Of a stretch of DNA of 64,000 nt, positions 1 to 64,000 are shown piece by piece. A program made the position numbers and the translations under genes. This DNA is from a virus. Every line of letters starts with the position of its first letter. Position 1 is the stretch's first letter. The notes under the pieces were generated by a model. The model had not been told where the DNA came from. It saw nothing but the letters and a program-made list of their open reading frames with translations, and made no database searches. The DNA is taken from IMG/VR virus record IMGVR_UViG_3300002835_000007, positions 141,932 through 205,931 of that record, one strand, 5' to 3'.

Positions 1-12
1 TAAGTGAAATAA

Positions 13-177
13 TTATTGTTTATCTATTTCTTCTTTAAATTCTTTAACCACTTCTGGTAAATTAAGGAAGTAACTTCTAACACGTTTACCTAAATCCATA
101 TCATTTGGATTTTCTTTAACTAAATTTTTAATGTCAGTTAACGCTGCTTCTACTAATTCTAATTTCATATTTTTCAT
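13..177 (-). CDS. small hypothetical protein (54 aa)
   Basis: A complete reading frame of 54 codons from ATG to TAA on the minus strand. The product is charged and probably helical: it begins MKNMKLELVEAALTDIKNLV and ends KEEIDKQ. An internal ATG three codons in (MKLEL) is an alternative start. It lies just downstream, in the direction of transcription, of the zinc-ribbon gene and its terminator, so it would need its own promoter or read-through. Codon use (AAA, TTA, GAA, GTT) looks like the neighbouring genes. No family is recognised and no function is proposed. Confidence 0.55.
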   Translation of the reverse strand: MKNMKLELVEAALTDIKNLVKENPNDMDLGKRVRSYFLNLPEVVKEFKEEIDKQ

Positions 178-204
178 AACAATATTTTTTAACTAATGTA
201 CAAT

Positions 205-235
205 AAAAAAACCGAAGATGCAAATCCTCGGTTTT
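205..235 (-). terminator. rho-independent terminator after the zinc-ribbon gene
   Basis: On the minus strand an 11-bp stem (one G-T pair) with a 6-base loop (TTTGCA) is followed by a run of seven T. The stem arms are 225-235 and 208-218. It begins 29 bases beyond the stop codon of the gene at 264-1133 and fits an intrinsic terminator for that gene. The plus-strand T run is only four bases, so termination of plus-strand transcripts would be weaker. Confidence 0.8.
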
Positions 236-263
236 AATTTATGTGTTAACTCGTTAATTTATT

Positions 264-1133
264 TTATGCTTTTGTGCCGCATTGACCACAAAACTTGTGT
301 CCTTTTCCTAATTTAGCACCACAGTTTGTGCAGTATACTTTTACATTGATATCTTCAACTGTGTTTATTTTTTGTGACACTGGTAACATTTTACATTCAA
401 TAGTGTGAAAAGCCCAGTATTCAAACTTTTTATCCACTGTAACAACCTTTTGGTCAGAAACTGAACCTTGCTCTACTCTACCAGTTTCTATGCTCTTAGA
501 ACGACTCTTTAGCGTTCTAGTTGGATTAGCTTCTTTTGGTGCGTCCATTGATAACATATCATTCATTGAATCAAGTGTTGGTACACTATTACTAACTGAA
601 GAAGTATATAACGCAGTAGACCCAATATGACCAGATGTGTTTGTAATATTAACGCTACCGTTAGGTATAGATGAAGCATACCCACCAATTGTTGTATTGT
701 TTATAGTTCCACCAAAACCTCTAGCAGTATTACTATTTATTGCTAGTGTGTTTAAGTAATTAGGAACTCTTTCTCTGTAGAATTCTACTTTGAAATCACC
801 ATTCTTTTCGATTGCTTTTTTAACTTCTTCAGTATTTGAAACTTCATAAGTATCAAATAAGAATTTTTTAGCAACATCTAAGTATCTGTCTAAGAATACT
901 CTTTGGCCAGGGTTCAATACCAAACCACCTTGTGAAATAGGATTACCATTAAGTATGATTTTAGCCAGAATAACATCCGTTGTTGGATTAAATAATTCGA
1001 TTTGGAACTCTTGTCCCTTTTGTAGATAATACGTTGGCATATCGCCCGTATTGTTGTAGACTTTAAGTCTTGATTTGTTCACAGCAATATTAGCTGTAGG
1101 CACAGATTGTGCCGCAGAATAATTTAAATACAT
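264..1133 (-). CDS. putative structural protein with C-terminal zinc ribbon
   Basis: 289 residues. The first 110 or so form a beta-rich region including NGNPISQGGLVLNPGQRVFL, the sort of compact beta domain seen in capsid-associated proteins. A low-complexity Ser/Asn/Gly/Thr linker follows (about 130-190). The C-terminus is a clear zinc ribbon, CTNCGAKLGKGHKFCGQCG, with two CxxC knuckles 12 residues apart. The gene stands alone, with a terminator after it and an unusual 126-base leader before it. The zinc ribbon is directly visible. A virion role is inferred from nearby baseplate genes and is uncertain; a nucleic-acid or protein-binding role is equally possible. Confidence 0.6.
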   Translation of the reverse strand: MYLNYSAAQSVPTANIAVNKSRLKVYNNTGDMPTYYLQKGQEFQIELFNPTTDVILAKIILNGNPISQGGLVLNPGQRVFLDRYLDVAKKFLFDTYEVSNTEEVKKAIEKNGDFKVEFYRERVPNYLNTLAINSNTARGFGGTINNTTIGGYASSIPNGSVNITNTSGHIGSTALYTSSVSNSVPTLDSMNDMLSMDAPKEANPTRTLKSRSKSIETGRVEQGSVSDQKVVTVDKKFEYWAFHTIECKMLPVSQKINTVEDINVKVYCTNCGAKLGKGHKFCGQCGTKA

Positions 1134-1259
1134 TTTAATTAACTTTTAATTTTTGTTATTATTGTACCGATACCTTTGCTGCCTTGACAGCTCTAAACCA
1201 TTTCTGGTCGGGACCAATACGTGAGTTAACACATTTATAAATATAGTGAAAAAATGTTT
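1134..1259 (-). other. unexplained leader or gap with a GC-richer core
   Basis: 126 bases between the zinc-ribbon gene and the upstream 108-aa gene. Bases about 1170-1225 are close to half G+C, well above the surroundings. They contain a near-perfect TGGTC-CC-GACCA palindrome (about 1206-1217) and a short GCTG/CAGC hairpin. A TATTTATAA motif precedes this core, so it could be a structured 5' leader. Read on the minus strand, the core also encodes an open stretch ending FRAVKAAKVSVQ and then two stop codons, but with no start codon. It could be a structured RNA, a regulatory site or the relic of a gene end. Confidence 0.35.
1235..1243 (-). promoter_or_regulatory. candidate late promoter motif (TATTTATAA)
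   Basis: On the minus strand this reads TATTTATAA, the same element found before many virion genes here. It lies about 100 bases upstream of the zinc-ribbon start, so a transcript from it would carry a long leader, unlike the other copies. Confidence 0.35.
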
Positions 1260-1586
1260 TTAGTAAATACCTTTACAAAATATATTTTGTATTTGGTGCC
1301 AATATGTGTCAGCTTCATCTGGAATTGAATCACCAGACATACCTTTTTCTTTAACTTCATTAGCTATTAAATCTTGCTCATGTTTTAAATTATGTAAAGG
1401 TGTATAAATTTTTCGCATAATCTTATACCTAGTTATTCTATCAACGTTTTTTAAGGCTTCTTCAACATTATTAAAGGCTTCTTCAAAAGAATTAATAGTC
1501 ATTTTTTTACAAACATTAGAATAATTTAAATTTTTTTCATCTAAACTAATTTGTTCTCTAATTCTTTTTTTTATAAAACTTTTCAT
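1260..1586 (-). CDS. hypothetical protein (108 aa)
   Basis: A 108-residue basic, probably alpha-helical protein starting MKSFIKKRIREQISLDEKN and ending in FCKGIY. It contains the hydrophilic helical stretch FEEAFNNVEEALKNVDR and no recognisable motif. Its start is one base from the stop of the 467-aa virion gene upstream, so it is the last member of that operon. No family recognised. Position at the end of a baseplate or tail gene run suggests a small tail-associated or assembly protein, but that is inference from position only. Confidence 0.65.
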   Translation of the reverse strand: MKSFIKKRIREQISLDEKNLNYSNVCKKMTINSFEEAFNNVEEALKNVDRITRYKIMRKIYTPLHNLKHEQDLIANEVKEKGMSGDSIPDEADTYWHQIQNIFCKGIY

Positions 1587-1587
1587 A

Positions 1588-2991
1588 TTATTGTCCTTTT
1601 CTTAAATCTGATTGATTAACTACGTCAAATTGAATTGCATTTTTAATAGTTGTAGTTTCTAGATTAGATGTAACTAACACGTCTAAGTAATAAGTATTTG
1701 GAATTAAACTAGCAGTATCTAATAAGAAATAGTAATGATTATTTGTTTTTTCTATTGGTTGGAAATCAATAACGGTTAATTCAGCAGCACCTTCAGAAAC
1801 AAATATTCTATATTTAATATCGTCTATTTTTTGTGATTGTTCAACTGTATAAGGTATTCTAGCTGATACTATAACCTTTCTAATGTCACCACGTTTGATT
1901 CTTTCTTTGTTTTGAATACCACTAACAGTAATAGCTGTCTTTTTAGGTAAAAAACTATTGTCGCCAATGTTATAATAATCCATTGAATCTTTTAATACAA
2001 AATCTAAAGAAATATTAGGTCTAGTAACGCCATTAATTGTTATACCAGTCCAAACATCATTAAACATAACACAATCACCATAACTTGATGGTACAATTAT
2101 ATCAATTGAATAAACACCTTTGGTTACATGTTTAACTTTGTTTGATGTGTAAGCTGAAAATAATATATCATTATCATTATAAACATTAACACTAGGTTTT
2201 GAATCTAAGTTAGTTGGGTTACCATTTACATTAACATATAAATATAATTTATTTGGTTTGTCAGTATAAAAATCTGTTCTATCATCATTTATATAATTAG
2301 TATAAACGGTTTCAATAAATGGTTCATAGAATGTTTGTGTGTTGTTTGTGAAAAAACCAACATATTGGTATTGGCTAGTATTTAATAATTCAAATGGGTA
2401 TGCAAATGCTATACCTAAACCATAGTTTGTGTTACCAGTTAAAACACCATTAACATAATCAGTAACATCCATTTCAATGTTTTCATTACCTTTATCAAAA
2501 TGTTGGTAAGTGACAGTAATAGCACTTGGTGAACCAGAATAAACACCAGCACCACCAACCCAATCGTAACCTATTTTTGGTCTTATCCAATTAGATGGAT
2601 TTGTACTGTAACCGTAATCACCAGTAAGTAATATAGGTATTTCATAATCATAACCAACACCATTATCCCAATCTTGGTTGATTTTAAAAAGAATTAAATC
2701 AAAAGATGTAGTCCTATCTTTTGAGCCCATACCAGTATTTAATAAATCTTTATCAAACGAACCAGTATTGGTCATTCTTAATGTGTGTTTTAGATTTGAT
2801 AATTCAGTAAAAGTACCACCAGTATAAAAATTTTTTAACCTTGCTTCATCAAAGTGAAATAAGAATCTAGTGTATTTTTGTTGAGTTAATGCCCCACCAT
2901 AAAATAATTCAGTTACTGGGTTCAAACCAGTATTAACATTAGAGTTACTAATTATAGTATTGCTTTTGTCAAAATATGTGCGTATTACCAT
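1588..2991 (-). CDS. putative tail or baseplate protein, DNRLRE-like and Ig-like domains
   Basis: 467 residues, beta-rich throughout. The first half (about 1-230) resembles the DNRLRE-type beta-sandwich: a stretch beginning TYFDKSNTIISNSN, then RFLFHFDEARL, then WDNGVGYDY and IEMDVTDYVNGVLTG. The second half reads as two or three Ig-like beta domains, e.g. SVNVYNDNDILFSAY (about 260) and ITVSGIQNKERIKRGDIRKV (about 355-375). It lies directly between the gp5-like hub gene and a small gene on the same strand, so it is probably a virion protein at the baseplate or tail tip. No enzymatic motif is visible. Family assignment is by pattern only. Confidence 0.6.
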   Translation of the reverse strand: MVIRTYFDKSNTIISNSNVNTGLNPVTELFYGGALTQQKYTRFLFHFDEARLKNFYTGGTFTELSNLKHTLRMTNTGSFDKDLLNTGMGSKDRTTSFDLILFKINQDWDNGVGYDYEIPILLTGDYGYSTNPSNWIRPKIGYDWVGGAGVYSGSPSAITVTYQHFDKGNENIEMDVTDYVNGVLTGNTNYGLGIAFAYPFELLNTSQYQYVGFFTNNTQTFYEPFIETVYTNYINDDRTDFYTDKPNKLYLYVNVNGNPTNLDSKPSVNVYNDNDILFSAYTSNKVKHVTKGVYSIDIIVPSSYGDCVMFNDVWTGITINGVTRPNISLDFVLKDSMDYYNIGDNSFLPKKTAITVSGIQNKERIKRGDIRKVIVSARIPYTVEQSQKIDDIKYRIFVSEGAAELTVIDFQPIEKTNNHYYFLLDTASLIPNTYYLDVLVTSNLETTTIKNAIQFDVVNQSDLRKGQ

Positions 2992-3002
2992 TTGTTTTTT
3001 AT

Positions 3003-3011
3003 TAATAAATA
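3003..3011 (-). promoter_or_regulatory. candidate late promoter motif (TATTTATTA)
   Basis: Minus-strand TATTTATTA, 11 bases before the ATG of the 467-aa gene, in the short gap after the gp5-like gene. It is one of the repeated upstream elements of this window. Confidence 0.4.
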
Positions 3012-3021
3012 TCTTAAAATA

Positions 3022-4038
3022 TTAATTAATACGAATGTTTTTAGATAACAATATTTTTTCTAGTTTACCAAATTCTTGTTCAAATGTTTCCATAACACCT
3101 ACTTGGTTACCTTCCGCTTGTATGTCTTCGGCTTTTTTACCATGAGTACTGTGTACGTGTGAAACAATACCGCTTTTTAACAGTTTTAACATGTCTAATA
3201 AAATATCACCAAATGGTATTGGGTGTGCAGCTATATTACGGTCATCACTCATTAAATTATTTATTTGGTCTTTAGACAATAAATCATCTTGATTTAAAAT
3301 GACATTTGGGCTGCCACCGTATGTTAATAAATTTATTTTATTTGACACAATATTAGTGACTGTACCTAACGTGGTCATTTTTTTATCTTTTGAAAAATTA
3401 AAATTATTTTTTATTTGTATGAACCCTTGTGTTGCCAAATTAAATTTAAAATCATAAGGATTATTGTTTTCACCTTTTTTTGAACTCACAAATTTACCAG
3501 CTCTTATTAATATTTCGTTTTCTTTTTGTATGATATCTGTGTTGTATCTACCTTGAATAGTGACATCTTCTGGGTCAGCAAAAACACCTTTTAAACTTGG
3601 TATAATGTTATTGTTTGTTTTTATACTAGTAACTGGTGGGTCTATCTTACCCGTCCCATATGAAAACATTCGTCTAGCAGATATGGACCCTTCATCTTTT
3701 CTTAATTTATCTAATGATGAAATTATTGGTCCTATATAATAAACATCTTGGGTCATTGCACCTTCAAATGTGAAAACAAGCACTGCTTCATCTACTTTAG
3801 GAATAACTGATAAATGTTTTGGTAATAATGGAATAGCTGTTGTCCATATTCTGTTACCTTTAGCGTCTAGTTTAACTCCAGTACCACCAACAGATGGTGT
3901 TGCTGGTATATCTACTTGTATTCTCCCAAAACCATATTCATCATAAATTCCTTTAACGATAGCAATTTGAGCTATCTTAAAAATATTCTTTTGAAATATG
4001 TTTTTATCTGTGACATTAAATTTACCTATAAAATACAT
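3022..4038 (-). CDS. baseplate hub protein, gp5-like OB-fold
   Basis: 338 residues. Residues about 22-107 look like the N-terminal OB-fold of T4 gp5 and VgrG-type spike proteins: a stretch around YGFGRIQVDIPATP, then LLPKHLSVIPKVDEAVLVF and the closing strand VYYIGPIIS. No lysozyme domain follows, unlike T4 gp5. The remainder (about 110-338) includes a beta-rich stretch around 165-250 (IQGRYNTDIIQKENEILIRAG), which could be a short beta-helix, and a helical C-terminus around FEQEFGKLEKILLSK. In T4 the OB-fold sits at the tail tip with gp27. Neighbouring genes are also structural. The OB-fold call is by recognised pattern; absence of a lysozyme domain is directly visible. Confidence 0.65.
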   Translation of the reverse strand: MYFIGKFNVTDKNIFQKNIFKIAQIAIVKGIYDEYGFGRIQVDIPATPSVGGTGVKLDAKGNRIWTTAIPLLPKHLSVIPKVDEAVLVFTFEGAMTQDVYYIGPIISSLDKLRKDEGSISARRMFSYGTGKIDPPVTSIKTNNNIIPSLKGVFADPEDVTIQGRYNTDIIQKENEILIRAGKFVSSKKGENNNPYDFKFNLATQGFIQIKNNFNFSKDKKMTTLGTVTNIVSNKINLLTYGGSPNVILNQDDLLSKDQINNLMSDDRNIAAHPIPFGDILLDMLKLLKSGIVSHVHSTHGKKAEDIQAEGNQVGVMETFEQEFGKLEKILLSKNIRIN

Positions 4039-4039
4039 T

Positions 4040-4234
4040 CTAATCTTTTTTTAATCTTTTTAATAATAAAACATTTGCATAATTAAAACGATTTTCAATC
4101 TCAACTAATTCATCAAAATCTTTTAACATCTTTAATTTCAAAGACTCGTAATCAGCTTCCATTTGTTTAACTTCAAACAAAATTTCATTGTTTGTTTTAT
4201 CATCTAAATCTTTATTTTTATTTTCTTCACTCAT
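4040..4234 (-). CDS. small coiled-coil protein (64 aa)
   Basis: 64 residues, very acidic and lysine-rich at the start (SEENKNKDLDDKTNNEIL), then a predicted coiled coil through EVKQMEADYESLKLKMLKDF. It lies one base upstream of the gp5-like gene and 12 bases downstream of the 152-aa gene, so it belongs to the baseplate operon. No known family. It could be a chaperone or small baseplate component; position is the only evidence. Confidence 0.6.
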   Translation of the reverse strand: MSEENKNKDLDDKTNNEILFEVKQMEADYESLKLKMLKDFDELVEIENRFNYANVLLLKRLKKD

Positions 4235-4246
4235 ATTAAAACTTTT

Positions 4247-4705
4247 TTAAGTCATTATACCATTACCCATGGCCATACCAGTAGTAGCACCTTGTCCAAC
4301 AGTTGGAATACCTAGGTTACCAATAGCAACAGTAGTTACTGGAATACCAGGCGGCAAAGCAACTTGAACTACAGCTTCTGTTTGTAAGGCGTTTACCATT
4401 TCTTCTGCTCTTATTAATTCCATTATTTCTTCAGTGTTTGGACTGTTACTAAAAACATCACCAGTTACTCTACCAGCTTCTGATTGTCTTGCTATAATTC
4501 TAGAAGCAATTGATTTTGCTGACAAACCTGGTCGTAATGAAGCACCTAACATTATCAATGGTGGTGGTAATGGTATTGCTGGTTTTTCTGGTATTTTAAA
4601 AACACTTAGAAGAAGATTTATAATCCCACTTAAATTTCGTAATGAAAAATTAGTACTTGCGTTAGGGGCATTTGGTGTATTTGGTTTACAAGATGTTTTT
4701 GCCAT
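4247..4705 (-). CDS. putative baseplate-associated protein with Gly-rich C-terminus
   Basis: 152 residues. It has an N-terminal Pro/Asn/Ala-rich segment (CKPNTPNAPNAS), a hydrophobic proline-rich middle (IPEKPAIPLPPPLIMLGASL), and a C-terminal small-residue stretch VAIGNLGIPTVGQGATTG. The tail recalls PAAR-like or spike-tip proteins in composition, but no metal-binding His/Cys set is seen, so that is not claimed. Its start overlaps the stop of the 473-aa gene by one base (TAATG), implying translational coupling. A virion role is inferred from context. Confidence 0.55.
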   Translation of the reverse strand: MAKTSCKPNTPNAPNASTNFSLRNLSGIINLLLSVFKIPEKPAIPLPPPLIMLGASLRPGLSAKSIASRIIARQSEAGRVTGDVFSNSPNTEEIMELIRAEEMVNALQTEAVVQVALPPGIPVTTVAIGNLGIPTVGQGATTGMAMGNGIMT

Positions 4706-6126
4706 TATGATAATCCTTTAATAATTCTGATAGCGTCTTGTGGAACTCCAGTTAAGCTCAACAACTGTGCTAACTTATTTTTACTTTTTTCAACAGCTTT
4801 TTTAGCAACAACACTATTTGCTAATTTTGTCATTTCTTTCATCCCTATTGCTAATAATTTTTCTACCACAATATCTGAAACTGTTTTAATCATTTCTTTA
4901 ATTAACCTTTTATTCTTTTTAATAAATTCAACTGGGTCTTTGTATTCACCACTTAAAGTATAAATTATTTTAAAGTTAATAAGAAATATCATTAGTATTT
5001 TAGGTGATAATATAACACTAACAATTGCTTTTGTCAAGCTACTAATTAATTTTTGTATGAAATCTAATTTAACAGAAATTTTATCACTTTGATTTGGTAC
5101 GTTTTTAGCACTTTCATCACTCATTTTATCTATGTTAGCTGTTAATGTTTGTTTTTTATCAACAAACGATGCAGCGTTGTTCATTTCCTCATTAAAAGTG
5201 ATTAACGTATCTGAACCAACAGTGGAAATTGATTCTGTTGATGTTTTTACTTTAATCATACCACTTTGTCTTCTTGCTGAATCTCTTTCTATTGTCGCTA
5301 TTTGTTGATTATCAAAAGTGAAATAACTATCATCTATTTCATCATCACAACCATCATCATTTATTAGTTTATCAACAATATTATTTATTTTACCTTCTTG
5401 GTCTAATTGTTTTTTTGTTTTTGAAATGGTTACAGATATTGAACCGAAAATAACATCCATAATGTTATTAACTACTTTTTGTGCATTGAATAATGTGAGT
5501 GAATCAATAAAATCATTATTTAAATCAGTTAATGTTTTATTGTCATAACTTTGGTTAACTCTAATAGTAAATGTATTATTTGGTCTATTAACGTTACCTA
5601 AAGAATTAAAAGTAATATCTAATATACCTTTCCATGATTGTGTTATACCATCATTTTGAGTAACACCATATAAAAAAGTGTTAAAATCTGAAGAATTTGT
5701 TAATGGTGATGTGATATCATCATATAATAAGATACCAACTTTTGAATTAGCATCTACTTTAAACATATCTAAGAAATCTGCTTTTTTAACTTCAATGTTA
5801 ATACCAGCACCAGTTGATTTTAAAAAACTTGGAATGCTTGGATTAACACCACAACTAACTAGTGTTATTAATTCTCTTTTTAAAGCTGTTTTAACTTTAA
5901 GTTCTATCTCATCGAATGAGTAAGTTAGGATATCAACAACAGAGTCTCTTAACGCTTCGTAACCAATTAATGATTTTATTAAATCGGTTAAAAAGACAAT
6001 AGGGTCTTTACCATTGTTTAATGATGGTAAAGAGTTTATTAATTTCATAATTGGCATTTGCTCTGTTAAAACCCTAGCTGATGCAATATATCCGAAAACT
6101 TTCTTTTTTTGGTCAAGTAATGCCAT
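4705..6126 (-). CDS. putative virion structural protein (473 aa)
   Basis: 473 residues beginning MALLDQKKKVFGYIASARVL. The N-terminal 130 residues are helical. The middle is beta-rich (GILLYDDITSPLTNSSDF; NNTFTIRVNQSYDN), followed by a helical C-terminal part with two hydrophobic stretches (LISSLTKAIVSVILSPKIL and IFLINFKIIYTLSG, about 370-400). These could be amphipathic or membrane-active. It sits in the baseplate run between the 130-aa gene and a coupled 152-aa gene. No family recognised. Membrane-like segments in a tail protein would fit a tape-measure or tail-tip role, but this is speculative. Confidence 0.55.
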   Translation of the reverse strand: MALLDQKKKVFGYIASARVLTEQMPIMKLINSLPSLNNGKDPIVFLTDLIKSLIGYEALRDSVVDILTYSFDEIELKVKTALKRELITLVSCGVNPSIPSFLKSTGAGINIEVKKADFLDMFKVDANSKVGILLYDDITSPLTNSSDFNTFLYGVTQNDGITQSWKGILDITFNSLGNVNRPNNTFTIRVNQSYDNKTLTDLNNDFIDSLTLFNAQKVVNNIMDVIFGSISVTISKTKKQLDQEGKINNIVDKLINDDGCDDEIDDSYFTFDNQQIATIERDSARRQSGMIKVKTSTESISTVGSDTLITFNEEMNNAASFVDKKQTLTANIDKMSDESAKNVPNQSDKISVKLDFIQKLISSLTKAIVSVILSPKILMIFLINFKIIYTLSGEYKDPVEFIKKNKRLIKEMIKTVSDIVVEKLLAIGMKEMTKLANSVVAKKAVEKSKNKLAQLLSLTGVPQDAIRIIKGLS

Positions 6127-6129
6127 ACA

Positions 6130-6522
6130 TTAAAATAATTCATTGTCGTTATTTTCGTTCAACCCACCATTTTTAATCATTTCTCTAATTGATTTATAAT
6201 CATTTAATGATGCACTGCCTTGGCTTCGTTCATTAATAGTTGATTCAACGTCACCACGATTTTTAATTATATCACTTTGTAATTTAGCGATTTCTAATTT
6301 AATTCTGATTGCTGAGTCTTTTACTTTTAGTAAACTACCTTTTTCTTTTGCTATTTTAGTTAAATCATCAACGTCTACTGGAGAAGCACTAGCTGCTAAT
6401 TCATTGATAGTTTTTTGAGCGTCATTTATTTGTAAACATGCGTCATTATAAGTTTCTTGCATTAAACCTTCTAATGATTCTGTATCGTTAACTTTTACGT
6501 CTTGTTTCTTTTTTCTAGGCAT
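6130..6522 (-). CDS. small helical protein; possible small terminase analogue
   Basis: 130 residues, almost entirely helical and heptad-like: a stretch beginning LEGLMQETYNDACLQINDAQ, then IAKEKGSLLKVKDSAIRIKL and EIAKLQSDIIKNRGDVES. The N-terminus MPRKKKQD is basic and the C-terminus acidic. Length and coiled-coil make-up are compatible with a gp16-like small terminase or a scaffold-type protein, but no diagnostic motif is present. It is followed closely by the 473-aa structural gene and preceded by the late sigma gene. Treat the terminase idea as a weak suggestion. Confidence 0.5.
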   Translation of the reverse strand: MPRKKKQDVKVNDTESLEGLMQETYNDACLQINDAQKTINELAASASPVDVDDLTKIAKEKGSLLKVKDSAIRIKLEIAKLQSDIIKNRGDVESTINERSQGSASLNDYKSIREMIKNGGLNENNDNELF

Positions 6523-6556
6523 TTTATTTTAGTTTTAAAATGTTTGTTATCTATAT

Positions 6557-6565
6557 ATATAAATA
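6557..6565 (-). promoter_or_regulatory. candidate late promoter motif (TATTTATAT)
   Basis: Minus-strand TATTTATAT in the 74-base gap between the sigma gene and the 130-aa gene, 34 bases before the ATG. It may start the baseplate operon transcript. Confidence 0.35.
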
Positions 6566-6596
6566 CCTAATATATTAAAAAAAATAATGTAAACAT

Positions 6597-7322
6597 CTAT
6601 AAACCATAGTTTTTTAAAACTTCATAAAGTAGTTTATAACGTTTCATTCCAATCCTAATATCTTTAGTTGATAAATTGGTGTAATTCCTCATAGTTTCTA
6701 AGAAAGAATTCTTATTATATTTAGACCCTCCTTCCATTGAAGAGAAGACTAATTCCCAATTTTCTAAAATATCTATTAACGCATAACCAATTTTAATTTC
6801 ATTTTCATTTAATTTTTTCTTATGGTTATTTTCGCTTTCTAATTCTGTTTTAATTTCACCGACTAATTTTTTAATGAAGTCACCCATTTCAACACTATCT
6901 CTATCGATAACGTATGTCAAATCTTCCCTTTCTTCGATGCTATCGTTTAATTCTTCGTAAGATGTTGTTTGTCTAATATATTTTTCATCTTTGATTAGTA
7001 ACCCTAAAATATAGTGTTTACTAATTGTTCCAAAATATGAATAAGCTTTTTTGCCTCTACCACTTTCAAATTTGTGTACTTTTGTCATTAGGAAAGATAA
7101 AGTGTCGCTATGCAACTCTTCAAATGTCTCACCCTTTCTATACAACTTGTACTTTCTAATTATCGACTCTATCATTTTATCGAGTGGCCCTTTAAGCCAC
7201 TCGTTAAAAATTAGATTCCTTTCTGTTTCGTCTGTTGATTCTAAAAATTTGATTACTGCTTCTTCTTCTTCTGGACCAAAGTACATTTCGTTTGTTCTTT
7301 TTCGTCCTCGTTTTGTAACCAT
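6597..7322 (-). CDS. late-transcription sigma factor, T4 gp55-like
   Basis: 241 residues. The core resembles sigma region 2 as kept in T4 gp55: FEELHSDTLSFLMTKVHKF, then GKKAYSYFGTISKHYILGLL, matching the AFSYF-T-I-x3-hydrophobic pattern of phage late sigmas, then KDEKYIRQTTSYEEL. The C-terminal part (about 180-241) is helical and may reach the clamp or beta flap. T4 gp55 is 185 aa, so this protein has an N-terminal extension around GPEEEEAVIKFLES. gp55 directs host RNA polymerase to T4 late promoters with the sliding clamp. Its presence supports reading the repeated TATTTATAA element as a late promoter. Confidence 0.7.
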   Translation of the reverse strand: MVTKRGRKRTNEMYFGPEEEEAVIKFLESTDETERNLIFNEWLKGPLDKMIESIIRKYKLYRKGETFEELHSDTLSFLMTKVHKFESGRGKKAYSYFGTISKHYILGLLIKDEKYIRQTTSYEELNDSIEEREDLTYVIDRDSVEMGDFIKKLVGEIKTELESENNHKKKLNENEIKIGYALIDILENWELVFSSMEGGSKYNKNSFLETMRNYTNLSTKDIRIGMKRYKLLYEVLKNYGL

Positions 7323-7325
7323 TTT

Positions 7326-8120
7326 TTAATTTTGTGAATCATACGTTATATTTCTATCTTTAGCGAAATAATATTCTTTTTTAGCAGTTGCTAACCACCA
7401 TCTTGCCTCAACTGGGTCAATAGTTTCTCTGTAAGATGCAAATAATGAGTCTTTTCTTTGGTTAATATGTTTGTATCCAAATCTAGGGATAACCATAACT
7501 CTAGCGTCTTTAAATGTCATTCTTAATAAGAATTCAGTAATGAAGGTTAATTTAATACTTGGTTTAAATCCTCCGAACTCATCATACATTGATTTTTTCA
7601 TTACAAACCCATCAACATTAAAGTTTTGGTAAGCTAATAGAGCATTGTTATCTAGGATTCCTAATTCATCAGAAAAACTTTGAGCCCATACTGCTTCGTT
7701 TGTAAAACCAATAAACTCATTATTTTCATTAACGTCAATAACGATAGGCATAAAGATATCTACGTTAGTATGTGCTTTTTGATATTCAACAACATTTTTA
7801 AACCAAATATTAGAATATTCATCATCAAGTTCTAAGATTGAGAACCATTCTGTTTTACATACTGACACACCATAATTTATTTGAGATGCGAAATCAGTTT
7901 GTCCATCATTTTCAGCAATAACAACAGAATTGCTATAATCACCAAAATCTAGAGTTTTAATATGTTTTACTACATCACTATTTTTAGGTGCTACAATTAT
8001 TAAAGTTTCTGGTCTAACATTTTGAGTTAAGACACTTTTAATTGCGTTATCTAATAAAGGTTTAGTCACTTCATTTAAAGCGTGCACTGGTAAAATTACA
8101 CTTATATTATTTTTTTCCAT
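7326..8120 (-). CDS. glycosyltransferase family 2-like (GT-A)
   Basis: 264 residues with a typical GT2 start, NISVILPVHALNEVTKPLL, then a repeated small-to-large hydrophobic beta-strand pattern, LIIVAPKNSDVVKHI, and the acidic nucleotide-sugar motif in WFSILELDDEYSNIW (about 95-105), which stands where DxD normally sits. The second half contains QNFNVDGFVMKKSMYDEFGG, the usual acceptor-side region. It ends four bases before the late sigma gene and is the first of the long carbohydrate gene run. Donor and acceptor are not predictable. Confidence 0.75.
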   Translation of the reverse strand: MEKNNISVILPVHALNEVTKPLLDNAIKSVLTQNVRPETLIIVAPKNSDVVKHIKTLDFGDYSNSVVIAENDGQTDFASQINYGVSVCKTEWFSILELDDEYSNIWFKNVVEYQKAHTNVDIFMPIVIDVNENNEFIGFTNEAVWAQSFSDELGILDNNALLAYQNFNVDGFVMKKSMYDEFGGFKPSIKLTFITEFLLRMTFKDARVMVIPRFGYKHINQRKDSLFASYRETIDPVEARWWLATAKKEYYFAKDRNITYDSQN

Positions 8121-8141
8121 ATTTTTTAATTTAATATTTTA

Positions 8142-9293
8142 TTATGCGTTAGTTGGTTCAACCTCGCTTAAAGATTCAGTTAATTTTTCTAAAACAATAC
8201 CTAATTCTGCTTTTCTACTTTCAAAAAGTTTAGTATAAACTTCAGATGCAGCAGCGATTTGTTTTTCACTAGTGTATTGACCTTTAGATTCAGCCATACC
8301 ATTTAATAATTCTTGTGGTAATGAATCTTCAAACCAAACTTTTAAATAGTTAGCGATTAGTTCTGGAATGTTTAAAGTTGTGTTAGTCCAAACACCATTA
8401 TTTTTAATTACTTTAACACCACTCTCATTTGTTGTTTCCATCCATTCTGGAACCATGTTAGGTATTTTACCAATTACTGGTGTGTTTGACTCAATTGCTT
8501 CCAATGGGAAAGTACCAAATCCAGATTGGTCATCAATCCAAACAGCTAAACAAGATTTAGATAATTCAGCAGCAAATTGTTTTTTAGGTAACCCTCTTAA
8601 TTCTTTAAATGTAATCCATTTGTAAAGTGGGTATTGTAAGTAGAATGATTTAGCTATTTTAGCAGCTTCACCATGGTTTCTAGTTAAAATAGAAACAACT
8701 GGGATTTTAGGTTTATCACTATCTGTAAAATAATCAGAAATAGATACTGGTACAACATGTGTTTGAATTGAAGGGAATAATGATTTAACATAATCCGCTT
8801 GTTTTTCAGATGTAGTAATTACATCGTTAAATCCGTAATCAACGTTCCATCTTTTACCAATTTGTAACAATTCTAATAAATAATCATAACTTTGTGATAT
8901 AACTATTTTTTTACATGGAAACCCTTTAAGTTGGTCCATAATGTTAGAAAAAATTTCTGGTATAACCACAAAATCAGAAGGTGATATGTTTAACTCTTGC
9001 CCTTCAATTGAAGCGTGAGGTAAAGCAGCATATTCTTCACCTAACCAATCAGCGACACCATTACCTTCTTGGTCACCTCTTAATTTATAATCATTTTTTT
9101 CATGTAACACACATGCACTGTATCCTAAATCATTTAAAATTTTAACGTGTTCGTAAATGTTAGCGATACCAGCGGTTGGGTTACCTTTTGTGTCTAGCAC
9201 AAAGAAATAAACTCTAAAGTTTTTAGTTTCAAAGTTATTTAAAGCCAAAGCTATTTGGCTTATTTGTTCTTCAATTTGTTTTTTTTGTTCCAT
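8142..9293 (-). CDS. glycosyltransferase, GT-B fold
   Basis: 383 residues. N-terminal Rossmann-like half: FRVYFFVLDTKGNPTAG, then ANIYEHVKILNDLGYSACVL, the usual first step of GT4-type enzymes. The C-terminal half carries the donor-binding signature region GFGTFPLEAIESNTPVIG (about 275-292), including the glutamate of the E-x7-E-like element. A helical acidic tail ends the protein. Spacing to the next gene is about 20 bases. It probably uses a nucleotide sugar. Substrate is unknown. Confidence 0.75.
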   Translation of the reverse strand: MEQKKQIEEQISQIALALNNFETKNFRVYFFVLDTKGNPTAGIANIYEHVKILNDLGYSACVLHEKNDYKLRGDQEGNGVADWLGEEYAALPHASIEGQELNISPSDFVVIPEIFSNIMDQLKGFPCKKIVISQSYDYLLELLQIGKRWNVDYGFNDVITTSEKQADYVKSLFPSIQTHVVPVSISDYFTDSDKPKIPVVSILTRNHGEAAKIAKSFYLQYPLYKWITFKELRGLPKKQFAAELSKSCLAVWIDDQSGFGTFPLEAIESNTPVIGKIPNMVPEWMETTNESGVKVIKNNGVWTNTTLNIPELIANYLKVWFEDSLPQELLNGMAESKGQYTSEKQIAAASEVYTKLFESRKAELGIVLEKLTESLSEVEPTNA

Positions 9294-9314
9294 ATTTTTA
9301 GTGTTATTATTTGG

Positions 9315-9683
9315 TTATTCTTTTTCTTTTAAAATACCGTAATTATATAATGTATTAAAAGCTATTTTATATCCTAATGAAGTTTTATCTAGAGCTCTTT
9401 CAGCACCTAATGAATCATCGTCAGTATCTTCGGTTGCGTCCATTAATATTTCAATCATAACTCTTAAAATATCGTATTTAGTTGCGTCAATTTCTCTTGG
9501 TCTTTCTCTTTCAACTTCTGTTATTTCAGAACTTAAAACTTTACCATTTTCATCAAGATAAGTTTTAGTTTCTTTTTCAATAATTTTTTTACCAGATTTA
9601 GTTCCGATAGATTTAATTGTGCTTTCTAAAGCATCAACATCGATGTAGTATATGTTACCGCCAAATTCAATCATGTTAATCAA
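9315..9683 (-). CDS. hypothetical protein (122 aa)
   Basis: 122 residues. It starts MINMIEFGGNIYYIDVDALE; an internal Met at residue 4 is an alternative start. It has a charged beta-hairpin (KKIIEKETKTYLDENGKVL) and a helical acidic second half, IMIEILMDATEDTDDD-like in character. Its start overlaps the end of the HAD-like gene by 8 bases, so it is coupled to it. No family recognised. Confidence 0.6.
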   Translation of the reverse strand: MINMIEFGGNIYYIDVDALESTIKSIGTKSGKKIIEKETKTYLDENGKVLSSEITEVERERPREIDATKYDILRVMIEILMDATEDTDDDSLGAERALDKTSLGYKIAFNTLYNYGILKEKE

Positions 9684-10281
9684 TTTCTTCGTAATTTGTT
9701 ATTTTAGTATTTAAGATTCTATTTCTTAATTCTTCATTATTAATAAAGTCCAATATTGAATCAATCTCATAATCAGACACAACGTCTTTGTTATAAGAAG
9801 ATTTAACTTTGATACTTATTTTACCGCTTGGTTTTAATTCTAATGTTTTAGGATTAGCTGTGATTAAAACATCTACATCGTCCCATTTTTCATCGTAGTT
9901 TAGAACAAATTTTATGTTTTTAATTCGGCAGCCAGTTTTTGATAAAAAGAAGAAAGTTGAAGGAATGCTTTTTTCCACTTCTCTGCTTATTAAGATAATT
10001 TCATGTTCTCCTTCATCTTCAATATCTGTTAAGAAATTATTGAAATGATTCATTAAACCATCTGACATCTGGTCAGCATGACCAAAAATTTCTAGAGGTG
10101 CTTCTAAATATAGAAACCTATTAAGTTTATTGATGTCATCAAACTTAAAATGTTCAATTAAATTGAAACTGGTAACATCATCATTTGTGATGTCAATTTC
10201 TTCAATATACTTATTATATGTATAAGCAAATTGACCGATAAAATCTCGCAATACCTCGTTTATAGTAATACCTATCTTCAT
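9676..10281 (-). CDS. degenerate HAD-like protein
   Basis: 201 residues. The order of elements recalls a phage 5'(3')-deoxyribonucleotidase-type HAD fold: N-terminal strand and helix MKIGITINEVLRDFIGQF, a middle strand HEIILISREVEKSIPSTFF where the HAD threonine/serine motif lies, and WDDVDVLITANPKTLELKP like the motif IV region. The first motif normally reads DxDxT, but here it is TINEV, so the catalytic aspartates are missing. If the fold call is right the protein is probably a non-catalytic relative. It may be a regulator or binding protein; alternatively the resemblance is misleading. Confidence 0.45.
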   Translation of the reverse strand: MKIGITINEVLRDFIGQFAYTYNKYIEEIDITNDDVTSFNLIEHFKFDDINKLNRFLYLEAPLEIFGHADQMSDGLMNHFNNFLTDIEDEGEHEIILISREVEKSIPSTFFFLSKTGCRIKNIKFVLNYDEKWDDVDVLITANPKTLELKPSGKISIKVKSSYNKDVVSDYEIDSILDFINNEELRNRILNTKITNYEEID

Positions 10282-10325
10282 GCTACCAATTTAATTGATA
10301 GGTGGTGATAAGTAAAGTTAAAAAT

Positions 10326-11219
10326 TTATTTTTTTGTAAAAAATGATAAAACTTTACCAAAAATACTTTTTTCTTTAATAATCTGAGATTTTGGTGACTC
10401 TGGTTTTACTATTTGTGTTTGTCTGGATTTTTCATCTAACAGTCTTTTTTTTCTATTGTCATATAACTTGATGAAATAAGAAGTCAACCTATGTCTAACA
10501 ACTTCATCAGCATTAAATTCAACGACACCAACACCTTCTTCTGGATTGTTTTTAACGTCTTCAATTAACGCTTCTAACGCACTATCGCTTTCATCTTTTA
10601 AATCTATTTGTCCAGTATCACCCAAAGCAACTACTTTAGTATTTTCAGAAAAACGTGTTAAGAATGTTTTAGAGTTTTTATGTCTAACGTTTTGGTATTC
10701 ATCAATGATAATAATACAGTTAGAAAAAGACCTACCACGAATAGAACCAAACACTTCCATTTTGATGTACCCAGCTTCCATTAATTTGTTAGTAAGTTCT
10801 TCACCAATCAATTTATAAAAAGCATCAAAGTAAGACATCATAATGAATTTAAGTTTGTCTTTTTCATCACCAGGCAGCGTACCCAAATCTTCACCTTTTA
10901 ATTGTTCAACAGACTTAACTAATTTAATTTCACGATAAATTTCTGGATTGTTTTTAAGTAACAATAATGCTTCGGCAACACTTAAAAGTGTTTTACCAGT
11001 GCCAGCTGGACCAGTACAAAAAGTCACGTCATTGGTCTTAATTGAATTGGTTAACTTCTTTTGCGTCTCATTTTTGTGTTTTATATCAATTTTAATTTGA
11101 GATAATAAAACCGTTGGTCCTTTGGTAAAACTTTCGTCTTCTGTTGTAATTTTTTTAGCTCTAGTGCTAGTAGTTCTAGTAGTTCTAGTAGTTTTTGTTG
11201 CAATAGGTTTTTTGTTCAT
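10326..11219 (-). CDS. phoH: PhoH-like ATPase
   Basis: 297 residues. Walker A is GPAGTGKT (70-77) and Walker B is IIIIDEYQN (about 170-177), the standard PhoH arrangement. KLVKSVEQLKGEDLGTLPGD and KVVALGDTGQIDL, with the later RHRL near 245, complete the P-loop helicase-like core. PhoH proteins are common in phages, and some have RNA-helicase or nuclease-associated activity. An N-terminal low-complexity tract (TKTTRTTRTTSTR) is encoded by short repeats. A TATTTATAA element lies 11 bases upstream. It lies between the HAD-like gene and the GDPD gene within the carbohydrate block, so it is an ordinary phage gene embedded there. Confidence 0.9.
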   Translation of the reverse strand: MNKKPIATKTTRTTRTTSTRAKKITTEDESFTKGPTVLLSQIKIDIKHKNETQKKLTNSIKTNDVTFCTGPAGTGKTLLSVAEALLLLKNNPEIYREIKLVKSVEQLKGEDLGTLPGDEKDKLKFIMMSYFDAFYKLIGEELTNKLMEAGYIKMEVFGSIRGRSFSNCIIIIDEYQNVRHKNSKTFLTRFSENTKVVALGDTGQIDLKDESDSALEALIEDVKNNPEEGVGVVEFNADEVVRHRLTSYFIKLYDNRKKRLLDEKSRQTQIVKPESPKSQIIKEKSIFGKVLSFFTKK

Positions 11220-11230
11220 ATATAACTTTA

Positions 11231-11239
11231 TTATAAATA
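11231..11239 (-). promoter_or_regulatory. candidate late promoter motif (TATTTATAA)
   Basis: Minus-strand TATTTATAA, 11 bases before the phoH start. Further upstream (about 11265-11290) is TTGACA with a poor -7 partner (TAATATTA), so a host-type promoter is possible but not convincing. Confidence 0.4.
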
Positions 11240-11282
11240 TCTTCTAATTTAATATTAGTTAAAAATTTTAACTTTGTCAATC

Positions 11283-11726
11283 TTATTTATAATTTTCAAC
11301 AACATCACTACAAACACCAATAGCTGAAGAAACATCTTCATTATGTAGCTCTGGCATAACAGCAATGCTATTTCTTATTGGTTGTTTATTTGGAAAAGCC
11401 CATATGTAATTAAGGCTTGTTAATGTAACGGTATCATTTTCATGCCAAAAATAATTAAAAGGAAAGAATTCAAAATTAGCATTGAAATAGGTCATCGCTT
11501 CTATGTTTTTACAGTGAATCCATAATTTTGAAATCCTATCTCGAAACCATCTAAAATCAACACCATATTGTGGTTCATCATGACCTAACCAGAAAATATT
11601 GTCTTTGTACCAAACATCAACTTCAACATCATAACCTTTGGATATTGCTAAGTCAATGTAAGTTGGTTCGTTCTCCCAACTCTCCATTTTTCCATTTATG
11701 TTACCTCTATGTGATATTAACTTCAT
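11283..11726 (-). CDS. GDPD-like phosphodiesterase domain protein
   Basis: 147 residues if started at the ATG that overlaps the upstream stop by four bases (ATGA). An upstream in-frame ATG would add 26 residues lying wholly inside the SGNH gene and is rejected. The product begins MKLISHRGNINGKMESWENE, with the HR and ENE of glycerophosphodiester phosphodiesterases, then YDVEVDVWYKDNIFWLGHDE, supplying the E-x-D and HD catalytic set. The family usually hydrolyses glycerophosphodiesters on a TIM barrel; at 147 residues this is shorter than full-length enzymes and may be a compact variant. Its place in the glycan block suggests a role on phosphodiester-linked sugars or lipids, which is inference. 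Confidence 0.65.
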   Translation of the reverse strand: MKLISHRGNINGKMESWENEPTYIDLAISKGYDVEVDVWYKDNIFWLGHDEPQYGVDFRWFRDRISKLWIHCKNIEAMTYFNANFEFFPFNYFWHENDTVTLTSLNYIWAFPNKQPIRNSIAVMPELHNEDVSSAIGVCSDVVENYK

Positions 11727-12367
11727 ATTAAATTCTTTTCTGAAAATGATTCTAAAATAAGCGGCATTGATGTTTGGCTCAAATGCATATGTGAACCTTC
11801 CCAATTATCCAAATATTCTGGTTTAGTTATTTTATTTTCACCTATCATTTTATAAAATATTGTTACAAATTCAATACCATTTTGGTTACACAATTCTTCT
11901 AAGTATCTGTTAAATTCTTCAGTAACTAAGTTTCTTTCTAAACAAGTACCAAATGAAGGTCCGCCAGTATATTGTTTTGACTCATGCCATGACGCAATTG
12001 GACCCCATGCGATAACTTTAAGACCAGCTTCTTTATATCTTAATAAAACACTAAAATATCTATCAACGCATTCTTTAACTATTTCATTAACAGTTTTAGT
12101 TTGCGATTCCATTTGTTTAATTAAATGAGCTCTAATATCAACTTCACCAAAACAAAATAAAACATAATCATTATCAATATTAACATTATAATTAATTATT
12201 TCATCAATTACTGGCATTTTATTTTCAAGTTGGTAAGCGGTTGCTGGCCCAATTCTGTAACTTTTAAAAAATGGAGTTATGTCATCAGACCTTTGTGGCC
12301 ATATTGGTTGCATTTCTTCTTTACCACTGAAAACAGCAGAGTGACTATCACCTATACAATGTATCAT
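11723..12367 (-). CDS. SGNH/GDSL-type hydrolase
   Basis: 214 residues. The N-terminus IHCIGDSHSAVFSG carries the GDSH block I with nucleophile serine, CFGEVDIR stands in the position of the Gly/Asn blocks, and HMHLSQ near the C-terminus supplies the Asp/His-like block V. SGNH enzymes are esterases or acetyltransferase partners, often trimming or acylating surface glycans. The start lies 20 bases inside the upstream GT gene, but GDSH needs it. The gene is coupled by ATGA to the GDPD gene. Function in glycan modification is likely but not proven. Confidence 0.65.
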   Translation of the reverse strand: MIHCIGDSHSAVFSGKEEMQPIWPQRSDDITPFFKSYRIGPATAYQLENKMPVIDEIINYNVNIDNDYVLFCFGEVDIRAHLIKQMESQTKTVNEIVKECVDRYFSVLLRYKEAGLKVIAWGPIASWHESKQYTGGPSFGTCLERNLVTEEFNRYLEELCNQNGIEFVTIFYKMIGENKITKPEYLDNWEGSHMHLSQTSMPLILESFSEKNLI

Positions 12368-13331
12368 AATTCATAATGTTTTTACTTAAATTGTTATAAA
12401 AATTAATTTCATCTTGTTCACCATTTTCACCACCAATAGCCCATGGGTTTTGATTAGCATAAACAGTATTAAACATAGGGTGAATACCAAATCCATTTTT
12501 AACAAATAAAAACTTTTTATTGTTATCCCTTTTGTATTTATTTAACGCTATTTCATCGTATGCGTCCACTGTTGGTTGTGATAATATATTAACCCATTCA
12601 GATGTTTTTATAAAAAACATACTATTAGTGAAATATGGTGAATGGATTTCAAATAATTCATAATTATTATCGGAAGTGAATTTATCAATATTTTTTAAAA
12701 TATAGTTATTAATTTCCATCTGAGCTTCATATGAAATCCTAAGTGGGTGAATACCTTTTGTAATAGTGTTTAATGAATTTAAACCTTCGTAAAACTTATT
12801 ATAATCCCATTCAGTAGCGTTTATTGTAAACTGATTCAAAGGTGTGTAGTCTACATTCCATAAACCATTTGGCATTGGTCTGTTTAAAAAATGTTTATAA
12901 ACAATATCTCTAACTGATAAATCATCAATAAAATCATTAATAAAAAAATCACATGATGGAATATTATTAGACATAGTTGGTGATAAAGTTAATACTTCAT
13001 CATTGTTTAACATATCAACATTTTCAATTAGGTAATCCCAAACATAATTGTTAATAAAACAATCTTCATCTAATTTAACTGAATATTCAGTATCAGTTGA
13101 AATAGCAATTCTTATTTTATTTAAGTAATTATGATGTCCGTTAATTACATGTATTGTATATTCAATACCTAAACTATCACATTTATTAACCCAATCATTG
13201 TCATGGGTTGCTAAAACATTTAATTTTAATTTTAGTTTATTTTCTGGTTTTATTTTAGATAAAAAATAGAACATTAAATTTGAGTAATCTAATCTATTGT
13301 GTGATAAATAATTTATAGTTATTGTTTTCAT
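12348..13331 (-). CDS. glycosyltransferase-like protein (GT-A type)
   Basis: 327 residues. It starts KTITINYLSHNRLDYSNLMF, as GT2-like enzymes do. YSVKLDEDCFINNYVWDYL (about 82-100) holds the DED acidic cluster in the donor-binding position. The C-terminal third has KKFLFVKNGFGIHPMF and WAIGGENGEQDE, which could contribute acceptor binding. The start is coupled by ATGA to the GT14-like gene. No close family is recognised; the fold call rests on the N-terminus and the acidic motif. Confidence 0.6.
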   Translation of the reverse strand: MKTITINYLSHNRLDYSNLMFYFLSKIKPENKLKLKLNVLATHDNDWVNKCDSLGIEYTIHVINGHHNYLNKIRIAISTDTEYSVKLDEDCFINNYVWDYLIENVDMLNNDEVLTLSPTMSNNIPSCDFFINDFIDDLSVRDIVYKHFLNRPMPNGLWNVDYTPLNQFTINATEWDYNKFYEGLNSLNTITKGIHPLRISYEAQMEINNYILKNIDKFTSDNNYELFEIHSPYFTNSMFFIKTSEWVNILSQPTVDAYDEIALNKYKRDNNKKFLFVKNGFGIHPMFNTVYANQNPWAIGGENGEQDEINFYNNLSKNIMNYDTLYR

Positions 13332-14119
13332 TTCATATAATTTTGTCTAATGAATTGTTTTAATTCACAATTTTTATGGTAATTAACTCTTTTAACAGAG
13401 AAATAACCTTGATTGAATTTTTCAACAATTTGATTTATTGTAATTACCCAATTATAATTAGGTTTATTTGATGGGTCGTAAGTACCAAAGTAAGGTGGAA
13501 ACTCCCATTGTTGTCCGCTAAGTAAAATCATATAAGGTAGAAAAATATTTATCATATCATCATTAGGGTAATATTCTAAACATTTGTCTAAATGCTGCTT
13601 AGCCAATAACATAACTTCTTTTGTTACTGTCATACATTCCCAATTAGCACTCATAGGTAATTCTATATTATATTCAAGATATAAATTTTTAGGGTCCCAA
13701 CGACCATATGGTTGCTGTAATGGAAACCCTACAATAGTTTTGTCTGAGTCTTTTCCGTTATATGATGAAACCCAATCTTCAGTATTTAAAAATTGTGCAT
13801 AATTAACACCTTTTTCAAAGTTAATTCCATTTATAAAGTATTGGTTAGCTGAAACTAAACAGAAGTGTTCAAAACTATTTATTTCATCTTCACTTATATT
13901 TCTAATTAAATCAATCAACGCACCAAAAATAAAGTTAGAATGATTTAAAGGACCAAGCATATGACGCATTCTAATTTTAGGGTGGTCTAATGTTGGGTGA
14001 TTAATCATGAAATCACAATTATCATGGAAATAAGATATGTTATCTATCATATCATCAACATCTTCAATCGTGTGTGTTGTTGAGTGAGCAAATATTATAA
14101 ACGCTGTTTTAGATTTCAT
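13328..14119 (-). CDS. GT14-like glycosyltransferase (core-2/I-branching type)
   Basis: 263 residues: KTAFIIFAHSTTHTIEDVDD, NISYFHDNCDFMINH, FEHFCLVSANQYFINGI and a C-terminal KRVNYHKNCELKQF. The pattern of an AH start, then a DxxxN-hydrophobic pair, then an S-x-x-D-like element is that of GT14 branching enzymes, which are metal-independent and lack a DxD motif; none is seen here. It overlaps the GatZ-like gene by 11 bases. Linkage and donor are unknown; known GT14 members add GlcNAc or xylose. Confidence 0.6.
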   Translation of the reverse strand: MKSKTAFIIFAHSTTHTIEDVDDMIDNISYFHDNCDFMINHPTLDHPKIRMRHMLGPLNHSNFIFGALIDLIRNISEDEINSFEHFCLVSANQYFINGINFEKGVNYAQFLNTEDWVSSYNGKDSDKTIVGFPLQQPYGRWDPKNLYLEYNIELPMSANWECMTVTKEVMLLAKQHLDKCLEYYPNDDMINIFLPYMILLSGQQWEFPPYFGTYDPSNKPNYNWVITINQIVEKFNQGYFSVKRVNYHKNCELKQFIRQNYMK

Positions 14120-15107
14120 TTATAGTTTTAATTAATTCATCAATTCTGTTGTATATTGCTTGTTGCACTTCAGAATCTAAATTGTTATAATTCAATTTAT
14201 TTTTAAGTTCAATAAATCTAGGTTCAGAGAAAACATAATGACCACTTATGTTTATGATTTCTTCTTTGTTATCTTCTGGTATAAAATCAGAGTCAACCCA
14301 TTTTACCCATCTTTTTGATTCATAACAAATCTCATAAAATTCATCTAGTAATTCTATATGATTAGTTTTAATTATGTTTAAAATAATTTTTGTTTCTATT
14401 TGTCCAAATTCTGGGGCAATATTGATACAGTTTAACCCATTATTAAATTTCGATTTAACTAATTCATTTGTTAGGTAATCACCATTATGTTCTTTTGAAA
14501 TCATGCCATGATTTTTGGCAACTTTAACCATTTCAATTAATCTATCTTGATTGAAACTACCAATATTTGTGTTACCTTTTAATGCTGTTCCAGATTGGAT
14601 TACAGCGTATTTAATTTGACCATATATGTCTAATGGTAGTAATTCTTTTAAGTCTTCTAAAAGATTGTTTAATTCTACTTCATTTGTTGGTCTGATTGCT
14701 TCTTCAGTTCCAACCTCAAATAACATGTTTGGATTTAATCTATAACCTTTTAAAATAAATTCAACTGTGGCTAATAACCCATCACGGTATTCTTTATGTT
14801 TTTTCCAAACATCAACATGTATAATGTCGAAATATTTGCAATCTTCAATAAAAGAATCCATACCGTCATCTTCACTATATCCTTGTGATGGACCAGAATG
14901 GTCTCTTACTAATAAGATTTTATTAGATTTGCTTCTTACGTATTCGCAGAAGTCTTTAGTTGTCCAATTGTTAACATAACCACCATTAAACTCTACTTGT
15001 CTTCTAGATGGTATTAATCCAATTTCAACGTTATTTTCATTTGAGTAATTAATAATTGCGTCAACAATATTTTTACTCATCGGTCCTATAAATATTTTTG
15101 GTTTCAT
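14109..15107 (-). CDS. GatZ-like aldolase or sugar synthase TIM-barrel protein
   Basis: 332 residues. Reads like the non-catalytic subunit family of class II tagatose-bisphosphate aldolase: GLIPSRRQVEFNGGYVNNWT, then NKILLVRDHSGPSQGYSED (compare the family DHLGP), then FDIIHVDVWKKHKEY and FEVGTEEAIRP. In that family the protein supports an aldolase; close relatives in capsule loci are often near sugar biosynthesis genes. Here no catalytic aldolase partner is visible in the window, so it may act alone, perhaps on a special sugar. It lies between GT14-like and the fused nucleotidyltransferase-kinase gene. Fold call is moderate, function uncertain. Confidence 0.5.
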   Translation of the reverse strand: MKPKIFIGPMSKNIVDAIINYSNENNVEIGLIPSRRQVEFNGGYVNNWTTKDFCEYVRSKSNKILLVRDHSGPSQGYSEDDGMDSFIEDCKYFDIIHVDVWKKHKEYRDGLLATVEFILKGYRLNPNMLFEVGTEEAIRPTNEVELNNLLEDLKELLPLDIYGQIKYAVIQSGTALKGNTNIGSFNQDRLIEMVKVAKNHGMISKEHNGDYLTNELVKSKFNNGLNCINIAPEFGQIETKIILNIIKTNHIELLDEFYEICYESKRWVKWVDSDFIPEDNKEEIINISGHYVFSEPRFIELKNKLNYNNLDSEVQQAIYNRIDELIKTINEI

Positions 15108-15119
15108 ACACCAAATATA

Positions 15120-16670
15120 TTATTTATAAAACACTTTGTAAAGATTAAAGCGACCAAAATAATATAAAAACTCACCCATCTTGTAATCATGTAATGGCGA
15201 CATGTTTAACCATATGATTGCTGTCAGTGTTTGAACCTTTTTTAAATCTAACCCATTGTCAAAAATCCACTTATGTAACTTTTCTCTACAATTAGTTAAA
15301 ATATCACTTCTTAAAATATCGCATTTAATACCGTTTGATGATTTTTTAACTGAGAATAATTCTTGATGGACAATATCGTGATTGAATAATAAATTGTGAT
15401 TTAATTTAGCTAAATCATAATAGATGTCACCATTTTTTAAATCACCTCCAAAGTCTTGTCTCCAATCTAATAACACAAATTCACGATTACCTTTATAAAT
15501 AATATTATCTAAAATGTAATCACCATGAAATTGATAATAAGTGTCTGAACATAACCAGTTTTCATTTATTTCTTTTATCATATCAATAACTGGTGGTACT
15601 ACCATACCATTGATGGTAATCTCTTCATCACTTATTTTATTATCATTAAATAATTTTTGTAATCGTTCATAAGTTTTATCAAAATAAAACTTTTTAGTTA
15701 TTTCTTTAAAGTCTTCAGACTGACCATGTTTAACCCATAGGTTGTTTTTACTCCAATCTAAAAAATCTTCAAAAATAATTTCATTTACTGACGTTGCTAA
15801 TAAATCACCAGCAGCATATTCGTATTTGTAAAAATTATCTTTACTGTCAATCAATTTAGGTGTTAACCCAGATAGTTGTTTACATCGTTCAACTCTGTTA
15901 GCACAAACTGTTTTATTATAGAAAAATTTAATAACGAAATCATTAAATAAAAAGATTGATTCATCTACTTTATCTAACAATTCAAATTTGTCGTATATAA
16001 CTTCTCTAGCGTGTTTTAATTCAAATACATTACCTATGTCTAACCAATTGAAATATTCTTTTGTTTCCCATTTAATATTCATTCGATTGATTGCGTGACA
16101 ATCGCTTAATGTTGTATCGCTAGTATCTGCTTCATATTCCTCTTGTAATGAATCCCAAAACAATTTATAATCTTTTATACCAGCAAGTCCAATATAAGCA
16201 AATTTAGAGGTTAAATCTCCTTTGTCATTTATCATTCTATTAGGAATAAAAGATAAAGTTCTATATTGTGAATTGTTTTCTTTGAATTGACAAGCCAACC
16301 AGTTTTCTGTTGGTTCTTTAATTTCTTCAGTTATTATAGTATCTGCTGCATGAAATATAAATGGACATTGTAATTCATTTTTAGCTTTTAACATTGAGTA
16401 ACCAAGAGATGAACCTTCACCTTCATATTTATCAACTTCGATAAATGTAATTTTTCTTTCTGGATAAGCTAGTGTTAAAAAATCTTTAACTTGTTCTCCA
16501 AAATAACCAACAGTTACAACTAATTCAACTTCTTTAGGGTATGCTTCTACGATATATGATATCGCTGGTTTTTTACCAACTCTAACTAAACATTTATTAG
16601 TGTATTTAGTTAAATCACCTAATCTAGAACCAACACCACTAGTGGTTATTAAAACTTTATACTCGACCAT
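15120..16670 (-). CDS. nucleotidyltransferase-kinase fusion (LicC/LicA-like)
   Basis: 516 residues in two parts. Residues 1-235 form a sugar-phosphate or choline-phosphate nucleotidyltransferase: TTSGVGSRLGDLTKYTNKCL (9-28), an acidic motif at AAD (108-110) and NWLDIGN (208-214). Residues about 240-516 read as a choline/aminoglycoside kinase-like domain: HGDYILDN (382-389, the catalytic HGD-x4-N loop) and LLDWRQDFGG (400-409, metal-binding aspartate). Activation and phosphorylation in one chain suit a small alcohol or sugar such as choline, as LicA/LicC make CDP-choline in bacteria. The substrate is not readable. The C-terminal start overlaps the cupin gene by 14 bases. Confidence 0.7.
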   Translation of the reverse strand: MVEYKVLITTSGVGSRLGDLTKYTNKCLVRVGKKPAISYIVEAYPKEVELVVTVGYFGEQVKDFLTLAYPERKITFIEVDKYEGEGSSLGYSMLKAKNELQCPFIFHAADTIITEEIKEPTENWLACQFKENNSQYRTLSFIPNRMINDKGDLTSKFAYIGLAGIKDYKLFWDSLQEEYEADTSDTTLSDCHAINRMNIKWETKEYFNWLDIGNVFELKHAREVIYDKFELLDKVDESIFLFNDFVIKFFYNKTVCANRVERCKQLSGLTPKLIDSKDNFYKYEYAAGDLLATSVNEIIFEDFLDWSKNNLWVKHGQSEDFKEITKKFYFDKTYERLQKLFNDNKISDEEITINGMVVPPVIDMIKEINENWLCSDTYYQFHGDYILDNIIYKGNREFVLLDWRQDFGGDLKNGDIYYDLAKLNHNLLFNHDIVHQELFSVKKSSNGIKCDILRSDILTNCREKLHKWIFDNGLDLKKVQTLTAIIWLNMSPLHDYKMGEFLYYFGRFNLYKVFYK

Positions 16671-17010
16671 ATTTATCTTCTATTCTAATAACGTCATCTA
16701 GAAAATTTGTAGAACTTTCTAAATACAAACTGTCAACGATTGCCGACATTCTATGAACTACAAATGGTTCAATTGTGTAATACTCACCTTCATTTAAAAT
16801 CATTTCAGTTAAGGTGTCTTTGTCTGGGCCAATTTCAAATTTAATTTGACCTTTTAAAACATAAAAAGATTCATGTTTTTTTTCATGGTACTGTAAGCTG
16901 CAACTATTTCCAGCTGTCATGAATAATTCTTTAACTACGTAATTTTCATTAACTTCAATCCATTTTTCCCATCCCCATGGTTTATCAACTTTTGTAACTT
17001 CTTTTTTCAT
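16657..17010 (-). CDS. cupin, mannose-6-phosphate isomerase type II-like
   Basis: 117 residues, a single cupin barrel: KPWGWEKWIEVNENYVVK is the usual beginning of the mannose-phosphate isomerase/guanylyltransferase-associated cupin, CSLQYHEKKHESFYVLKGQI holds the metal-binding H-x4-H pattern with glutamate, and YTIEPFVVHRM gives the last histidine. It may isomerise or epimerise an activated sugar. It lies at two bases from the HAD gene and overlaps the fusion gene after it, so they form one operon. Confidence 0.75.
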   Translation of the reverse strand: MKKEVTKVDKPWGWEKWIEVNENYVVKELFMTAGNSCSLQYHEKKHESFYVLKGQIKFEIGPDKDTLTEMILNEGEYYTIEPFVVHRMSAIVDSLYLESSTNFLDDVIRIEDKYGRV

Positions 17011-17011
17011 A

Positions 17012-17371
17012 TTATAAATCTTTTATTGAATTAATACCTTCATTTCTTTTAAGGTTTATGGCTATTGCTGTGTCATATTCTTTGTCTTTTTTTCTATCAT
17101 TGACAACGACTCTAATTCCACCTCCTAGACCCATTATCAATTGGTCATAAAAGATACCTAACTCAGCTAATTGTTTAACGGTTATATCTCTAACACCTTC
17201 ACGTCTTCCAGTTGTTAAAATAATGTTATAACCTTTTCTATCCCATTCGGATAACTTTTCTAAAGTACCATCTAAAAGTCTAGGTGTTTTAGTAAATTGC
17301 TCTGCAATGTTTTCGGAATGCTCAATGAGTGTTCCGTCAATGTCTAAAAAAATTGTTTTTGGTCTATTCAT
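17012..17371 (-). CDS. HAD-family phosphatase (short)
   Basis: 119 residues. HAD motif I is in the stretch TIFLDIDGTLIEHSEN (DIDGT), motif II at YNIILTTGRREGVRDIT (Thr), a lysine-type region is at KQLAELGIFYDQL, and VVVNDRKKDKEYD gives the final acidic motif. It lacks a cap domain and resembles the small KdsC-like or capsule-associated HAD phosphatases. It could remove phosphate from an activated sugar intermediate made by neighbours. It sits immediately before the cupin gene in the operon. Confidence 0.7.
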   Translation of the reverse strand: MNRPKTIFLDIDGTLIEHSENIAEQFTKTPRLLDGTLEKLSEWDRKGYNIILTTGRREGVRDITVKQLAELGIFYDQLIMGLGGGIRVVVNDRKKDKEYDTAIAINLKRNEGINSIKDL

Positions 17372-17387
17372 AATTTTATTTTTTTAA

Positions 17388-18080
17388 TTATAATCTGTTT
17401 TTGTCAACATGTGAAGCATAAAATTTTTCTACTGGAAATTGCCAATCTGTTTTGTGTGGTGGTAACCCAGATTTTCCACTAGGGCTTTCGTTAAAAAGTA
17501 CATCACCAAATAAAGAGCATTGTGTTAAATCATAGCCTTGTTCTTCAAAAAAGAAACCATAACAACCTTCACAATAACCAGTTTCTGCTTTATTATTTGG
17601 TAAAAATTTATTAGCCCCCATTTCTAGCATTCTTTTCATTACTTTATTTTTACAGAAAAAAATAGGACCATAACAACCGCTACCTTCATTAAGATAATTA
17701 TACTCAGATTCTAATGTTATTCTTTCACCCCATGTATTAAAATTACCTAACACTCTGTCAAAATTCATTAAAGTTACTAAATCACGTTCTTTAAGATAAT
17801 CTAAATTAGCTTTAACTCTCATTGAATCATGCAAGAAGAAATAAAATTCTTCATTAGGGTATTTGTTGTAAGCATGCCAATAAGCACCTACCATCCAATT
17901 ATTATTATTTACGTCTTCAATTATAACATCATATTCTTTTAATATTTCAAAATATGATTTATCGTTTGAATCACTATCAACAACAACTATCTTTTCAGTT
18001 GGATGATAGGTTCTAATATCTTTAACTAATTGAATAATAAAAGGAAAATTTGGATTATATTTGCATGGTATAACAAACAT
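17388..18080 (-). CDS. glycosyltransferase-like protein (GT-A type)
   Basis: 230 residues. Starts MFVIPCKYNPNFPFIIQLVK; KIVVVDSDSNDKSYFEI is a GT2-like first crossover and YFFLHDSMRVKANLDYL (about 79-95) holds HDS in the donor-site position instead of DxD. CYGFFFEEQGYDLTQC is conspicuous late in the sequence. Overlaps the next upstream gene by one base (TAATG). Family number is not assignable. Confidence 0.55.
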   Translation of the reverse strand: MFVIPCKYNPNFPFIIQLVKDIRTYHPTEKIVVVDSDSNDKSYFEILKEYDVIIEDVNNNNWMVGAYWHAYNKYPNEEFYFFLHDSMRVKANLDYLKERDLVTLMNFDRVLGNFNTWGERITLESEYNYLNEGSGCYGPIFFCKNKVMKRMLEMGANKFLPNNKAETGYCEGCYGFFFEEQGYDLTQCSLFGDVLFNESPSGKSGLPPHKTDWQFPVEKFYASHVDKNRL

Positions 18081-18736
18081 TATAAATAATTTTTTTCTTC
18101 ATATCTATGTAAATGTCTTTCATAGACGTTTATGTTTGAGTTGTGTGCTGATTTGTTCTCACCGTCAACCATCATTAACCAAAATTCAGCATTATGTCTA
18201 ATTGTTAAAATTGCTTTAGCATCTGCTTTTGAAATTTCATCAATTAATGGTAGTTTTTTAATATGGTTTGAGTTAGCCCACCAGAAATTACCAGAATAAT
18301 GTTTTGTTGGTTCTGTAACTAAATCAACACCATATGTGTCATAATTTTCTAATTCTTTTACCGCTTGTTCATGCTGCTCAACATTAAAGTATAACATGTA
18401 CTTACGCCAATCAATTATACATTCATTATTAGGCCATGTAACACCTTTTGTATGAACATATAAAATTTTATCATTAGTTATTGTGTTTTTACAATGTGTT
18501 TCTATTTGTTTCAACGTATAGAACTCACCAATATTAATATCCGATATTTGGTTAATTTTTAGATTCCAATTTGTTGGGATGTTTAATTCACCATTACCTA
18601 CAACACATACATTTATAGAATCTGCTGTGTTAATTAAATTTGTTTTTGTTAATGACTCAAATATTTCATTGACAACTTCTTGGTAGTTACCAATAGTTGC
18701 AACATGAACAAATACTATTATCTTATCCTTTAACAT
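18080..18736 (-). CDS. glycosyltransferase-like protein
   Basis: 218 residues if started at MLKDKIIVFVHVATIGNY. A longer start would add 19 residues that lie inside the methyltransferase gene and look non-native (KKTLLAKQFIKKEF), so it was rejected; the chosen start still overlaps that gene by 14 bases. KILYVHTKGVTWPNNECIID and KHYSGNFWWANSNHIKKLP are a signature of a poorly described glycosyltransferase-like group often seen in surface-glycan loci. No DxD is evident. Role in the glycan block is inferred. Confidence 0.55.
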   Translation of the reverse strand: MLKDKIIVFVHVATIGNYQEVVNEIFESLTKTNLINTADSINVCVVGNGELNIPTNWNLKINQISDINIGEFYTLKQIETHCKNTITNDKILYVHTKGVTWPNNECIIDWRKYMLYFNVEQHEQAVKELENYDTYGVDLVTEPTKHYSGNFWWANSNHIKKLPLIDEISKADAKAILTIRHNAEFWLMMVDGENKSAHNSNINVYERHLHRYEEKNYL

Positions 18737-19367
18737 AACGATATACAGAAATTCCTTTTTTATAAATTGTTTCGCTAATAAAGTCTTTTTCATGTTTTAA
18801 TTCAGTAATTAACCCATTTTTTAATTTTCTATCAAATTCATCTGAACCAACATTAACAACTGTGTCATGGTAAATTACATAAGCGTTATCATCTAAAAAA
18901 GGTAATACTAATTCAGTATCTAATTTAATCCCATGTTCTGTATGGTCACCATCAATAAAAACCATTTGGAATTTAATATTTAAGCTTTCTAACCACTTTC
19001 TTGCTTCTTCTGAATGACTATCACCAAAAAAACTTTTTAATTCACCAGAGTTCTTTAAATGATTAAAATTATTATCTCTAGCGTTAGGGTTGCCATCATA
19101 ACTAATCGATGGATGTACATTTAAATCCATTACATAAACATCTTTAATTTTTAAAAAGTCAGTAAAGATTCTAGTGTTCCCACCAGCAGCAACACCTATT
19201 TCTAGGAAATTATTAATTTCAGAGTTTTGATAAGTGTTTAAAAACTCTGTTATTTCTTCTGGACATTGTTGTAATTCATAACCTCCTTTGAAGTTCCCTC
19301 CAAATACTTCTACGCTGTCTGAACCAGCGTTTAATACGAAATCTAATATTTCTTCTTTTGTTCTCAT
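18723..19367 (-). CDS. class I SAM-dependent methyltransferase
   Basis: 214 residues. SAM-binding motif I is FLEIGVAAGGNT (about 53-64), motif II area VYVMDLNVHPSISYDG, then MVFIDGDHTEHGIKLD (about 136-151) and YVIYHDTVVN, the Methyltransf_24-type arrangement with an IDGDH motif. Such enzymes in glycan loci often O-methylate sugars or are cephalosporin-hydroxylase-like methylators. Next to a cupin and a second methyltransferase, so a small modification cassette is plausible. Confidence 0.8.
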   Translation of the reverse strand: MRTKEEILDFVLNAGSDSVEVFGGNFKGGYELQQCPEEITEFLNTYQNSEINNFLEIGVAAGGNTRIFTDFLKIKDVYVMDLNVHPSISYDGNPNARDNNFNHLKNSGELKSFFGDSHSEEARKWLESLNIKFQMVFIDGDHTEHGIKLDTELVLPFLDDNAYVIYHDTVVNVGSDEFDRKLKNGLITELKHEKDFISETIYKKGISVYRYVKG

Positions 19368-19370
19368 ATT

Positions 19371-19691
19371 TTAATTTATATATTTATCATTATTTGCTGA
19401 TGGAGTTTTAACAACAACTGTAACAACATCAGTTATACATTTGAAATCGGTGGATTCATTTGGTTGAATGGTTATAATATCATCTTTTACATATTTTACT
19501 CCATTCATTTCAACTTCACCTTCAACAATTACAGTGATTTCAGTTGCTATTTTATGGTGGTGTTTTTCTTCATAATCACCAGTTTTGTATCTTTTAACAG
19601 CAACTTCAAAATCTTCAGTTGTGTTTAATGTTGGTTCAAAATTACCAACAAACCAACCTTTAAAAAATTCGTTTAAATTTGTTATTGTCAT
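19371..19691 (-). CDS. small cupin protein
   Basis: 106 residues, cupin_2 type: DFEVAVKRYKTGDYEEKHHH then EITVIVEGEVEMNGVKYVKD and IITIQPNESTDFKC. The EEKHHH cluster supplies metal-binding histidines. It lies between the two methyltransferase genes, 1-3 bases from each. Possibly an isomerase, epimerase or metal-dependent modifier of a sugar; other cupin activities cannot be excluded. Confidence 0.7.
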   Translation of the reverse strand: MTITNLNEFFKGWFVGNFEPTLNTTEDFEVAVKRYKTGDYEEKHHHKIATEITVIVEGEVEMNGVKYVKDDIITIQPNESTDFKCITDVVTVVVKTPSANNDKYIN

Positions 19692-19692
19692 T

Positions 19693-20400
19693 TTAATAAG
19701 TTAATAAAACACCAGTATCTTGAACCATGGTTCTGTTAGCATCGTTCCATTCTTCAAAATCCCATTTGTTTGTTGTCATATCATCATAAAAACGTCTAAC
19801 TTCTTTTAATCTAATATCCCAAATATTATCAATAACAATTAACGTTTCTTTATGTGAAAACTTTAATGCATGTTCCCAGTCTTTTTTAGCACCTTCATAT
19901 GAATGGTCGCCATCAATAAAGATTAAATCGTAACCACCTTCTGGTGCTATACTTTCTAAGATATTATGGTTCATTTCAAACAATTCTTCGTTGGTGTGGT
20001 TTAAAAAATCTTTAAAAACAATACCTTCATCTGTCAATTTCCATTCGTCATAATCAGTCTTATATGGATACCAGTACATTGGTTTGATTCGGCTAGGTAA
20101 ATGTGTAGTTACACCCATACCATCATATCCACCTTTTTTGATATCAAAAGTATGTATTATACCTTCATTTGGGGTTAAATACGTATCCATACCGTTAGAC
20201 ATCGATATAGTACTATCGTAATGGTATGAACCAATTTCTAATATGCTATTAGGTTTTACCATTCTTACTAATGTGTTTAAACATGCTCTACAATGTGTTG
20301 CACATCCAGCATATTTTGTACCTTGAAGGATACCATTTTCTGGTCCTTTATCAATGTAGTAATCTTTAAAATTTTCTTTAATAAATTCTATTTTATTCAT
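19693..20400 (-). CDS. SAM-dependent methyltransferase, IDGDH type
   Basis: 235 residues if begun at MNKIEFIKENFKDYYIDKG; a start 14 codons earlier would overlap the upstream gene by 28 bases. SILEIGSYHYDSTISMSNG is the SAM motif region and YDLIFIDGDHSYEGAKKDWE (about 174-193) gives the second; TLIVIDNIWDIRLKE follows. The stretch CATHCRACLNTLVRM near residue 33 has three cysteines and might bind a metal. Same operon as the first methyltransferase and cupin. Likely a sugar O-methyltransferase. Confidence 0.7.
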   Translation of the reverse strand: MNKIEFIKENFKDYYIDKGPENGILQGTKYAGCATHCRACLNTLVRMVKPNSILEIGSYHYDSTISMSNGMDTYLTPNEGIIHTFDIKKGGYDGMGVTTHLPSRIKPMYWYPYKTDYDEWKLTDEGIVFKDFLNHTNEELFEMNHNILESIAPEGGYDLIFIDGDHSYEGAKKDWEHALKFSHKETLIVIDNIWDIRLKEVRRFYDDMTTNKWDFEEWNDANRTMVQDTGVLLTY

Positions 20401-20414
20401 GTTTTTATTTTTAT

Positions 20415-21302
20415 TTAGTCCCAATGAAATGTACCGATACAAACATTTGAGTTAGTTATTATATTATTTTTAATTTCTTCACTTGTCCAATGTAATCTAA
20501 TTATTTTTTCATTTAATTCATGTAAAATATTAATATAGTTTAAAACATTGTCAGAATTTATGGTTGTTATTATGTATTCATAATTGTGGTTTTCTTTATC
20601 AAGTAACTCGCTAAATTTAATTTCTTTATCAATCAAAGTATCAATATTTACAAATTCTTTTAAATTATTAATTAACAAAAAAGTACAATATAATTGATAC
20701 TCAAAAAATATTTTATTATTTAGAAATAATGTTATATTTTTTGAATACTTTTGTTTTAAAAAAGTTATTAAACTTTCAACATGATTACGTTCAAAAAACC
20801 AATAACTTTTTAAAAAGAACCATTTATTGTTTTCAGTTAAATCAAAAATATCGTTGCATGTTGATGTAACATTTCGTTGTAAATCATAATGTATTTTATC
20901 AGAATATATTATTGGTTTATTTTTTAAATCATTAAAAATGTCTTCAAAATAAAATTCTTTTAAACATAAGTTTTCGCTATCAAACACTATATAGTCAGTG
21001 TCAACACATGTGTATGCAAATAATTTTTTAATTGACTGTAATGGGTATTTTGTATTGAAGAAACTTTGGTCGTCATTGTAGTACTCACCATCAACATTAA
21101 ACATTAATTCTTTTAGAGTTACTATTCTAACATTTAAATGTCTGTATTGATTAACCAACCCACTAAATAAATCTAGTTCATTAGAAGCAACAATAAAATT
21201 AATGGTAACTTTATTTTTATCTAAACAAAATTCATTAAACGAATTTAAAAAATTAACATTGTAATTATAATGTTTATTATATGTTGGAATTACTATATTC
21301 AT
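20415..21302 (-). CDS. putative glycosyltransferase (GT-A type)
   Basis: 295 residues. NIVIPTYNKHYNYNVNFLNS is a typical start for GT2/DUF6492-type enzymes. TDYIVFDSENLCLKEFYFED (about 103-122) has DSE in the DxD position. Gene sits between a methyltransferase and the HAD-nucleotidyltransferase fusion. No closer family can be named; the final stretch contains HELNEKIIRLHWTSEEI. Note the product is very rich in Asn, Phe and Tyr. Confidence 0.5.
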   Translation of the reverse strand: MNIVIPTYNKHYNYNVNFLNSFNEFCLDKNKVTINFIVASNELDLFSGLVNQYRHLNVRIVTLKELMFNVDGEYYNDDQSFFNTKYPLQSIKKLFAYTCVDTDYIVFDSENLCLKEFYFEDIFNDLKNKPIIYSDKIHYDLQRNVTSTCNDIFDLTENNKWFFLKSYWFFERNHVESLITFLKQKYSKNITLFLNNKIFFEYQLYCTFLLINNLKEFVNIDTLIDKEIKFSELLDKENHNYEYIITTINSDNVLNYINILHELNEKIIRLHWTSEEIKNNIITNSNVCIGTFHWD

Positions 21303-21303
21303 G

Positions 21304-22677
21304 TTAAGATGTAAAGTTTTCTAAATAAGTTTTTAAATCTTCTGGAGTTCCTAAACCCCACATTTTATTAATATTATATGGTTTAAATTTAAACCCATCT
21401 AAAATTGCTTCATTGTAAACTGGTGCAACATAAAATTCATTATTAACTCTAACATTTTTTTCAATCATTTGTTCAGCGTATTTAACATAATCTGAACCTT
21501 TATTCCAATAATAAATCCCAACCGTTGCAATGTCGCTTATAGGTTTCTTTTCGGCAATCTCAGTGATGAAACCATTTTCATCTAATTTAGCAAAAGACCA
21601 TTTAGGGTGTGTCGCTTTAAACGTTAACATACCACCATCTAAGTTGTCATTTGTCATTGAATAATAAAAGCTATTGCTATCCCATTCAACAAATTGGTCA
21701 GAATTAGCGATTAATAAATGTTTATCGTTATTAATAAATTCTTTAGCTAATAACGTTGTGCATGCAGCACCTTCAGTTACACCATCAACTTGTACTATTT
21801 CACAATTAGGTGTAATCAAATTTAACAAATATTTTAAGTTGTATTTTTCGTAATGTTCTTTTTGAACAATATAAATAAAATTAGCTTTAATATTAAGGTT
21901 TTCCACAACTACTTGAATCATTGGTTTGTGGTCAACTTCAATCAATGGTTTAGGGAATGTATAACCAGCAGAACTAAATCTAGAACCAGCACCAGCCATA
22001 GGTATTAAGATGTTGAAATCATCAGACTCCCATTTATTATTGATTTTAGAGACTTCTGTAACGTTTTTAACCAAATTTGATATCTTACTATATGTGACAT
22101 CATTTGGTGTTTCTACAGCACATAAAAAGGCCCCAGAATCAATTGCTGCTTGTCTTCCATGGAAACTATCTTCAACAACTATTGTTTCATTTGGTTTAAC
22201 ACCAGCGTGAACCATAGCTTTTAAATAAATCTCTGGGTGTGGTTTTGAAGTTTTAACATCTTCATTACCAAAATAATGGTCTACATATTCAATAAGACCA
22301 GTTTTATATAACATCAATTTAATTGATTCTCGTATTGAATTTGAAGCAACGTATACTTTGTACCCATCTGTTTTAAGTTTTCTTAAAACATTTTTTAATT
22401 CCATTGATTCAGTCAACGTTTCTTTAATCACGTCAGATGTCATTTTTTGTTTCATTTCCCAAACATACTTATGTTGAGATTCTGGTAGACCTTTTTCCTT
22501 TGTTAATAAATCTAACTTAACGTTAGTTGGTAGTCCATCGTATTTATTCAAATGTTCATCTCTAGTGATGATAAATTTTTTGTCAACTAATTCAATAGCT
22601 TTATTTAAAGATTCATAGTGTATTTCTTTTGCGTCAACTAAAACACCATCTAAATCAAATATAATTAATTTAACCAT
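21304..22677 (-). CDS. HAD hydrolase-nucleotidyltransferase fusion
   Basis: 457 residues. Part one (1-215) is a beta-phosphoglucomutase-like HAD: IIFDLDGVLVD (5-15), YVASNSIRESIKLML with the serine motif, TSKPHP with K145 and VVEDSFHGRQAA with E169-D170. Part two (about 222-457) is a sugar-1-phosphate nucleotidyltransferase: FNILIPMAGAGSRFSSAGYT (221-240), PKPLIEV (242-248), then LLIANSDQFVEWDS and ATVGIYYWNKGSDYV. The fusion would let one protein process a phosphosugar and activate it. Its stop and the next start overlap by 13 bases. Confidence 0.75.
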   Translation of the reverse strand: MVKLIIFDLDGVLVDAKEIHYESLNKAIELVDKKFIITRDEHLNKYDGLPTNVKLDLLTKEKGLPESQHKYVWEMKQKMTSDVIKETLTESMELKNVLRKLKTDGYKVYVASNSIRESIKLMLYKTGLIEYVDHYFGNEDVKTSKPHPEIYLKAMVHAGVKPNETIVVEDSFHGRQAAIDSGAFLCAVETPNDVTYSKISNLVKNVTEVSKINNKWESDDFNILIPMAGAGSRFSSAGYTFPKPLIEVDHKPMIQVVVENLNIKANFIYIVQKEHYEKYNLKYLLNLITPNCEIVQVDGVTEGAACTTLLAKEFINNDKHLLIANSDQFVEWDSNSFYYSMTNDNLDGGMLTFKATHPKWSFAKLDENGFITEIAEKKPISDIATVGIYYWNKGSDYVKYAEQMIEKNVRVNNEFYVAPVYNEAILDGFKFKPYNINKMWGLGTPEDLKTYLENFTS

Positions 22678-23360
22678 AATTTTTTATCATTTAATATTTC
22701 TATTTTATCATTGCTAGTTTCGTCAAAAACTTTGTCCTTGCTTGGTTTGATTATTTGAACGCTAGAATTTGGATTCATGTTAAAGTCATATTTAAGTCTT
22801 ACTTGTTTTGACCATAAAACATCTTCACCTTGTCCCCATATTAAATTTTCATCTAATGGGTATTCTAACATAACTTCTTTTTTAGCAATCCAATAAGCAC
22901 CAGAAATATACATATATTTTGATAAATGTGTAATATCATAAGGTATTAAACATTCTCGTTGAATAAAATTATCCATTTTATTATCATTATGTGGCCAAAT
23001 ACACCAATCTCTGAACCTTTCACCATTTAAGTTAATGATTCTATCCATTCTAATTTTGAAGTCATTGCCAGCGATTAATTGACCTTCATACCAACCTTCA
23101 TTTAATCTAATGTAATCGTGAAAATATACAACATTTTCATATTTAGCCTCACGTGTGATTAGATTTTTTTTTGCTGTTATCCACATTGGTTTTATGTTTT
23201 CATTAAAAACAATAACCCTTGTATTTTTTCTATTGATTGTTGAGTGACCTATGATGATTATTTCATAGTTAGGTATGTTTTCTTTTTCTATTGAATTGAT
23301 AATGTCATTTAACATACCATCATTATCTCCGCCAGTTACTATACCAAAAGTAAAATCCAT
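22665..23360 (-). CDS. glycosyltransferase family 2-like
   Basis: 231 residues. The N-terminus FTFGIVTGGDNDGMLNDII and IPNYEIIIIGHSTINRKNTR are GT2-like, while NVVYFHDYIRLNEGWYEGQL (about 76-95) holds HDY instead of DxD. YISGAYWIAKKEVMLEYPLD is the acceptor-side block and LIWGQGEDVLWSKQVRLKYD follows the EDVLW pattern of GT2/GT7-like enzymes. Overlaps the fusion gene by 13 bases. Confidence 0.65.
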   Translation of the reverse strand: MDFTFGIVTGGDNDGMLNDIINSIEKENIPNYEIIIIGHSTINRKNTRVIVFNENIKPMWITAKKNLITREAKYENVVYFHDYIRLNEGWYEGQLIAGNDFKIRMDRIINLNGERFRDWCIWPHNDNKMDNFIQRECLIPYDITHLSKYMYISGAYWIAKKEVMLEYPLDENLIWGQGEDVLWSKQVRLKYDFNMNPNSSVQIIKPSKDKVFDETSNDKIEILNDKKLWLN

Positions 23361-24187
23361 TATTTAAAAATTTTAGTGTTCTTATATATCCAATCTTCTG
23401 CAATTAAAAATTCTTTTGCTTTTTCAAAGTTTTCTGTAATTGCTGGAAGCATATTGTTGTATTGTTCTAAAGATAATAAATTTAATTTTGAAAGTAAATC
23501 TTCTACATCATTAAAAATAATCATCCCATCTAAATTAAAAAAATCACCTATAGATGGACAACCCCAATAAATTGGGACGGTGCCAGTAACAAAACTATCC
23601 ATTAATTTTTCGGTAAAATAGTAATCTGAACGACTATTTTCAATTATCAAAGAAAACGCATAATCTTTTAATGATTCTAACTTATAATCAATTGGGTTAT
23701 AACCTCTACCATACGCATCTAATCCAATATTATTTGCTCTTAAAACATCTATCGATGCATGTCTTAATCTATGACCTTCAGTTTGTCGTTTGTCTGATGC
23801 AATTATTGATAGTAATTTTGTTTTATCATAAATGCTTTGGTCTTCTTCTTTTATCCAGCAGCCACAATGTGGGTAAAACAATGCGTTTGAACAGCTATCT
23901 AATAAGTTTTTGTCATAGGTCAACACATTTTTAAAGTGACCATGATTAGAACTAACCCATTCATAAATCGCTGGGTTTATCGCTCTAGGTTCCATTAACA
24001 TACCTATTTTGTTATTGTTAACTATATTGACACTATTGTTTAAAGAGTTATCTGTAATAAACAAAATTTCTTCTTGACTGATGTTTCTACTTCTATCCCA
24101 ATTAATAAATTTAGAAATTTGATAATCGGTTGTGTATTTTGCGTGTGCAAAATTTATATCTATTATTTTTACGTTATTTAAACACAT
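23360..24187 (-). CDS. GT10-like fucosyltransferase
   Basis: 275 residues from the ATG at MCLNNVKIIDINFAHAKY. An upstream in-frame ATG (8 codons earlier) would overlap the upstream gene by 38 bases; the chosen one overlaps by 14. The C-terminal half carries the GT10 signature around DYYFTEKLMDSFVTGTVPIY, then WGCPSIGDFFNLDGMIIF, as alpha-1,3-fucosyltransferases have (family D-Y-V-T-E-K-F-x-x-A-x-x-x-G-x-V-P). These enzymes use GDP-fucose. No GDP-fucose synthesis gene is visible here, so the donor would come from the host or from elsewhere in the genome. Confidence 0.7.
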   Translation of the reverse strand: MCLNNVKIIDINFAHAKYTTDYQISKFINWDRSRNISQEEILFITDNSLNNSVNIVNNNKIGMLMEPRAINPAIYEWVSSNHGHFKNVLTYDKNLLDSCSNALFYPHCGCWIKEEDQSIYDKTKLLSIIASDKRQTEGHRLRHASIDVLRANNIGLDAYGRGYNPIDYKLESLKDYAFSLIIENSRSDYYFTEKLMDSFVTGTVPIYWGCPSIGDFFNLDGMIIFNDVEDLLSKLNLLSLEQYNNMLPAITENFEKAKEFLIAEDWIYKNTKIFK

Positions 24188-24995
24188 ATTTAAGTTCTTT
24201 ATGTGGGCCATTTATATCTGAAAACTCCATAGATATTAAATCAATTTCATCACCAGATAAAAATTTATCGTTTAATTCTTTTTCGCTTATACCAAATTGC
24301 AACCCGTGTCTATTATTGAATGTATCATTAACTAGATTAGCTGGTATACTAACTAACTTAGATTCAGTAAATGATTTAACAGTTTTTGGGATGGAATCAG
24401 TCACAACAAATCTTTGTAAAAAAGCTTCTAATGTGTTTGGGTTTCTAAAATCAATCTCAATCAACAAATCTTTTATAAAAGTTGTGTTAAAAATATGACC
24501 ATCTGTTGATAATGGATATTTAAAATCACCATTTTGCTGCTTAGTGTAATCAAATGTCATGTATTCACCATCAACTTCGTGTTCACCTAATTCATAATGC
24601 AAATCAGCTGGGTGTGAATAATTACAATTTTTACCTAATCGTAATGAAAAAATAACAAAATCTTCAACAACTGGTTTTATTATATCTATTTTTCTAGCTA
24701 AAATTTGGTTATAAACAACTGCGTCATCAACCATGAAAGTTGTTGCTTCGATTTCATCATCAATAAGTTTAAATAAATCTTTTCTAAAATTATTTTCATT
24801 AAAGAAATATATACTAGGATATTTTTCAAATAATTTTTGATACCCATATAAGTAATCTTCATTATCTGTTTTATACAAAACACTAATTTTGTCAAATAAA
24901 AGTGGAGCATTTGTTTTTAATGAATCTAACAAAAGATTCAATTGACATGCTCTATTTTTAGAAAAAATTATTAATTGATTTTTATAGTTTTTCAT
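24174..24995 (-). CDS. glycosyltransferase-like protein (GT-A type)
   Basis: 273 residues. NQLIIFSKNRACQLNLLLDS is a strong GT2-like start, and TTFMVDDAVVYNQILARK (about 85-102) holds the VDD acidic motif. Nearby NYSHPADLHYELGEHE may help catalysis. It is coupled to the GT25 gene by ATGA. The acceptor is unknown. Confidence 0.65.
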   Translation of the reverse strand: MKNYKNQLIIFSKNRACQLNLLLDSLKTNAPLLFDKISVLYKTDNEDYLYGYQKLFEKYPSIYFFNENNFRKDLFKLIDDEIEATTFMVDDAVVYNQILARKIDIIKPVVEDFVIFSLRLGKNCNYSHPADLHYELGEHEVDGEYMTFDYTKQQNGDFKYPLSTDGHIFNTTFIKDLLIEIDFRNPNTLEAFLQRFVVTDSIPKTVKSFTESKLVSIPANLVNDTFNNRHGLQFGISEKELNDKFLSGDEIDLISMEFSDINGPHKELKYVFK

Positions 24996-25615
24996 TCGTT
25001 AAAAAAATTTGAATAATCTACGTTACGATTTTGTATATCACTAAACCCAGCTGTTTGTTTAGCCATGTTAGGATAAAAACCGTATGCGTTAAATCTGTTA
25101 TGTAATTCAGCATAATATGCGTCAACTTGTTTTTTTCTTTTAGTTAACACAGACTCTATAATTTCAAACATGCTGCTGTTAATTGCAACACATTGTAATG
25201 CAACAGTAAAGTTTAACTTGATAACTTTATCATTAATTAGATGTGGTGGTTGGCCATAGACATGGTTGCCTCCAAAATAAATGAAATCCCAATCAGATGG
25301 CACATTATTAATATATTCATCTAATTTTAAAATTTCATCCGTAAAATAAACATCATCTTCTAAAATAAGCACATTTTTAACGTTCTCTTCTTTACATTTT
25401 TTTATTATCTGAAGATGTGATTCTAATACACCTAATTCACCAGCTAATAAAGGTATTTCATTAGACATGATAGTTGTTCCATCAATAGCTGAAAAGCGTT
25501 CAACCTCTTCAATACCATATTTTTCTAATTCTTTTTTAAAAGAATCAAATCTATCTGGTCTTCTATCTAAATTAATCACATATACCTTATCAAAATATTT
25601 CTTAAAATCTATCAT
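24992..25615 (-). CDS. GT25-family glycosyltransferase
   Basis: 207 residues with the clear Glyco_transf_25 pattern: FDKVYVINLDRRPDRFDSFK (8-27), then RFSAIDGTTI, LGVLESHLQIIKKCKEENVK and NVLILEDDVYF with the EDD donor motif. GT25 enzymes transfer galactose or related sugars to LPS or, in eukaryotes, to collagen lysines. The family call is reliable; donor and acceptor are not. ATGA couplings link it both to the 318-aa gene upstream and to the next gene downstream. Confidence 0.85.
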   Translation of the reverse strand: MIDFKKYFDKVYVINLDRRPDRFDSFKKELEKYGIEEVERFSAIDGTTIMSNEIPLLAGELGVLESHLQIIKKCKEENVKNVLILEDDVYFTDEILKLDEYINNVPSDWDFIYFGGNHVYGQPPHLINDKVIKLNFTVALQCVAINSSMFEIIESVLTKRKKQVDAYYAELHNRFNAYGFYPNMAKQTAGFSDIQNRNVDYSNFFNE

Positions 25616-26568
25616 TTTTTGGCTTTTTGTTCATATTTTTTATCAAGTTCTTTTACTCTATATGCGTCAAGAATATCGTTACCGTCTGTTTTAATTTTAG
25701 CGTTGAACTTGATTACGTAATAACCATTGTATTCAACTATTTTGTCATAAGAAATATTGTCATATTCATATTCTAAATAATCATCTGTACCTAATGTTTT
25801 ATATGTGATAAAATTAATTTCATTAAAGTCTAACATTGTTGAATTGATGCCATCATTCATGATTTTTTTAACTTCACTAATAAACAAACGACTAGTTCTA
25901 TTGTATTCATCTGGATATTTACTTACATAAAATTCTAATAATTTATTAGTTTTATCTATTGTTCTAACATTCATTTTTAACGTAAAGTTTTCTAAATAAA
26001 AGTTAGGTAAATTTTCTCTGATGATTATTATAGGACGTTCAGATTTATTTGTAGCAAAATAATTAATAGACTCAATAATACCATGTGTTGCAACTAAGTC
26101 ACCATTTTCATTTGTTGATTGAATAACTTCATCGAATAAAGATATATTATCGTTATTCATTGCTTGGTTACTACCTATTACAATTTCTGAGTTATCAACA
26201 ACCATTTCTAATTTATAATCATCAGATGGGTCTAATTTAACTTTTTTAAGTCCTAGTTTTTTATTAACTTTTTTAGTTTTAACAATAGGCATCCCATCTT
26301 CGTCATACCCTACAATTTCAGCAGTAACACCTTCACTTTCTTTTAGTATTTTATATGTTCTCCATCTAAGGTTCATAACTTCTTGAGTTATCTCACCTTG
26401 TTTTAATGAGTCAGCCAATTGACCTTGGGTATTTCGTTGGGTTTGATTTACATCTGAACCCAACGTTTCGCCTTGCTGCCCTAAAGCATTTTTTTCAACA
26501 TTACTCATAGCTAATGTTAACATAGCCATTCGTCTGTTAAACCATTGTTTTAATTTATTAAAAACCAT
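25612..26568 (-). CDS. phage protein of unknown function (318 aa)
   Basis: 318 residues. The N-terminus is helical and hydrophobic, FNRRMAMLTLAMSNVEKNAL, followed by a Gln/Asn-rich segment (QQGETLGSDVNQTQRNTQGQ) and then a beta-rich domain with YDEDGMPIVKTKKVNKKLG and SKYPDEYNRTSRLFISEVKK. I recognise the general pattern from other Bacteroidetes phages but not its function. It is embedded in the glycosyltransferase run and coupled to GT25 by ATGA. The N-terminal segment could bind a membrane or a partner. Confidence 0.6.
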   Translation of the reverse strand: MVFNKLKQWFNRRMAMLTLAMSNVEKNALGQQGETLGSDVNQTQRNTQGQLADSLKQGEITQEVMNLRWRTYKILKESEGVTAEIVGYDEDGMPIVKTKKVNKKLGLKKVKLDPSDDYKLEMVVDNSEIVIGSNQAMNNDNISLFDEVIQSTNENGDLVATHGIIESINYFATNKSERPIIIIRENLPNFYLENFTLKMNVRTIDKTNKLLEFYVSKYPDEYNRTSRLFISEVKKIMNDGINSTMLDFNEINFITYKTLGTDDYLEYEYDNISYDKIVEYNGYYVIKFNAKIKTDGNDILDAYRVKELDKKYEQKAKK

Positions 26569-26569
26569 A

Positions 26570-28219
26570 TTAATCTAAAATTAATTCGTATTGTTGTTTA
26601 ATTTCTTTAACAACATTATCACTTTTAAATTTATCGATATCTTCTGGAATGTCATGTAAATTTTTACTTAAAATATTACCAGATGAATCAACATCATATA
26701 TCCAACCTTTTTTACCACACATCCATCCTTCGATAGTTGTTCTACCTAATAAGATACCAGCTGTTTCATCACATTTATGAATATATTGCTCAACATTTGA
26801 TGTTGGACCATGATATTTAACATGTGGTTCGTTTTCAATCATACTAGGTAAGTAATTATCGTTTTCTTTACCAACAAGCCATAATTCTTGATTGTTTTCT
26901 TTGGTAGTGTTAATAAGGTCTTGAATAGTTTGTTTTCTAAGATAATCAATAGTACCAACAAATAAAATTCTTTTCTTATCTCTCTTTTCAGTTGATTTAA
27001 TTGGTTTAAACTTTTCTTCGTTTATAGGATTATAAATAACTTCAACTTTATCAGTTTCGATATTAAAATTCTTAACAATATGTTCTTTAATTTCTGGTCT
27101 TATCGCAATGTATTTTTTAATTTGTGGAGATAACACTGGTTCCTCTAAATTAATCACTTCAGAGTGAATAGAACAAATAACTGGAGTCTCTGGATATAAT
27201 CTAAGTAAATGCTCAGTAACTGGTTTATGGTTTAAATGGATTACATCAAATTCAATATTTGAAACTTTATACAAAGTATTTGGTTGAGAGGTAACATCAC
27301 CTTCTGGAGTTTTTAATAGCCATTTACCATCACCTAATTTAAAACCTGGCGGTTCTTGTAATGAATATAATTTGATACCTAATTGTTTTGCTGCTTTAGC
27401 CAAAGGTTCGCCAATACTTGAACACACACTTACGTTACAACCATCTTTAACCAACTTTTTAGCCAATTCAAAAACATATAATTCAGAACCAGTATAATTA
27501 GCAAAACTTAAACATCCAATAAGAACATCTAATTTCTCATTTTTTCTTAATTGTTTTTTAATATTAACTGGTAGTTTATCTTTAAATGCTTCAGCGAATT
27601 GTTGTCTATTAGACTCCCATTGTTCGTTTGTCATACCTATAGACAAGTGATTAACTCTAATAGATGTAATTACACCTACCTTAACACCTTTTAGATGATT
27701 CTCAAAACAAAATGTTACATCATAAAAGTGGAAACCTTCTACTGATTCATTAAACTTAATTTTCATTTTAGTTTTATCAACAGCAAAAAACAAACCGTCA
27801 ACAATAACAACTTCTTCAACTGATTGACCTAAATCTTCAGAGTAAGAAGATAACCATGATTTACCTTCATGTGTATGCTGTACTCTACCATACATTTTTT
27901 TAGATTTAACCCACCATTGGCCAGTCTCTGACATGTATTTAGTTCCAGCAACACCAATGATACCATATTCTGGATTCTTTTCAAACGTTTTTAATAATTT
28001 GTTACCCCATTGTTTAGTTTCAATAGTTAAATCATCATGACAAAAAACAACAATATCGTTTGTAGCCATTTTTAAGCCACGATTGTAAGCTTTTGTTAAC
28101 GATTCACCATTATTGATTATTTCTATCACCTCAATGTGTTTATGAAGCCCAGATGACTTTATAAGATGTTCTTTATGTTCTGGATTTGATTGTCTGGTAC
28201 AATATACTACTGTAATCAT
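26570..28219 (-). CDS. bidomain glycosyltransferase (GT2 + GT4)
   Basis: 549 residues. First domain (about 1-220): ITVVYCTRQSNPEHKEHLIK start and NDIVVFCHDDLTIETKQWGN with HDD at 61-63 in the donor position, plus a second acidic block near VEGFHFYDVTFCFENH. Second domain (about 230-549): LDVLIGCLSFANYTGSELYV as in GT4 N-domains, ICSIHSEVINLEEPV, and KRILFVGTIDYLRKQTIQ with GRTTIEGWMCGKKGW (E-x-type donor region). The pair could add two sugars in succession. It is coupled to the 318-aa gene (one-base spacing) and to the 86-aa gene by ATGA. Confidence 0.8.
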   Translation of the reverse strand: MITVVYCTRQSNPEHKEHLIKSSGLHKHIEVIEIINNGESLTKAYNRGLKMATNDIVVFCHDDLTIETKQWGNKLLKTFEKNPEYGIIGVAGTKYMSETGQWWVKSKKMYGRVQHTHEGKSWLSSYSEDLGQSVEEVVIVDGLFFAVDKTKMKIKFNESVEGFHFYDVTFCFENHLKGVKVGVITSIRVNHLSIGMTNEQWESNRQQFAEAFKDKLPVNIKKQLRKNEKLDVLIGCLSFANYTGSELYVFELAKKLVKDGCNVSVCSSIGEPLAKAAKQLGIKLYSLQEPPGFKLGDGKWLLKTPEGDVTSQPNTLYKVSNIEFDVIHLNHKPVTEHLLRLYPETPVICSIHSEVINLEEPVLSPQIKKYIAIRPEIKEHIVKNFNIETDKVEVIYNPINEEKFKPIKSTEKRDKKRILFVGTIDYLRKQTIQDLINTTKENNQELWLVGKENDNYLPSMIENEPHVKYHGPTSNVEQYIHKCDETAGILLGRTTIEGWMCGKKGWIYDVDSSGNILSKNLHDIPEDIDKFKSDNVVKEIKQQYELILD

Positions 28220-28476
28220 TTTCTAGTTAAATTATATTTTGTTATGAAATCTTCATAACTTATTTTTTCGATAGTATTATCACTAAACCCTACGTTTGGT
28301 GAAAATAGAACAAAACCCTCAGTAGATAAATCTATTGAAGGTTCTAATGCGTCTACTGCTGGTCTTTCATATTTCCAATGATTTTCATCATCAGAAATAT
28401 TTATAAATCTTCCATTGAAGATACCAGCTGTTTTAGCATGTTCTTTTAATGTTTCTATAAATTCTGCTCTAATCAT
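28216..28476 (-). CDS. hypothetical protein (86 aa)
   Basis: 86 residues: MIRAEFIETLKEHAKTAGIF, then DDENHWKYERPAVDALEPS. Coupled by ATGA on both sides (to dut and to the bidomain GT), so it is part of this operon. No motif is recognised. The mix of charged and aromatic residues suggests a small soluble globular protein. Confidence 0.6.
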   Translation of the reverse strand: MIRAEFIETLKEHAKTAGIFNGRFINISDDENHWKYERPAVDALEPSIDLSTEGFVLFSPNVGFSDNTIEKISYEDFITKYNLTRK

Positions 28477-29063
28477 TTTACACCAGTTGAACCGAAACCA
28501 CCAGAACCACGTTCTGTGTTTTCGTCTATGTTATCTACTTTATTTAAATTAATAAAGTTTTTGCCGATTACAGAAGCAATAACTGCTTGTGCAATTCTAT
28601 CACCATGACTAATAGTAAAAGCTTCATCGCCATGGTTGATTAAAATAACTTTAACTTCGCCACGATAGTCAGCATCCACAGTTCCAGGTGAGTTCAAAAC
28701 AGTTACACCATTTTTAGCAGCCAAACCACTTCTAGGTCTAACTTGAATTTCAAAATTCTCTGGAATTTCAAAATATAAACCAGTAGGGATAATTCTAACA
28801 CCATGTGAAGGTATAGTAATCGGTGAATCTAAATTAGCTCTTAAATCAAAACCAGATGAACCAGAAGTTGCATATTCTGGGTCTTGGTTATTTGATTCGT
28901 TTTTAAAATTAAATTTAATTTTATGAGCATCATAATTAATACTAAATTTATCAGCGTTAAATTCGTTATCAAAATCTTCTTGCGTGTAACCACTATCTGG
29001 GTCAGCAATTAACAAGATTTTGTTTCTCATGTCTGCTATTAAGTCTTCGTTATCTAAACTCAT
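28473..29063 (-). CDS. dut: dUTPase
   Basis: 196 residues from the ATG at MSLDNEDLIADMRNKIL, one base after the HD gene's stop. All five trimeric dUTPase motifs are present: SSGFDLRA (69-76), RPRSGLAAK (109-117), GTVDADYRGEVKV (127-139), GDRIAQAV (154-161) and ERGSGGFGSTG (184-194). It hydrolyses dUTP to dUMP, keeping uracil out of phage DNA and supplying dTMP. An N-terminal extension of about 60 residues (DPDSGYTQEDFDNEFNADKF) is not part of the usual fold. The HD gene upstream suggests a nucleotide-metabolism pair. Confidence 0.95.
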   Translation of the reverse strand: MSLDNEDLIADMRNKILLIADPDSGYTQEDFDNEFNADKFSINYDAHKIKFNFKNESNNQDPEYATSGSSGFDLRANLDSPITIPSHGVRIIPTGLYFEIPENFEIQVRPRSGLAAKNGVTVLNSPGTVDADYRGEVKVILINHGDEAFTISHGDRIAQAVIASVIGKNFINLNKVDNIDENTERGSGGFGSTGVK

Positions 29064-29064
29064 A

Positions 29065-29628
29065 TTACTTTTTAGTTTTTTCATTTTTAACAGCAAACAA
29101 TACAGCTGTTTTTAATAAATCACCTAACATTGAGTTATGATACTCAACCATTTTATCATCACTTTTATCTAAATTAATGATTGCGGTGTATTCTTGTTCA
29201 GTTAACTGGATACCGTGTGACATAGTATAATAAACACTTCTTTCACCCACTCTCATAGATGTTAAGTCTTCATTAAATTCGTACATTTTTCCTTGGTTTT
29301 TTCTGTGCCATTCTGAATCACATGGCTTGTAAAGATTTGCTTTACCAATTTGGTGAAGAAGACAAACTTTCAATAATGAGTTTTGGTCAACTTTTTCTTC
29401 TTCTGGTAATGCGTTATTGAATTTTACAGCGTAAGACCCTACTCTAAGAAGGTGGTCGATTAAACCACCTTCAAAAGCATTGTGTAGGTCTGCCATTGTT
29501 GACGCTGGAGCTTTAATAAAAGACTCCCCTAAGAATTTCATGAATTCATCATTCATGAAACCTAATTTTGTTGCAGTGTCAAAATATTTTTTTGTGTTAG
29601 CAACAATTTTTTCTTGTGTTAATGACAT
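29065..29628 (-). CDS. variant HD-domain protein
   Basis: 187 residues. The pattern is that of HD phosphohydrolases: FEGGLIDHLLRVGSYAVKF (H59) and KVCLLHQIGKANLY, but the usual HD doublet is HQ (H92-Q93), with MSHGIQLTEQEYTAI following. Loss of the metal-binding aspartate predicts low or altered catalysis. It is encoded directly before dUTPase and might act on nucleotides, or bind them as a sensor. The N-terminal region is helical. Confidence 0.65.
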   Translation of the reverse strand: MSLTQEKIVANTKKYFDTATKLGFMNDEFMKFLGESFIKAPASTMADLHNAFEGGLIDHLLRVGSYAVKFNNALPEEEKVDQNSLLKVCLLHQIGKANLYKPCDSEWHRKNQGKMYEFNEDLTSMRVGERSVYYTMSHGIQLTEQEYTAIINLDKSDDKMVEYHNSMLGDLLKTAVLFAVKNEKTKK

Positions 29629-29691
29629 ATTATTTTATTTTATTAGTTTTATATTTACTAATATACTAACAAAATACGAATAAATCAATAT

Positions 29692-30150
29692 TTATTTTTG
29701 AAGTTTTTCAAAAACTTCAGATTTATTTATAGGTGCATATAAATGGTTTTCTTGTTCATTTAAAACACTTGGTGGTACACTAGGTGTTATTGGTTTTTTA
29801 GTTTCCAAATCATCCATAAAATCTTTAGCGTTACTTAAAATTTCTTTAATGTTTTTAGTTCCTTTTTCTTTTTTATGCGTTTCTATTCTTTCATTATCAA
29901 CAATAGCTATTTCATCTTCATCTCTTTCACCATGCGGAACCAAAGTAGGTCTACCCATTGTTGTTCGTCTCATTCTGTCCATAAGTTCAGTACGTTTCAT
30001 AACGTCCAAGATATGTTTAGCTGATTCATCTTCTTTAGGTGTTTCAGTTAATACTTGTTTAGATTCAACTTTAAGTTCTTCTTTTTCATCTTCTCTTAAT
30101 AACTCAATCATAAAGTTAAATAAAAGTTTAATATCGTCTTTTCTACTCAT
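29692..30150 (-). CDS. hypothetical protein (152 aa), charged
   Basis: 152 residues, very charged: FNFMIELLREDEKEELKVES, then MKRTELMDRMRRTTMGRPTL and KKEKGTKNIKEILSNAKDF. Reads as a largely helical, partly disordered protein. Its start overlaps the stop of the upstream GT gene by one base (TAATG). Its last codons form a hairpin GAAGTTTTT-G-AAAAACTTC, which could be a weak terminator. No family recognised. Confidence 0.6.
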   Translation of the reverse strand: MSRKDDIKLLFNFMIELLREDEKEELKVESKQVLTETPKEDESAKHILDVMKRTELMDRMRRTTMGRPTLVPHGERDEDEIAIVDNERIETHKKEKGTKNIKEILSNAKDFMDDLETKKPITPSVPPSVLNEQENHLYAPINKSEVFEKLQK

Positions 30151-31421
30151 TATGCTATTTCTTTTTCTTCTTTTGTTATTGTTTTTTGTTTAGCAGCAAT
30201 AAGGTTTAAATACAATTCACGTCTTTGTTCGGTTACTTTATTCAATGAATAAGTATCTTTAACTGTGTTGTGTAAATTATCTTGTAATTGTTTAACAATA
30301 TCTTGATTTTGAATTAATTTTTTAATTGACGCATACCAATCTTTATGGTTTTTAACTTCATCAATCAAGATGCCATTACCATCTTCTTCAAACCCACCAC
30401 CAAATTTAACAGCGTTTTTAATATCTATTGTATAAGGTCCAAAATTTTGAGCGATAATTGCTTTATGGTGGAAACCAGCTTCAATTACTTTTAATTGACT
30501 TTTAACCTTATTAAAGATATTTTCTTCTAGCGGTGCTAACGATACGTCAAATAAATTATAGTTAGTAGCGTAAGTAGAAATAGGTTTAGTCCAAACACGT
30601 CTATACGCTTCGTTATTAATCCCTTCAAATTCAGAATTAGGTATAAATTTCATTAAGAAATCTTTATATTCTGGACTAACTGATTTATAGTCATCAGTAA
30701 AGATTCTTTCATATGAATACCAAACACTTTCCATTGGGCTAATGTTTCTAGTTCTTTGTTCACCAGTTGTTGGGTCAATTTCAGTGTGGGTTCCTCTAAT
30801 ATCAAATCCACATAACACAAATTGAACTTTATCAATTAATTTATCTGTTGTAAGTTTAGCGACAATACCTTTTAAAATTTCTAAATCTTTTAAATGCGAT
30901 GAACCACCTAACCACCCAATTCTAAGTCTTCCATTTGATGGTTCTAAGTTAGGGGTGAATTGTTTTTCTGTTGGTTCGATTGCGTTAGCTAAAACGTGAA
31001 CATTTTTATTAAATTTAGCAATTTCATTAGCGAATAAAGTTGTTGTAGTTGTTACATTTTCAGCTAATTTAATGTTATTTAAAATCATCTCATCGATTTT
31101 ATGTGCTTTGATTAAATGATACGCTGGGTGATGTTCACCTGGAGACCAATAATCATCTAAATCCATAATGGTAACAATACCTAAAGATTTTAATTTTTCT
31201 AATAACGGACCCATTTGTTCATAATTACCTAATGTTCTATGGTAATGGATAATATCATATTGTTTTAACCATTCGTCATTGTTTAATTGTGGCTCATAAT
31301 CAACGTCAACGTGAAATTCAGTTGGGTAGTTATTTTCTAATGCGATATGAGGGTTTGTGCTTCTGTAATATGAAACACCAGTTCTGTCACTTGGTACTAC
31401 TAGTACTTTTAATTTTTTCAT
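30150..31421 (-). CDS. glycosyltransferase, GT-B fold
   Basis: 423 residues. Two Rossmann-like halves: KVLVVPSDRTGVSYYRSTNP with DIIHYHRTLGNYEQMGPLLE, then GRLRIGWLGGSSHLKDLEIL (about 180-200) and VKSQLKVIEAGFHHKAIIAQ, the donor-binding helix. The signature resembles GT4-type enzymes. Overlaps the 152-aa gene by one base. First gene of the glycan operon to be transcribed after the structural block. Confidence 0.8.
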   Translation of the reverse strand: MKKLKVLVVPSDRTGVSYYRSTNPHIALENNYPTEFHVDVDYEPQLNNDEWLKQYDIIHYHRTLGNYEQMGPLLEKLKSLGIVTIMDLDDYWSPGEHHPAYHLIKAHKIDEMILNNIKLAENVTTTTTLFANEIAKFNKNVHVLANAIEPTEKQFTPNLEPSNGRLRIGWLGGSSHLKDLEILKGIVAKLTTDKLIDKVQFVLCGFDIRGTHTEIDPTTGEQRTRNISPMESVWYSYERIFTDDYKSVSPEYKDFLMKFIPNSEFEGINNEAYRRVWTKPISTYATNYNLFDVSLAPLEENIFNKVKSQLKVIEAGFHHKAIIAQNFGPYTIDIKNAVKFGGGFEEDGNGILIDEVKNHKDWYASIKKLIQNQDIVKQLQDNLHNTVKDTYSLNKVTEQRRELYLNLIAAKQKTITKEEKEIA

Positions 31422-31484
31422 AAAATTTATTTAAAAACTTTTTATTAATATTTTAATTATAAGAATAAAATTTTATATGTAAAT

Positions 31485-31513
31485 AAAAAAGGGGTCTTTA
31501 AACCCCTTTTTTT
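31485..31513 (-). terminator. rho-independent terminator after 31512-32102
   Basis: AAAAAAGGGGT and ACCCCTTTTTTT stem arms (31485-31495 with 31502-31512) with a 6-base loop and a T run on the minus strand. It directly follows, and partly overlaps, the stop codon of the 196-aa gene and separates it from the glycan block. Confidence 0.85.
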
Positions 31514-32102
31514 ATATTTTTTTCTTTGTTTGTAATTTACCTTCTTTTATCAGTAAATTTATTGTCTTTGCAATTGTGGTTTCTGTTATTCTTTTTTCGT
31601 AAGATTCTTTAAAGTATTCAGCAACCGCTTCCTTAACCATAGACTTTAACATGTTAGGGTCTATAGTCATTTGTTGTTGGTAACTACCAGAAGATTCACG
31701 TAATGGAACACTTGGTGATTTAAATTTAGATTGTGGTTTTTCAACCAATTCACCTAAGTCTTCCAATGAAAAACTAGATGGTGGTCCTTGTAATTGTGGT
31801 ATTGGATTTTTAATCATAGCCTCTTTTATCGCTTGAGGCAAATTTGAAGCCATTACTTGTTCAGCTGTATACATTTGTGGTTGCATACTAGATGATGATT
31901 GTGGAGAAAATTGTTCATAAATTGGTTCTCTTTCATCTCTTTCATCATAAGCTGGTTGTTGATAACTATCGTAGTCTTCTCTAACAGATTTATTACTAGA
32001 TTTTATTGGAGTAGTGTTTTCTTCTACTTTGTTCATAACAGTTTTAGCCTTTGCTAAAATACTTTTAAGTGCTGCTAAATTAACTGGTGCTGGTGTATCC
32101 AT
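31512..32102 (-). CDS. putative capsid-assembly or structural protein (196 aa)
   Basis: 196 residues. Helical ends with a disordered Ser/Gln/Pro middle (EREPIYEQFSPQSSSSMQPQ) and IDPNMLKSMVKEAVAEYFKE near the C-terminus. It is the last gene of a six-gene minus-strand run with the WYL-like protein and paralogue pair and is followed by a terminator. Composition and context fit a scaffold-like or internal head protein; no motif proves it. Confidence 0.5.
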   Translation of the reverse strand: MDTPAPVNLAALKSILAKAKTVMNKVEENTTPIKSSNKSVREDYDSYQQPAYDERDEREPIYEQFSPQSSSSMQPQMYTAEQVMASNLPQAIKEAMIKNPIPQLQGPPSSFSLEDLGELVEKPQSKFKSPSVPLRESSGSYQQQMTIDPNMLKSMVKEAVAEYFKESYEKRITETTIAKTINLLIKEGKLQTKKKI

Positions 32103-32103
32103 A

Positions 32104-32895
32104 TTATACGTTATTTAGTTCATCTTTATTTTCTATATCATTATTTTCTATCTCACCATCTTGTGGTTCTTGAGTTTGTTTTTGTTGCAACTGTTTTTGT
32201 TGCAACTGTTTTTGTTGTTGTCTTTCTTTAAATTTATCAAACTCTACTTTTTGTAATTCTTTTTTCTCTACGTCTTGTTGTTGTTGTGCTGCTTGTTGTC
32301 TATTACCAAAGTTTTGTTTTTGTTGTTGTAATCTTGCTTGTGTATCTTTTTCGGCTTTTTGTTTTTGTTTTTCTTTATTAGCTACAGTACTATCAGCGTA
32401 TTGATATGAACCAAGAGCAGCAATTTTTTCTGTACTTTTCACAGATGGTGAATTATTACCAGTCTTATTAAATCTTGCAATTATCGGTGTACCATCTGCT
32501 CTATAACCAGAAGTATAAGGTTTTGGTTCTTGATAAAAAGGCACTTTTGAAACTTTAATATCACTCATTCTGTTCAAATCAAATTTTTTCCAACCAGTAG
32601 CACTACGTGCTTCATTTGATGGACTTGAAGATTTACCGTTTTTAGAAACTTGGTACGCATCAATTAATCCGTTATCAGCTGTTGAGACATTTCTTTGAGT
32701 TACTTGAACCCATCTATTAGAAACTTCACCATCTTTTCCTTGATAATTAAACGACACGTAATAAAATTTACCTTGTTTGTTTGGGTCACCATTCAAAATA
32801 TTATCAACATCACTAGTTGACACCGCTTCGTTTAGTTGTGTCAACCTAATGATTTCTTCTAATATAACTGATTGATATAGATTGTAAAGTTTCAT
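32104..32895 (-). CDS. putative virion protein with WYL-like domain
   Basis: 263 residues. The N-terminus MKLYNLYQSVILEEIIRLTQ resembles the helical leader common to such phage proteins. Residues about 25-125 look like a phage WYL-type beta domain: GKFYYVSFNYQGKDGEVSNR, then DAYQVSKNGK and TGWKKFDLNRMSDIKV. The last third is Gln-rich and repetitive (KQLQQKQLQQKQTQEPQDGE). WYL-like domains occur in head or neck-associated proteins of large phages; role unproven. It is followed by the 196-aa gene one base later. Confidence 0.5.
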   Translation of the reverse strand: MKLYNLYQSVILEEIIRLTQLNEAVSTSDVDNILNGDPNKQGKFYYVSFNYQGKDGEVSNRWVQVTQRNVSTADNGLIDAYQVSKNGKSSSPSNEARSATGWKKFDLNRMSDIKVSKVPFYQEPKPYTSGYRADGTPIIARFNKTGNNSPSVKSTEKIAALGSYQYADSTVANKEKQKQKAEKDTQARLQQQKQNFGNRQQAAQQQQDVEKKELQKVEFDKFKERQQQKQLQQKQLQQKQTQEPQDGEIENNDIENKDELNNV

Positions 32896-32907
32896 TAATT
32901 ATTTTTT

Positions 32908-33366
32908 TTAAAATATAATTTTTCCAGTGTTAAACGCTGTTAAGGAAGGTTTAGCATATTGAAAACCAATACTAGGACCTGGAGTTGGACCAGGACCATA
33001 ACCAAATGTGGTACTATTAAGTTGTAATTGTGCGTTACGTCCAGAATCCGTAATTCCTAAAACACCGTCTCTATCTTCTTTACTACCACCATCATAATTT
33101 AATCTAGCAACAACACCTTTATATGTGTTTGTAACGTCTATTTGTTGATTTGTACCTTTACCGTAACTAGGTGTTATTGTATCAGCTTTAGCGTTTGTAT
33201 GTGTTAGACTATATATACCACCAAACATACCAGTAATGGCTGGATTTTTGTAAGGGCCAACATATACTTTACCAGTACCAACTTTAGATTGTTGAATTAA
33301 CCATAAACGTTGAGCTATTGCTGCTTTTTCTAACGGAGTTTGACCGTAAATATAAGGAGTTGGCAT
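32908..33366 (-). CDS. paralogous virion-type protein, copy 2
   Basis: 152 residues beginning MPTPYIYGQTPLEKAAIAQR, then WLIQQSKVGTGKVYVGPYKN. It shares its N-terminus, LWLIQQSKVGTGK, HTNAKADT and DTYKGV-type segments with the upstream gene, which is clearly a duplicate. The beta-rich composition with Gly and Asn suggests a virion or decoration protein. The two copies differ mainly near residues 15-25 and in the C-terminal 35 residues. Confidence 0.6.
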   Translation of the reverse strand: MPTPYIYGQTPLEKAAIAQRLWLIQQSKVGTGKVYVGPYKNPAITGMFGGIYSLTHTNAKADTITPSYGKGTNQQIDVTNTYKGVVARLNYDGGSKEDRDGVLGITDSGRNAQLQLNSTTFGYGPGPTPGPSIGFQYAKPSLTAFNTGKIIF

Positions 33367-33372
33367 ATATTA

Positions 33373-33849
33373 TTAAATAATATTTACTTGTCCTTTATTA
33401 GCTGTCATATCTGGTTGTTTATCGTACTCTTTGTAATTTAATACTTTAGTACCATATCCCCATGTAGTAGAGTTTAAAAGTTGTTGTTTTTCTCTACCAA
33501 GTCCACCATTAGTTACATTTCCTTTTATATCTTCTAAACTACCACCAGCATAATTAATTCTAGCAGTAACACCTTTATATGTGTCTACAACATCAATTTG
33601 GTTACCAGTACCTTTACCTAAATAAGGTGATACTGTGTCAGCTTTAGCGTTTGTATGTGTTACACTATATTTATCACCTTGATTACCAGTAATATCTGGG
33701 TTTTTATATGGTCCAGCATATGGGTATTTACCAGTACCAACTTTAGATTGTTGAATTAACCAAAGTCTACCAGAGTTACCATATGATGGATTACCATTTA
33801 TTGCGAATTTTTCTAACGGAGTTTGACCGTAAATGTAAGGAGTTGGCAT
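33373..33849 (-). CDS. paralogous virion-type protein, copy 1
   Basis: 158 residues beginning MPTPYIYGQTPLEKFAINGN, then RLWLIQQSKVGTGKYPYAGP. Six bases separate it from its paralogue downstream. Two DNA stretches of about 30 bases are nearly identical between the copies (around the start and around LIQQSKVGTGK), showing a fairly recent duplication. No function is recognised. Confidence 0.6.
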   Translation of the reverse strand: MPTPYIYGQTPLEKFAINGNPSYGNSGRLWLIQQSKVGTGKYPYAGPYKNPDITGNQGDKYSVTHTNAKADTVSPYLGKGTGNQIDVVDTYKGVTARINYAGGSLEDIKGNVTNGGLGREKQQLLNSTTWGYGTKVLNYKEYDKQPDMTANKGQVNII

Positions 33850-33853
33850 AATT

Positions 33854-34276
33854 TTATAAATTTATTTTTTTGTTATTGTTATTCATGTACTCTATTAAAT
33901 ATTTCATTGTTGAAATTTCTTCCTTTAAAGCGTCAGAAATAGATAAAATAGTACCGTTTTTATCATGACTTTTTTTAGCAACATTAGGTGTTGGTACTTC
34001 TGTAGGGTTTTTTTCCTTTTGATGAACGTTTTTTGGACTAGTAACGTCTTGAACATTTCTTTTTAATTCGTCTTTTTTTTGTTCTTGGTGAACTAAGTTT
34101 TCGACTTCTCTTAATCTATTTTCACCACCTAATCTATTATATTCAGAACAATTTTTCTGTACTTCACATAACTCTTTAGCTTGTTTTAAACGTGTTTCTT
34201 CAGTAGCATAAGCTTTATACTTCTTTGTTTCGTTGTCTATAGTTAAATTATTATCTTTTATTGCTCTGTTAGCCAT
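33854..34276 (-). CDS. hypothetical protein (140 aa)
   Basis: 140 residues, charged and helical, MANRAIKDNNLTIDNETKKY to EYMNNNNKKINL, with KQAKELCEVQKNCSEYNRLG in the middle and a disordered Thr/Pro stretch around 90. The C-terminus DALKEEISTMKYLIEYMNN suggests a helical oligomerisation segment. Second gene of the operon, next to the paralogue pair. No family recognised. Confidence 0.55.
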   Translation of the reverse strand: MANRAIKDNNLTIDNETKKYKAYATEETRLKQAKELCEVQKNCSEYNRLGGENRLREVENLVHQEQKKDELKRNVQDVTSPKNVHQKEKNPTEVPTPNVAKKSHDKNGTILSISDALKEEISTMKYLIEYMNNNNKKINL

Positions 34277-34277
34277 G

Positions 34278-34769
34278 TTAAATGTTTTTTGTTTTTGAAG
34301 GGTTATTCTTTTTGTCTTCTAAAGCTTTTAACAATTGTTCTATTTGTTCTTCAGATAATTCTAAATCAGAAATTTTATCCATAACTTTTTCAACATCTGG
34401 GTTATAGTTTTTAGGTTTTACATCTGAATCTTTACCTTTTTTTACTAAGTCTTCAATTAATTCTTCAATATTTTCTTTTGTTAAAATGTTTTTTTTATTT
34501 TCAGATAAACCATAATTAAGTGTAATACCACCAGTTCTAATACCACCAAAGCTGTAAACAGCAAACCATGGAATATTTTGTCTATATCTACCAAAAACTA
34601 CATCAGTAAATGTTGAAATACCCTTTTCGTAAGTAGAATCGTCATTATAAGGTTTTTCAATAGGTCCAGTTTGTATTTCTCTATTGCCTATGATGTTTAT
34701 ATCACTTCCGCTGCTAGTGAAATCACCACCTACTAATTCATCTAATTGTTTTTTAGTTATTCTTTTCAT
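34278..34769 (-). CDS. hypothetical virion-associated protein (163 aa)
   Basis: 163 residues. N-terminus MKRITKKQLDELVGGDF; middle beta-like region RYRQNIPWFAVYSFGGIRTG; helical acidic C-terminus (VEKVMDKISDLELSEEQIEQ). First gene of the minus-strand run that diverges from the giant fibre gene. It is preceded by a candidate late promoter 13 bases from its start. Function unknown. Confidence 0.55.
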   Translation of the reverse strand: MKRITKKQLDELVGGDFTSSGSDINIIGNREIQTGPIEKPYNDDSTYEKGISTFTDVVFGRYRQNIPWFAVYSFGGIRTGGITLNYGLSENKKNILTKENIEELIEDLVKKGKDSDVKPKNYNPDVEKVMDKISDLELSEEQIEQLLKALEDKKNNPSKTKNI

Positions 34770-34782
34770 AAAAAATCTTTAT

Positions 34783-34791
34783 TTATAAATA
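34783..34791 (-). promoter_or_regulatory. candidate late promoter (TATTTATAA), divergent
   Basis: Minus-strand TATTTATAA with 13 bases to the ATG of the 163-aa gene. The plus strand here also contains TATTTATAA (34780-34788), so the site is nearly symmetric. This 60-base gap between divergent genes has another copy for the plus-strand gene. Confidence 0.45.
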
Positions 34792-34807
34792 TATTCATTT
34801 CTTTTAA

Positions 34808-34816
34808 TATTTATAA
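34808..34816 (+). promoter_or_regulatory. candidate late promoter (TATTTATAA) for the giant fibre
   Basis: TATTTATAA followed by 13 bases and the ATG at 34830. It matches the spacing of the opposite-strand copy exactly. Confidence 0.5.
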
Positions 34817-34829
34817 TAAAAAGAATAAA

Positions 34830-37800
34830 ATGAGTGGATTTAGAACAAAATTAGATTTTTCAGACAATAGACAAGCAAAACAAAGACCTATAACTAGAAC
34901 AGTTTTATCTGGTGGTACGTCATTTGGTTTACCTTTTAATTTGTTACCTAGTGGACCAAATTTAACAACTAGTGCTATTACTGGAAATTATACTTATATA
35001 GCAAGTACGTTTTCTGGTAATAATACAACAACAGTTTATAATTGGTCAGACCCAAGAATGCAATTAGGTGTTTCAGCTTTATCTGCGTTAACTTCATCAA
35101 CATCTGGTTTAACACAAAATACTGGTGCTGTTTGGACACCTAATACAACAACAGTAATCGATGGGAACACAGTTGCTTTGACTTATTCTGGTGTTAATTT
35201 TGACATTTCAGTAGTAACAATAGCACAATTAACTCCATCAACATATAGTGGTACTATAACAACAAATAACTTTGATGTTTATACTGCTTCAACGTTAGAT
35301 TATACTGGTAGAACAATATGGGTTGATGTTTCTGGTATAACTAGAACTGAAAAATTAATAATTTCAGATAATCCACAAGTTGGATATGTTTGGACTTGTT
35401 TGGATTCAGAAGGTATGGGTGGTTGGGTTTTTAATTCAAGTGCCACAACAGCAACAATATGGACTGCTGGTACTGGTGCTAATTCAGCTGTATTAGGTGG
35501 TTCTAATGGTATTGCCAGTGGTTCTACTTCTGTATCTGAAGGTGTTAATACAAGAGCTGGTGGTATAGCTTCACACGCTGAAGGTGGTGGTACACAAGCG
35601 TTAGGTGATTTGTCTCATGCTGAAGGTGAAGATACAATAGCTAGTAATACAGCAGCACATGCTGAAGGTGTTAATACAATTGCAAGTGGTGTTTATTCAC
35701 ATGCTGAAGGTAGTAATACAATAGCTAGTAATGCTAGAAGTCATGCTGAAGGTTATTTATCAATAGCAAGTGGTGTTGTTTCTCACGCTGAAGGTGAGAG
35801 TACAACCGCAAGTGGTGGTAATTCGCATGCTGAAGGTCATAGTACAATAGCGAGTGGAAATACATCACATGCTGAAGGTGGTAATACGGTAGCTGGTGGT
35901 GGTTATTCACATGCTGAAGGAAAAGATACAATAGCTAGTGGTTATAGAAGTCATGCTGAAGGTAATATTACTATTGCAAGTGGTGATACATCACATGCTG
36001 AGGGTTCTGGTTCGATAGCTGGTGGTGATAGTTCGCATGCCGAAGGTTCTAATACAATAGCTTCTGCGTCTCAATCACATGCTGAAGGTTCTAGTACAAT
36101 CGCAAGTGGTTCTACATCACACGCTGAGGGTCAAAATACAATAGCTGGTGGTAGTGTATCTCACGCTGAAGGTAGTGGTACAATAGCTAGTGGGTTTGCA
36201 TCCCATGCTGAGGGTAGTGACACAATAGCGTATGGTACAAATTCACACGCTGGTGGTTATAGTTCACGTACTGACAGTAATTATAGTTTTATTCATTCGA
36301 ATCAATCAGTTATATCTAGTGGGGGTGAAAACAGTTATATTTTAGGTGGTAAAGAGAATTATATAGAATTATCCGATTATTCTGGTATTTTAGGTGGTAG
36401 ATATAATATTTTAGGTATAGCTCAACCAGGTTTTAACGCAAATGCTGAAAATTCTTTTATTGGTGGTGGTTATTCCAATATTATTTATGAGGCAACAAAT
36501 AACTCAACAATATTGGGTGGTAGAGAGAATGAAATACATAAATATAGTAATGACTCAGCTATAGTTGGTGGTCGTAATAATGAGATATCTGGTGGTTCGA
36601 TTAGTTCTGGTATTTTTGTTGGTACTGGTAATACAATATCTAATATTTCTAAATACGCTGCAATCATTGCTGGTCGAAACAATACAATTTCTGGTCACTC
36701 AAATTCAGTAATAGTTGGAGGTTTTAATAACTTTATTGATTTCTGTTTAAATAACTATGGTGATTCATCTAATGAATCTATAATTGGTGGTGCTAATAAT
36801 TCAATTTATGTTGCTGATAATTCATTTATTGCTGGTGGTAATAATAACTTAATTGATGGTAGAACAGCTGGTATAGGTAGTGTTAGTAGTTTTATACTAG
36901 GTGGTGTGAATTGTTCTGCTTTTACTAGTGTTCGTTCTGGTATAATTGGTGGTCTTAATAATAGTATAAAACCTTCTTATTGTAGTTATGTTTCAAGTTC
37001 AATTATTATTGGTGGTGAGGAAAATGAATATAATCCTAGTACCAGTCTTATTAGTGGTAGTGGTGCTAGAGTTACAATTATTGGTGGGTATCAAAATAAA
37101 GTAACTGGTGAAGGTGTTTCTGATGTTTCAATATTTGGTGGATATAAGAATCTTTATACTAGTCATGTTGGTAATGGTGGCAATGCTAATACTATTGTAG
37201 GTGGGTCTGGGAATACTATGAATAGTAGGTCCACTTATTTTGGTCAAGACATATCTTATGCTAGTATTTTAGGTGGTGCTGGAAATAATATATCTTCTGA
37301 TGTTAGTGTTGCTTCAGTATTACAATTATCTAGTTATTCTAATATAACTGGTGGTTTTGAAAACACTATAACTGGTAGTTCTAATTCGTTTATTGGTGGT
37401 GGTACTGGAAATGTTATTAAAGACGCTGCAAATGATTCAGTAATATTAGGTGGTAAACTAAACAGTATCGAAAGAGGATTTGCTAATTATGCTACTACTA
37501 TTAGTTCAGCAATAATTGCTGGGTCTGGTAATACAATTAATGGTCATTTTTATTCAGCTATATTGGCTGGTATGGGTAATACTATACATTTTGATTTAGC
37601 TGGAACTGAAGGAAAGAGTAATGAAACTATTTTAGGTGGTGCTTTTAATACTATATCTGCATCAACATCTTCTAGTATCGTTGGAGGGACATATAATGAA
37701 ATACAAAATTACACTTCGTCAATTATTTTAGGTGGATTACGTAATAGATTGCTTGATTTTAGTACTGACACCATTTATAATTCTGGTACTGGTGGTGACA

Positions 37801-39665
37801 ATGTTGATGGTAATGATGTGACAAACTTTAGCACAATAATTGGTGGTGTTGATAACACAATTACTGGTAAAACTGCTCATTGTACAATTTTAGGAGGGTC
37901 TGGTAATACAATAAATGGTCATGCTACTTCTAATACAAATTATAATTCAGCTATAATTGGTGGTAGAAGAAATGTTATTAACCAATATGTTAGTAGAAGC
38001 GTTATTTTAGGTGGTAGTGATATTACAGCGACAACAAGTGATTATGTTTATGTACCTAATTTAATTGTTAATAGTGGCGGTACAGCATCTAAATTAGGTA
38101 TAAATACAAAAACACCAGAATATGTTATTGATGCTAGAGCTAATAATGCTAGACTTGTTTTGGCTGATATTTACACTGGTGATGATTTACCTTTTAAGAG
38201 TTTTGTTTTTTCAGCTAATAGTACCAACGTACCACAAATAGCGGCTGCTACTAATAGTTATTTAGGTGGTTTTGGGTTATCTTTACAAATGGGTGTTTTG
38301 GGTGATGATTCAATATCAACAGCCACTTCAGAATTGGTTGGACTTTCTGGTGATACATATTTAAGTTCATCACAAAAAACAAACAACTTAAACATCATTA
38401 ATAGAAGTGGTGGTAGTGGTACTAACAATATAAGAATGTATGCTGGTATAAATAGTGTTAGTGCAGCAGCAGTACCAGATTTTCAGATTCAAGGTGATGG
38501 TACAAATAGAGGTTATATTGGTATTCAAACTGGTAATCCACAATATTTGATTGATGCTAGAGGAACTGGAAATAGATTATTTTATAGTAGTACTGGTGTA
38601 GGTAATATAACTCTTTCAGCAACAACTGGTCTACCAAGTGTTGGAGTGGTTGCTGGTACAGCTAATACCGCAAATAAATTAGCTTCGATAAGTATGGGTG
38701 CTAGAGCTTGGGATGATGCTATATATACAGTATATGGTTATCAAGGTGATGCATTCATATATGCTGGTATTTTTACAAATGGGTTAAATATTATTTCAAA
38801 TGATGGTTCAACATCTGGTACTGGTGCTGATTATATTAGATTCTATGCTGGTCAAACTTCTGGTGCTGGTGCTTCTAATAACCCAGATTTACATATACAA
38901 GGTTCTGGTTCATCTAGAGGTTATGTTGCTATTAATGTACCTCACAATCAAGACCCTACACAAAGATTAGATGTTAATGGTAACGCTAGATTTAGAGGTG
39001 TTGGTTCGTCAGCTTCAGCTGGTGCATTACATTATACTTCTGATGGTACATTAACTACAAATACATCAGACGAAAGATTAAAAACAAACATTGAAACACT
39101 TACTAATGCGTTGGATAAAGTAAATCAATTAAGAGGTGTAAAATATAATTGGACTGAAGAACCGAATGGTGATGTTAGGATAGGTTTAATAGCACAAGAA
39201 GTTAATAGTATAGTTCCAGAGTTAACTTTTGTGAATAAAAACACAGAAGAAGAATATATGGGTGTGCATTATGATAATGTAGTTGCTTTATTAATCGAGG
39301 CAGTAAAAGAATTATCGTCTGGTGTTACAACATCAAATAATACTCATTTAGAAACACAAACAATATTAGCTGAAGATAATAACATTGAATTAAATTTCAA
39401 TGGAACGCAAGAAACATCATTAGGTGGTGGTTTAAGTGTATTACATGCAAAAGGTCAAGACCAATCAGCTGATTTGATAACTGATGCTAACGGTAATTTC
39501 ATCACAAACAACGATTTTAAACCTAATGCATTAACAATACCTTTATACACACCAACATCATCTAACGATACTGCTGGTAGTGAAGGTAACATAACGAGAG
39601 ATGATAACTATATGTACGTTAAAACTAGTACTGGTTGGAAAAGAACTAATTTAGAAAACTTCTAA
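34830..39665 (+). CDS. giant fibre/adhesin with YadA-like repeats and S74 chaperone
   Basis: 1611 residues from the ATG at MSGFRTKLDFSDNRQ; an upstream ATG (28 codons) would put the reading through the promoter motif and is rejected. After an N-terminal region (1-245), seventeen 14-residue repeats of the YadA-head type (consensus S-HAEG-xxTIASG; 16 HAEG and one HAGG) run from about 248 to 476. Then come many IIGG/ILGGxxNxI beta-helix-like repeats (about 495-1070), and a C-terminal S74 peptidase chaperone, TSDERLK with Ser1413 and Lys1418 as the probable dyad. Self-cleavage before Ser1413 would release 199 residues. Probable long tail fibre or adhesin. Confidence 0.85.
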   Translation: MSGFRTKLDFSDNRQAKQRPITRTVLSGGTSFGLPFNLLPSGPNLTTSAITGNYTYIASTFSGNNTTTVYNWSDPRMQLGVSALSALTSSTSGLTQNTGAVWTPNTTTVIDGNTVALTYSGVNFDISVVTIAQLTPSTYSGTITTNNFDVYTASTLDYTGRTIWVDVSGITRTEKLIISDNPQVGYVWTCLDSEGMGGWVFNSSATTATIWTAGTGANSAVLGGSNGIASGSTSVSEGVNTRAGGIASHAEGGGTQALGDLSHAEGEDTIASNTAAHAEGVNTIASGVYSHAEGSNTIASNARSHAEGYLSIASGVVSHAEGESTTASGGNSHAEGHSTIASGNTSHAEGGNTVAGGGYSHAEGKDTIASGYRSHAEGNITIASGDTSHAEGSGSIAGGDSSHAEGSNTIASASQSHAEGSSTIASGSTSHAEGQNTIAGGSVSHAEGSGTIASGFASHAEGSDTIAYGTNSHAGGYSSRTDSNYSFIHSNQSVISSGGENSYILGGKENYIELSDYSGILGGRYNILGIAQPGFNANAENSFIGGGYSNIIYEATNNSTILGGRENEIHKYSNDSAIVGGRNNEISGGSISSGIFVGTGNTISNISKYAAIIAGRNNTISGHSNSVIVGGFNNFIDFCLNNYGDSSNESIIGGANNSIYVADNSFIAGGNNNLIDGRTAGIGSVSSFILGGVNCSAFTSVRSGIIGGLNNSIKPSYCSYVSSSIIIGGEENEYNPSTSLISGSGARVTIIGGYQNKVTGEGVSDVSIFGGYKNLYTSHVGNGGNANTIVGGSGNTMNSRSTYFGQDISYASILGGAGNNISSDVSVASVLQLSSYSNITGGFENTITGSSNSFIGGGTGNVIKDAANDSVILGGKLNSIERGFANYATTISSAIIAGSGNTINGHFYSAILAGMGNTIHFDLAGTEGKSNETILGGAFNTISASTSSSIVGGTYNEIQNYTSSIILGGLRNRLLDFSTDTIYNSGTGGDNVDGNDVTNFSTIIGGVDNTITGKTAHCTILGGSGNTINGHATSNTNYNSAIIGGRRNVINQYVSRSVILGGSDITATTSDYVYVPNLIVNSGGTASKLGINTKTPEYVIDARANNARLVLADIYTGDDLPFKSFVFSANSTNVPQIAAATNSYLGGFGLSLQMGVLGDDSISTATSELVGLSGDTYLSSSQKTNNLNIINRSGGSGTNNIRMYAGINSVSAAAVPDFQIQGDGTNRGYIGIQTGNPQYLIDARGTGNRLFYSSTGVGNITLSATTGLPSVGVVAGTANTANKLASISMGARAWDDAIYTVYGYQGDAFIYAGIFTNGLNIISNDGSTSGTGADYIRFYAGQTSGAGASNNPDLHIQGSGSSRGYVAINVPHNQDPTQRLDVNGNARFRGVGSSASAGALHYTSDGTLTTNTSDERLKTNIETLTNALDKVNQLRGVKYNWTEEPNGDVRIGLIAQEVNSIVPELTFVNKNTEEEYMGVHYDNVVALLIEAVKELSSGVTTSNNTHLETQTILAEDNNIELNFNGTQETSLGGGLSVLHAKGQDQSADLITDANGNFITNNDFKPNALTIPLYTPTSSNDTAGSEGNITRDDNYMYVKTSTGWKRTNLENF

Positions 39666-41560
39666 TGGGAAATATTAAAAACTTCAATTTTAACAAATTA
39701 GATTTAAAATTATCAAATTCTGATTACTGGGATTTTATAATAACATCTGATGATTATAACGCTTGTGGTGCTGGTGGTGGAGGTGGTGCTGGTTGTGGAG
39801 CAGCAGTTAACTTTAATTTTGGTAAAATAGAAACATTTAAAAATAGTGCACATACTTCAACAACAATAATTAGTTTATCTACTTGGTCTGGTGCTATAAA
39901 TACTGGTTATACATTTGATACTTTTGGTTTAACTGGTATTGATAATGGGTATGTGACTTTTGAAAGGAACACTGGTGATACTACAAATCAAACACTAGTT
40001 GAAGCTTTGACTGGAAGTACTTTAATTTTGGAAAAAGACAACAAAAAAATGTTTATGAATAAAGTTACTGGTACTACTGAAGAATACGATTATACAACAT
40101 ATGCTGTTACTGGTGTTACTAACCCTTTTGTTCAATTTTGTGGTGGGTTTTATCAAGGTTTTTATAAAATAGATGGATATGATTACGAAGTTTTACCAGT
40201 AAGAATGAATATAGGATGGTCATCTGAATTCGTATTGAATCCAAATTTTCAAGAATATCCAGGTGAGTGTCATAATTCTAATTCCAAAATATTAAATCAA
40301 GATTTCCCAAATAATAAAGGATTTTTCTTCTATATGGGTACTAGAGCTGAAAATAAATTTTGGAATGTATGGGAAGGTGCTGATACTGGATGTACTAGCA
40401 CATGTGTAGTACCTACTGGTTGTACTGATACATTAAGTCCATGGTGTACACCTATAAAAGAAACTGATGTTAGAATTATAGGAGATTACGGTATTGCAAT
40501 ACCATTGTCGCCACCGCCAGTACAGATAGATTTAATCACAAATCAATTTTTAATTTATGGTAGGTCAACGTGTAAACCACATGAAAGATTATCTGGTGAT
40601 TCAGCATCTTTTTTAATTGATGAGTTTGGAGAATATATTGTTACTGAAAAAGATGAAAAAATTATTGTTTCGGAATCAACTAGATTTTTAATATTAAATA
40701 ATGATTCAACTGAAATAAGTTCGTCTTGTGGTAGATGTGGTTGTAACCCATGTTCTAGTGGTTGCGATGGGTTAGGAACTCAAACCGCATGTTCGTATGA
40801 CGGAAAAGGTATTGTTGTTGTTAAAAACACAAAAAGAGTAACCAATACTCAAAACCCATTTTTAATTTATGGTAGAGCTGCTAGTAATAAATGTAATTGT
40901 TATTCGTGCAGCGGTGAAAGTGATGGGTTAGGAAGAGACACTGTTTGTACTTTTAGCGGTTTTACATCTGATATTACGGAATTAAATAATCAAATAGACG
41001 TTATTGATAATGCTATAGGTTTTAGAGTAAAAGATGATGGTAGTATTGGTTATAGATTATTAACTTATACTGGTCAATGTGTTACCGCTAGTACTGGTGT
41101 CGTATCTTATGTTACTGGTGCCACAATTGAAGAGGGTTATTCAGCACCAAATACTGTCCCAGAAGACATGTGGACACATGTGGTAATTAAATATGAATCA
41201 CAAGATTATTTAGATGATTGTGACTTAAAAATAGCAAAACCAAGAAAGGGTAGATTATCTTTTTATATTAACAGTAAATTAATTTATTGGGTAGATGAAT
41301 TTGATGAATTTATCGCTAAAAGACTAAACGAATATAAAGATAAACAAGTAGGTGTTCCGTTTAATTTTAGTTTAGGTGGTGGGTCTCAAGGGTTATTAGA
41401 GAGTCAAACTTTTGATGGGTTAGATTTTAACGATAGAGGGTTATTAATTGAAGAAAATTTTGCTGGAACATTCATTGGTAAAATATCTAAATTTAAATTC
41501 TATGTTTGTCCATTAAGCTATGAAGGTATAGTTGAAAAATATGGTGACATGTGGAATTAA
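39665..41560 (+). CDS. Cys-rich fibre-associated protein, LamG-like C-terminus
   Basis: 631 residues. A Gly-rich segment with Cys (CGAGGGGGAGCGAA) follows residue 33. Two internal regions share the phrase FLIYGR with cysteine-rich segments around 350-430 (CGRCGCNPCSSGCDGLG and CNCYSCSGESDGLG). The C-terminal third looks LamG/ConA-like: VPEDMWTHVVIKYES then GRLSFYINSKLIYWVD and GKISKFKFYVCPLS. Likely a virion protein that caps or decorates the fibre. Its start overlaps the giant gene's stop (TAATG). The cysteines could bind metals or form disulfides. Confidence 0.6.
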   Translation: MGNIKNFNFNKLDLKLSNSDYWDFIITSDDYNACGAGGGGGAGCGAAVNFNFGKIETFKNSAHTSTTIISLSTWSGAINTGYTFDTFGLTGIDNGYVTFERNTGDTTNQTLVEALTGSTLILEKDNKKMFMNKVTGTTEEYDYTTYAVTGVTNPFVQFCGGFYQGFYKIDGYDYEVLPVRMNIGWSSEFVLNPNFQEYPGECHNSNSKILNQDFPNNKGFFFYMGTRAENKFWNVWEGADTGCTSTCVVPTGCTDTLSPWCTPIKETDVRIIGDYGIAIPLSPPPVQIDLITNQFLIYGRSTCKPHERLSGDSASFLIDEFGEYIVTEKDEKIIVSESTRFLILNNDSTEISSSCGRCGCNPCSSGCDGLGTQTACSYDGKGIVVVKNTKRVTNTQNPFLIYGRAASNKCNCYSCSGESDGLGRDTVCTFSGFTSDITELNNQIDVIDNAIGFRVKDDGSIGYRLLTYTGQCVTASTGVVSYVTGATIEEGYSAPNTVPEDMWTHVVIKYESQDYLDDCDLKIAKPRKGRLSFYINSKLIYWVDEFDEFIAKRLNEYKDKQVGVPFNFSLGGGSQGLLESQTFDGLDFNDRGLLIEENFAGTFIGKISKFKFYVCPLSYEGIVEKYGDMWN

Positions 41561-41603
41561 TTAATTAATAATTGAATATGCTATACAAAGTAAAATTTTA
41601 TCA

Positions 41604-41612
41604 TATTTATTA
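41604..41612 (+). promoter_or_regulatory. candidate late promoter (TATTTATTA)
   Basis: TATTTATTA 12 bases before the ATG of the 438-aa fibre gene, in a 64-base intergenic gap. Confidence 0.4.
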
Positions 41613-41624
41613 AAAAACGTAAAA

Positions 41625-42941
41625 ATGTTAAATAAAAAAATAAATCAATTTTCTGCGGATACAGCTATTCAAGGTACTGAATTAATCCTAATAATGGATT
41701 CTGGGACAACCAAAAATATGGTTGTTGATGACTTAAAAGAGTATGTGTTAAGTGGTGCGACAGATGTGTTCGTAACTGGTGGTACTTATTCTAATAGTAC
41801 CATTACATTTAGTAACAATACTGGTGGAACATTTAGTGTTTCTGGTATTAGCAGTAGTTCAAATATTTCTGATTCAATTTATACTGTTAATGATAATTTA
41901 AATGCCAATAATACAACAACCGCAACTACATCTGTTATGGTTTATGGTGTTAATGTGTTTACTGGTGTAACATCAACTAATTATGCAACTAAATTGCCGC
42001 AACCAGTTACTGGAAAAAGTGTAAAAGTAATTAATAATGGTTCTACATTATTACATATATTTCCTTCTAATATTGGTGGTCAAGTAAATAATTTACCAAT
42101 AAACACACCAGCGGTTATACCACCAGATGGTAATTTATATGAATTCATTTGTATTAAGAATCCATTACCAGGTGCGTGGACGTTTTCAACACCAGCAACT
42201 GGTCAATATGATAGTGGTGAAATAACAATTTCAATTAGTGCATTAACTAAAAGTGGGTCCAATCCAGTGATAACTGCATATAATTCTAATTATGTTGGGG
42301 CTGGTCCTAATTTTAATAGTACTAATTGGGGTTACGATGGTAAAAATAAATCAGCTATTTTAAGTAGTTATTATAATGGTGATTATTATTTAGCATTCAG
42401 ACCAGAAACACCATGGAAAGGTATTAGTAAGATTAAAATTTATACTAATTTAATTGATAGTAATAGAACAAGAAGTACTTTAGCTAGGGTAGCGGCTGGT
42501 GGTGAATCTGATTATTATTCACCATATGATGGTTCTATATTAAATACTAGACTTGGTGCGGCTAATGGTGAATTACTTAGAGTGTATACGAATAAAGTTA
42601 TATCTGGTGTTGCCGTATCTGCCAGTACAATATACACATCAGCAAATATCGGGGACGCTGGGACATTATGGGGTGAAAAAGTAGCTAATACTGATTCATA
42701 TTCAAATGTTAGTTTAGGTACTGAAGGTGGTACATTTATAGGGAATAAACCATTAAACTCTACAGCTTATCCTTATTATCAAACTTGGGATATTTCTGAT
42801 AATGAAATAAACACTGGTGATATTGTTGATGTATTTTATTCGTCTTATATTTCATTTCAAATACAACCATTTGCTTACGACTTTAATTATGGTACAATAC
42901 CAGATTTTAAATTCAGATTTATAATCGAATACTACCAATAA
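41625..42941 (+). CDS. tail fibre protein (438 aa)
   Basis: 438 residues. N-terminal attachment-like segment INQFSADTAIQGTELILIMD, then the shared module FVTGGTYSNSTITFSNNTGG followed by VSG. The rest is beta-rich and Asn/Thr/Gly-rich, e.g. WGYDGKNKSAILSSYYNGDY; the C-terminus ends DFKFRFIIEYYQ. The shared VTGGTY...NNTGGTF module recurs in five other fibre proteins here. Virion role is strongly suggested by composition and neighbours. Confidence 0.6.
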   Translation: MLNKKINQFSADTAIQGTELILIMDSGTTKNMVVDDLKEYVLSGATDVFVTGGTYSNSTITFSNNTGGTFSVSGISSSSNISDSIYTVNDNLNANNTTTATTSVMVYGVNVFTGVTSTNYATKLPQPVTGKSVKVINNGSTLLHIFPSNIGGQVNNLPINTPAVIPPDGNLYEFICIKNPLPGAWTFSTPATGQYDSGEITISISALTKSGSNPVITAYNSNYVGAGPNFNSTNWGYDGKNKSAILSSYYNGDYYLAFRPETPWKGISKIKIYTNLIDSNRTRSTLARVAAGGESDYYSPYDGSILNTRLGAANGELLRVYTNKVISGVAVSASTIYTSANIGDAGTLWGEKVANTDSYSNVSLGTEGGTFIGNKPLNSTAYPYYQTWDISDNEINTGDIVDVFYSSYISFQIQPFAYDFNYGTIPDFKFRFIIEYYQ

Positions 42942-42955
42942 ACAATAAGTTTAAA

Positions 42956-42964
42956 TATTTATAT
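42956..42964 (+). promoter_or_regulatory. candidate late promoter (TATTTATAT)
   Basis: TATTTATAT 13 bases before the ATG of the 1038-aa fibre gene. Confidence 0.4.
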
Positions 42965-42977
42965 AAAAACTAATAAA

Positions 42978-45900
42978 ATGATAATTCTAAGAATATTAAA
43001 TAGCCCTTATGCTAACGATTTAACCAGAAATGCTACATTGTCACATCAAGATGTTGATAGTAACTTTATATACCTAAAAGGTCATATAATTTATGAAGCT
43101 GAAAATAGTGGAGGATTAGTTACATTAAAAAAATATAACGGAGAAACTATTACTTTTAGTGCTTCAACTGGTGGTTCTGGTGGCTCTGGTGGTTCTGATT
43201 CATATTGGACATCTGGTTCAACTGGTGTTGGTTCAATAAAAGCTATTAACACTACTGGGTTAGACGCAACTGGAACTAATGCTGTAGCAATAAATCATGC
43301 AACATTGGCTAGTGGACAATTTTCTTTAGCTACTGGTGTTGACACTATTGCTAGTGGTGCCTCTTCTTCTACATTTGGTGTTGAGACTATTGCTGGAGGT
43401 GTTGCTTCACATGCAGAGGGTTTTCAAACAAGAGCATTTGGTTATGCGTCACATTCAGAAGGAAACGATACAATAGCAAGAGGTGATTATTCACATGCTG
43501 AAGGTTGGTCGTCTATGGCAACTGGTGCTACATCACATGCAGAAGGTGAATTAACTAAAGCATATGGTTCAGCGTCACATGCTGAAGGTGGTAGTACTAT
43601 TGCGAGTGGTATCGCTTCACATGCTGAAGGTAACGGAACAATTGCAAGTGGTGATATGTCACATGCTGAAGGTACTGGTACATTAGCAAGTGGTGATAGT
43701 TCACATGCTGGTGGTGAAGGTGTGGGTTCTAATTATGTTGTAGCTGATGGTATTTCTTCATTCGCCCATCAATTTGTAAGTGGTAATGGACAATTTGGAA
43801 CTGGCAATTATGGTACATATGCTAATTATTCAGCTATTTTAGGTGGTAAAGACCATTATATGTATTCTGGTTCTACTAGTGGTGTTATAATGGGTGGTAA
43901 TGGTCATATATTATTTGGTATAAGTATTAACTCTGGTATTTTTGGTGGTGATGCTAATTTATTGATTGATACGTTTAACGGTGTTGCTTTGGGTGGTACT
44001 GAAAATGGTACAATACAAGCGGACAGTTCAGCTGTTATTGGTGGTTATAATAACCTTATCGATGCATTTGCATATTATGGTCCAGCATATGGATTTATTG
44101 CTGGTGGTTCAAATAACAAAATACAAACTGGTGGTGGTGTTTCTGATGAATCAAGTGCTATTATTGGAGGTAATGGAAACACTATCATAGGTGATAATCA
44201 ATATAACGGTATATATAACTCTTTTGACTCTACACTTACAAATCAAGATACATCAACAATTATTGGTTCATATGAATCTTATATAAATGATAATACTGGT
44301 GGTTTAGAATCAAATAACAATGCTATTATAAACGCTTCAAATTCATATATTAATGGTTATGGTATATCACATGCAAACATTTTAGGTGGTGCAAATAATA
44401 GTATTTATCAAGCTGTTGATGGAGTAAATCAACCTAATTATACATCAATACTTAATGGTTACGGTAACCAAATTTTAGATAGTGATACAGCTGTTATTTT
44501 TAATGGATTTACAAACTCTATTAGTGGTAATAGTAAACAATCAACAATATTAAATGGACAATTTCACTCAATAACTTCATCTAAATTTGCAGCTATTATT
44601 GGTGGTAATTCAAACGAAATGGCTGATAGTGATGGTTCTGCTCTTATTGGTGGTTCTGATAACAGTATTTTATCTGATAGCAATCCAGCATTTACGAGAT
44701 ATTACAACGCTATTATTGGTGGTACTGGTAACACTATTAATAATTCTGAATTATCATTTATCTTAGGTGGTTATAAAAATGTTATCCCATACGGTAAAAT
44801 AGGCGTTGTTATTTTAGGTGGTGAAAATATAACTGGTTCAACAAACAATACAGTTTATGTTCAAAGATTAAATATTAAAAATGCTGCTAATGACAATACT
44901 ACAACTAGATTTTTAACATTAGATGCTAATAATAACATTGCTTATAGGAATTTAAGTAGTATTAGTGGTTCTAGTAGTGGTTCAACTGGTGGTGATACAT
45001 TATGGGCTTCTGGTACGACTGGTATTGGTTCAATAAAGGCTATTAATAGTACTGGGTTAGATGCAAATGGTGATTATGCTGTTGCGATAAACAATTCAAC
45101 AATGGCTGATGGTGATAATTCATTTGCTGCTGGTTATTCAACGTGGGCTAGAGGTATTTCTTCAATGTCGGTTGGACAAAATACTGAATCGTTTGGTGAT
45201 TATTCATTTGCTGGTGGTCATAACACAATTGCTACTGGTAATTTATCTTTTATATGGTCTACAGAATCTACCGTTACTGGTATTAGAAGTGCGGTTATTG
45301 GTGGTTCTTATATAAATGGGTTAAGTGCTGATACGGTTTATGTACCATATTTAAATGTCCAGTCTGCAACAACTGATAATTCAATAACTACAATGTTAGT
45401 TAGAAATGGTGATGGTTTTGTTAGAACTAGACAGATACCTCTAGATGTTTTTGTGACTGGTGGTACTTATAATGCTGGTGCAGCTACGTTTAGAAATAAC
45501 ACTGGTGGTACATTTAGTGTAACTGGTTTTAAAACAAGTGATACGTTTGTAACTGGAGGTACATATAGTAATTTTACTGGAACAGCTATATTTACTAATA
45601 ATAGTGGTAGTACATTTAATGTAACTGGATTCAGTACTGGTTCAACATCTGTGACTGGGTTTACATATTTAAATAATAATTTAACTGTTAAACAATCTAG
45701 TGGTGATTTATCTGTTAATATCAATACAATGACTGGTTTAACAATAAATGGTAATTTAACTTATACTGGTCAAGCAAATAACCCAGTTTATACTGCTGGT
45801 ACTGTAACTGCTACACATACACCAAACTGGAATAATAGCAACATACAACATGTTATATTATCAGCTGCAACGACAACAATTGCAAATGGTACTAACGTTA

Positions 45901-46094
45901 AGAATGGTGCGGTTTATACTATGATTGTTAAACAAAATGCGACTGGTTCTAGAGTGGTAACTTGGGGTTCTCAGTACAAATGGCAATCTGGTATTGCACC
46001 AATATTAACATCAATATCAAATGCTGTTGATATATTTACATTTATAAGTGACGGTACAGACTTGTATGGTCTAATAGCAAAAGATTTTAGATAA
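42978..46094 (+). CDS. second repeat-containing fibre (1038 aa)
   Basis: 1038 residues. It has an N-terminal segment with SHQDVDSNFIYLKGHIIYE (about 25-45), then eight 14-residue HAEG-type repeats (about 144-255, one HSEG and one HAGG), then IIGGNGN/ILGG-type repeats to about 640, and then VTGGTY modules. The C-terminus (around NGAVYTMIVKQNATGSRVVT and TWGSQYKWQSG) resembles a common phage receptor-binding tip domain. It lacks S74. Overlaps the LamG gene by one base. Confidence 0.75.
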   Translation: MIILRILNSPYANDLTRNATLSHQDVDSNFIYLKGHIIYEAENSGGLVTLKKYNGETITFSASTGGSGGSGGSDSYWTSGSTGVGSIKAINTTGLDATGTNAVAINHATLASGQFSLATGVDTIASGASSSTFGVETIAGGVASHAEGFQTRAFGYASHSEGNDTIARGDYSHAEGWSSMATGATSHAEGELTKAYGSASHAEGGSTIASGIASHAEGNGTIASGDMSHAEGTGTLASGDSSHAGGEGVGSNYVVADGISSFAHQFVSGNGQFGTGNYGTYANYSAILGGKDHYMYSGSTSGVIMGGNGHILFGISINSGIFGGDANLLIDTFNGVALGGTENGTIQADSSAVIGGYNNLIDAFAYYGPAYGFIAGGSNNKIQTGGGVSDESSAIIGGNGNTIIGDNQYNGIYNSFDSTLTNQDTSTIIGSYESYINDNTGGLESNNNAIINASNSYINGYGISHANILGGANNSIYQAVDGVNQPNYTSILNGYGNQILDSDTAVIFNGFTNSISGNSKQSTILNGQFHSITSSKFAAIIGGNSNEMADSDGSALIGGSDNSILSDSNPAFTRYYNAIIGGTGNTINNSELSFILGGYKNVIPYGKIGVVILGGENITGSTNNTVYVQRLNIKNAANDNTTTRFLTLDANNNIAYRNLSSISGSSSGSTGGDTLWASGTTGIGSIKAINSTGLDANGDYAVAINNSTMADGDNSFAAGYSTWARGISSMSVGQNTESFGDYSFAGGHNTIATGNLSFIWSTESTVTGIRSAVIGGSYINGLSADTVYVPYLNVQSATTDNSITTMLVRNGDGFVRTRQIPLDVFVTGGTYNAGAATFRNNTGGTFSVTGFKTSDTFVTGGTYSNFTGTAIFTNNSGSTFNVTGFSTGSTSVTGFTYLNNNLTVKQSSGDLSVNINTMTGLTINGNLTYTGQANNPVYTAGTVTATHTPNWNNSNIQHVILSAATTTIANGTNVKNGAVYTMIVKQNATGSRVVTWGSQYKWQSGIAPILTSISNAVDIFTFISDGTDLYGLIAKDFR

Positions 46095-46939
46095 TGTTTA
46101 ACATACCATTTAATTATAGAGAAGGATATAGTTCTGGTGACCCGATACCAGTTTTTGGGTCAGCCAAGGCTATTCTATGGGTTGATTCTTTAAAAGGTGT
46201 TTTTAATGGTTTTCCATATAGTGCAGCAACTTTAAATAATACTAATATTAGATTATGGCAAGACCAAACAATATATGGTAATAATTTAACTGCTAACACT
46301 TCGACTTCACCTACTTATTCAGCAACTACATTCTCACCTAGTGGTACGTCATCTTCATTCCCATTCATGAGATTTTCCGATATTAATTCAGAACGTTTAG
46401 AAATACCTAGAACAGCTAGTTTGCAAGCAATTAGTACTGGGTTTACATTGTTTTTTGTTATGAGAAAAAACCCATTAAGAACGTGGAGTGCTGGTAACCC
46501 TATAATTGAATACAACGCTGCTTGGTCTAGTGAAAGCGAGGGATTTGGTGTTGATGCTGATGCTGGTCCAAATTTTATGCAGTTATGGTATTATAATAAT
46601 TCATTTAATGTTACAACCGCTGAAATACCATGGGGTAGTGGTGGTGTTAATGAAGACCATTTTTATTATTATACGTTTAGAATGAGTGCTGGTACTATTA
46701 CTGCTTATGCTGGGTCAACACTTAGAGATACAATAGTTGCTGTAGGTTCTAATAAAACAATGAAGACTGTTTCAAGTAACGGTAAGTTTTCTATTGCTGG
46801 TGGTTATAATGGTACTACATTTGCTCAAGCAACTGCTTTAGATGTTGCAGAGGTTTTACTCTACGATGGTGCTGTACCTAATGCTGGTTTAACAACTGTG
46901 TGGAATTATTTTAAATCTAAATATGGATTTATCGGTTAA
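46094..46939 (+). CDS. LamG/ConA-like lectin protein
   Basis: 281 residues. AILWVDSLKGVFNGFPYSAA then TGFTLFFVMRKNPLRTWSAG and HFYYYTFRMSAGTITAYAGS, ending LDVAEVLLYDGAVPNAGLTT. This is the usual ConA-like jelly-roll order: strand-D-x, then TLFFV, YYTFRMSAGTITAY and VAEVLLYDG. Related lectins occur later at 61278-63606. Likely carbohydrate binding on the virion. The start overlaps the preceding stop by one base. Confidence 0.65.
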   Translation: MFNIPFNYREGYSSGDPIPVFGSAKAILWVDSLKGVFNGFPYSAATLNNTNIRLWQDQTIYGNNLTANTSTSPTYSATTFSPSGTSSSFPFMRFSDINSERLEIPRTASLQAISTGFTLFFVMRKNPLRTWSAGNPIIEYNAAWSSESEGFGVDADAGPNFMQLWYYNNSFNVTTAEIPWGSGGVNEDHFYYYTFRMSAGTITAYAGSTLRDTIVAVGSNKTMKTVSSNGKFSIAGGYNGTTFAQATALDVAEVLLYDGAVPNAGLTTVWNYFKSKYGFIG

Positions 46940-46945
46940 AAAAGA

Positions 46946-46954
46946 TATTTATAA
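46946..46954 (+). promoter_or_regulatory. TATTTATAA copy close to a start codon
   Basis: TATTTATAA only two bases before the ATG at 46957. Too close to act as an ordinary promoter for this start. It may be coincidence or the motif may have another role. Confidence 0.25.
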
Positions 46955-46956
46955 TT

Positions 46957-47331
46957 ATGGAATTCTATATTAATAAAAACGCAACATTACCAAAATTAAA
47001 ACTTGAACTAATCAAGGATGGTAGAAATGATTTTAACAAATTTCACGATAAAATCCAAAATGCTAATATAACATTTACTATGTCTGATGTTGTTACTGGT
47101 GTTAAACGTGTTGCATGTAGTAATGCGTCTATTGAACAAGTTTTACCTAAAGGTGACTGTAATTGTGATGAGTTTTATTTAGTTTATCAATTTACATCAA
47201 AACAAACGTCTATTGGTGGTAGATACATTGGTCAATTTGAAATTGAATTTTTAGATGGTAGTGGAACGCTTATTGTTCCTATCAGAGAAGAACTATTTAT
47301 AAATGTTTTAGAGGGGTCAATTAAAAAATAA
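46957..47331 (+). CDS. BppU-like small virion protein
   Basis: 124 residues: MEFYINKNATLPKLKLELIK, then HDKIQNANITFTMSDVVTGV, YLVYQFTSKQTSIGGRYIGQ and EIEFLDGSGTLIVPIREELF. The pattern is like the N-terminal Ig-type domain of baseplate upper or fibre-attachment proteins that describe bound state by strand exchange. It may anchor the lectin-type fibre. It closes the fibre operon before the polymerase promoters. Confidence 0.55.
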   Translation: MEFYINKNATLPKLKLELIKDGRNDFNKFHDKIQNANITFTMSDVVTGVKRVACSNASIEQVLPKGDCNCDEFYLVYQFTSKQTSIGGRYIGQFEIEFLDGSGTLIVPIREELFINVLEGSIKK

Positions 47332-47332
47332 C

Positions 47333-47363
47333 TTGACAATCTGAAATTAATTTCGTAACTTTG
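47333..47363 (+). promoter_or_regulatory. Bacteroidetes-type promoter 1 for DNA polymerase
   Basis: TTG at 47333-47335, 20 bases, then TAACTTTG at 47356-47363. It fits the Bacteroidetes housekeeping consensus TTG-N17-23-TAnnTTTG. The -7 box is half of a perfect inverted repeat, TAACTTTG-TAATGTA-CAAAGTTA (47356-47378), which could bind a repressor. Confidence 0.7.
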
Positions 47364-47387
47364 TAATGTACAAAGTTAAAAAAAATG

Positions 47388-47418
47388 TTGTATTATTTCT
47401 TGAATTGTATTACTTTTG
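47388..47418 (+). promoter_or_regulatory. Bacteroidetes-type promoter 2 for DNA polymerase
   Basis: TTG at 47388-47390, 20 bases, then TACTTTTG at 47411-47418, again matching TAnnTTTG with identical spacing. It ends 26 bases before the polymerase ATG. Confidence 0.7.
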
Positions 47419-47444
47419 TTTGTATATTAATGAAAAAATAATTT

Positions 47445-50400
47445 ATGAGTAGTACAAAAACAAAAGTAAGTAATGAGGAAATAGAAACCTTTTTGCAAGG
47501 TTCAAACCCAGAAAAATACATTGTAGCTATAGAATCTAACTACAGTGAACCAACAGTTACGTTGGTTGTCAATGACCCAGAAAGCGGTAAATACTTATAC
47601 AATGATACCTATAAACCGTTCTTATGGTTTAAAGAAGAAGTAACTTCTATGATTTATGGCGGTAAACGCCTTAAAATCATGCAAGCTTGTCGTGACTATG
47701 GTATTAAAATCACAAAACTTAATACTAGCAGCGAAGATGGTTATACACCAGAACGCATGGAAGATGGATATAAGTACATGGCTACTTGTAAACATTCTTA
47801 CAACAACCTTTTAAAGTTTTTTAAAGAGGGTGGTATAGATGTATTTAGTGATAAACACATTGACCCAAATGATGATAAGTCACCAATGTTTAGAAGTTTC
47901 TTTGTTATGTTTAGCCCTACTGAACAATACCTTATCCAAAGTGGTAAAAGATTGTTCAATGGAATGGATGACTATGATGATGTCCATAGATTTCAATTTG
48001 ACTTAGAGACTGAAGGATTGTTTGCAAGTAAAAATGCAATCTTTCAGATAGGTGTACGTGATAACAAAGGACTAGAAGGTGTTTTAGAAACTATTGGTTC
48101 TACTTCTGTTGATAAACGTAATAGTGAGAGAGAAAACATTGAGAAGTTCTTTAAAATTATCGATGCAGTTCAACCAGACATTATTACTGGTTATAACTCT
48201 GAGAACTTTGACTGGCCTTTCTTATTTGAACGTGCTGAACGTTTATCTATTCCAATTACAGAGTTAGCTATTACACTTAATAGGTTATCTAAGATTAAAA
48301 GAAAAGATTCGTCACTTAAATTAGGTGGTGAAACTGAAAGATATAAACAAACACATATGTTTGGTTATAACATCATGGATATTTCACATGCTGTACGTAG
48401 AGCAATGGCTATTAACTCTGAGATTAAATCTTGGGGTTTGAAGTATATTACTCAATATTCTGAAATTGCAAAACCTAATCGTGTTTATGTTCCAGGTGAT
48501 AAAATAAACACAACATGGGCTGATAAGGTAAACCAATACGCATTTAACAATACTGATGGTGATTGGTATATAATTACTGATAAAAAACCATTAAAAGATG
48601 GTTACAGAATAGTTAAAGGTGATTATATTGTTCAGAGATATCTTTGTGATGACTTATGGGAAACTGAACAGATTGATAATATTTTCAATCAAGCATCTTT
48701 CCTTATTGCTAAAATGTTACCTACAACTTTTATGCGTAGTTCTACGATGGGTACTGCTGGTCAATGGAAACTTATCATGGCTGCATGGTCTTATGAAAGA
48801 GGATTAGCTATCCCAGCTGGGTTACCTAAAAGAGATTTTACTGGTGGTTTATCTCGTCTATTGGAAGTTGGTTATGCTAGAGGTGTTGTTAAGTTAGACT
48901 TTGCTGCACTATACCCTAAGATTCAGTTAACTCACTTAATCTTCCCAGACTTAGATATTTCTGGTGTGATGGAAGGAATGTTAACATACGTTGTTGATAC
49001 ACGTGATAAGTTTAAATTCTTGACTGGTACTGAAAAGAAAAAAGCTAAGAAACTTGAAATGCTGATTAAACCAGACCCTAAAACAATGACCCCAGAAGAA
49101 ATAGCTGAAATACAAGCTAGAGTTGCAGCTATGAGTAAAGAAGAGTTAAATGAAATAAAACAAAAAATTGCTGAGCATAAAGCATTGGCTAACATTTATG
49201 ATAAGAAACAGTTACCTCTTAAAATATTGGCTAACTCATGGTTTGGTTCATATGGTGCACCATATATCTTTAACTGGGGTGATACTGACTCTGCGGAAGA
49301 AACAACTTGTCGTGGTCGTCAATACTTACGTCTTATGGTGCGTCACTTCACTGAAAAACATGGTTTTAGAGCTCTTGTAGGTGATACTGATGGTTTCAAC
49401 TTTGCTTTTCCAGATAACATTGATGAAATAAAATATGTTGCTAAGGGTTCACACTGGAAAACTGTTGATGATGGAGGGAAAGAATTAATTGGGTTGGATG
49501 CTGTATTGGCAGAATTCAATGAGAATTACATGGAAGGTCGTATGGGTCTAGATATCGATGATATTTGTAACTCAACAATCAACTTTGCTCGTAAGAACTA
49601 TGCGAATGATATAGGTGGTAAGATTAAGTTGGTTGGTAACTCGGTTAAATCTAAAAAGATGTCAGTTTACATTGAAGAATTTTTAGGGAAAGGAATTAGA
49701 ATGTTATTGGATGGTGATGGTTATAGTTTTATTAACTTATACCATGAATATGTTGATAAGATTTATAATTATCAAATTCCGCTTGTTAAGATGGCTTCAA
49801 AAGCAAAAGTGAAGTCAAGCATCAACGAATACAAAAAGAAGTCTTTAACGAAGAATAAAGCTGGTAATCCGATGCCTAAACAAGCACACATGGAGTTAAT
49901 AATGCAAAGCAATTTGGATGTTAATTTAGGTGATGTAATGTATTATATTAACACTGGTTCAGCAAAGTCTCATGGTGATTTAAAAACTGTTGATAAAAAC
50001 AAAATGACCAAAAAAGAAAAACAAGCATTTTTTGAAGCTAATGGTCATTACCCACCAGTTGATAAAGTTGTTGAGTTAAATTGTAAACTTATCGACCAAG
50101 ATACAGTTGAACGTGATTTTGAGAACATTAAAGAAATGGAAATGCTTAAAAAAGCTTTGGTTGCGATGGAAGAGAATGAAGAAAAAGACACTGAAGAGTA
50201 TAAAAACATTCAAAAAAGAATACAAGAAATAGATAACAACCTATATACTGATGAGTATAACGTTGCTCGTTATTTAGATGCATTTAATAAGAAAGTTAAA
50301 CCTCTTTTAGTTTGTTTTAATCCAGATGTTCGTTCAAAAATATTATTAGATATTGTTAAAGTAAAAGACAAGACTACTAAAAAAGCTGTTGAGCGATTAA

Positions 50401-51311
50401 AAGAAAGAGTTATATTCACAAAAGGTGAATGTGAACTAGTTTCTGGAATGCCATTTAAAGATAGCGACCAAGATTCATATGAAGACCTTATGAGAATGGA
50501 AGATAAAGAAATCAAATTCTGGGATAAGGTTAATAAAGTTCCAAATAACATGGAAGTGGAAGAATGGGAAGAAATAAGAGCTGATTACCATGAAAGAATG
50601 AGAATAGCAAAAGAAGAAGGTATTCAGCATGAAAAAGAACTTTTAGATAAAATGTTCAAACATTTAGAATTAAGTGCTTTAATTGGTATCAGAAAAAATG
50701 GTGATTTAGGACTTGAAATTCTAAACATTGTTGGTATTGATGATGAAGGTTCTGGTATGTTAATTTCTAGAAAATGGGGTGAACCACTTTATCATATTAC
50801 AGATGTGTTTAAATATCAAAAAGAAGCTACTGAAAGAGATAAATATTATAATATAACTGGTAATGAGAATGATGATAATAGATATGAACAATGGTTAGAT
50901 TATATTGCAGAATGTGAAGTTATGACTGGTAAAACACATACTTATTCTGATTATGAAGAAGCACCATGTGATTTTGACCCAGTAATACATGAAGAAGAAA
51001 TTAAGTCTATTATTCAAACTGTTAGTAAAAAATTAGAGTCTATTGTTGCTGCAAATACAGAAGTTATCAAACCTAAAAGAAAATATTCGGAAAACGAAGA
51101 AGATGAAGATGATGACTTAGAAGAGGATGAAAATGGTAACATCATCAGAAATGACGAAGATTTACAATTAGATGATGAGTATGATGACACTTTCGGTGAA
51201 ATGCCAGAAGAATATCTAGATATGTTAGCTAGTGTGAATGGTGTGGATAAAGAACCAGAACTACAAGTAGAAACTAAACAAGAAGAACCAGAAGATGAAT
51301 GGGGATTCTAA
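47445..51311 (+). CDS. family B DNA polymerase (gp43-like)
   Basis: 1288 residues. Exonuclease motif I is FDLETEG (D186, E188) and Exo II is IITGYNSENFDWPF. Motif A reads KLDFAALYPKIQ (D485), motif B KILANSWFGSYG (K593), and motif C GDTDGFNF (D647, D649). Compared with T4 gp43 (898 aa) it is about 390 residues longer. The extra C-terminal part includes a long helical segment (about 895-1100) and an acidic disordered tail ending EPEDEWGF, which could bind the sliding clamp. It carries host-type promoters, unlike neighbouring late genes. It is the replicative polymerase. Confidence 0.93.
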   Translation: MSSTKTKVSNEEIETFLQGSNPEKYIVAIESNYSEPTVTLVVNDPESGKYLYNDTYKPFLWFKEEVTSMIYGGKRLKIMQACRDYGIKITKLNTSSEDGYTPERMEDGYKYMATCKHSYNNLLKFFKEGGIDVFSDKHIDPNDDKSPMFRSFFVMFSPTEQYLIQSGKRLFNGMDDYDDVHRFQFDLETEGLFASKNAIFQIGVRDNKGLEGVLETIGSTSVDKRNSERENIEKFFKIIDAVQPDIITGYNSENFDWPFLFERAERLSIPITELAITLNRLSKIKRKDSSLKLGGETERYKQTHMFGYNIMDISHAVRRAMAINSEIKSWGLKYITQYSEIAKPNRVYVPGDKINTTWADKVNQYAFNNTDGDWYIITDKKPLKDGYRIVKGDYIVQRYLCDDLWETEQIDNIFNQASFLIAKMLPTTFMRSSTMGTAGQWKLIMAAWSYERGLAIPAGLPKRDFTGGLSRLLEVGYARGVVKLDFAALYPKIQLTHLIFPDLDISGVMEGMLTYVVDTRDKFKFLTGTEKKKAKKLEMLIKPDPKTMTPEEIAEIQARVAAMSKEELNEIKQKIAEHKALANIYDKKQLPLKILANSWFGSYGAPYIFNWGDTDSAEETTCRGRQYLRLMVRHFTEKHGFRALVGDTDGFNFAFPDNIDEIKYVAKGSHWKTVDDGGKELIGLDAVLAEFNENYMEGRMGLDIDDICNSTINFARKNYANDIGGKIKLVGNSVKSKKMSVYIEEFLGKGIRMLLDGDGYSFINLYHEYVDKIYNYQIPLVKMASKAKVKSSINEYKKKSLTKNKAGNPMPKQAHMELIMQSNLDVNLGDVMYYINTGSAKSHGDLKTVDKNKMTKKEKQAFFEANGHYPPVDKVVELNCKLIDQDTVERDFENIKEMEMLKKALVAMEENEEKDTEEYKNIQKRIQEIDNNLYTDEYNVARYLDAFNKKVKPLLVCFNPDVRSKILLDIVKVKDKTTKKAVERLKERVIFTKGECELVSGMPFKDSDQDSYEDLMRMEDKEIKFWDKVNKVPNNMEVEEWEEIRADYHERMRIAKEEGIQHEKELLDKMFKHLELSALIGIRKNGDLGLEILNIVGIDDEGSGMLISRKWGEPLYHITDVFKYQKEATERDKYYNITGNENDDNRYEQWLDYIAECEVMTGKTHTYSDYEEAPCDFDPVIHEEEIKSIIQTVSKKLESIVAANTEVIKPKRKYSENEEDEDDDLEEDENGNIIRNDEDLQLDDEYDDTFGEMPEEYLDMLASVNGVDKEPELQVETKQEEPEDEWGF

Positions 51312-51318
51312 TAAATAA

Positions 51319-51342
51319 AAAAGGGGCGATTAAGCCCCTTTT
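51319..51342. terminator. bidirectional terminator between polymerase and neck gene
   Basis: AAAAGGGGC (51319-51327) pairs with GCCCCTTTT (51334-51342) around loop GATTAA. A/T runs flank both sides, so it can terminate both the plus-strand polymerase transcript and the minus-strand neck gene that meet here. Confidence 0.85.
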
Positions 51343-51347
51343 CTTTT

Positions 51348-52493
51348 TTAATATACCCAGAACCCCATAGGTCTGAATTTCATTGCTTTATTTAAGTTCT
51401 CAGCTTCATTAGCACCTCTTTCTAATTGTTTAGTAGATGATAGTCTTTCTAATCTAGCGTCTAATCTTTCTAACACAGCTTTTTTCTCATCATTTCCTTC
51501 AGATAGTAATGAATCATAATCCATAGTTCTTTCAGCTCCTTCAACACCTACAATACCCCCAAATTTACCTCTAACTCTACCTAAAGTTCTTTTACCTTCA
51601 GCTATAAATAATTGACGAACAAGTGTTTTAGTTGGTTCGTTAAAGTCAGCATAATCTAATTTAGATAATGGGACTTGATTAGGCATTTTGATAATATCTG
51701 GATTGTCTTGTCTACATTGGTCAACATTATCTGGGTTAGTGTCGTAATAAAAATACCATACTTGACATCCAGTCATATTAATAGAACTACCAACACCACC
51801 GATACCTTGTCCAAATGATAATTTAGAACCTGGGGTGCTCATTAAATGTAATAATTTTGTTCCGTCTGGTCCAGCAGTTATTTTATGAACCAATTCACTT
51901 CTAACAATACGATTTTTTAAATTCATATCGGCAGCTGTTAATAAAATATCAAATGCTGGTGCTATGTAATAACCAGAACGAGCAGCACCACCAGCACCAC
52001 CAGTACCTAAACCACCACCCATTTGTGCGAATCCACCACCAAATCCGTAGTCAATACCACCATAGTTAGCTAGTAACGCTTGGCTTGTTGCTGGTGGTGT
52101 AATCCATAATACTTCATTTATTTCACGACCAGCTGGAATTTGGTAAACTTGTCTACCAGATTCTAACGTAACAAAATCTTTTTTAAGTTCCCATGGACCT
52201 CTTGTCTGTAAACCTACTTGTTTAGAGTAAGCATACGTATATTGTGTCATGAAATCAAAATTTCTAACACTCAACGCAAATGCCATATCCAATGTGTCTA
52301 TACTTTGACCAATCAATGATTGCCATTGATGTTCAATTAACCATTCTTGAACATATTGTGCGTAATCTTCAATACAAATCTCTAATAACGTACATAATTG
52401 GTCATCCGTTAATTCAATTTGACGTGTAGGGGCACCCAATGAGTGTCTTAACTGTCTGAATAGTTTTTCTTTTTCTTCTAAACTAACTCCCAT
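51348..52493 (-). CDS. neck protein, gp13-like
   Basis: 381 residues. The N-terminus LRHSLGAPTRQIELTDDQLC (about 15-34) matches the connector-type helix-and-strand pattern of T4 gp13-family neck proteins, followed by EWLIEHQWQ-type helices. The middle has a Gly-rich loop (GFGGGFAQMGGGLGTGGAGG) and WITPPATSQALLANYGG. The C-terminus DARLERLSSTKQLERG is helical. Contractile-phage neck proteins join head and tail. On the minus strand it lies across a terminator from the polymerase, and its own upstream copy of TATTTATAA is 15 bases from the start. Confidence 0.6.
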   Translation of the reverse strand: MGVSLEEKEKLFRQLRHSLGAPTRQIELTDDQLCTLLEICIEDYAQYVQEWLIEHQWQSLIGQSIDTLDMAFALSVRNFDFMTQYTYAYSKQVGLQTRGPWELKKDFVTLESGRQVYQIPAGREINEVLWITPPATSQALLANYGGIDYGFGGGFAQMGGGLGTGGAGGAARSGYYIAPAFDILLTAADMNLKNRIVRSELVHKITAGPDGTKLLHLMSTPGSKLSFGQGIGGVGSSINMTGCQVWYFYYDTNPDNVDQCRQDNPDIIKMPNQVPLSKLDYADFNEPTKTLVRQLFIAEGKRTLGRVRGKFGGIVGVEGAERTMDYDSLLSEGNDEKKAVLERLDARLERLSSTKQLERGANEAENLNKAMKFRPMGFWVY

Positions 52494-52508
52494 AATTTAT
52501 TTATTTAC

Positions 52509-52517
52509 TTATAAATA
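52509..52517 (-). promoter_or_regulatory. candidate late promoter (TATTTATAA)
   Basis: Minus-strand TATTTATAA 15 bases before the neck-protein ATG, in a 39-base gap after the glutaredoxin gene. Confidence 0.45.
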
Positions 52518-52532
52518 TGAGAATAAACACAA

Positions 52533-52787
52533 TTATGCTAAAAATTTCTTTGTTAATTCAGCAGCTTCTGTAATACTTTTAAACGAAACGTTTGGAATCA
52601 ATAATTGATTACCAACTTTAACGATAGGAACTTCATCAGCATTAGAAATTTTTCTTACTTTTTCAAATTCTTCAACATTTTCATCTAATTGAATATCGAC
52701 ATCTCTAAATTCAATACCTTCATTAGTTAAAATTTCTTTTAATTCTGCACAATAAGGACAGCCATTAAATCCATAAATAGTTACCAT
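52533..52787 (-). CDS. glutaredoxin
   Basis: 84 residues. Active site CPYC (residues 10-13) after VTIYGFNG; the conserved EVPIVKVGNQ (cis-proline) follows, giving the standard thioredoxin-fold. Likely reduces ribonucleotide reductase during dNTP supply. It lies 5 bases after the SNF2 helicase on the minus strand, so both are co-transcribed, and they precede the neck gene. Note that no ribonucleotide reductase is visible in this window. Confidence 0.9.
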   Translation of the reverse strand: MVTIYGFNGCPYCAELKEILTNEGIEFRDVDIQLDENVEEFEKVRKISNADEVPIVKVGNQLLIPNVSFKSITEAAELTKKFLA

Positions 52788-52792
52788 ATTTT

Positions 52793-54631
52793 TTAATCTA
52801 TTAATTGTTCTGCTAATAAAGCAGTTATTTCATCTTCTGTTCTTGTTTTTTCACCCATAATAGTTGAAATCACATCTTTTTTATTTCTAAGCATTTCCCA
52901 CATTCTTGTTGAGATAGTATCCTCAAACAATTGGTAGTAAACGTTTACATCATTATTTTGACCAATACGATATGCTCTATCTTCAGCTTGTTCATTGTTA
53001 CCTGGCACCCAATCAAACGAATTAAATATAACAACGGTTGCTTCAGTCAATGTAATACCAACACCAGCACTTTTGATGTTTCCAACAAAAACTTTTATTT
53101 TGTCATTGTTTTGGAATTGGTCAACTGAATGTTGTTTTTTGGTAGATGACATAAGACCATTGTGTCTTACAGCAATTTTACCAAAATGATTTGCAATTGT
53201 TTCTAACTCATCTGAGAATGATGTAAATATAATAACTTTTCTACCCATTTCAATAGCGTTTTCAACCATTTCAATAGTGTATTGAATTGCTTCATTGGCG
53301 ATAAACTGTCTTAACAAAATAAGTTCAACCAAATCTTTTTGAGATTCGTTAGTTCTTTTACCTTGTTTCTTTTTAAGCTCAACATATTCATCCCATAATT
53401 GTTCATACATTCTCCAACCTTTAGCATCTAATTGATGATACATTGGAGTAACGATTTTGTCTGGCATGTCGATAGCGTCTGTTTTCAAACGTCTTAATAA
53501 GATGTTTTTGGTTTTGTTTGACAATTCTTCTAGATTTGACGCACCATCTGTTAACCAGATTTGCTTTCTTTGGCCATTTTTAAGCGTTCTAAAGAACTGT
53601 CTACCTTCACAGTATCTTACAGCATAGTGTTTCCAATTATCTGCGATAGGAGACTTAATTATCTTTAAAAGATTAAAAAAGTCCATAGGTCTATTTGCGA
53701 CTGGAGTACCAGTAAGAAGCCATACTTTTGGTATATTATACTTGACGCATACATCAACCATGATTTTACCTCTAATACTTTCATTGTTTTTCAAGTTATG
53801 TGCTTCATCGACAATACATAAATCAAATTTTTCATTAACCATATCTCTAATTAAGATAGGTTCTTTTTCACCCTCTTTTTTCTTTTTAGGTGTTTCTAAA
53901 GTATGAAAATTCTTTAATATGTCGAAGTTTATTATTGTGAATTTACTAGAATCCCATTTTTTACCATCAATGATTGTGGTTTCATTACAGAACACTTTTA
54001 TTTCACGTTCCCAGTTTATTTTTGTTGATGATGTAGTTACGATAAGAATTTTATCAGCACCACTTTCTATTGCAGCGATGATTGATTGCATCGATTTACC
54101 TAAACCCATGTCATCGGCTAATATACAACCATTTCTAGATAATAGAAATTTAATTCCGTCTTCTTGGTGTTTGTATAAACTTTTCCCGTATTGGCTTAGA
54201 ATATCATTGTATTTAGTAAAATCAACATCAACATGTATCTGTTCAAAATATGGGTCATCAGTTACTTGTGTTTTTGGTAACCAATACATTTTTGATTCCT
54301 TTTGATTTTGTTTTATTTTACCGTATATGTGAAAACTTTTATCTGTGTCAGCTAATATAAATTCAATAAGAACTTTTTCTGGTATAAATGATAACTCATC
54401 TAACTTTTTAAGTTCTTCCCCTAAATAAGGTGTAATACCTATAACTCTATTAATATATTGTGGTTCTTTATCGTGATTCTCTACGATATATCTAGATTGA
54501 TTCTCTGTTAATTGAATCTTTTTATTCTTAATGAATTCGTTTTTAAGTTTTTTAATATACGGATTTATACCCTCATATCCTTCTAGTAAAGATAAGGCTG
54601 AATGGCTTTTTAAATCATTAATATCAATCAC
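52793..54631 (-). CDS. SNF2-family helicase/ATPase
   Basis: 612 residues with GTG start. Walker A region DDMGLGKS (173-180), DEAH box at 275-278 (VDEAHNLKN), motif III LLTGTPVANRPMD, and helicase C-terminal FTSFSDELETIANHF with EDRAYRIGQNNDVNVYYQ, all typical of SNF2 proteins. An N-terminal domain of about 150 residues precedes the core. It probably remodels DNA or protein-DNA complexes during replication or recombination, as UvsW does in T4. It has a host-type promoter candidate upstream, like the polymerase. Confidence 0.9.
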   Translation of the reverse strand: MIDINDLKSHSALSLLEGYEGINPYIKKLKNEFIKNKKIQLTENQSRYIVENHDKEPQYINRVIGITPYLGEELKKLDELSFIPEKVLIEFILADTDKSFHIYGKIKQNQKESKMYWLPKTQVTDDPYFEQIHVDVDFTKYNDILSQYGKSLYKHQEDGIKFLLSRNGCILADDMGLGKSMQSIIAAIESGADKILIVTTSSTKINWEREIKVFCNETTIIDGKKWDSSKFTIINFDILKNFHTLETPKKKKEGEKEPILIRDMVNEKFDLCIVDEAHNLKNNESIRGKIMVDVCVKYNIPKVWLLTGTPVANRPMDFFNLLKIIKSPIADNWKHYAVRYCEGRQFFRTLKNGQRKQIWLTDGASNLEELSNKTKNILLRRLKTDAIDMPDKIVTPMYHQLDAKGWRMYEQLWDEYVELKKKQGKRTNESQKDLVELILLRQFIANEAIQYTIEMVENAIEMGRKVIIFTSFSDELETIANHFGKIAVRHNGLMSSTKKQHSVDQFQNNDKIKVFVGNIKSAGVGITLTEATVVIFNSFDWVPGNNEQAEDRAYRIGQNNDVNVYYQLFEDTISTRMWEMLRNKKDVISTIMGEKTRTEDEITALLAEQLID

Positions 54632-54665
54632 TTTTATTTGTTTATTTAAACAATGTTATAATATT

Positions 54666-54696
54666 TAAATATAATAAATTTTTAAATAAAAATCAA
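54666..54696 (-). promoter_or_regulatory. candidate Bacteroidetes-type promoter for helicase
   Basis: On the minus strand: TTG (54696-54694), 20 bases, then TATATTTA (54673-54666), one base off TAnnTTTG. Spacing matches the polymerase promoters exactly. About 35 bases lie between it and the GTG start. Confidence 0.5.
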
Positions 54697-54724
54697 TAGT
54701 TGTGATTATTATTTATTAGATTAA

Positions 54725-54733
54725 TATTTATAA
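54725..54733 (+). promoter_or_regulatory. candidate late promoter (TATTTATAA)
   Basis: TATTTATAA 8 bases before the ATG at 54742. A T4-like TATAAATA overlaps it (54729-54736). The reversed motif also occurs for the minus strand. Confidence 0.4.
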
Positions 54734-54741
54734 ATAAAGAT

Positions 54742-55260
54742 ATGGGAAATAACAAAATAACACCGATTACTAGGATAAATAAATTCTTCTCAAATGAGGA
54801 TTTTAATCTAGAAATTTCTATGGGTAGAGAGGCCGTAGAAGGTGATGGTAATTTTACTATAATTTTATATAGTGTTGATAGAGAAATGTCAGCATCTGAT
54901 AATGTATATGGTGAAGCACCTATTGATGGTATTAAGTTTTTACCGCCAGTTGAACTTAAAGTGGCTCCGATGATGGCCGCAGCAGAAAATAAAGCATACA
55001 ATGAAGGTATGTTAAGATATTTACAAGATGGTCAATTTACATTTGGTATTTATGATAGTCAATTAAGTGAATTAGATACAAATATTTATTATGGTGATTA
55101 TATAGGTTACCCAGTAAGCGAAACGGAAATAAGATACTTTAGTGTTGTTAATGACGGTATTAAAAATTATGATAATCAACACACAATAATGGGATACAAA
55201 GCAGCATATAGAACGATTGTTTGTGCAGCAGTTGATTCTAGCGAATTTAATGGAATGTAA
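54742..55260 (+). CDS. putative neck protein (gp14-like by position)
   Basis: 172 residues: NKFFSNEDFNLEISMGREAV, then DGQFTFGIYDSQLSELDTNI and YGDYIGYPVSETEIRYFSVV. Order of genes (gp13-like nearby, gp15-like next) places it as a gp14-like neck protein, but no sequence motif proves it. The beta-strand pattern before VNDGIKNYDNQHTIM fits a small beta-barrel head-tail joining protein. Confidence 0.45.
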   Translation: MGNNKITPITRINKFFSNEDFNLEISMGREAVEGDGNFTIILYSVDREMSASDNVYGEAPIDGIKFLPPVELKVAPMMAAAENKAYNEGMLRYLQDGQFTFGIYDSQLSELDTNIYYGDYIGYPVSETEIRYFSVVNDGIKNYDNQHTIMGYKAAYRTIVCAAVDSSEFNGM

Positions 55261-55266
55261 TAAACA

Positions 55267-56325
55267 ATGAGTGTACCTAAAGGATTTAAAACGGGAATAA
55301 AAATTACAAATCAGAAAGTAGGTCCAGAAAGACGACAAGAAATTTTGGATGGGATTGCTGATAATGGTACCTTTTTACCTAGAGGTGTCCTAGAGGAAGA
55401 TATGGACCAAACTTTCTTAGAGTTTATAAACAGCGATAAAAGGATATCTTTAAATATCGATGGTAAGAAAGTTCCAGTTATATTTTTAACTATTCAAAGA
55501 TGGACAGAGTTTAGCAAAACATGGCAATTTTCCGATAAATTTAAAAACATTGAATTACCATTTATTACAATTGTTAGAAAACCAGATATTCAACAAGGTC
55601 AAAACCAAGCTGGGTTATGGAATATTCCAGTAAATAGAACTTATACATATATGAAGGTTCCTACTTGGGACGGTGTTAGACGTGGTGTTGATGTTTATAA
55701 AGTACCGCAACCTACTTCAGTTGATATGTCATATGAAGTGAGATTGTTTACTAACAGAATGAAAGATTTGAATGAGTTTAATAGATTAATTCAAAGAGCT
55801 TTTCAATCTAGACAGTGTTACATAAACGTAAATGGCCACCCTATGCCGCTGCATTTAGAGTCAATCGGTGATGAAAGTAATATTGATGATTTTGAAAATA
55901 GAAGATTTTATGTTCAATTGTTTGAAATGAAGTTGTTAGGTTATATTTTAGATGAAAATGATTATGAAATAGTGCCAACAATAAACAGACAAATGGTTAC
56001 TTTAGAAATAGCTACTGACAAAATATACAATGACGTTATATTTGAACCAGTTAAAAGAGGTAATTCCCTTACTTTTAACTTTTTATTCAAATCAAAATCT
56101 GAACCTAGATTTTCATTTGTATCACAATATGGTGCTTATATAACGCAATTAAAAGATGTTGTGGACATAAATAGGATAGTCATTTCAATTAATGGTTCTG
56201 TTGTTTTTGATGGCACAGTTTTAACCACACCAATTACTATAAATGGTAGTGATACTGTTGTAATAAGAATTTATAAAAACTTCTATTCAAATGGAAGTTT
56301 TAGATTAATAGGAAGTACATTGTAA
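55267..56325 (+). CDS. tail completion/sheath-terminator protein, gp15-like
   Basis: 352 residues. KVPVIFLTIQRWTEFSKTWQ, then ELPFITIVRKPDIQQGQNQA, then VDMSYEVRLFTNRMKDLNEF and LESIGDESNIDDFENRRFYV with FEMKLLGYILDEND follow the order of T4 gp15: VPITY-type, PxxxxxLR, MxYELxIFTR, then a final beta-block. T4 gp15 stabilises the sheath and closes the tail. The C-terminal 80 residues (NSLTFNFLFKSKSEPRFSFV) are extra. It lies six bases after the 172-aa gene. Confidence 0.6.
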   Translation: MSVPKGFKTGIKITNQKVGPERRQEILDGIADNGTFLPRGVLEEDMDQTFLEFINSDKRISLNIDGKKVPVIFLTIQRWTEFSKTWQFSDKFKNIELPFITIVRKPDIQQGQNQAGLWNIPVNRTYTYMKVPTWDGVRRGVDVYKVPQPTSVDMSYEVRLFTNRMKDLNEFNRLIQRAFQSRQCYINVNGHPMPLHLESIGDESNIDDFENRRFYVQLFEMKLLGYILDENDYEIVPTINRQMVTLEIATDKIYNDVIFEPVKRGNSLTFNFLFKSKSEPRFSFVSQYGAYITQLKDVVDINRIVISINGSVVFDGTVLTTPITINGSDTVVIRIYKNFYSNGSFRLIGSTL

Positions 56326-57131
56326 TGGGATATCTGTATAATTATGACGTAAATGAAACTTTTATTATTGAAGCTTTATCATTAAGTGGTGATATACCTA
56401 CAGTTTCAGCATGTACCGCAATTTTTAGTAATTCATTCGCTTCATGTAGCGGTGATACCCAAATTATTATGGGTACTGGAACTATAATATTTGATGGTAA
56501 TGTTAGTGGTGAAAATATTAGTGGAAATACTTTTAACGCTGCAACATATTATAGTGGTAGTACAAATCTTTTTGACATAATAATATCGACTACTTCAAAT
56601 CAATCAATAACTGGGGGTACATTTAATAATAATACAGATACTTTAACTTTATTTAAGGGTAATGGTAGTTCTTTAAATATAACTGGCGTTACTGATTATT
56701 ATATTACTGGTGGTACATTTAATAAAACAACAAAAATTTTAAGTTACACTAGAAATGATAACCAAAAAATAGATGTTGAACTACCAGTTAGAACTTTTTT
56801 AAGTAATACTGGTCAAACGATATCTAACCAAACATTAATTATTGATACAGTAACTGCAATTAAAGATAATTCTAACACATTTTTTGTTTCATATGTTAAC
56901 GCATACAATAGTTCTACTAACTATGGGTTCTGGAAAAGAACATTGGCATTAAATAAAACATCTGGTGTGTTAACAATAATAGGTGAAAATTCTGATTTTG
57001 ATAGAATTTCTAGTGGAATGACACCAAACTCAATTGTTTACTCTGCAAATAGTGGTAATTTATCAATTATTATTAGTGGTGAAACAGCAAAAAATTATAC
57101 ATGGTCTTCAAATTGGGAGATTATAAGCTAA
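56325..57131 (+). CDS. modular fibre protein (268 aa)
   Basis: 268 residues. Beta-rich with FSNSFASCSGDTQIIMGTGT and the shared module SITGGTFNNNTDTLTLFKGN, then YYITGGTFNKTTKILSYTRN. The C-terminal 100 residues vary and probably bear the specific end. Overlaps the upstream gp15-like gene by one base. The CSGDTQI motif is shared with the next gene. Confidence 0.6.
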   Translation: MGYLYNYDVNETFIIEALSLSGDIPTVSACTAIFSNSFASCSGDTQIIMGTGTIIFDGNVSGENISGNTFNAATYYSGSTNLFDIIISTTSNQSITGGTFNNNTDTLTLFKGNGSSLNITGVTDYYITGGTFNKTTKILSYTRNDNQKIDVELPVRTFLSNTGQTISNQTLIIDTVTAIKDNSNTFFVSYVNAYNSSTNYGFWKRTLALNKTSGVLTIIGENSDFDRISSGMTPNSIVYSANSGNLSIIISGETAKNYTWSSNWEIIS

Positions 57132-57138
57132 GGTTTAA

Positions 57139-57147
57139 TATTTATAA
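57139..57147 (+). promoter_or_regulatory. candidate late promoter (TATTTATAA)
   Basis: TATTTATAA 12 bases before the ATG at 57160; TATAAATA overlaps at 57143-57150. Confidence 0.4.
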
Positions 57148-57159
57148 ATAAATAAGTAG

Positions 57160-57807
57160 ATGGCAACTAACATTAGGTCGATATCAATTGGTGTAATTCT
57201 TATACAAAATGGGAATGGTGTTCCAACACACATTTCCTCTAAGGGTACATTGTTCGTAAATTTAGATACAGCAATATTATACATCAATAAAGATGGTATT
57301 GCTACATGGGAAACAAATAACAGTGGGGGTTTTACTTTAACTCAAAACCAATTTAATGCTATTACTGGTGCTACATCACCTAGTAGTACTAATGTCTTTG
57401 CTACTATATCTGATATAGTAAGTTCTGCTTTTACTGGTGGTACTGTAAATGGTTTAACAACCTTTACTGCTGGTTTATCAGCAACTACAATAAGTGCTTG
57501 TACATCAGTACAGACAAATAAATTAATTAGTTGTAGTGGTGACACTCAAATTAGTTTATCTAGTGGTCAAACAATTTTTAACACTAATCTAACACCAAAC
57601 TTAGACGCTACTATTGATGTTGGTACTTCATCTAAAAGATTTAGAGATATAAATACTGTTAGTGGAACATCTACTGTTTGGACTTCAACTATTAAAGTGA
57701 CAACACCTACATTAGATTTAGGTAATGATTCTCTAGGTAATTTAAGACAAATCACAGCAAATAATTCAATAATACAAGATGACGCTCTTTTGGGTGGAAC
57801 TTATTAA
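57160..57807 (+). CDS. modular fibre protein (215 aa)
   Basis: 215 residues. N-terminus ATNIRSISIGVILIQNGNGV, then GTLFVNLDTAILYINKDGIA, an attachment-like beta segment. FTGGTVNGLTTFTAGLSATT and SCSGDTQISLSSGQTIFNTN show shared module content. It ends in LLGGTY, a phrase that also closes the next gene as LDGGTY. Likely one of several fibre or fibre-tip subunits. Confidence 0.6.
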   Translation: MATNIRSISIGVILIQNGNGVPTHISSKGTLFVNLDTAILYINKDGIATWETNNSGGFTLTQNQFNAITGATSPSSTNVFATISDIVSSAFTGGTVNGLTTFTAGLSATTISACTSVQTNKLISCSGDTQISLSSGQTIFNTNLTPNLDATIDVGTSSKRFRDINTVSGTSTVWTSTIKVTTPTLDLGNDSLGNLRQITANNSIIQDDALLGGTY

Positions 57808-57817
57808 AAAAATAATA

Positions 57818-57826
57818 TATTTATAT
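57818..57826 (+). promoter_or_regulatory. candidate late promoter (TATTTATAT)
   Basis: TATTTATAT 14 bases before the ATG at 57841, in a 33-base gap. Confidence 0.4.
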
Positions 57827-57840
57827 AAAAACAATTAAAA

Positions 57841-59250
57841 ATGGCAAATAGAAATACTAGGTTTATACTAAAAAATAATGCAAATTCGTCAGCTCCTTTT
57901 TCTGGTGCTACGCTATATGCTGGTGAACCAATTGTTAATACCGCTGCTGGTATTATGATGTTATCTGGTGTAACTACTGGTACAAATGACTGGGTTCCAG
58001 CTGGTACTGGTGGTAACGCAAACTTTTTTGAAGTAGGTTCTAATCTTTATAATTTAAAAATTAGAAATCAGATTACATCATATGGTGGTCTTACTAACTT
58101 AACTGGTAAATTTTTATCTGGTACTACAAATGGTTTTGTTGTTGCTGATATTAGTACAATTTCTGGTGTTGATACTTACGTAACTGGATTAACTTACTCA
58201 AATAACATTTTAACCGTTAAACAAAACCAAGGTCAATCTGATTTATCGGTTCTTGTTAATACAATGACTGGGTTGACGGTTAATGGTACTCTATCTGCCA
58301 CTACATTAAATTTAACAAATGGTACTGTAAGTAGTGCTGCTAGTAGTGCTAATGATATCGTTAATTATAGTAGTTTAACTTCTTATACACAAAATAACGA
58401 CATTTATGTTACAGCTGGTACTATTTCTTATACTGGTCCTAGTGGTTCGTTACTATTGAATAGAAGAAATACAACAGACGTAACGATTACTGGGTTAAGC
58501 GACATTTATGTAACTGGTGGTACATTTAATGCTGGTACAATTACATTAACTAATAATAATAATAGTTCTTTTAGTGTTACTGGTTTAGCTACAACTGATA
58601 CATTTGTTACTGGATTTACTTATTCACCTACAACAAATACGTTTACAATTAAACAAAATCAAGGTCAAGCTGATTTACCAATTCAATTTACTACAGTTTC
58701 TGGTTTAACATTATCTAATTTAACAGCTGGTAGAGTTGTTTATGTTGGTACTAATGGTTTGTTAACAGACGAAGCTGGGTTTACTTACAACGCTTCTACA
58801 AATGCATTTAGTGTACCTTCTGATGGTTCAGTTAGTGTTGGTACTGGTGGGTTAAGTGTTGCTGGTGATGCAGTTGTTCAAGGTTCATTAACAGTATTTG
58901 GTCCTTCCATTTCAGCATTTACTAGTCAATTATATGTAGAAGATGATAACATCACACTTAACTATAACCCTACTGGAAATACTACGTCTACTTCGTTAGG
59001 TGCTGGTTGGACAATTCAAGATGGTTCTGGTATTGCAAACACAGCAACAACTTTAAATATTGGTTTATCATACACAAACGCTAATTTAAGCCCTAACACT
59101 GAATATACTTCTTCAACTGGTAATGCGAATAGAAACATATTCACACAAGTTGGTGATATTATAATTAGAAATACTAACTATGACAAAAACTCACCAAATG
59201 GTGTGAGAGTATTGGCTGAAAACGATGTTTTAGATGGCGGTACTTATTAA
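57841..59250 (+). CDS. modular fibre protein (469 aa)
   Basis: 469 residues. Starts ANRNTRFILKNNANSSAPFS, similar to the next gene, with AGEPIVNTAAGIMMLSGVTT, a common phage fibre N-terminus. Repeated strand-turn modules follow: YVTGLTYSNNILTVKQNQGQ, then IYVTGGTFNAGTITLTNNNN. The C-terminal portion SLGAGWTIQDGSGIANTATT leads to LDGGTY. Probably a trimeric fibre subunit. Confidence 0.65.
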   Translation: MANRNTRFILKNNANSSAPFSGATLYAGEPIVNTAAGIMMLSGVTTGTNDWVPAGTGGNANFFEVGSNLYNLKIRNQITSYGGLTNLTGKFLSGTTNGFVVADISTISGVDTYVTGLTYSNNILTVKQNQGQSDLSVLVNTMTGLTVNGTLSATTLNLTNGTVSSAASSANDIVNYSSLTSYTQNNDIYVTAGTISYTGPSGSLLLNRRNTTDVTITGLSDIYVTGGTFNAGTITLTNNNNSSFSVTGLATTDTFVTGFTYSPTTNTFTIKQNQGQADLPIQFTTVSGLTLSNLTAGRVVYVGTNGLLTDEAGFTYNASTNAFSVPSDGSVSVGTGGLSVAGDAVVQGSLTVFGPSISAFTSQLYVEDDNITLNYNPTGNTTSTSLGAGWTIQDGSGIANTATTLNIGLSYTNANLSPNTEYTSSTGNANRNIFTQVGDIIIRNTNYDKNSPNGVRVLAENDVLDGGTY

Positions 59251-59280
59251 AAGATTTACTTTAAAAATATCATAATTATA

Positions 59281-59308
59281 ATATGCACAATTTAACGATT
59301 GTGCATAT
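59281..59308. repeat. 11-bp perfect hairpin
   Basis: ATATGCACAAT and ATTGTGCATAT flank loop TTAACG in the 130-base gap between the 469-aa and 631-aa fibre genes. It is followed by TTATTTTAT, so it may be a weak terminator of the upstream gene. A TATTTATTT copy (59306-59314) overlaps the end. Confidence 0.6.
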
Positions 59309-59380
59309 TTATTTTATAGAGGTTACATAACCCATACACATAACTCTTTATAGAGATTTTTAAGACATACCATTATATAC

Positions 59381-61276
59381 ATGGCAAATAGAAATAATAC
59401 GTTTTTACTTAAACGTTCAAATGTTGCTGGAAAAGTACCAGCAGCTGGTGATTTAAGACTTGGTGAGTTAGCTATAAATACAGCTGACGGAATATTATAC
59501 GCTTCTGGAACGACAGCAAATTCAATCCTTCCAATAGGTTGGGATAGAGTTGCTAGGACTGGTGACACAATGACTGGTAGTTTATACGCACCTTCTATTT
59601 CTGCCACAACAATATCTGCTACTACATATCTTAACTTACCTTCATCAACGTTTACTGGTGGTACAGTAACTGGACCAACTAATTTTACAAACGGATTAAC
59701 AGCCAATACTATGAGTGCTACAACTTATTATGGTGATGGTTCTAATCTAACTGGTATATCGGCAGTAGCGACTGAATTCGTGGTTAATTGTCGTAACCAA
59801 AGTGGTTCAGATATGTATAGAGGTCAAGTAGTGTATATGAATGGGTCAACGGGGAATAAACCTACAATACTATTAGCACAAGCGAACTCTGAGATGACAT
59901 CAGCCAGAACATTTGGTGTGTTAAAAAATGATATTGCAAACAATGGTTTTGGTGATGTAGTAACAATTGGTTCAATAACTAATTTAGATACAAGAACTTC
60001 TGCAACACATCCATTCACAATAGATACTTTATCTGATGGACAAACAATTTATTTATCCCCAACTAATGCTGGTTATATTACAAATGTTAAACCATACGCA
60101 CCAAATCATTTAGTTTATATTGGTAAGGTAGTTAGAACTTCTCCAACTAATGGATATATAGAATATCAAATTCAAAATGGGTATGAATTAGATGAATTAC
60201 ACGATGTTAAAATAACTGGGGTAACATATGGTGATTTGTTAACATATTCAGCATATAATGGTAGTAATGTTTGGGTTAATAGTAAAACTCTTAATGGTTC
60301 TTATACTGTAACTGGTGATACAAGTGTTGGTGGTCAGATGAAAGCTACAACAGTTTCAGCTACAACATATTTTAATTTACCAATTGACATAAGAGTAACT
60401 GGGGGTACTTATAGTTCTGGAACTGCTACATTTACCAATAACACTGGTGGTACATTTACTGTAACTGGTTTCAGTACTGGTGGTGGTAGTACATTTAGTG
60501 GTGGGACTGTTACTGGTCCAACAACATTTACGAATGGTTTAACTGCAACAACTATTTCTGCTACTACATATTTTAATTTACCAATTGACATAAGAGTCAC
60601 TGGTGGTACTTATACTAGTGGTACCGCTACATTTACTAACAATACTGGTGGTACATTTACAGTAACTGGTTTCAGTACTGGTGGTGGTACTTTTACTGGT
60701 GGTACTGTAGCTGGAGCAACTTACTTCACTGGTGGTGTAAGTGCAAATACTTTAACAGCATCTGGAACTGGTCAAAATATTTTAACTGTTATTGGTTCTG
60801 GGAATAGTACGACATCACCTATATTTAGCGTTGTTGGTTCTCAAGGTGAGTTATTTAGTGTTACCGATTCATTAACTGGTTCATTATTTAGTGTCAACGA
60901 TATTTCTGGTTTACCAATTGTCGAGGTGTTCTCTGATAATACTATTTTAATGGGTAGTTATCAAGCACCTTCATTAAATACAACTGTAAAAGTAACACTT
61001 ACAGCTGGTACGAATACAGTTTATTCAATTCCAACAAGTGGTTATACTGGAGCATTCTTTGATTACACAGTGATAAGTTCAACTGGTGCTAGAGCTGGAA
61101 CAATTATGTCTATATGGAGTGGTACAACAGCACAATCTACTGATGTATCAACAAACGATATAGGAACAACAGCTGGTATTTCATTCTCAGTTGCAGTAGT
61201 TGGTAGTAATGCAGTGTTAAGTAGTTCAGCAACAACTGCTGGATGGACATTAAAAACAATTGTAAGAAGTATATAA
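59381..61276 (+). CDS. modular fibre protein with duplicated segment (631 aa)
   Basis: 631 residues starting ANRNNTFLLKRSNVAGKVPA, then GDLRLGELAINTADGILYAS. It contains a shared module pair: SATTYFNLPIDIRVTGGTYS and then SATTYFNLPIDIRVTGGTYT, separated by 67 residues, which reflects a 201-bp DNA duplication (about 60350-60690). The end is a beta-rich domain (VKVTLTAGTNTVYSIPTSGY). A 66-base leader follows a TATTTATTT copy. Fibre role is clear from composition. Confidence 0.7.
   Translation: MANRNNTFLLKRSNVAGKVPAAGDLRLGELAINTADGILYASGTTANSILPIGWDRVARTGDTMTGSLYAPSISATTISATTYLNLPSSTFTGGTVTGPTNFTNGLTANTMSATTYYGDGSNLTGISAVATEFVVNCRNQSGSDMYRGQVVYMNGSTGNKPTILLAQANSEMTSARTFGVLKNDIANNGFGDVVTIGSITNLDTRTSATHPFTIDTLSDGQTIYLSPTNAGYITNVKPYAPNHLVYIGKVVRTSPTNGYIEYQIQNGYELDELHDVKITGVTYGDLLTYSAYNGSNVWVNSKTLNGSYTVTGDTSVGGQMKATTVSATTYFNLPIDIRVTGGTYSSGTATFTNNTGGTFTVTGFSTGGGSTFSGGTVTGPTTFTNGLTATTISATTYFNLPIDIRVTGGTYTSGTATFTNNTGGTFTVTGFSTGGGTFTGGTVAGATYFTGGVSANTLTASGTGQNILTVIGSGNSTTSPIFSVVGSQGELFSVTDSLTGSLFSVNDISGLPIVEVFSDNTILMGSYQAPSLNTTVKVTLTAGTNTVYSIPTSGYTGAFFDYTVISSTGARAGTIMSIWSGTTAQSTDVSTNDIGTTAGISFSVAVVGSNAVLSSSATTAGWTLKTIVRSI
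60350..60690 (+). repeat. 201-bp tandem duplication within the fibre gene
   Basis: The DNA stretch ACATATTTTAATTTACCAAT starts at 60365 and recurs at 60566, giving a 201-bp (67-codon) offset. The copies differ at silent and a few coding positions (TACTTATAG versus TACTTATAC), so the duplication is not brand new. A third copy in the partial gene at 63880 is more divergent. Confidence 0.75.
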
Positions 61277-61277
61277 C

Positions 61278-61973
61278 ATGGCATTTAGATATTCACCCAA
61301 AATAGTAACCGATGGTCTTATATTTAATGTAGACGCAGCTAATCCAAAATCATTTGTTAGTGGTGGTACAGTATGGAATGATTTAAGTAAATCTAGTGCT
61401 AAAGGTAGTTTAACAAACGGACCGACTTATAATTCAGCTAATGGTGGTAGTATAGTGTTTGATAATACTGATGATTTTATTGATTATGGTACAACTAATA
61501 TTATTTTACCAGTAAATATAACACTATCAGCTTGGATTTATCAAACAACTACAGCTGGTTATAAAAATATAATAACAAAGGAAGGTGCTACAAACGATTT
61601 AGATTATGGATTAACGACTTCTCCTAATGGTAATTTATATTTTTGGTTTCATAATGGTAGTTTTAGAATACATGAAACCACTACAAATATAATAAATTCA
61701 ATTAATACTTGGTATAATGTAGTTTCAGTATTTGATGATACTAATAATACTGTAAAAATGTATGTTAATGGTGTGTTAATATATAATCAACCAGAAAATA
61801 CTTCATTATTAGCACATTCTAATAGTAAATTATTTGTTGGTTGGAGAAATCAATTTATATCTGGTCAAGCGTTTAGTGGAAGAATTAGTCAAGTACAACT
61901 TTACAATAAAGCATTATCAGATTCTGAAGTTTTACAAAATTATAACACATTAAAATCAAGATTTGGGAAATAA
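61278..61973 (+). CDS. LamG-like lectin, copy A
   Basis: 231 residues. DGLIFNVDAANPKSFVSGGT, then IVFDNTDDFIDYG, LSAWIYQTTTAGYKNI, TWYNVVSVFDDTNNTVKMYV and RISQVQLYNKALSDSEVLQN. This is the standard concanavalin-like LamG_3 fold of about 200 residues, as found on bacterial polysaccharide enzymes and phage fibres. It follows the 631-aa fibre by one base, so it may be a non-covalent tip or accessory. Carbohydrate binding is likely but unproven. Confidence 0.75.
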   Translation: MAFRYSPKIVTDGLIFNVDAANPKSFVSGGTVWNDLSKSSAKGSLTNGPTYNSANGGSIVFDNTDDFIDYGTTNIILPVNITLSAWIYQTTTAGYKNIITKEGATNDLDYGLTTSPNGNLYFWFHNGSFRIHETTTNIINSINTWYNVVSVFDDTNNTVKMYVNGVLIYNQPENTSLLAHSNSKLFVGWRNQFISGQAFSGRISQVQLYNKALSDSEVLQNYNTLKSRFGK

Positions 61974-62638
61974 TGGCTGGAAGAATATCATATTACGGTG
62001 GAATAGTTAAAGATAGGTTAGTATTAGATTTAGATGCTGGTAAAAAAGCGTCTTATGTTAGTGGAAGTACAGCATGGAACGATATTAGCTACACAAATAA
62101 TAATTCTACATTGGTAAATAGTCCAGTGTTTAGTTCAAATAATGGTGGTACTATATTATTTGATGGTTTTGATGATTACGCAACAATTAATTCAGCAACA
62201 ACAATTAATTCAGCAACTGAGTTTACATTTAGTATTTGGGTTAAATCTAGTGTAATTGCTACTGAACAAATGTTATTTCAATGTGCTAATGCCTCTTTAA
62301 GTGGTTGGAATTTTGAAATTTATCAAAGTAAATTTTTACTTCAATGCTATCCTGGAGGTGGGTTTACACAAGCGACAACTGTAATGTCATCAAATGTTTG
62401 GTATAATCTAGTTGCTACATATAGTAATGGTAGTCAAGTATTTTATAATAATGGGTCTCAGAATGGTACCGCTAGTAGAACATTCACACCTTCATCAGCT
62501 CAAATAGTTATTGGTAAATGGATAAATCAACCATTACCATTAACTGGTAATATAGGTCAAATATTATTTTATAATAAAGCGTTATCAGCTACAGAAGTCT
62601 TACAAAACTATAATGCAACAAAAGGTAGATATTTATAA
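61973..62638 (+). CDS. LamG-like lectin, copy B
   Basis: 221 residues. LDLDAGKKASYVSGSTAWND, then TILFDGFDDYATINSAT, FTFSIWVKSSVIATEQ, VWYNLVATYSNGSQVFYNNG and ILFYNKALSATEVLQNYNAT. Same fold and ending as copy A. It starts by TAATG overlap. Position-for-position it differs a lot from copy A in the loops, which suggests divergent binding specificity. Confidence 0.75.
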   Translation: MAGRISYYGGIVKDRLVLDLDAGKKASYVSGSTAWNDISYTNNNSTLVNSPVFSSNNGGTILFDGFDDYATINSATTINSATEFTFSIWVKSSVIATEQMLFQCANASLSGWNFEIYQSKFLLQCYPGGGFTQATTVMSSNVWYNLVATYSNGSQVFYNNGSQNGTASRTFTPSSAQIVIGKWINQPLPLTGNIGQILFYNKALSATEVLQNYNATKGRYL

Positions 62639-62641
62639 ATT

Positions 62642-62914
62642 ATGGAAACAAATTTAAATGATTACGAAAACAGAAAATTCATGATATTTAATGTATCTGA
62701 ATTAGTACTTATTGATTTTACTCAAGTACAAGAAACATCAATTGATACAGTTAGAAAATCAATCGATGGTACCAAAACATTTGTTAAATGGGATTCAGTT
62801 GAAATACCTTCATCGGTATTAGATTTAACAACAAGTGAAGGACCATATACTTATGATGAAATATCAATAATATTAAATGGCCCAGAATGGACTGATGATA
62901 GACCAATGCCATGA
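62642..62914 (+). CDS. small fibre-linked protein (90 aa)
   Basis: 90 residues: METNLNDYENRKFMIFNVSE, then ETSIDTVRKSIDGTKTFVKW and the C-terminal DEISIILNGPEWTDDRPMP. It lies between two lectin genes; the downstream one starts in an ATGA overlap. A TATTTATAA copy lies three bases upstream, inside the previous gene's stop. Probably a small connector or chaperone for the lectins; no family known. Confidence 0.55.
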   Translation: METNLNDYENRKFMIFNVSELVLIDFTQVQETSIDTVRKSIDGTKTFVKWDSVEIPSSVLDLTTSEGPYTYDEISIILNGPEWTDDRPMP

Positions 62915-63606
62915 GTACAGCTAAAAATTATAGAGGACCTAACATTATTAAAGATGGATTGGTGTTGTATTTAGATGTTGCTACTAATAATTCATATAAT
63001 AGATATATTTCAACTGCAACTTGGAGAGATATTTCTGGCAATGGAAATAATGGAACATTAGTAAATGGTCCTACATTTAGTAGTTCTAATGGTGGTAATA
63101 TAGTATTTGATGGTACAGATGACTACTTTAATATCGCTAATCAAATATCAGATGTTATGAACACAATCGATATTTGGCTTAATATGAAATCAACATCACC
63201 TTGCCCTATTTTATATTATGGTTTAGACTCATTTGATTCAAATGTTTGGACATGGGGTATTGCAGTGTTCCCTTCATCAACACATGGTTTTAATGAAGGA
63301 CCATTAAGTTACCCAACAACAAGTTTATATACTGATACAGTAGATTTAAACGTATGGAAAAATTTCACATTAGTCAGAAATGATAATGGTAATGTTAAAT
63401 TATATAAAAACGGTGTTTTAGTTGGTACTAAAGTTGGTGGTGGAACTACTAGTGTTAGAAATGTTAGCGATAGATTATATATCGGTAAAGCTGGGTCAAC
63501 ATATGGTAATTATAGTATAGGTTCTATTAAGATTTATAATAAAGCTTTAACAGCAACAGAAGTCTTGCAAAACTATAATGCAACAAAATCTAGATTTGGA
63601 TTATAG
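62911..63606 (+). CDS. LamG-like lectin, copy C
   Basis: 231 residues. KDGLVLYLDVATNNSYNRYI, then ATWRDISGNGNNGTLVNGPT, IVFDGTDDYFNIANQI, WKNFTLVRNDNGNVKLYKNG and IKIYNKALTATEVLQNYNAT. Third LamG_3 paralogue. The C-termini of B and C are almost identical (NYNATKGRYL and NYNATKSRFGL). Start overlaps the small gene by ATGA. Confidence 0.75.
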   Translation: MSTAKNYRGPNIIKDGLVLYLDVATNNSYNRYISTATWRDISGNGNNGTLVNGPTFSSSNGGNIVFDGTDDYFNIANQISDVMNTIDIWLNMKSTSPCPILYYGLDSFDSNVWTWGIAVFPSSTHGFNEGPLSYPTTSLYTDTVDLNVWKNFTLVRNDNGNVKLYKNGVLVGTKVGGGTTSVRNVSDRLYIGKAGSTYGNYSIGSIKIYNKALTATEVLQNYNATKSRFGL

Positions 63607-63626
63607 TTTATTTTAACAACTCAATA

Positions 63627-63635
63627 TATTTATTA
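63627..63635 (+). promoter_or_regulatory. candidate late promoter (TATTTATTA)
   Basis: TATTTATTA 36 bases before the ATG at 63672. The spacing is longer than usual for this window, leaving a leader that includes the purine-rich GGATAGGGAAAG, one of few SD-like stretches here. Confidence 0.35.
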
Positions 63636-63671
63636 TAAAATAACATTACTGGATAGGGAAAGTAAAAAATT

Positions 63672-64000
63672 ATGCCGAACGAATTTAACATTAAGAATGG
63701 ATTTATATCCAATTCAGACTCTAGAATTATTGGTGGGTTAACCGCAACTACAATATCAGCAACAACATTATTTGGTAATGGTAGTAACCTTACTGGAATA
63801 CCTTCATTTACTGGTGGAACTATTGCTGGTGCAACTAGATTCACTGGCGGTTTAACCGCAAACACAATATCAGCAACAACATATTTTAATTTACCAACAG
63901 ACGTAAGTGTAACTGGTGCTACTTATTCTAATAACACATTTACATATACCAATAACACTGGTGGTACATTCAGCACATTGTTTAATACAATGACTGGATT
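63672..64000 (+). CDS. modular fibre protein, partial (runs off window)
   Basis: The reading frame is open from ATG at 63672 to the window end, about 109 codons. Starts PNEFNIKNGFISNSDSRIIG, then SATTLFGNGSNLTGIPSFTG and SATTYFNLPTDVSVTGATYS, so it contains the shared fibre module in the same order as the 631-aa protein, with NNTGGTFSTL. The C-terminus is beyond the window. Probably another tail fibre subunit. Confidence 0.7.
   Translation, partial: MPNEFNIKNGFISNSDSRIIGGLTATTISATTLFGNGSNLTGIPSFTGGTIAGATRFTGGLTANTISATTYFNLPTDVSVTGATYSNNTFTYTNNTGGTFSTLFNTMTG

Follow-up and report, generated by a model that had tools for sequence, protein, structure and literature searches.

We propose that the genes between positions 7326 and 31421 of the window (the whole stretch of 64,000 nucleotides analysed, from IMG/VR record IMGVR_UViG_3300002835_000007) form a phage 'glycotype' locus, in which a conserved frame of glycosyltransferases (GTs) encloses a swappable cassette and whose product is likely a glycan on a virion protein; we judge this explanation somewhat better than even. 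The conserved frame, the hypervariability of the cassette and its horizontal exchange between phages are direct observations.

All 31 ORFs at 7326-31421 lie on the minus strand, in the tightly overlapping arrangement that the initial annotation had described (many overlaps, of 1-80 bases), and glycan enzymes are their dominant content. That annotation had treated the run as a single 24-kb island of glycan genes; PhoH, dUTPase, an HD protein, g3, g4, g25, g27 and g30 are interspersed, and the functional unit is instead a variable cassette of ~14.3 kb flanked by conserved edges. The layout of a four-GT frame around exchangeable contents had gone unnoticed. The edges are conserved core, comprising four GTs (g1, g2, g26 and g31) together with sigma, PhoH and dUTPase, present in essentially all of 37 related contigs. 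The order sigma-g1-g2-PhoH ... g26-dUTPase-g31 is common to the 37 loci, over an interval of 12.5-32 kb. The frame and its boundaries are as follows:

6597..7322 (-): sigma-70 region-2 protein, left conserved anchor (Pfam Sigma70_r2, E 2.6e-4; 46/50 related contigs)
7326..8120 (-): g1, core GT2 (Pfam PF00535, 3.7e-8; 37/37 loci, 43-93% identity in the others)
8142..9293 (-): g2, core glycosyltransferase, GT-B-like (PDB 8xsg, 'putative glycosyltransferase', E 8e-16, with a profile built from 35 sequences; 37/37 loci)
9315..10281 (-): g3 and g4, core proteins (g4 in 37/37 loci, g3 in most)
10326..11219 (-): g5, core PhoH-like ATPase, forming the cassette's inner left border (Pfam 1.3e-52)
11283..25615 (-): variable glycan cassette, g6 to g24, 14.3 kb (missing or replaced in most of the 37 loci)
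25612..26568 (-): g25, non-GT protein (its cluster in 21/37 loci)
26570..28219 (-): g26, core GT2-GT4 fusion (Pfam 2.4e-36 and 9.9e-13; 35/37 loci over half its length)
28216..30150 (-): g27, g28 dUTPase, g29 HD protein and g30, mostly core, non-glycan
28473-29096 (-): g28, dUTPase (Pfam 7e-29)
29065-29628 (-): g29, HD protein
30150..31421 (-): g31, core GT4-like glycosyltransferase, right anchor (phrog_7162, 7.7e-40; 49/50 contigs)
31485..31512 (strand not assigned): palindromic terminator, AAAAAAGGGGTCTTTAAACCCCTTTTTT, between the island run and the fibre-side genes

Pfam and PHROG searches returned no match for g3 and g4 and no function for g25. The g26 fusion had no match among 50,697 phage records, and the baseplate gene, too, was unmatched among cultured phages. 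Four homologues of g31 carry inteins, which suggests that this core GT is a strongly constrained gene. The core GTs, the sigma gene and the baseplate genes belong to a single run and point the same way.

Within this frame, the cassette encodes the following:

11283..11726 (-): g6, short GDPD-like protein (phrog_34507, 7e-36; PDB GDPD match weak, 0.029)
11723..12367 (-): g7, SGNH/GDSL-like hydrolase (Pfam Lipase_GDSL_2, 0.0021, under the cut-off)
12348..13331 (-): g8, predicted GT-A-fold glycosyltransferase (AlphaFold2 and Foldseek)
13328..14119 (-): g9, GT14-like by eye, unclassified
14109..15107 (-): g10, GatZ/KbaZ-like TIM-barrel protein (Pfam 0.013; PDB 3txv, 0.0021 by profile)
15120..16670 (-): g11, LicC-like nucleotidyltransferase fused to an APH/choline-kinase-like kinase (PDB 1jyk, CTP:phosphocholine cytidylyltransferase, 3e-8; Pfam APH 0.001)
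16657..17010 (-): g12, cupin of mannose-6-P isomerase C-terminal type (Pfam 1.8e-8)
17012..17371 (-): g13, HAD phosphatase (Pfam Acid_phosphat_B, 5.7e-8)
17388..18080 (-): g14, weak GT2 (Pfam 0.0075; 0.0039 in a homologue)
18080..18793 (-): g15, putative GT, unclassified
18723..19367 (-): g16, methyltransferase (Methyltransf_24, 1e-11)
19371..19691 (-): g17, cupin-like by eye (Pfam match weak, 0.033)
19693..20442 (-): g18, methyltransferase (Methyltransf_24, 2e-10; ATG start probably 20400)
20415..21302 (-): g19, DUF6492 (Pfam 1.8e-7)
21304..22677 (-): g20, HAD (beta-phosphoglucomutase-like) fused to a sugar-nucleotide nucleotidyltransferase (Pfam 6.5e-32 and 1e-11; PDB 4evw, 1.6e-28)
22665..23360 (-): g21, putative GT-A (WGxGED-type motif by eye)
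23360..24211 (-): g22, GT10 fucosyltransferase-like (Pfam 1.8e-9)
24174..24995 (-): g23, predicted GT-A-fold glycosyltransferase (AlphaFold2 and Foldseek)
24992..25615 (-): g24, GT25 (Pfam 2e-15)

The initial annotation had counted about 13 GTs. Ten are supported (g1, g2, g8, g14, g19, g22, g23, g24, g26 and g31), with the DUF6492 family of g19 taken by us to be GT-A-like, and three are left unclassified: Pfam gave no match for g9 and no meaningful one for g15, a PDB profile search with g21 returned only noise (glycosyltransferase 6p61, 0.093), and PHROGs offered almost nothing for the unclassified GTs. Structural modelling suggests, at medium quality, that g8 and g23 are GT-A-fold glycosyltransferases. 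The g8 model (AF2 pLDDT 68) has TarP, LH3-GT, LARGE1 and COLGALT1 as its top Foldseek hits (E ~2e-6), and that of g23 (pLDDT 78, pTM 0.82), for which the PDB profile search found no match, retrieves GnT-I, TarP and SpsA (E 4e-7); the top 50 hits are all or nearly all GT-A enzymes, with low TM for these medium-quality models. Both fused nucleotidyltransferases, g11 and g20, proved real by Pfam and PDB. The SGNH, GatZ-like and GDPD-like assignments are weak from sequence alone, with the last gaining from an HRG..E.D..HD motif (HRG/ExD/HD) conserved in 15 homologues of g6. The start of g6 is the ATG at 11726 in all 14 homologues, the listed TTG at 11804 being too early, and g6 co-occurs with g20 in 15/15 cases.

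Comparison with related phages, which the initial annotation had called for, shows the edge frame kept in 37 loci and the cassette absent or replaced in most. The 37 cassettes fall into 204 protein clusters, 114 of them seen once, and a Pfam census of 150 cassette families is populated by GT2, epimerases, aminotransferases and methyltransferases. In the sister phage G012, whose flanking proteins are 90-96% identical and flank DNA 83-89%, the middle is replaced by a set that includes GDP-mannose dehydratase, fucosyltransferase-like GT10 and GT11, and an FkbM methyltransferase. Conversely, G044 shares window positions 11499-20400 (8.9 kb of the cassette) at 94.5% DNA identity, whereas outside this block its flank DNA is 65-71% identical and its core proteins about 45-55%. 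The core tree rejects G000 and G044 as a single clade (p ~3e-62), the cassette tree rejects the core grouping (p 1e-35), and the glycotype is scattered over the core tree, with 5 changes for 5 members. Because of the replacement in G012, the transfer involving G044 and the trees rejecting shared descent, we conclude that cassette type moves by recombination. Restriction to one host-derived locus was considered and rejected: the Flavobacteriaceae relatives of g10 (~47-51%) are mostly solitary, in a conserved housekeeping context, and among the inspected bacterial loci no more than five have the g10-g11 neighbourhood. The relatives of g10 number at least 80 bacterial and at least 80 viral, and g11 matched only one marine virus record in the cultured-phage search.

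This phage is very probably a member of the 'moraphage' lineage described in 2025, with Bacteroidota hosts. Moraphages are large, mostly freshwater phages with predicted Bacteroidota hosts, and carry T4-like head proteins, PolB, PhoH, dUTPase and sigma, along with four core orthogroups of putative glycosyltransferases (Arch Virol 2025; PMC12619734). Our record (205,931 bp, possibly incomplete) fits their size range of 200-307 kb and contains TerL, portal, Gp23 MCP, PolB, PhoH, dUTPase, sigma and a ClpA-like protein; the four GTs conserved across the 37 loci may correspond to the four core GT orthogroups. An indirect sign of the host comes from the upstream motifs TATCTTTG (25 seen vs 0.24 expected) and TACATTTG (22 vs 0.47), an excess that fits a Bacteroidota host and would reflect host sigma usage.

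These organism-specific motifs were informative where a generic sigma-70 promoter scan stayed at chance level. A late promoter motif, ATATTTATA, lies in exact form just upstream of PhoH (g5) and recurs in 8 other loci, and an early-type promoter precedes g29, at the head of the HD/dUTPase genes (score 11.8 vs a 1% threshold of 5.1); the part of the run upstream of the cassette has no other strong motif. Because this map places an early-type promoter before HD/dUTPase and no clear break ahead of the cassette, the argument for late expression of the cassette was withdrawn, and the motifs now favour it at most weakly.

Across the 37 loci, none of 981 ORFs has two or more membrane segments, as against 214/1387 ORFs (15%) in bacterial loci and 13/257 (5%) in this phage outside the locus. 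The membrane-segment scan and the Pfam census found no initiating transferase, flippase, polymerase, ligase or exporter in the 37 loci. What the locus holds is sugar-activating and transferase chemistry, and the lack of multi-span proteins implies that the glycan is either made on a cytoplasmic acceptor or passed to host machinery. Virion glycosylation is our leading idea, although a virion protein as the putative acceptor is an evenly balanced call; the complete lack of multi-span membrane proteins speaks for it, as do the universal core GTs co-oriented with sigma and baseplate genes. Counting against it, soluble GTs can act on the host LPS core, with host MsbA then flipping the product.

We propose that the frame enzymes g1, g2, g26 and g31 would build or anchor an inner glycan that these phages have in common. 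The cassette, lying between PhoH and g25/g26, would supply activated special sugars through g10-g13 and g20, with g6, and its GTs, methyltransferases and hydrolase would add and trim outer residues. Since all the enzymes are soluble, chain assembly would be cytoplasmic, and the most likely acceptor would be a virion protein encoded in this run of genes. Phages would exchange cassettes by recombining within the conserved flanks and so change their surface glycan type, which would alter how hosts, grazers or competing phages recognise them. The virion-protein acceptor, the division of labour between inner and outer enzymes and the selective reason are inferred parts of this model. Its fullest form, to which we give slightly less than even credence, joins a phage serotype system (a glycan on the virion whose inner part is conserved and whose outer type is switched when diverged phages recombine whole cassettes at a fixed locus) to an undescribed, mainly viral sugar-activating module consisting of the GatZ-like enzyme, the fused LicC/kinase-like enzyme, a cupin and a HAD protein.

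Remodelling of the host envelope is a less probable but serious alternative, by which the enzymes would alter host LPS or capsule and block superinfection or the binding of virions to debris, while the chains would grow on the lipid A-core or a lipid carrier of the host, whose flippases would export them. This is the usual interpretation of the cyanophage and pelagimyophage clusters (PMC7824862, PMC7029224); GT25, GT10 and GT2 are typical LPS-core enzymes, and the early-type promoter lies upstream of the run leading into the cassette. It sits poorly with 37 loci devoid of initiating transferase, flippase, polymerase and ligase, with four universal core GTs co-oriented with sigma and baseplate genes, and with the presumably small gain to a lytic phage from 15-30 kb of envelope chemistry.

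Glycosylation of modified phage-DNA bases as a defence against restriction, also raised by the initial annotation, is improbable. Many phage GTs have this role and this phage encodes dUTPase and thymidylate synthase, but the active site of the latter, PFNIASY, keeps the Asn of ordinary dUMP synthases, and known DNA glycosylation does not resemble a hypervariable chemistry of many sugars. Neither a dCMP hydroxymethylase nor a C5-methyltransferase with TET was found (PF00145 is absent from the record; the TET search had no positive control). Fusion of a host capsule locus to the phage through assembly error is refuted by the present data. The GC content of the island (0.26-0.31), slightly under that of the window's right half (0.29-0.34), could hint at it, but the same gene order, with proteins 99-100% identical, recurs in three independently assembled IMG/VR contigs (3300044644_001243, 128 kb; 3300043775_002437; 3300020573_000336), the glycan genes alternate with PhoH, dUTPase and phage sigma, and the frame is conserved in 37 phages. 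The initial annotation was right in seeing a glycan pathway of several steps that the phage itself encodes among its structural genes; a captured host locus and an assembly error are both excluded.

Several known systems share parts of this design. P-SSM2-type clusters are likewise large, with several GT families, NDP-sugar enzymes (all also present here), cupins and a nucleotidyltransferase, and vary among relatives; they belong to another lineage and host and are sporadic as published, whereas here a universal core-GT frame occupies a fixed locus (PMC7824862). Their 1-4 NAD-dependent epimerase/dehydratase genes have no counterpart by Pfam in this cassette but do in G012 and other loci. The cyanophage P-SSM2 cluster of 15 genes (PMC7824862) also tempers the earlier view that the number of enzymes exceeds typical phage sets, which holds for glucosyltransferases. 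The host-recognition region of pelagimyophages is hypervariable and GT-bearing in T4-like aquatic phages, but has tail-fibre genes inside it (PMC7029224); here the fibres lie outside, past the terminator, and what varies is glycan chemistry. Chloroviruses build a conserved capsid-glycan core with variable, strain-specific additions, with enzymes of their own that work outside the organelles of the host (PMC7826918). Here, too, the virus encodes soluble GTs, some conserved and some variable, although chloroviruses are eukaryotic viruses with a proven capsid glycan and the virion acceptor proposed here is putative. Bacterial capsule and O-antigen loci share the conserved flanks, hypervariable middle and type switching by recombination, but possess the flippase, polymerase, initiating transferase and exporter that are absent here.

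Clusters of glycan genes in phages are commonly interpreted as auxiliary, host-changing genes; the present locus is a permanent fixture of a phage lineage. Its contents change hands as one block but its frame and position do not move, a viral case of the population genetics of capsule switching. Near-identical sister phages, such as this phage and G012, appear to make different sugar chains, and a difference in surface glycan is predicted between them. The moraphage authors mentioned variable islands without specifying them and recommended that they be studied, leaving the locus, its cassette exchange and its sugar pathways undescribed (PMC12619734); our findings offer a partial answer to their question of what role variable genomic islands play.

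The window spans positions 141932-205931 of a virus record 205,931 bp long. Its run of 31 tightly packed ORFs does hold glycan genes, as the initial annotation proposed, but calling all 24 kb one glycan island oversimplifies it, since PhoH, dUTPase, an HD protein and five genes of unknown function are scattered among them:

6597-7322: sigma-70 region-2 gene, left edge
7326-31421, minus strand (31/31 ORFs): g1-g31; g31 is the right edge
11283-25615, minus strand: variable cassette, g6-g24, between PhoH (g5) and g25/g26
31485-31512: palindromic terminator between this run and the genes on the fibre side
32908-33849: a pair of small paralogous proteins rich in Ser/Thr, located between the core glycosyltransferase (GT) g31 and the fibres, kept in relatives

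Homology searches confirmed several of the GTs initially named. Pfam and PHROG gave clear matches for g1, g22, g24, g26 and g31 and weaker ones for g14 and g19, and left g9, g15 and g21 unproven; together with further searches they identify g20 and g11 as clear sugar-nucleotide enzymes. A profile built from 35 homologues groups g2 with a solved GT structure. For AlphaFold2 models of g8 and g23, GT-A enzymes run right through the top-ranked matches; this is evidence at fold level only, given low TM-scores and the medium quality of the g8 model. A chimeric contig, the artefact of concern initially, is rejected: identical genes in identical order, at 99-100% protein identity, occur in contigs of other metagenome records.

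Searching 50 contigs with the two edge genes recovered sigma in 46 and g31 in 49, separated by 12.5 to 32 kb. In the 37 intervals fetched and compared, sigma, g1, g2, g4, PhoH, dUTPase and g31 occur essentially throughout, 35 intervals match g26 along more than half of it, and g6 through g24 are all patchy. The 37 cassettes comprise 583 ORFs (called with a simple script that may miss small genes), which form 204 clusters, 114 with a single member. Pfam families among 150 cluster representatives include GT2, GT11, GT47, GT25, epimerases, GDP-mannose dehydratase, DegT aminotransferases, hexapeptide transferases and methyltransferases. In four phages (L142:10598-12796 and homologues in G009, G033 and G047) g31 is interrupted by one or two in-frame inteins, at sites between WLGG and S and before SQLKVIEAGF, one bearing LAGLIDADG_3 (E 1.5e-8); inteins are unusual in a GT and hint that g31 is essential. 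In G003, G004, G008 and G027 the sigma gene carries an in-frame insertion past residue ~30, with an open frame of 318 aa.

Cassettes have moved between phages. The sister phage G012 (L028/L107; flanking DNA 83-89% identical, most flanking proteins 90-96%) carries, between g23 and PhoH, an FkbM methyltransferase, a GT10, an RXYLT1-like protein, a GT11 and a GDP-mannose dehydratase, chemistry missing from our cassette save for a GT10 at 43% identity. The converse is G044 (L093), whose core proteins are mostly 44-63% identical to ours and which shares 8.9 kb (window 11499-20400) at 94.5% DNA identity; on either side identity declines through genes at 56-88%, so the pattern looks like repeated crossovers rather than a single assembly join. 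In a core tree of 30 phages, a clade of our phage and G044 is rejected (p 3e-62); in the g8-g11 tree the two group together, fully supported, and it is the core grouping that is rejected (p 1e-35). Both trees used a fast, site-homogeneous model, but the effect is very large. Cassette type is scattered on the core tree, with 5 changes among 5 members.

The linkage of g6 (GDPD-like) with a g20-type nucleotidyltransferase is made striking by this exchange: both are present in 15 of the 37 loci and absent from 22, a co-occurrence with a chance of ~1e-10 if phages were independent, which they are not. In five of the 15, g20 is represented by a tandem pair of nucleotidyltransferase domains that lacks HAD. 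A second association, of g11 with g10, holds in 79/79 viral loci examined (HAD g13 in 61, cupin g12 in 52) and reaches well beyond this phage group; in Flavobacteriaceae g10 is solitary, in a conserved housekeeping context. The module of GatZ-like, fused LicC/kinase-like, cupin and HAD genes occurs mostly in viruses of several kinds (L251-L321), and in bacterial or archaeal bins (L174, L175, L177, L179, L180). Judged from sequence, g10, g11 and the HAD-type enzyme likely make a nucleotide-activated product, which would arise through an aldolase/isomerase-like step, a phosphatase, a kinase and a nucleotidyltransferase.

Upstream regions are enriched in TATCTTTG (25 seen vs 0.24 expected) and TACATTTG (22 vs 0.47). 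Both fit TAnnTTTG, the Bacteroidota promoter element. Such motifs are concentrated in the record's 0-125 kb half (84/219 genes), and a second motif, ATATTTATA, 20-30 bases upstream of ATG, marks structural genes; the two classes, early and late, are usable for predicting expression timing. Counts from the motif models are optimistic because training used sites of this very genome. The late motif lies at PhoH, as in eight other loci, the HD and dUTPase genes carry the early one, and the motif scan found neither in the cassette itself.

The head genes are T4-like, and no close cultured relative was found for the polymerase or baseplate. The gene set matches that of the moraphages, to which this phage very likely belongs; these were described in November 2025 (PMC12619734), with four GT orthogroups in their core and variable islands whose function is unknown. 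Elsewhere in the record, C1:10284-13786 (L099:10284-13786) encodes consecutively an OmpA-domain protein, an ABC permease (BPD_transp_1) and an ABC ATPase, possibly a phage-encoded importer; C1:69459-74364 (L102:12459-17364), minus strand, holds four tandem paralogues starting MR(R/K)FDKKK; and C1:110554-111279 (L104:15554-16279), distant from the island, is a GT2 gene with the record's best GT2 score, adjoining a metallophosphoesterase-like gene.

In a Kyte-Doolittle scan, none of the 981 ORFs from the 37 loci had at least two membrane segments; counts of 214/1387 in bacterial loci and 13/257 in the rest of this phage indicate that the scan works. Nor do the 37 loci encode a flippase, polymerase, polyprenyl-phosphate transferase or exporter, and the glycan would thus be assembled on a cytoplasmic acceptor or passed to host machinery. 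Modification of the host LPS core likewise requires no phage membrane protein, and we give this reading about one chance in three. Modification of phage DNA is unlikely because the thymidylate synthase belongs to the ordinary dUMP class and no C5-methyltransferase was found in the record; a TET search was run without a positive control.

We favour virion glycosylation, at roughly even odds, on the grounds that the core GTs, universal and soluble, share a run with the sigma and baseplate genes and that one of them bears inteins. The Ser/Thr-rich proteins beside g31 are candidate acceptors. Virion glycosylation is also favoured because the arrangement, a conserved core whose decoration is exchangeable, parallels the capsid glycans of chloroviruses (PMC7826918).
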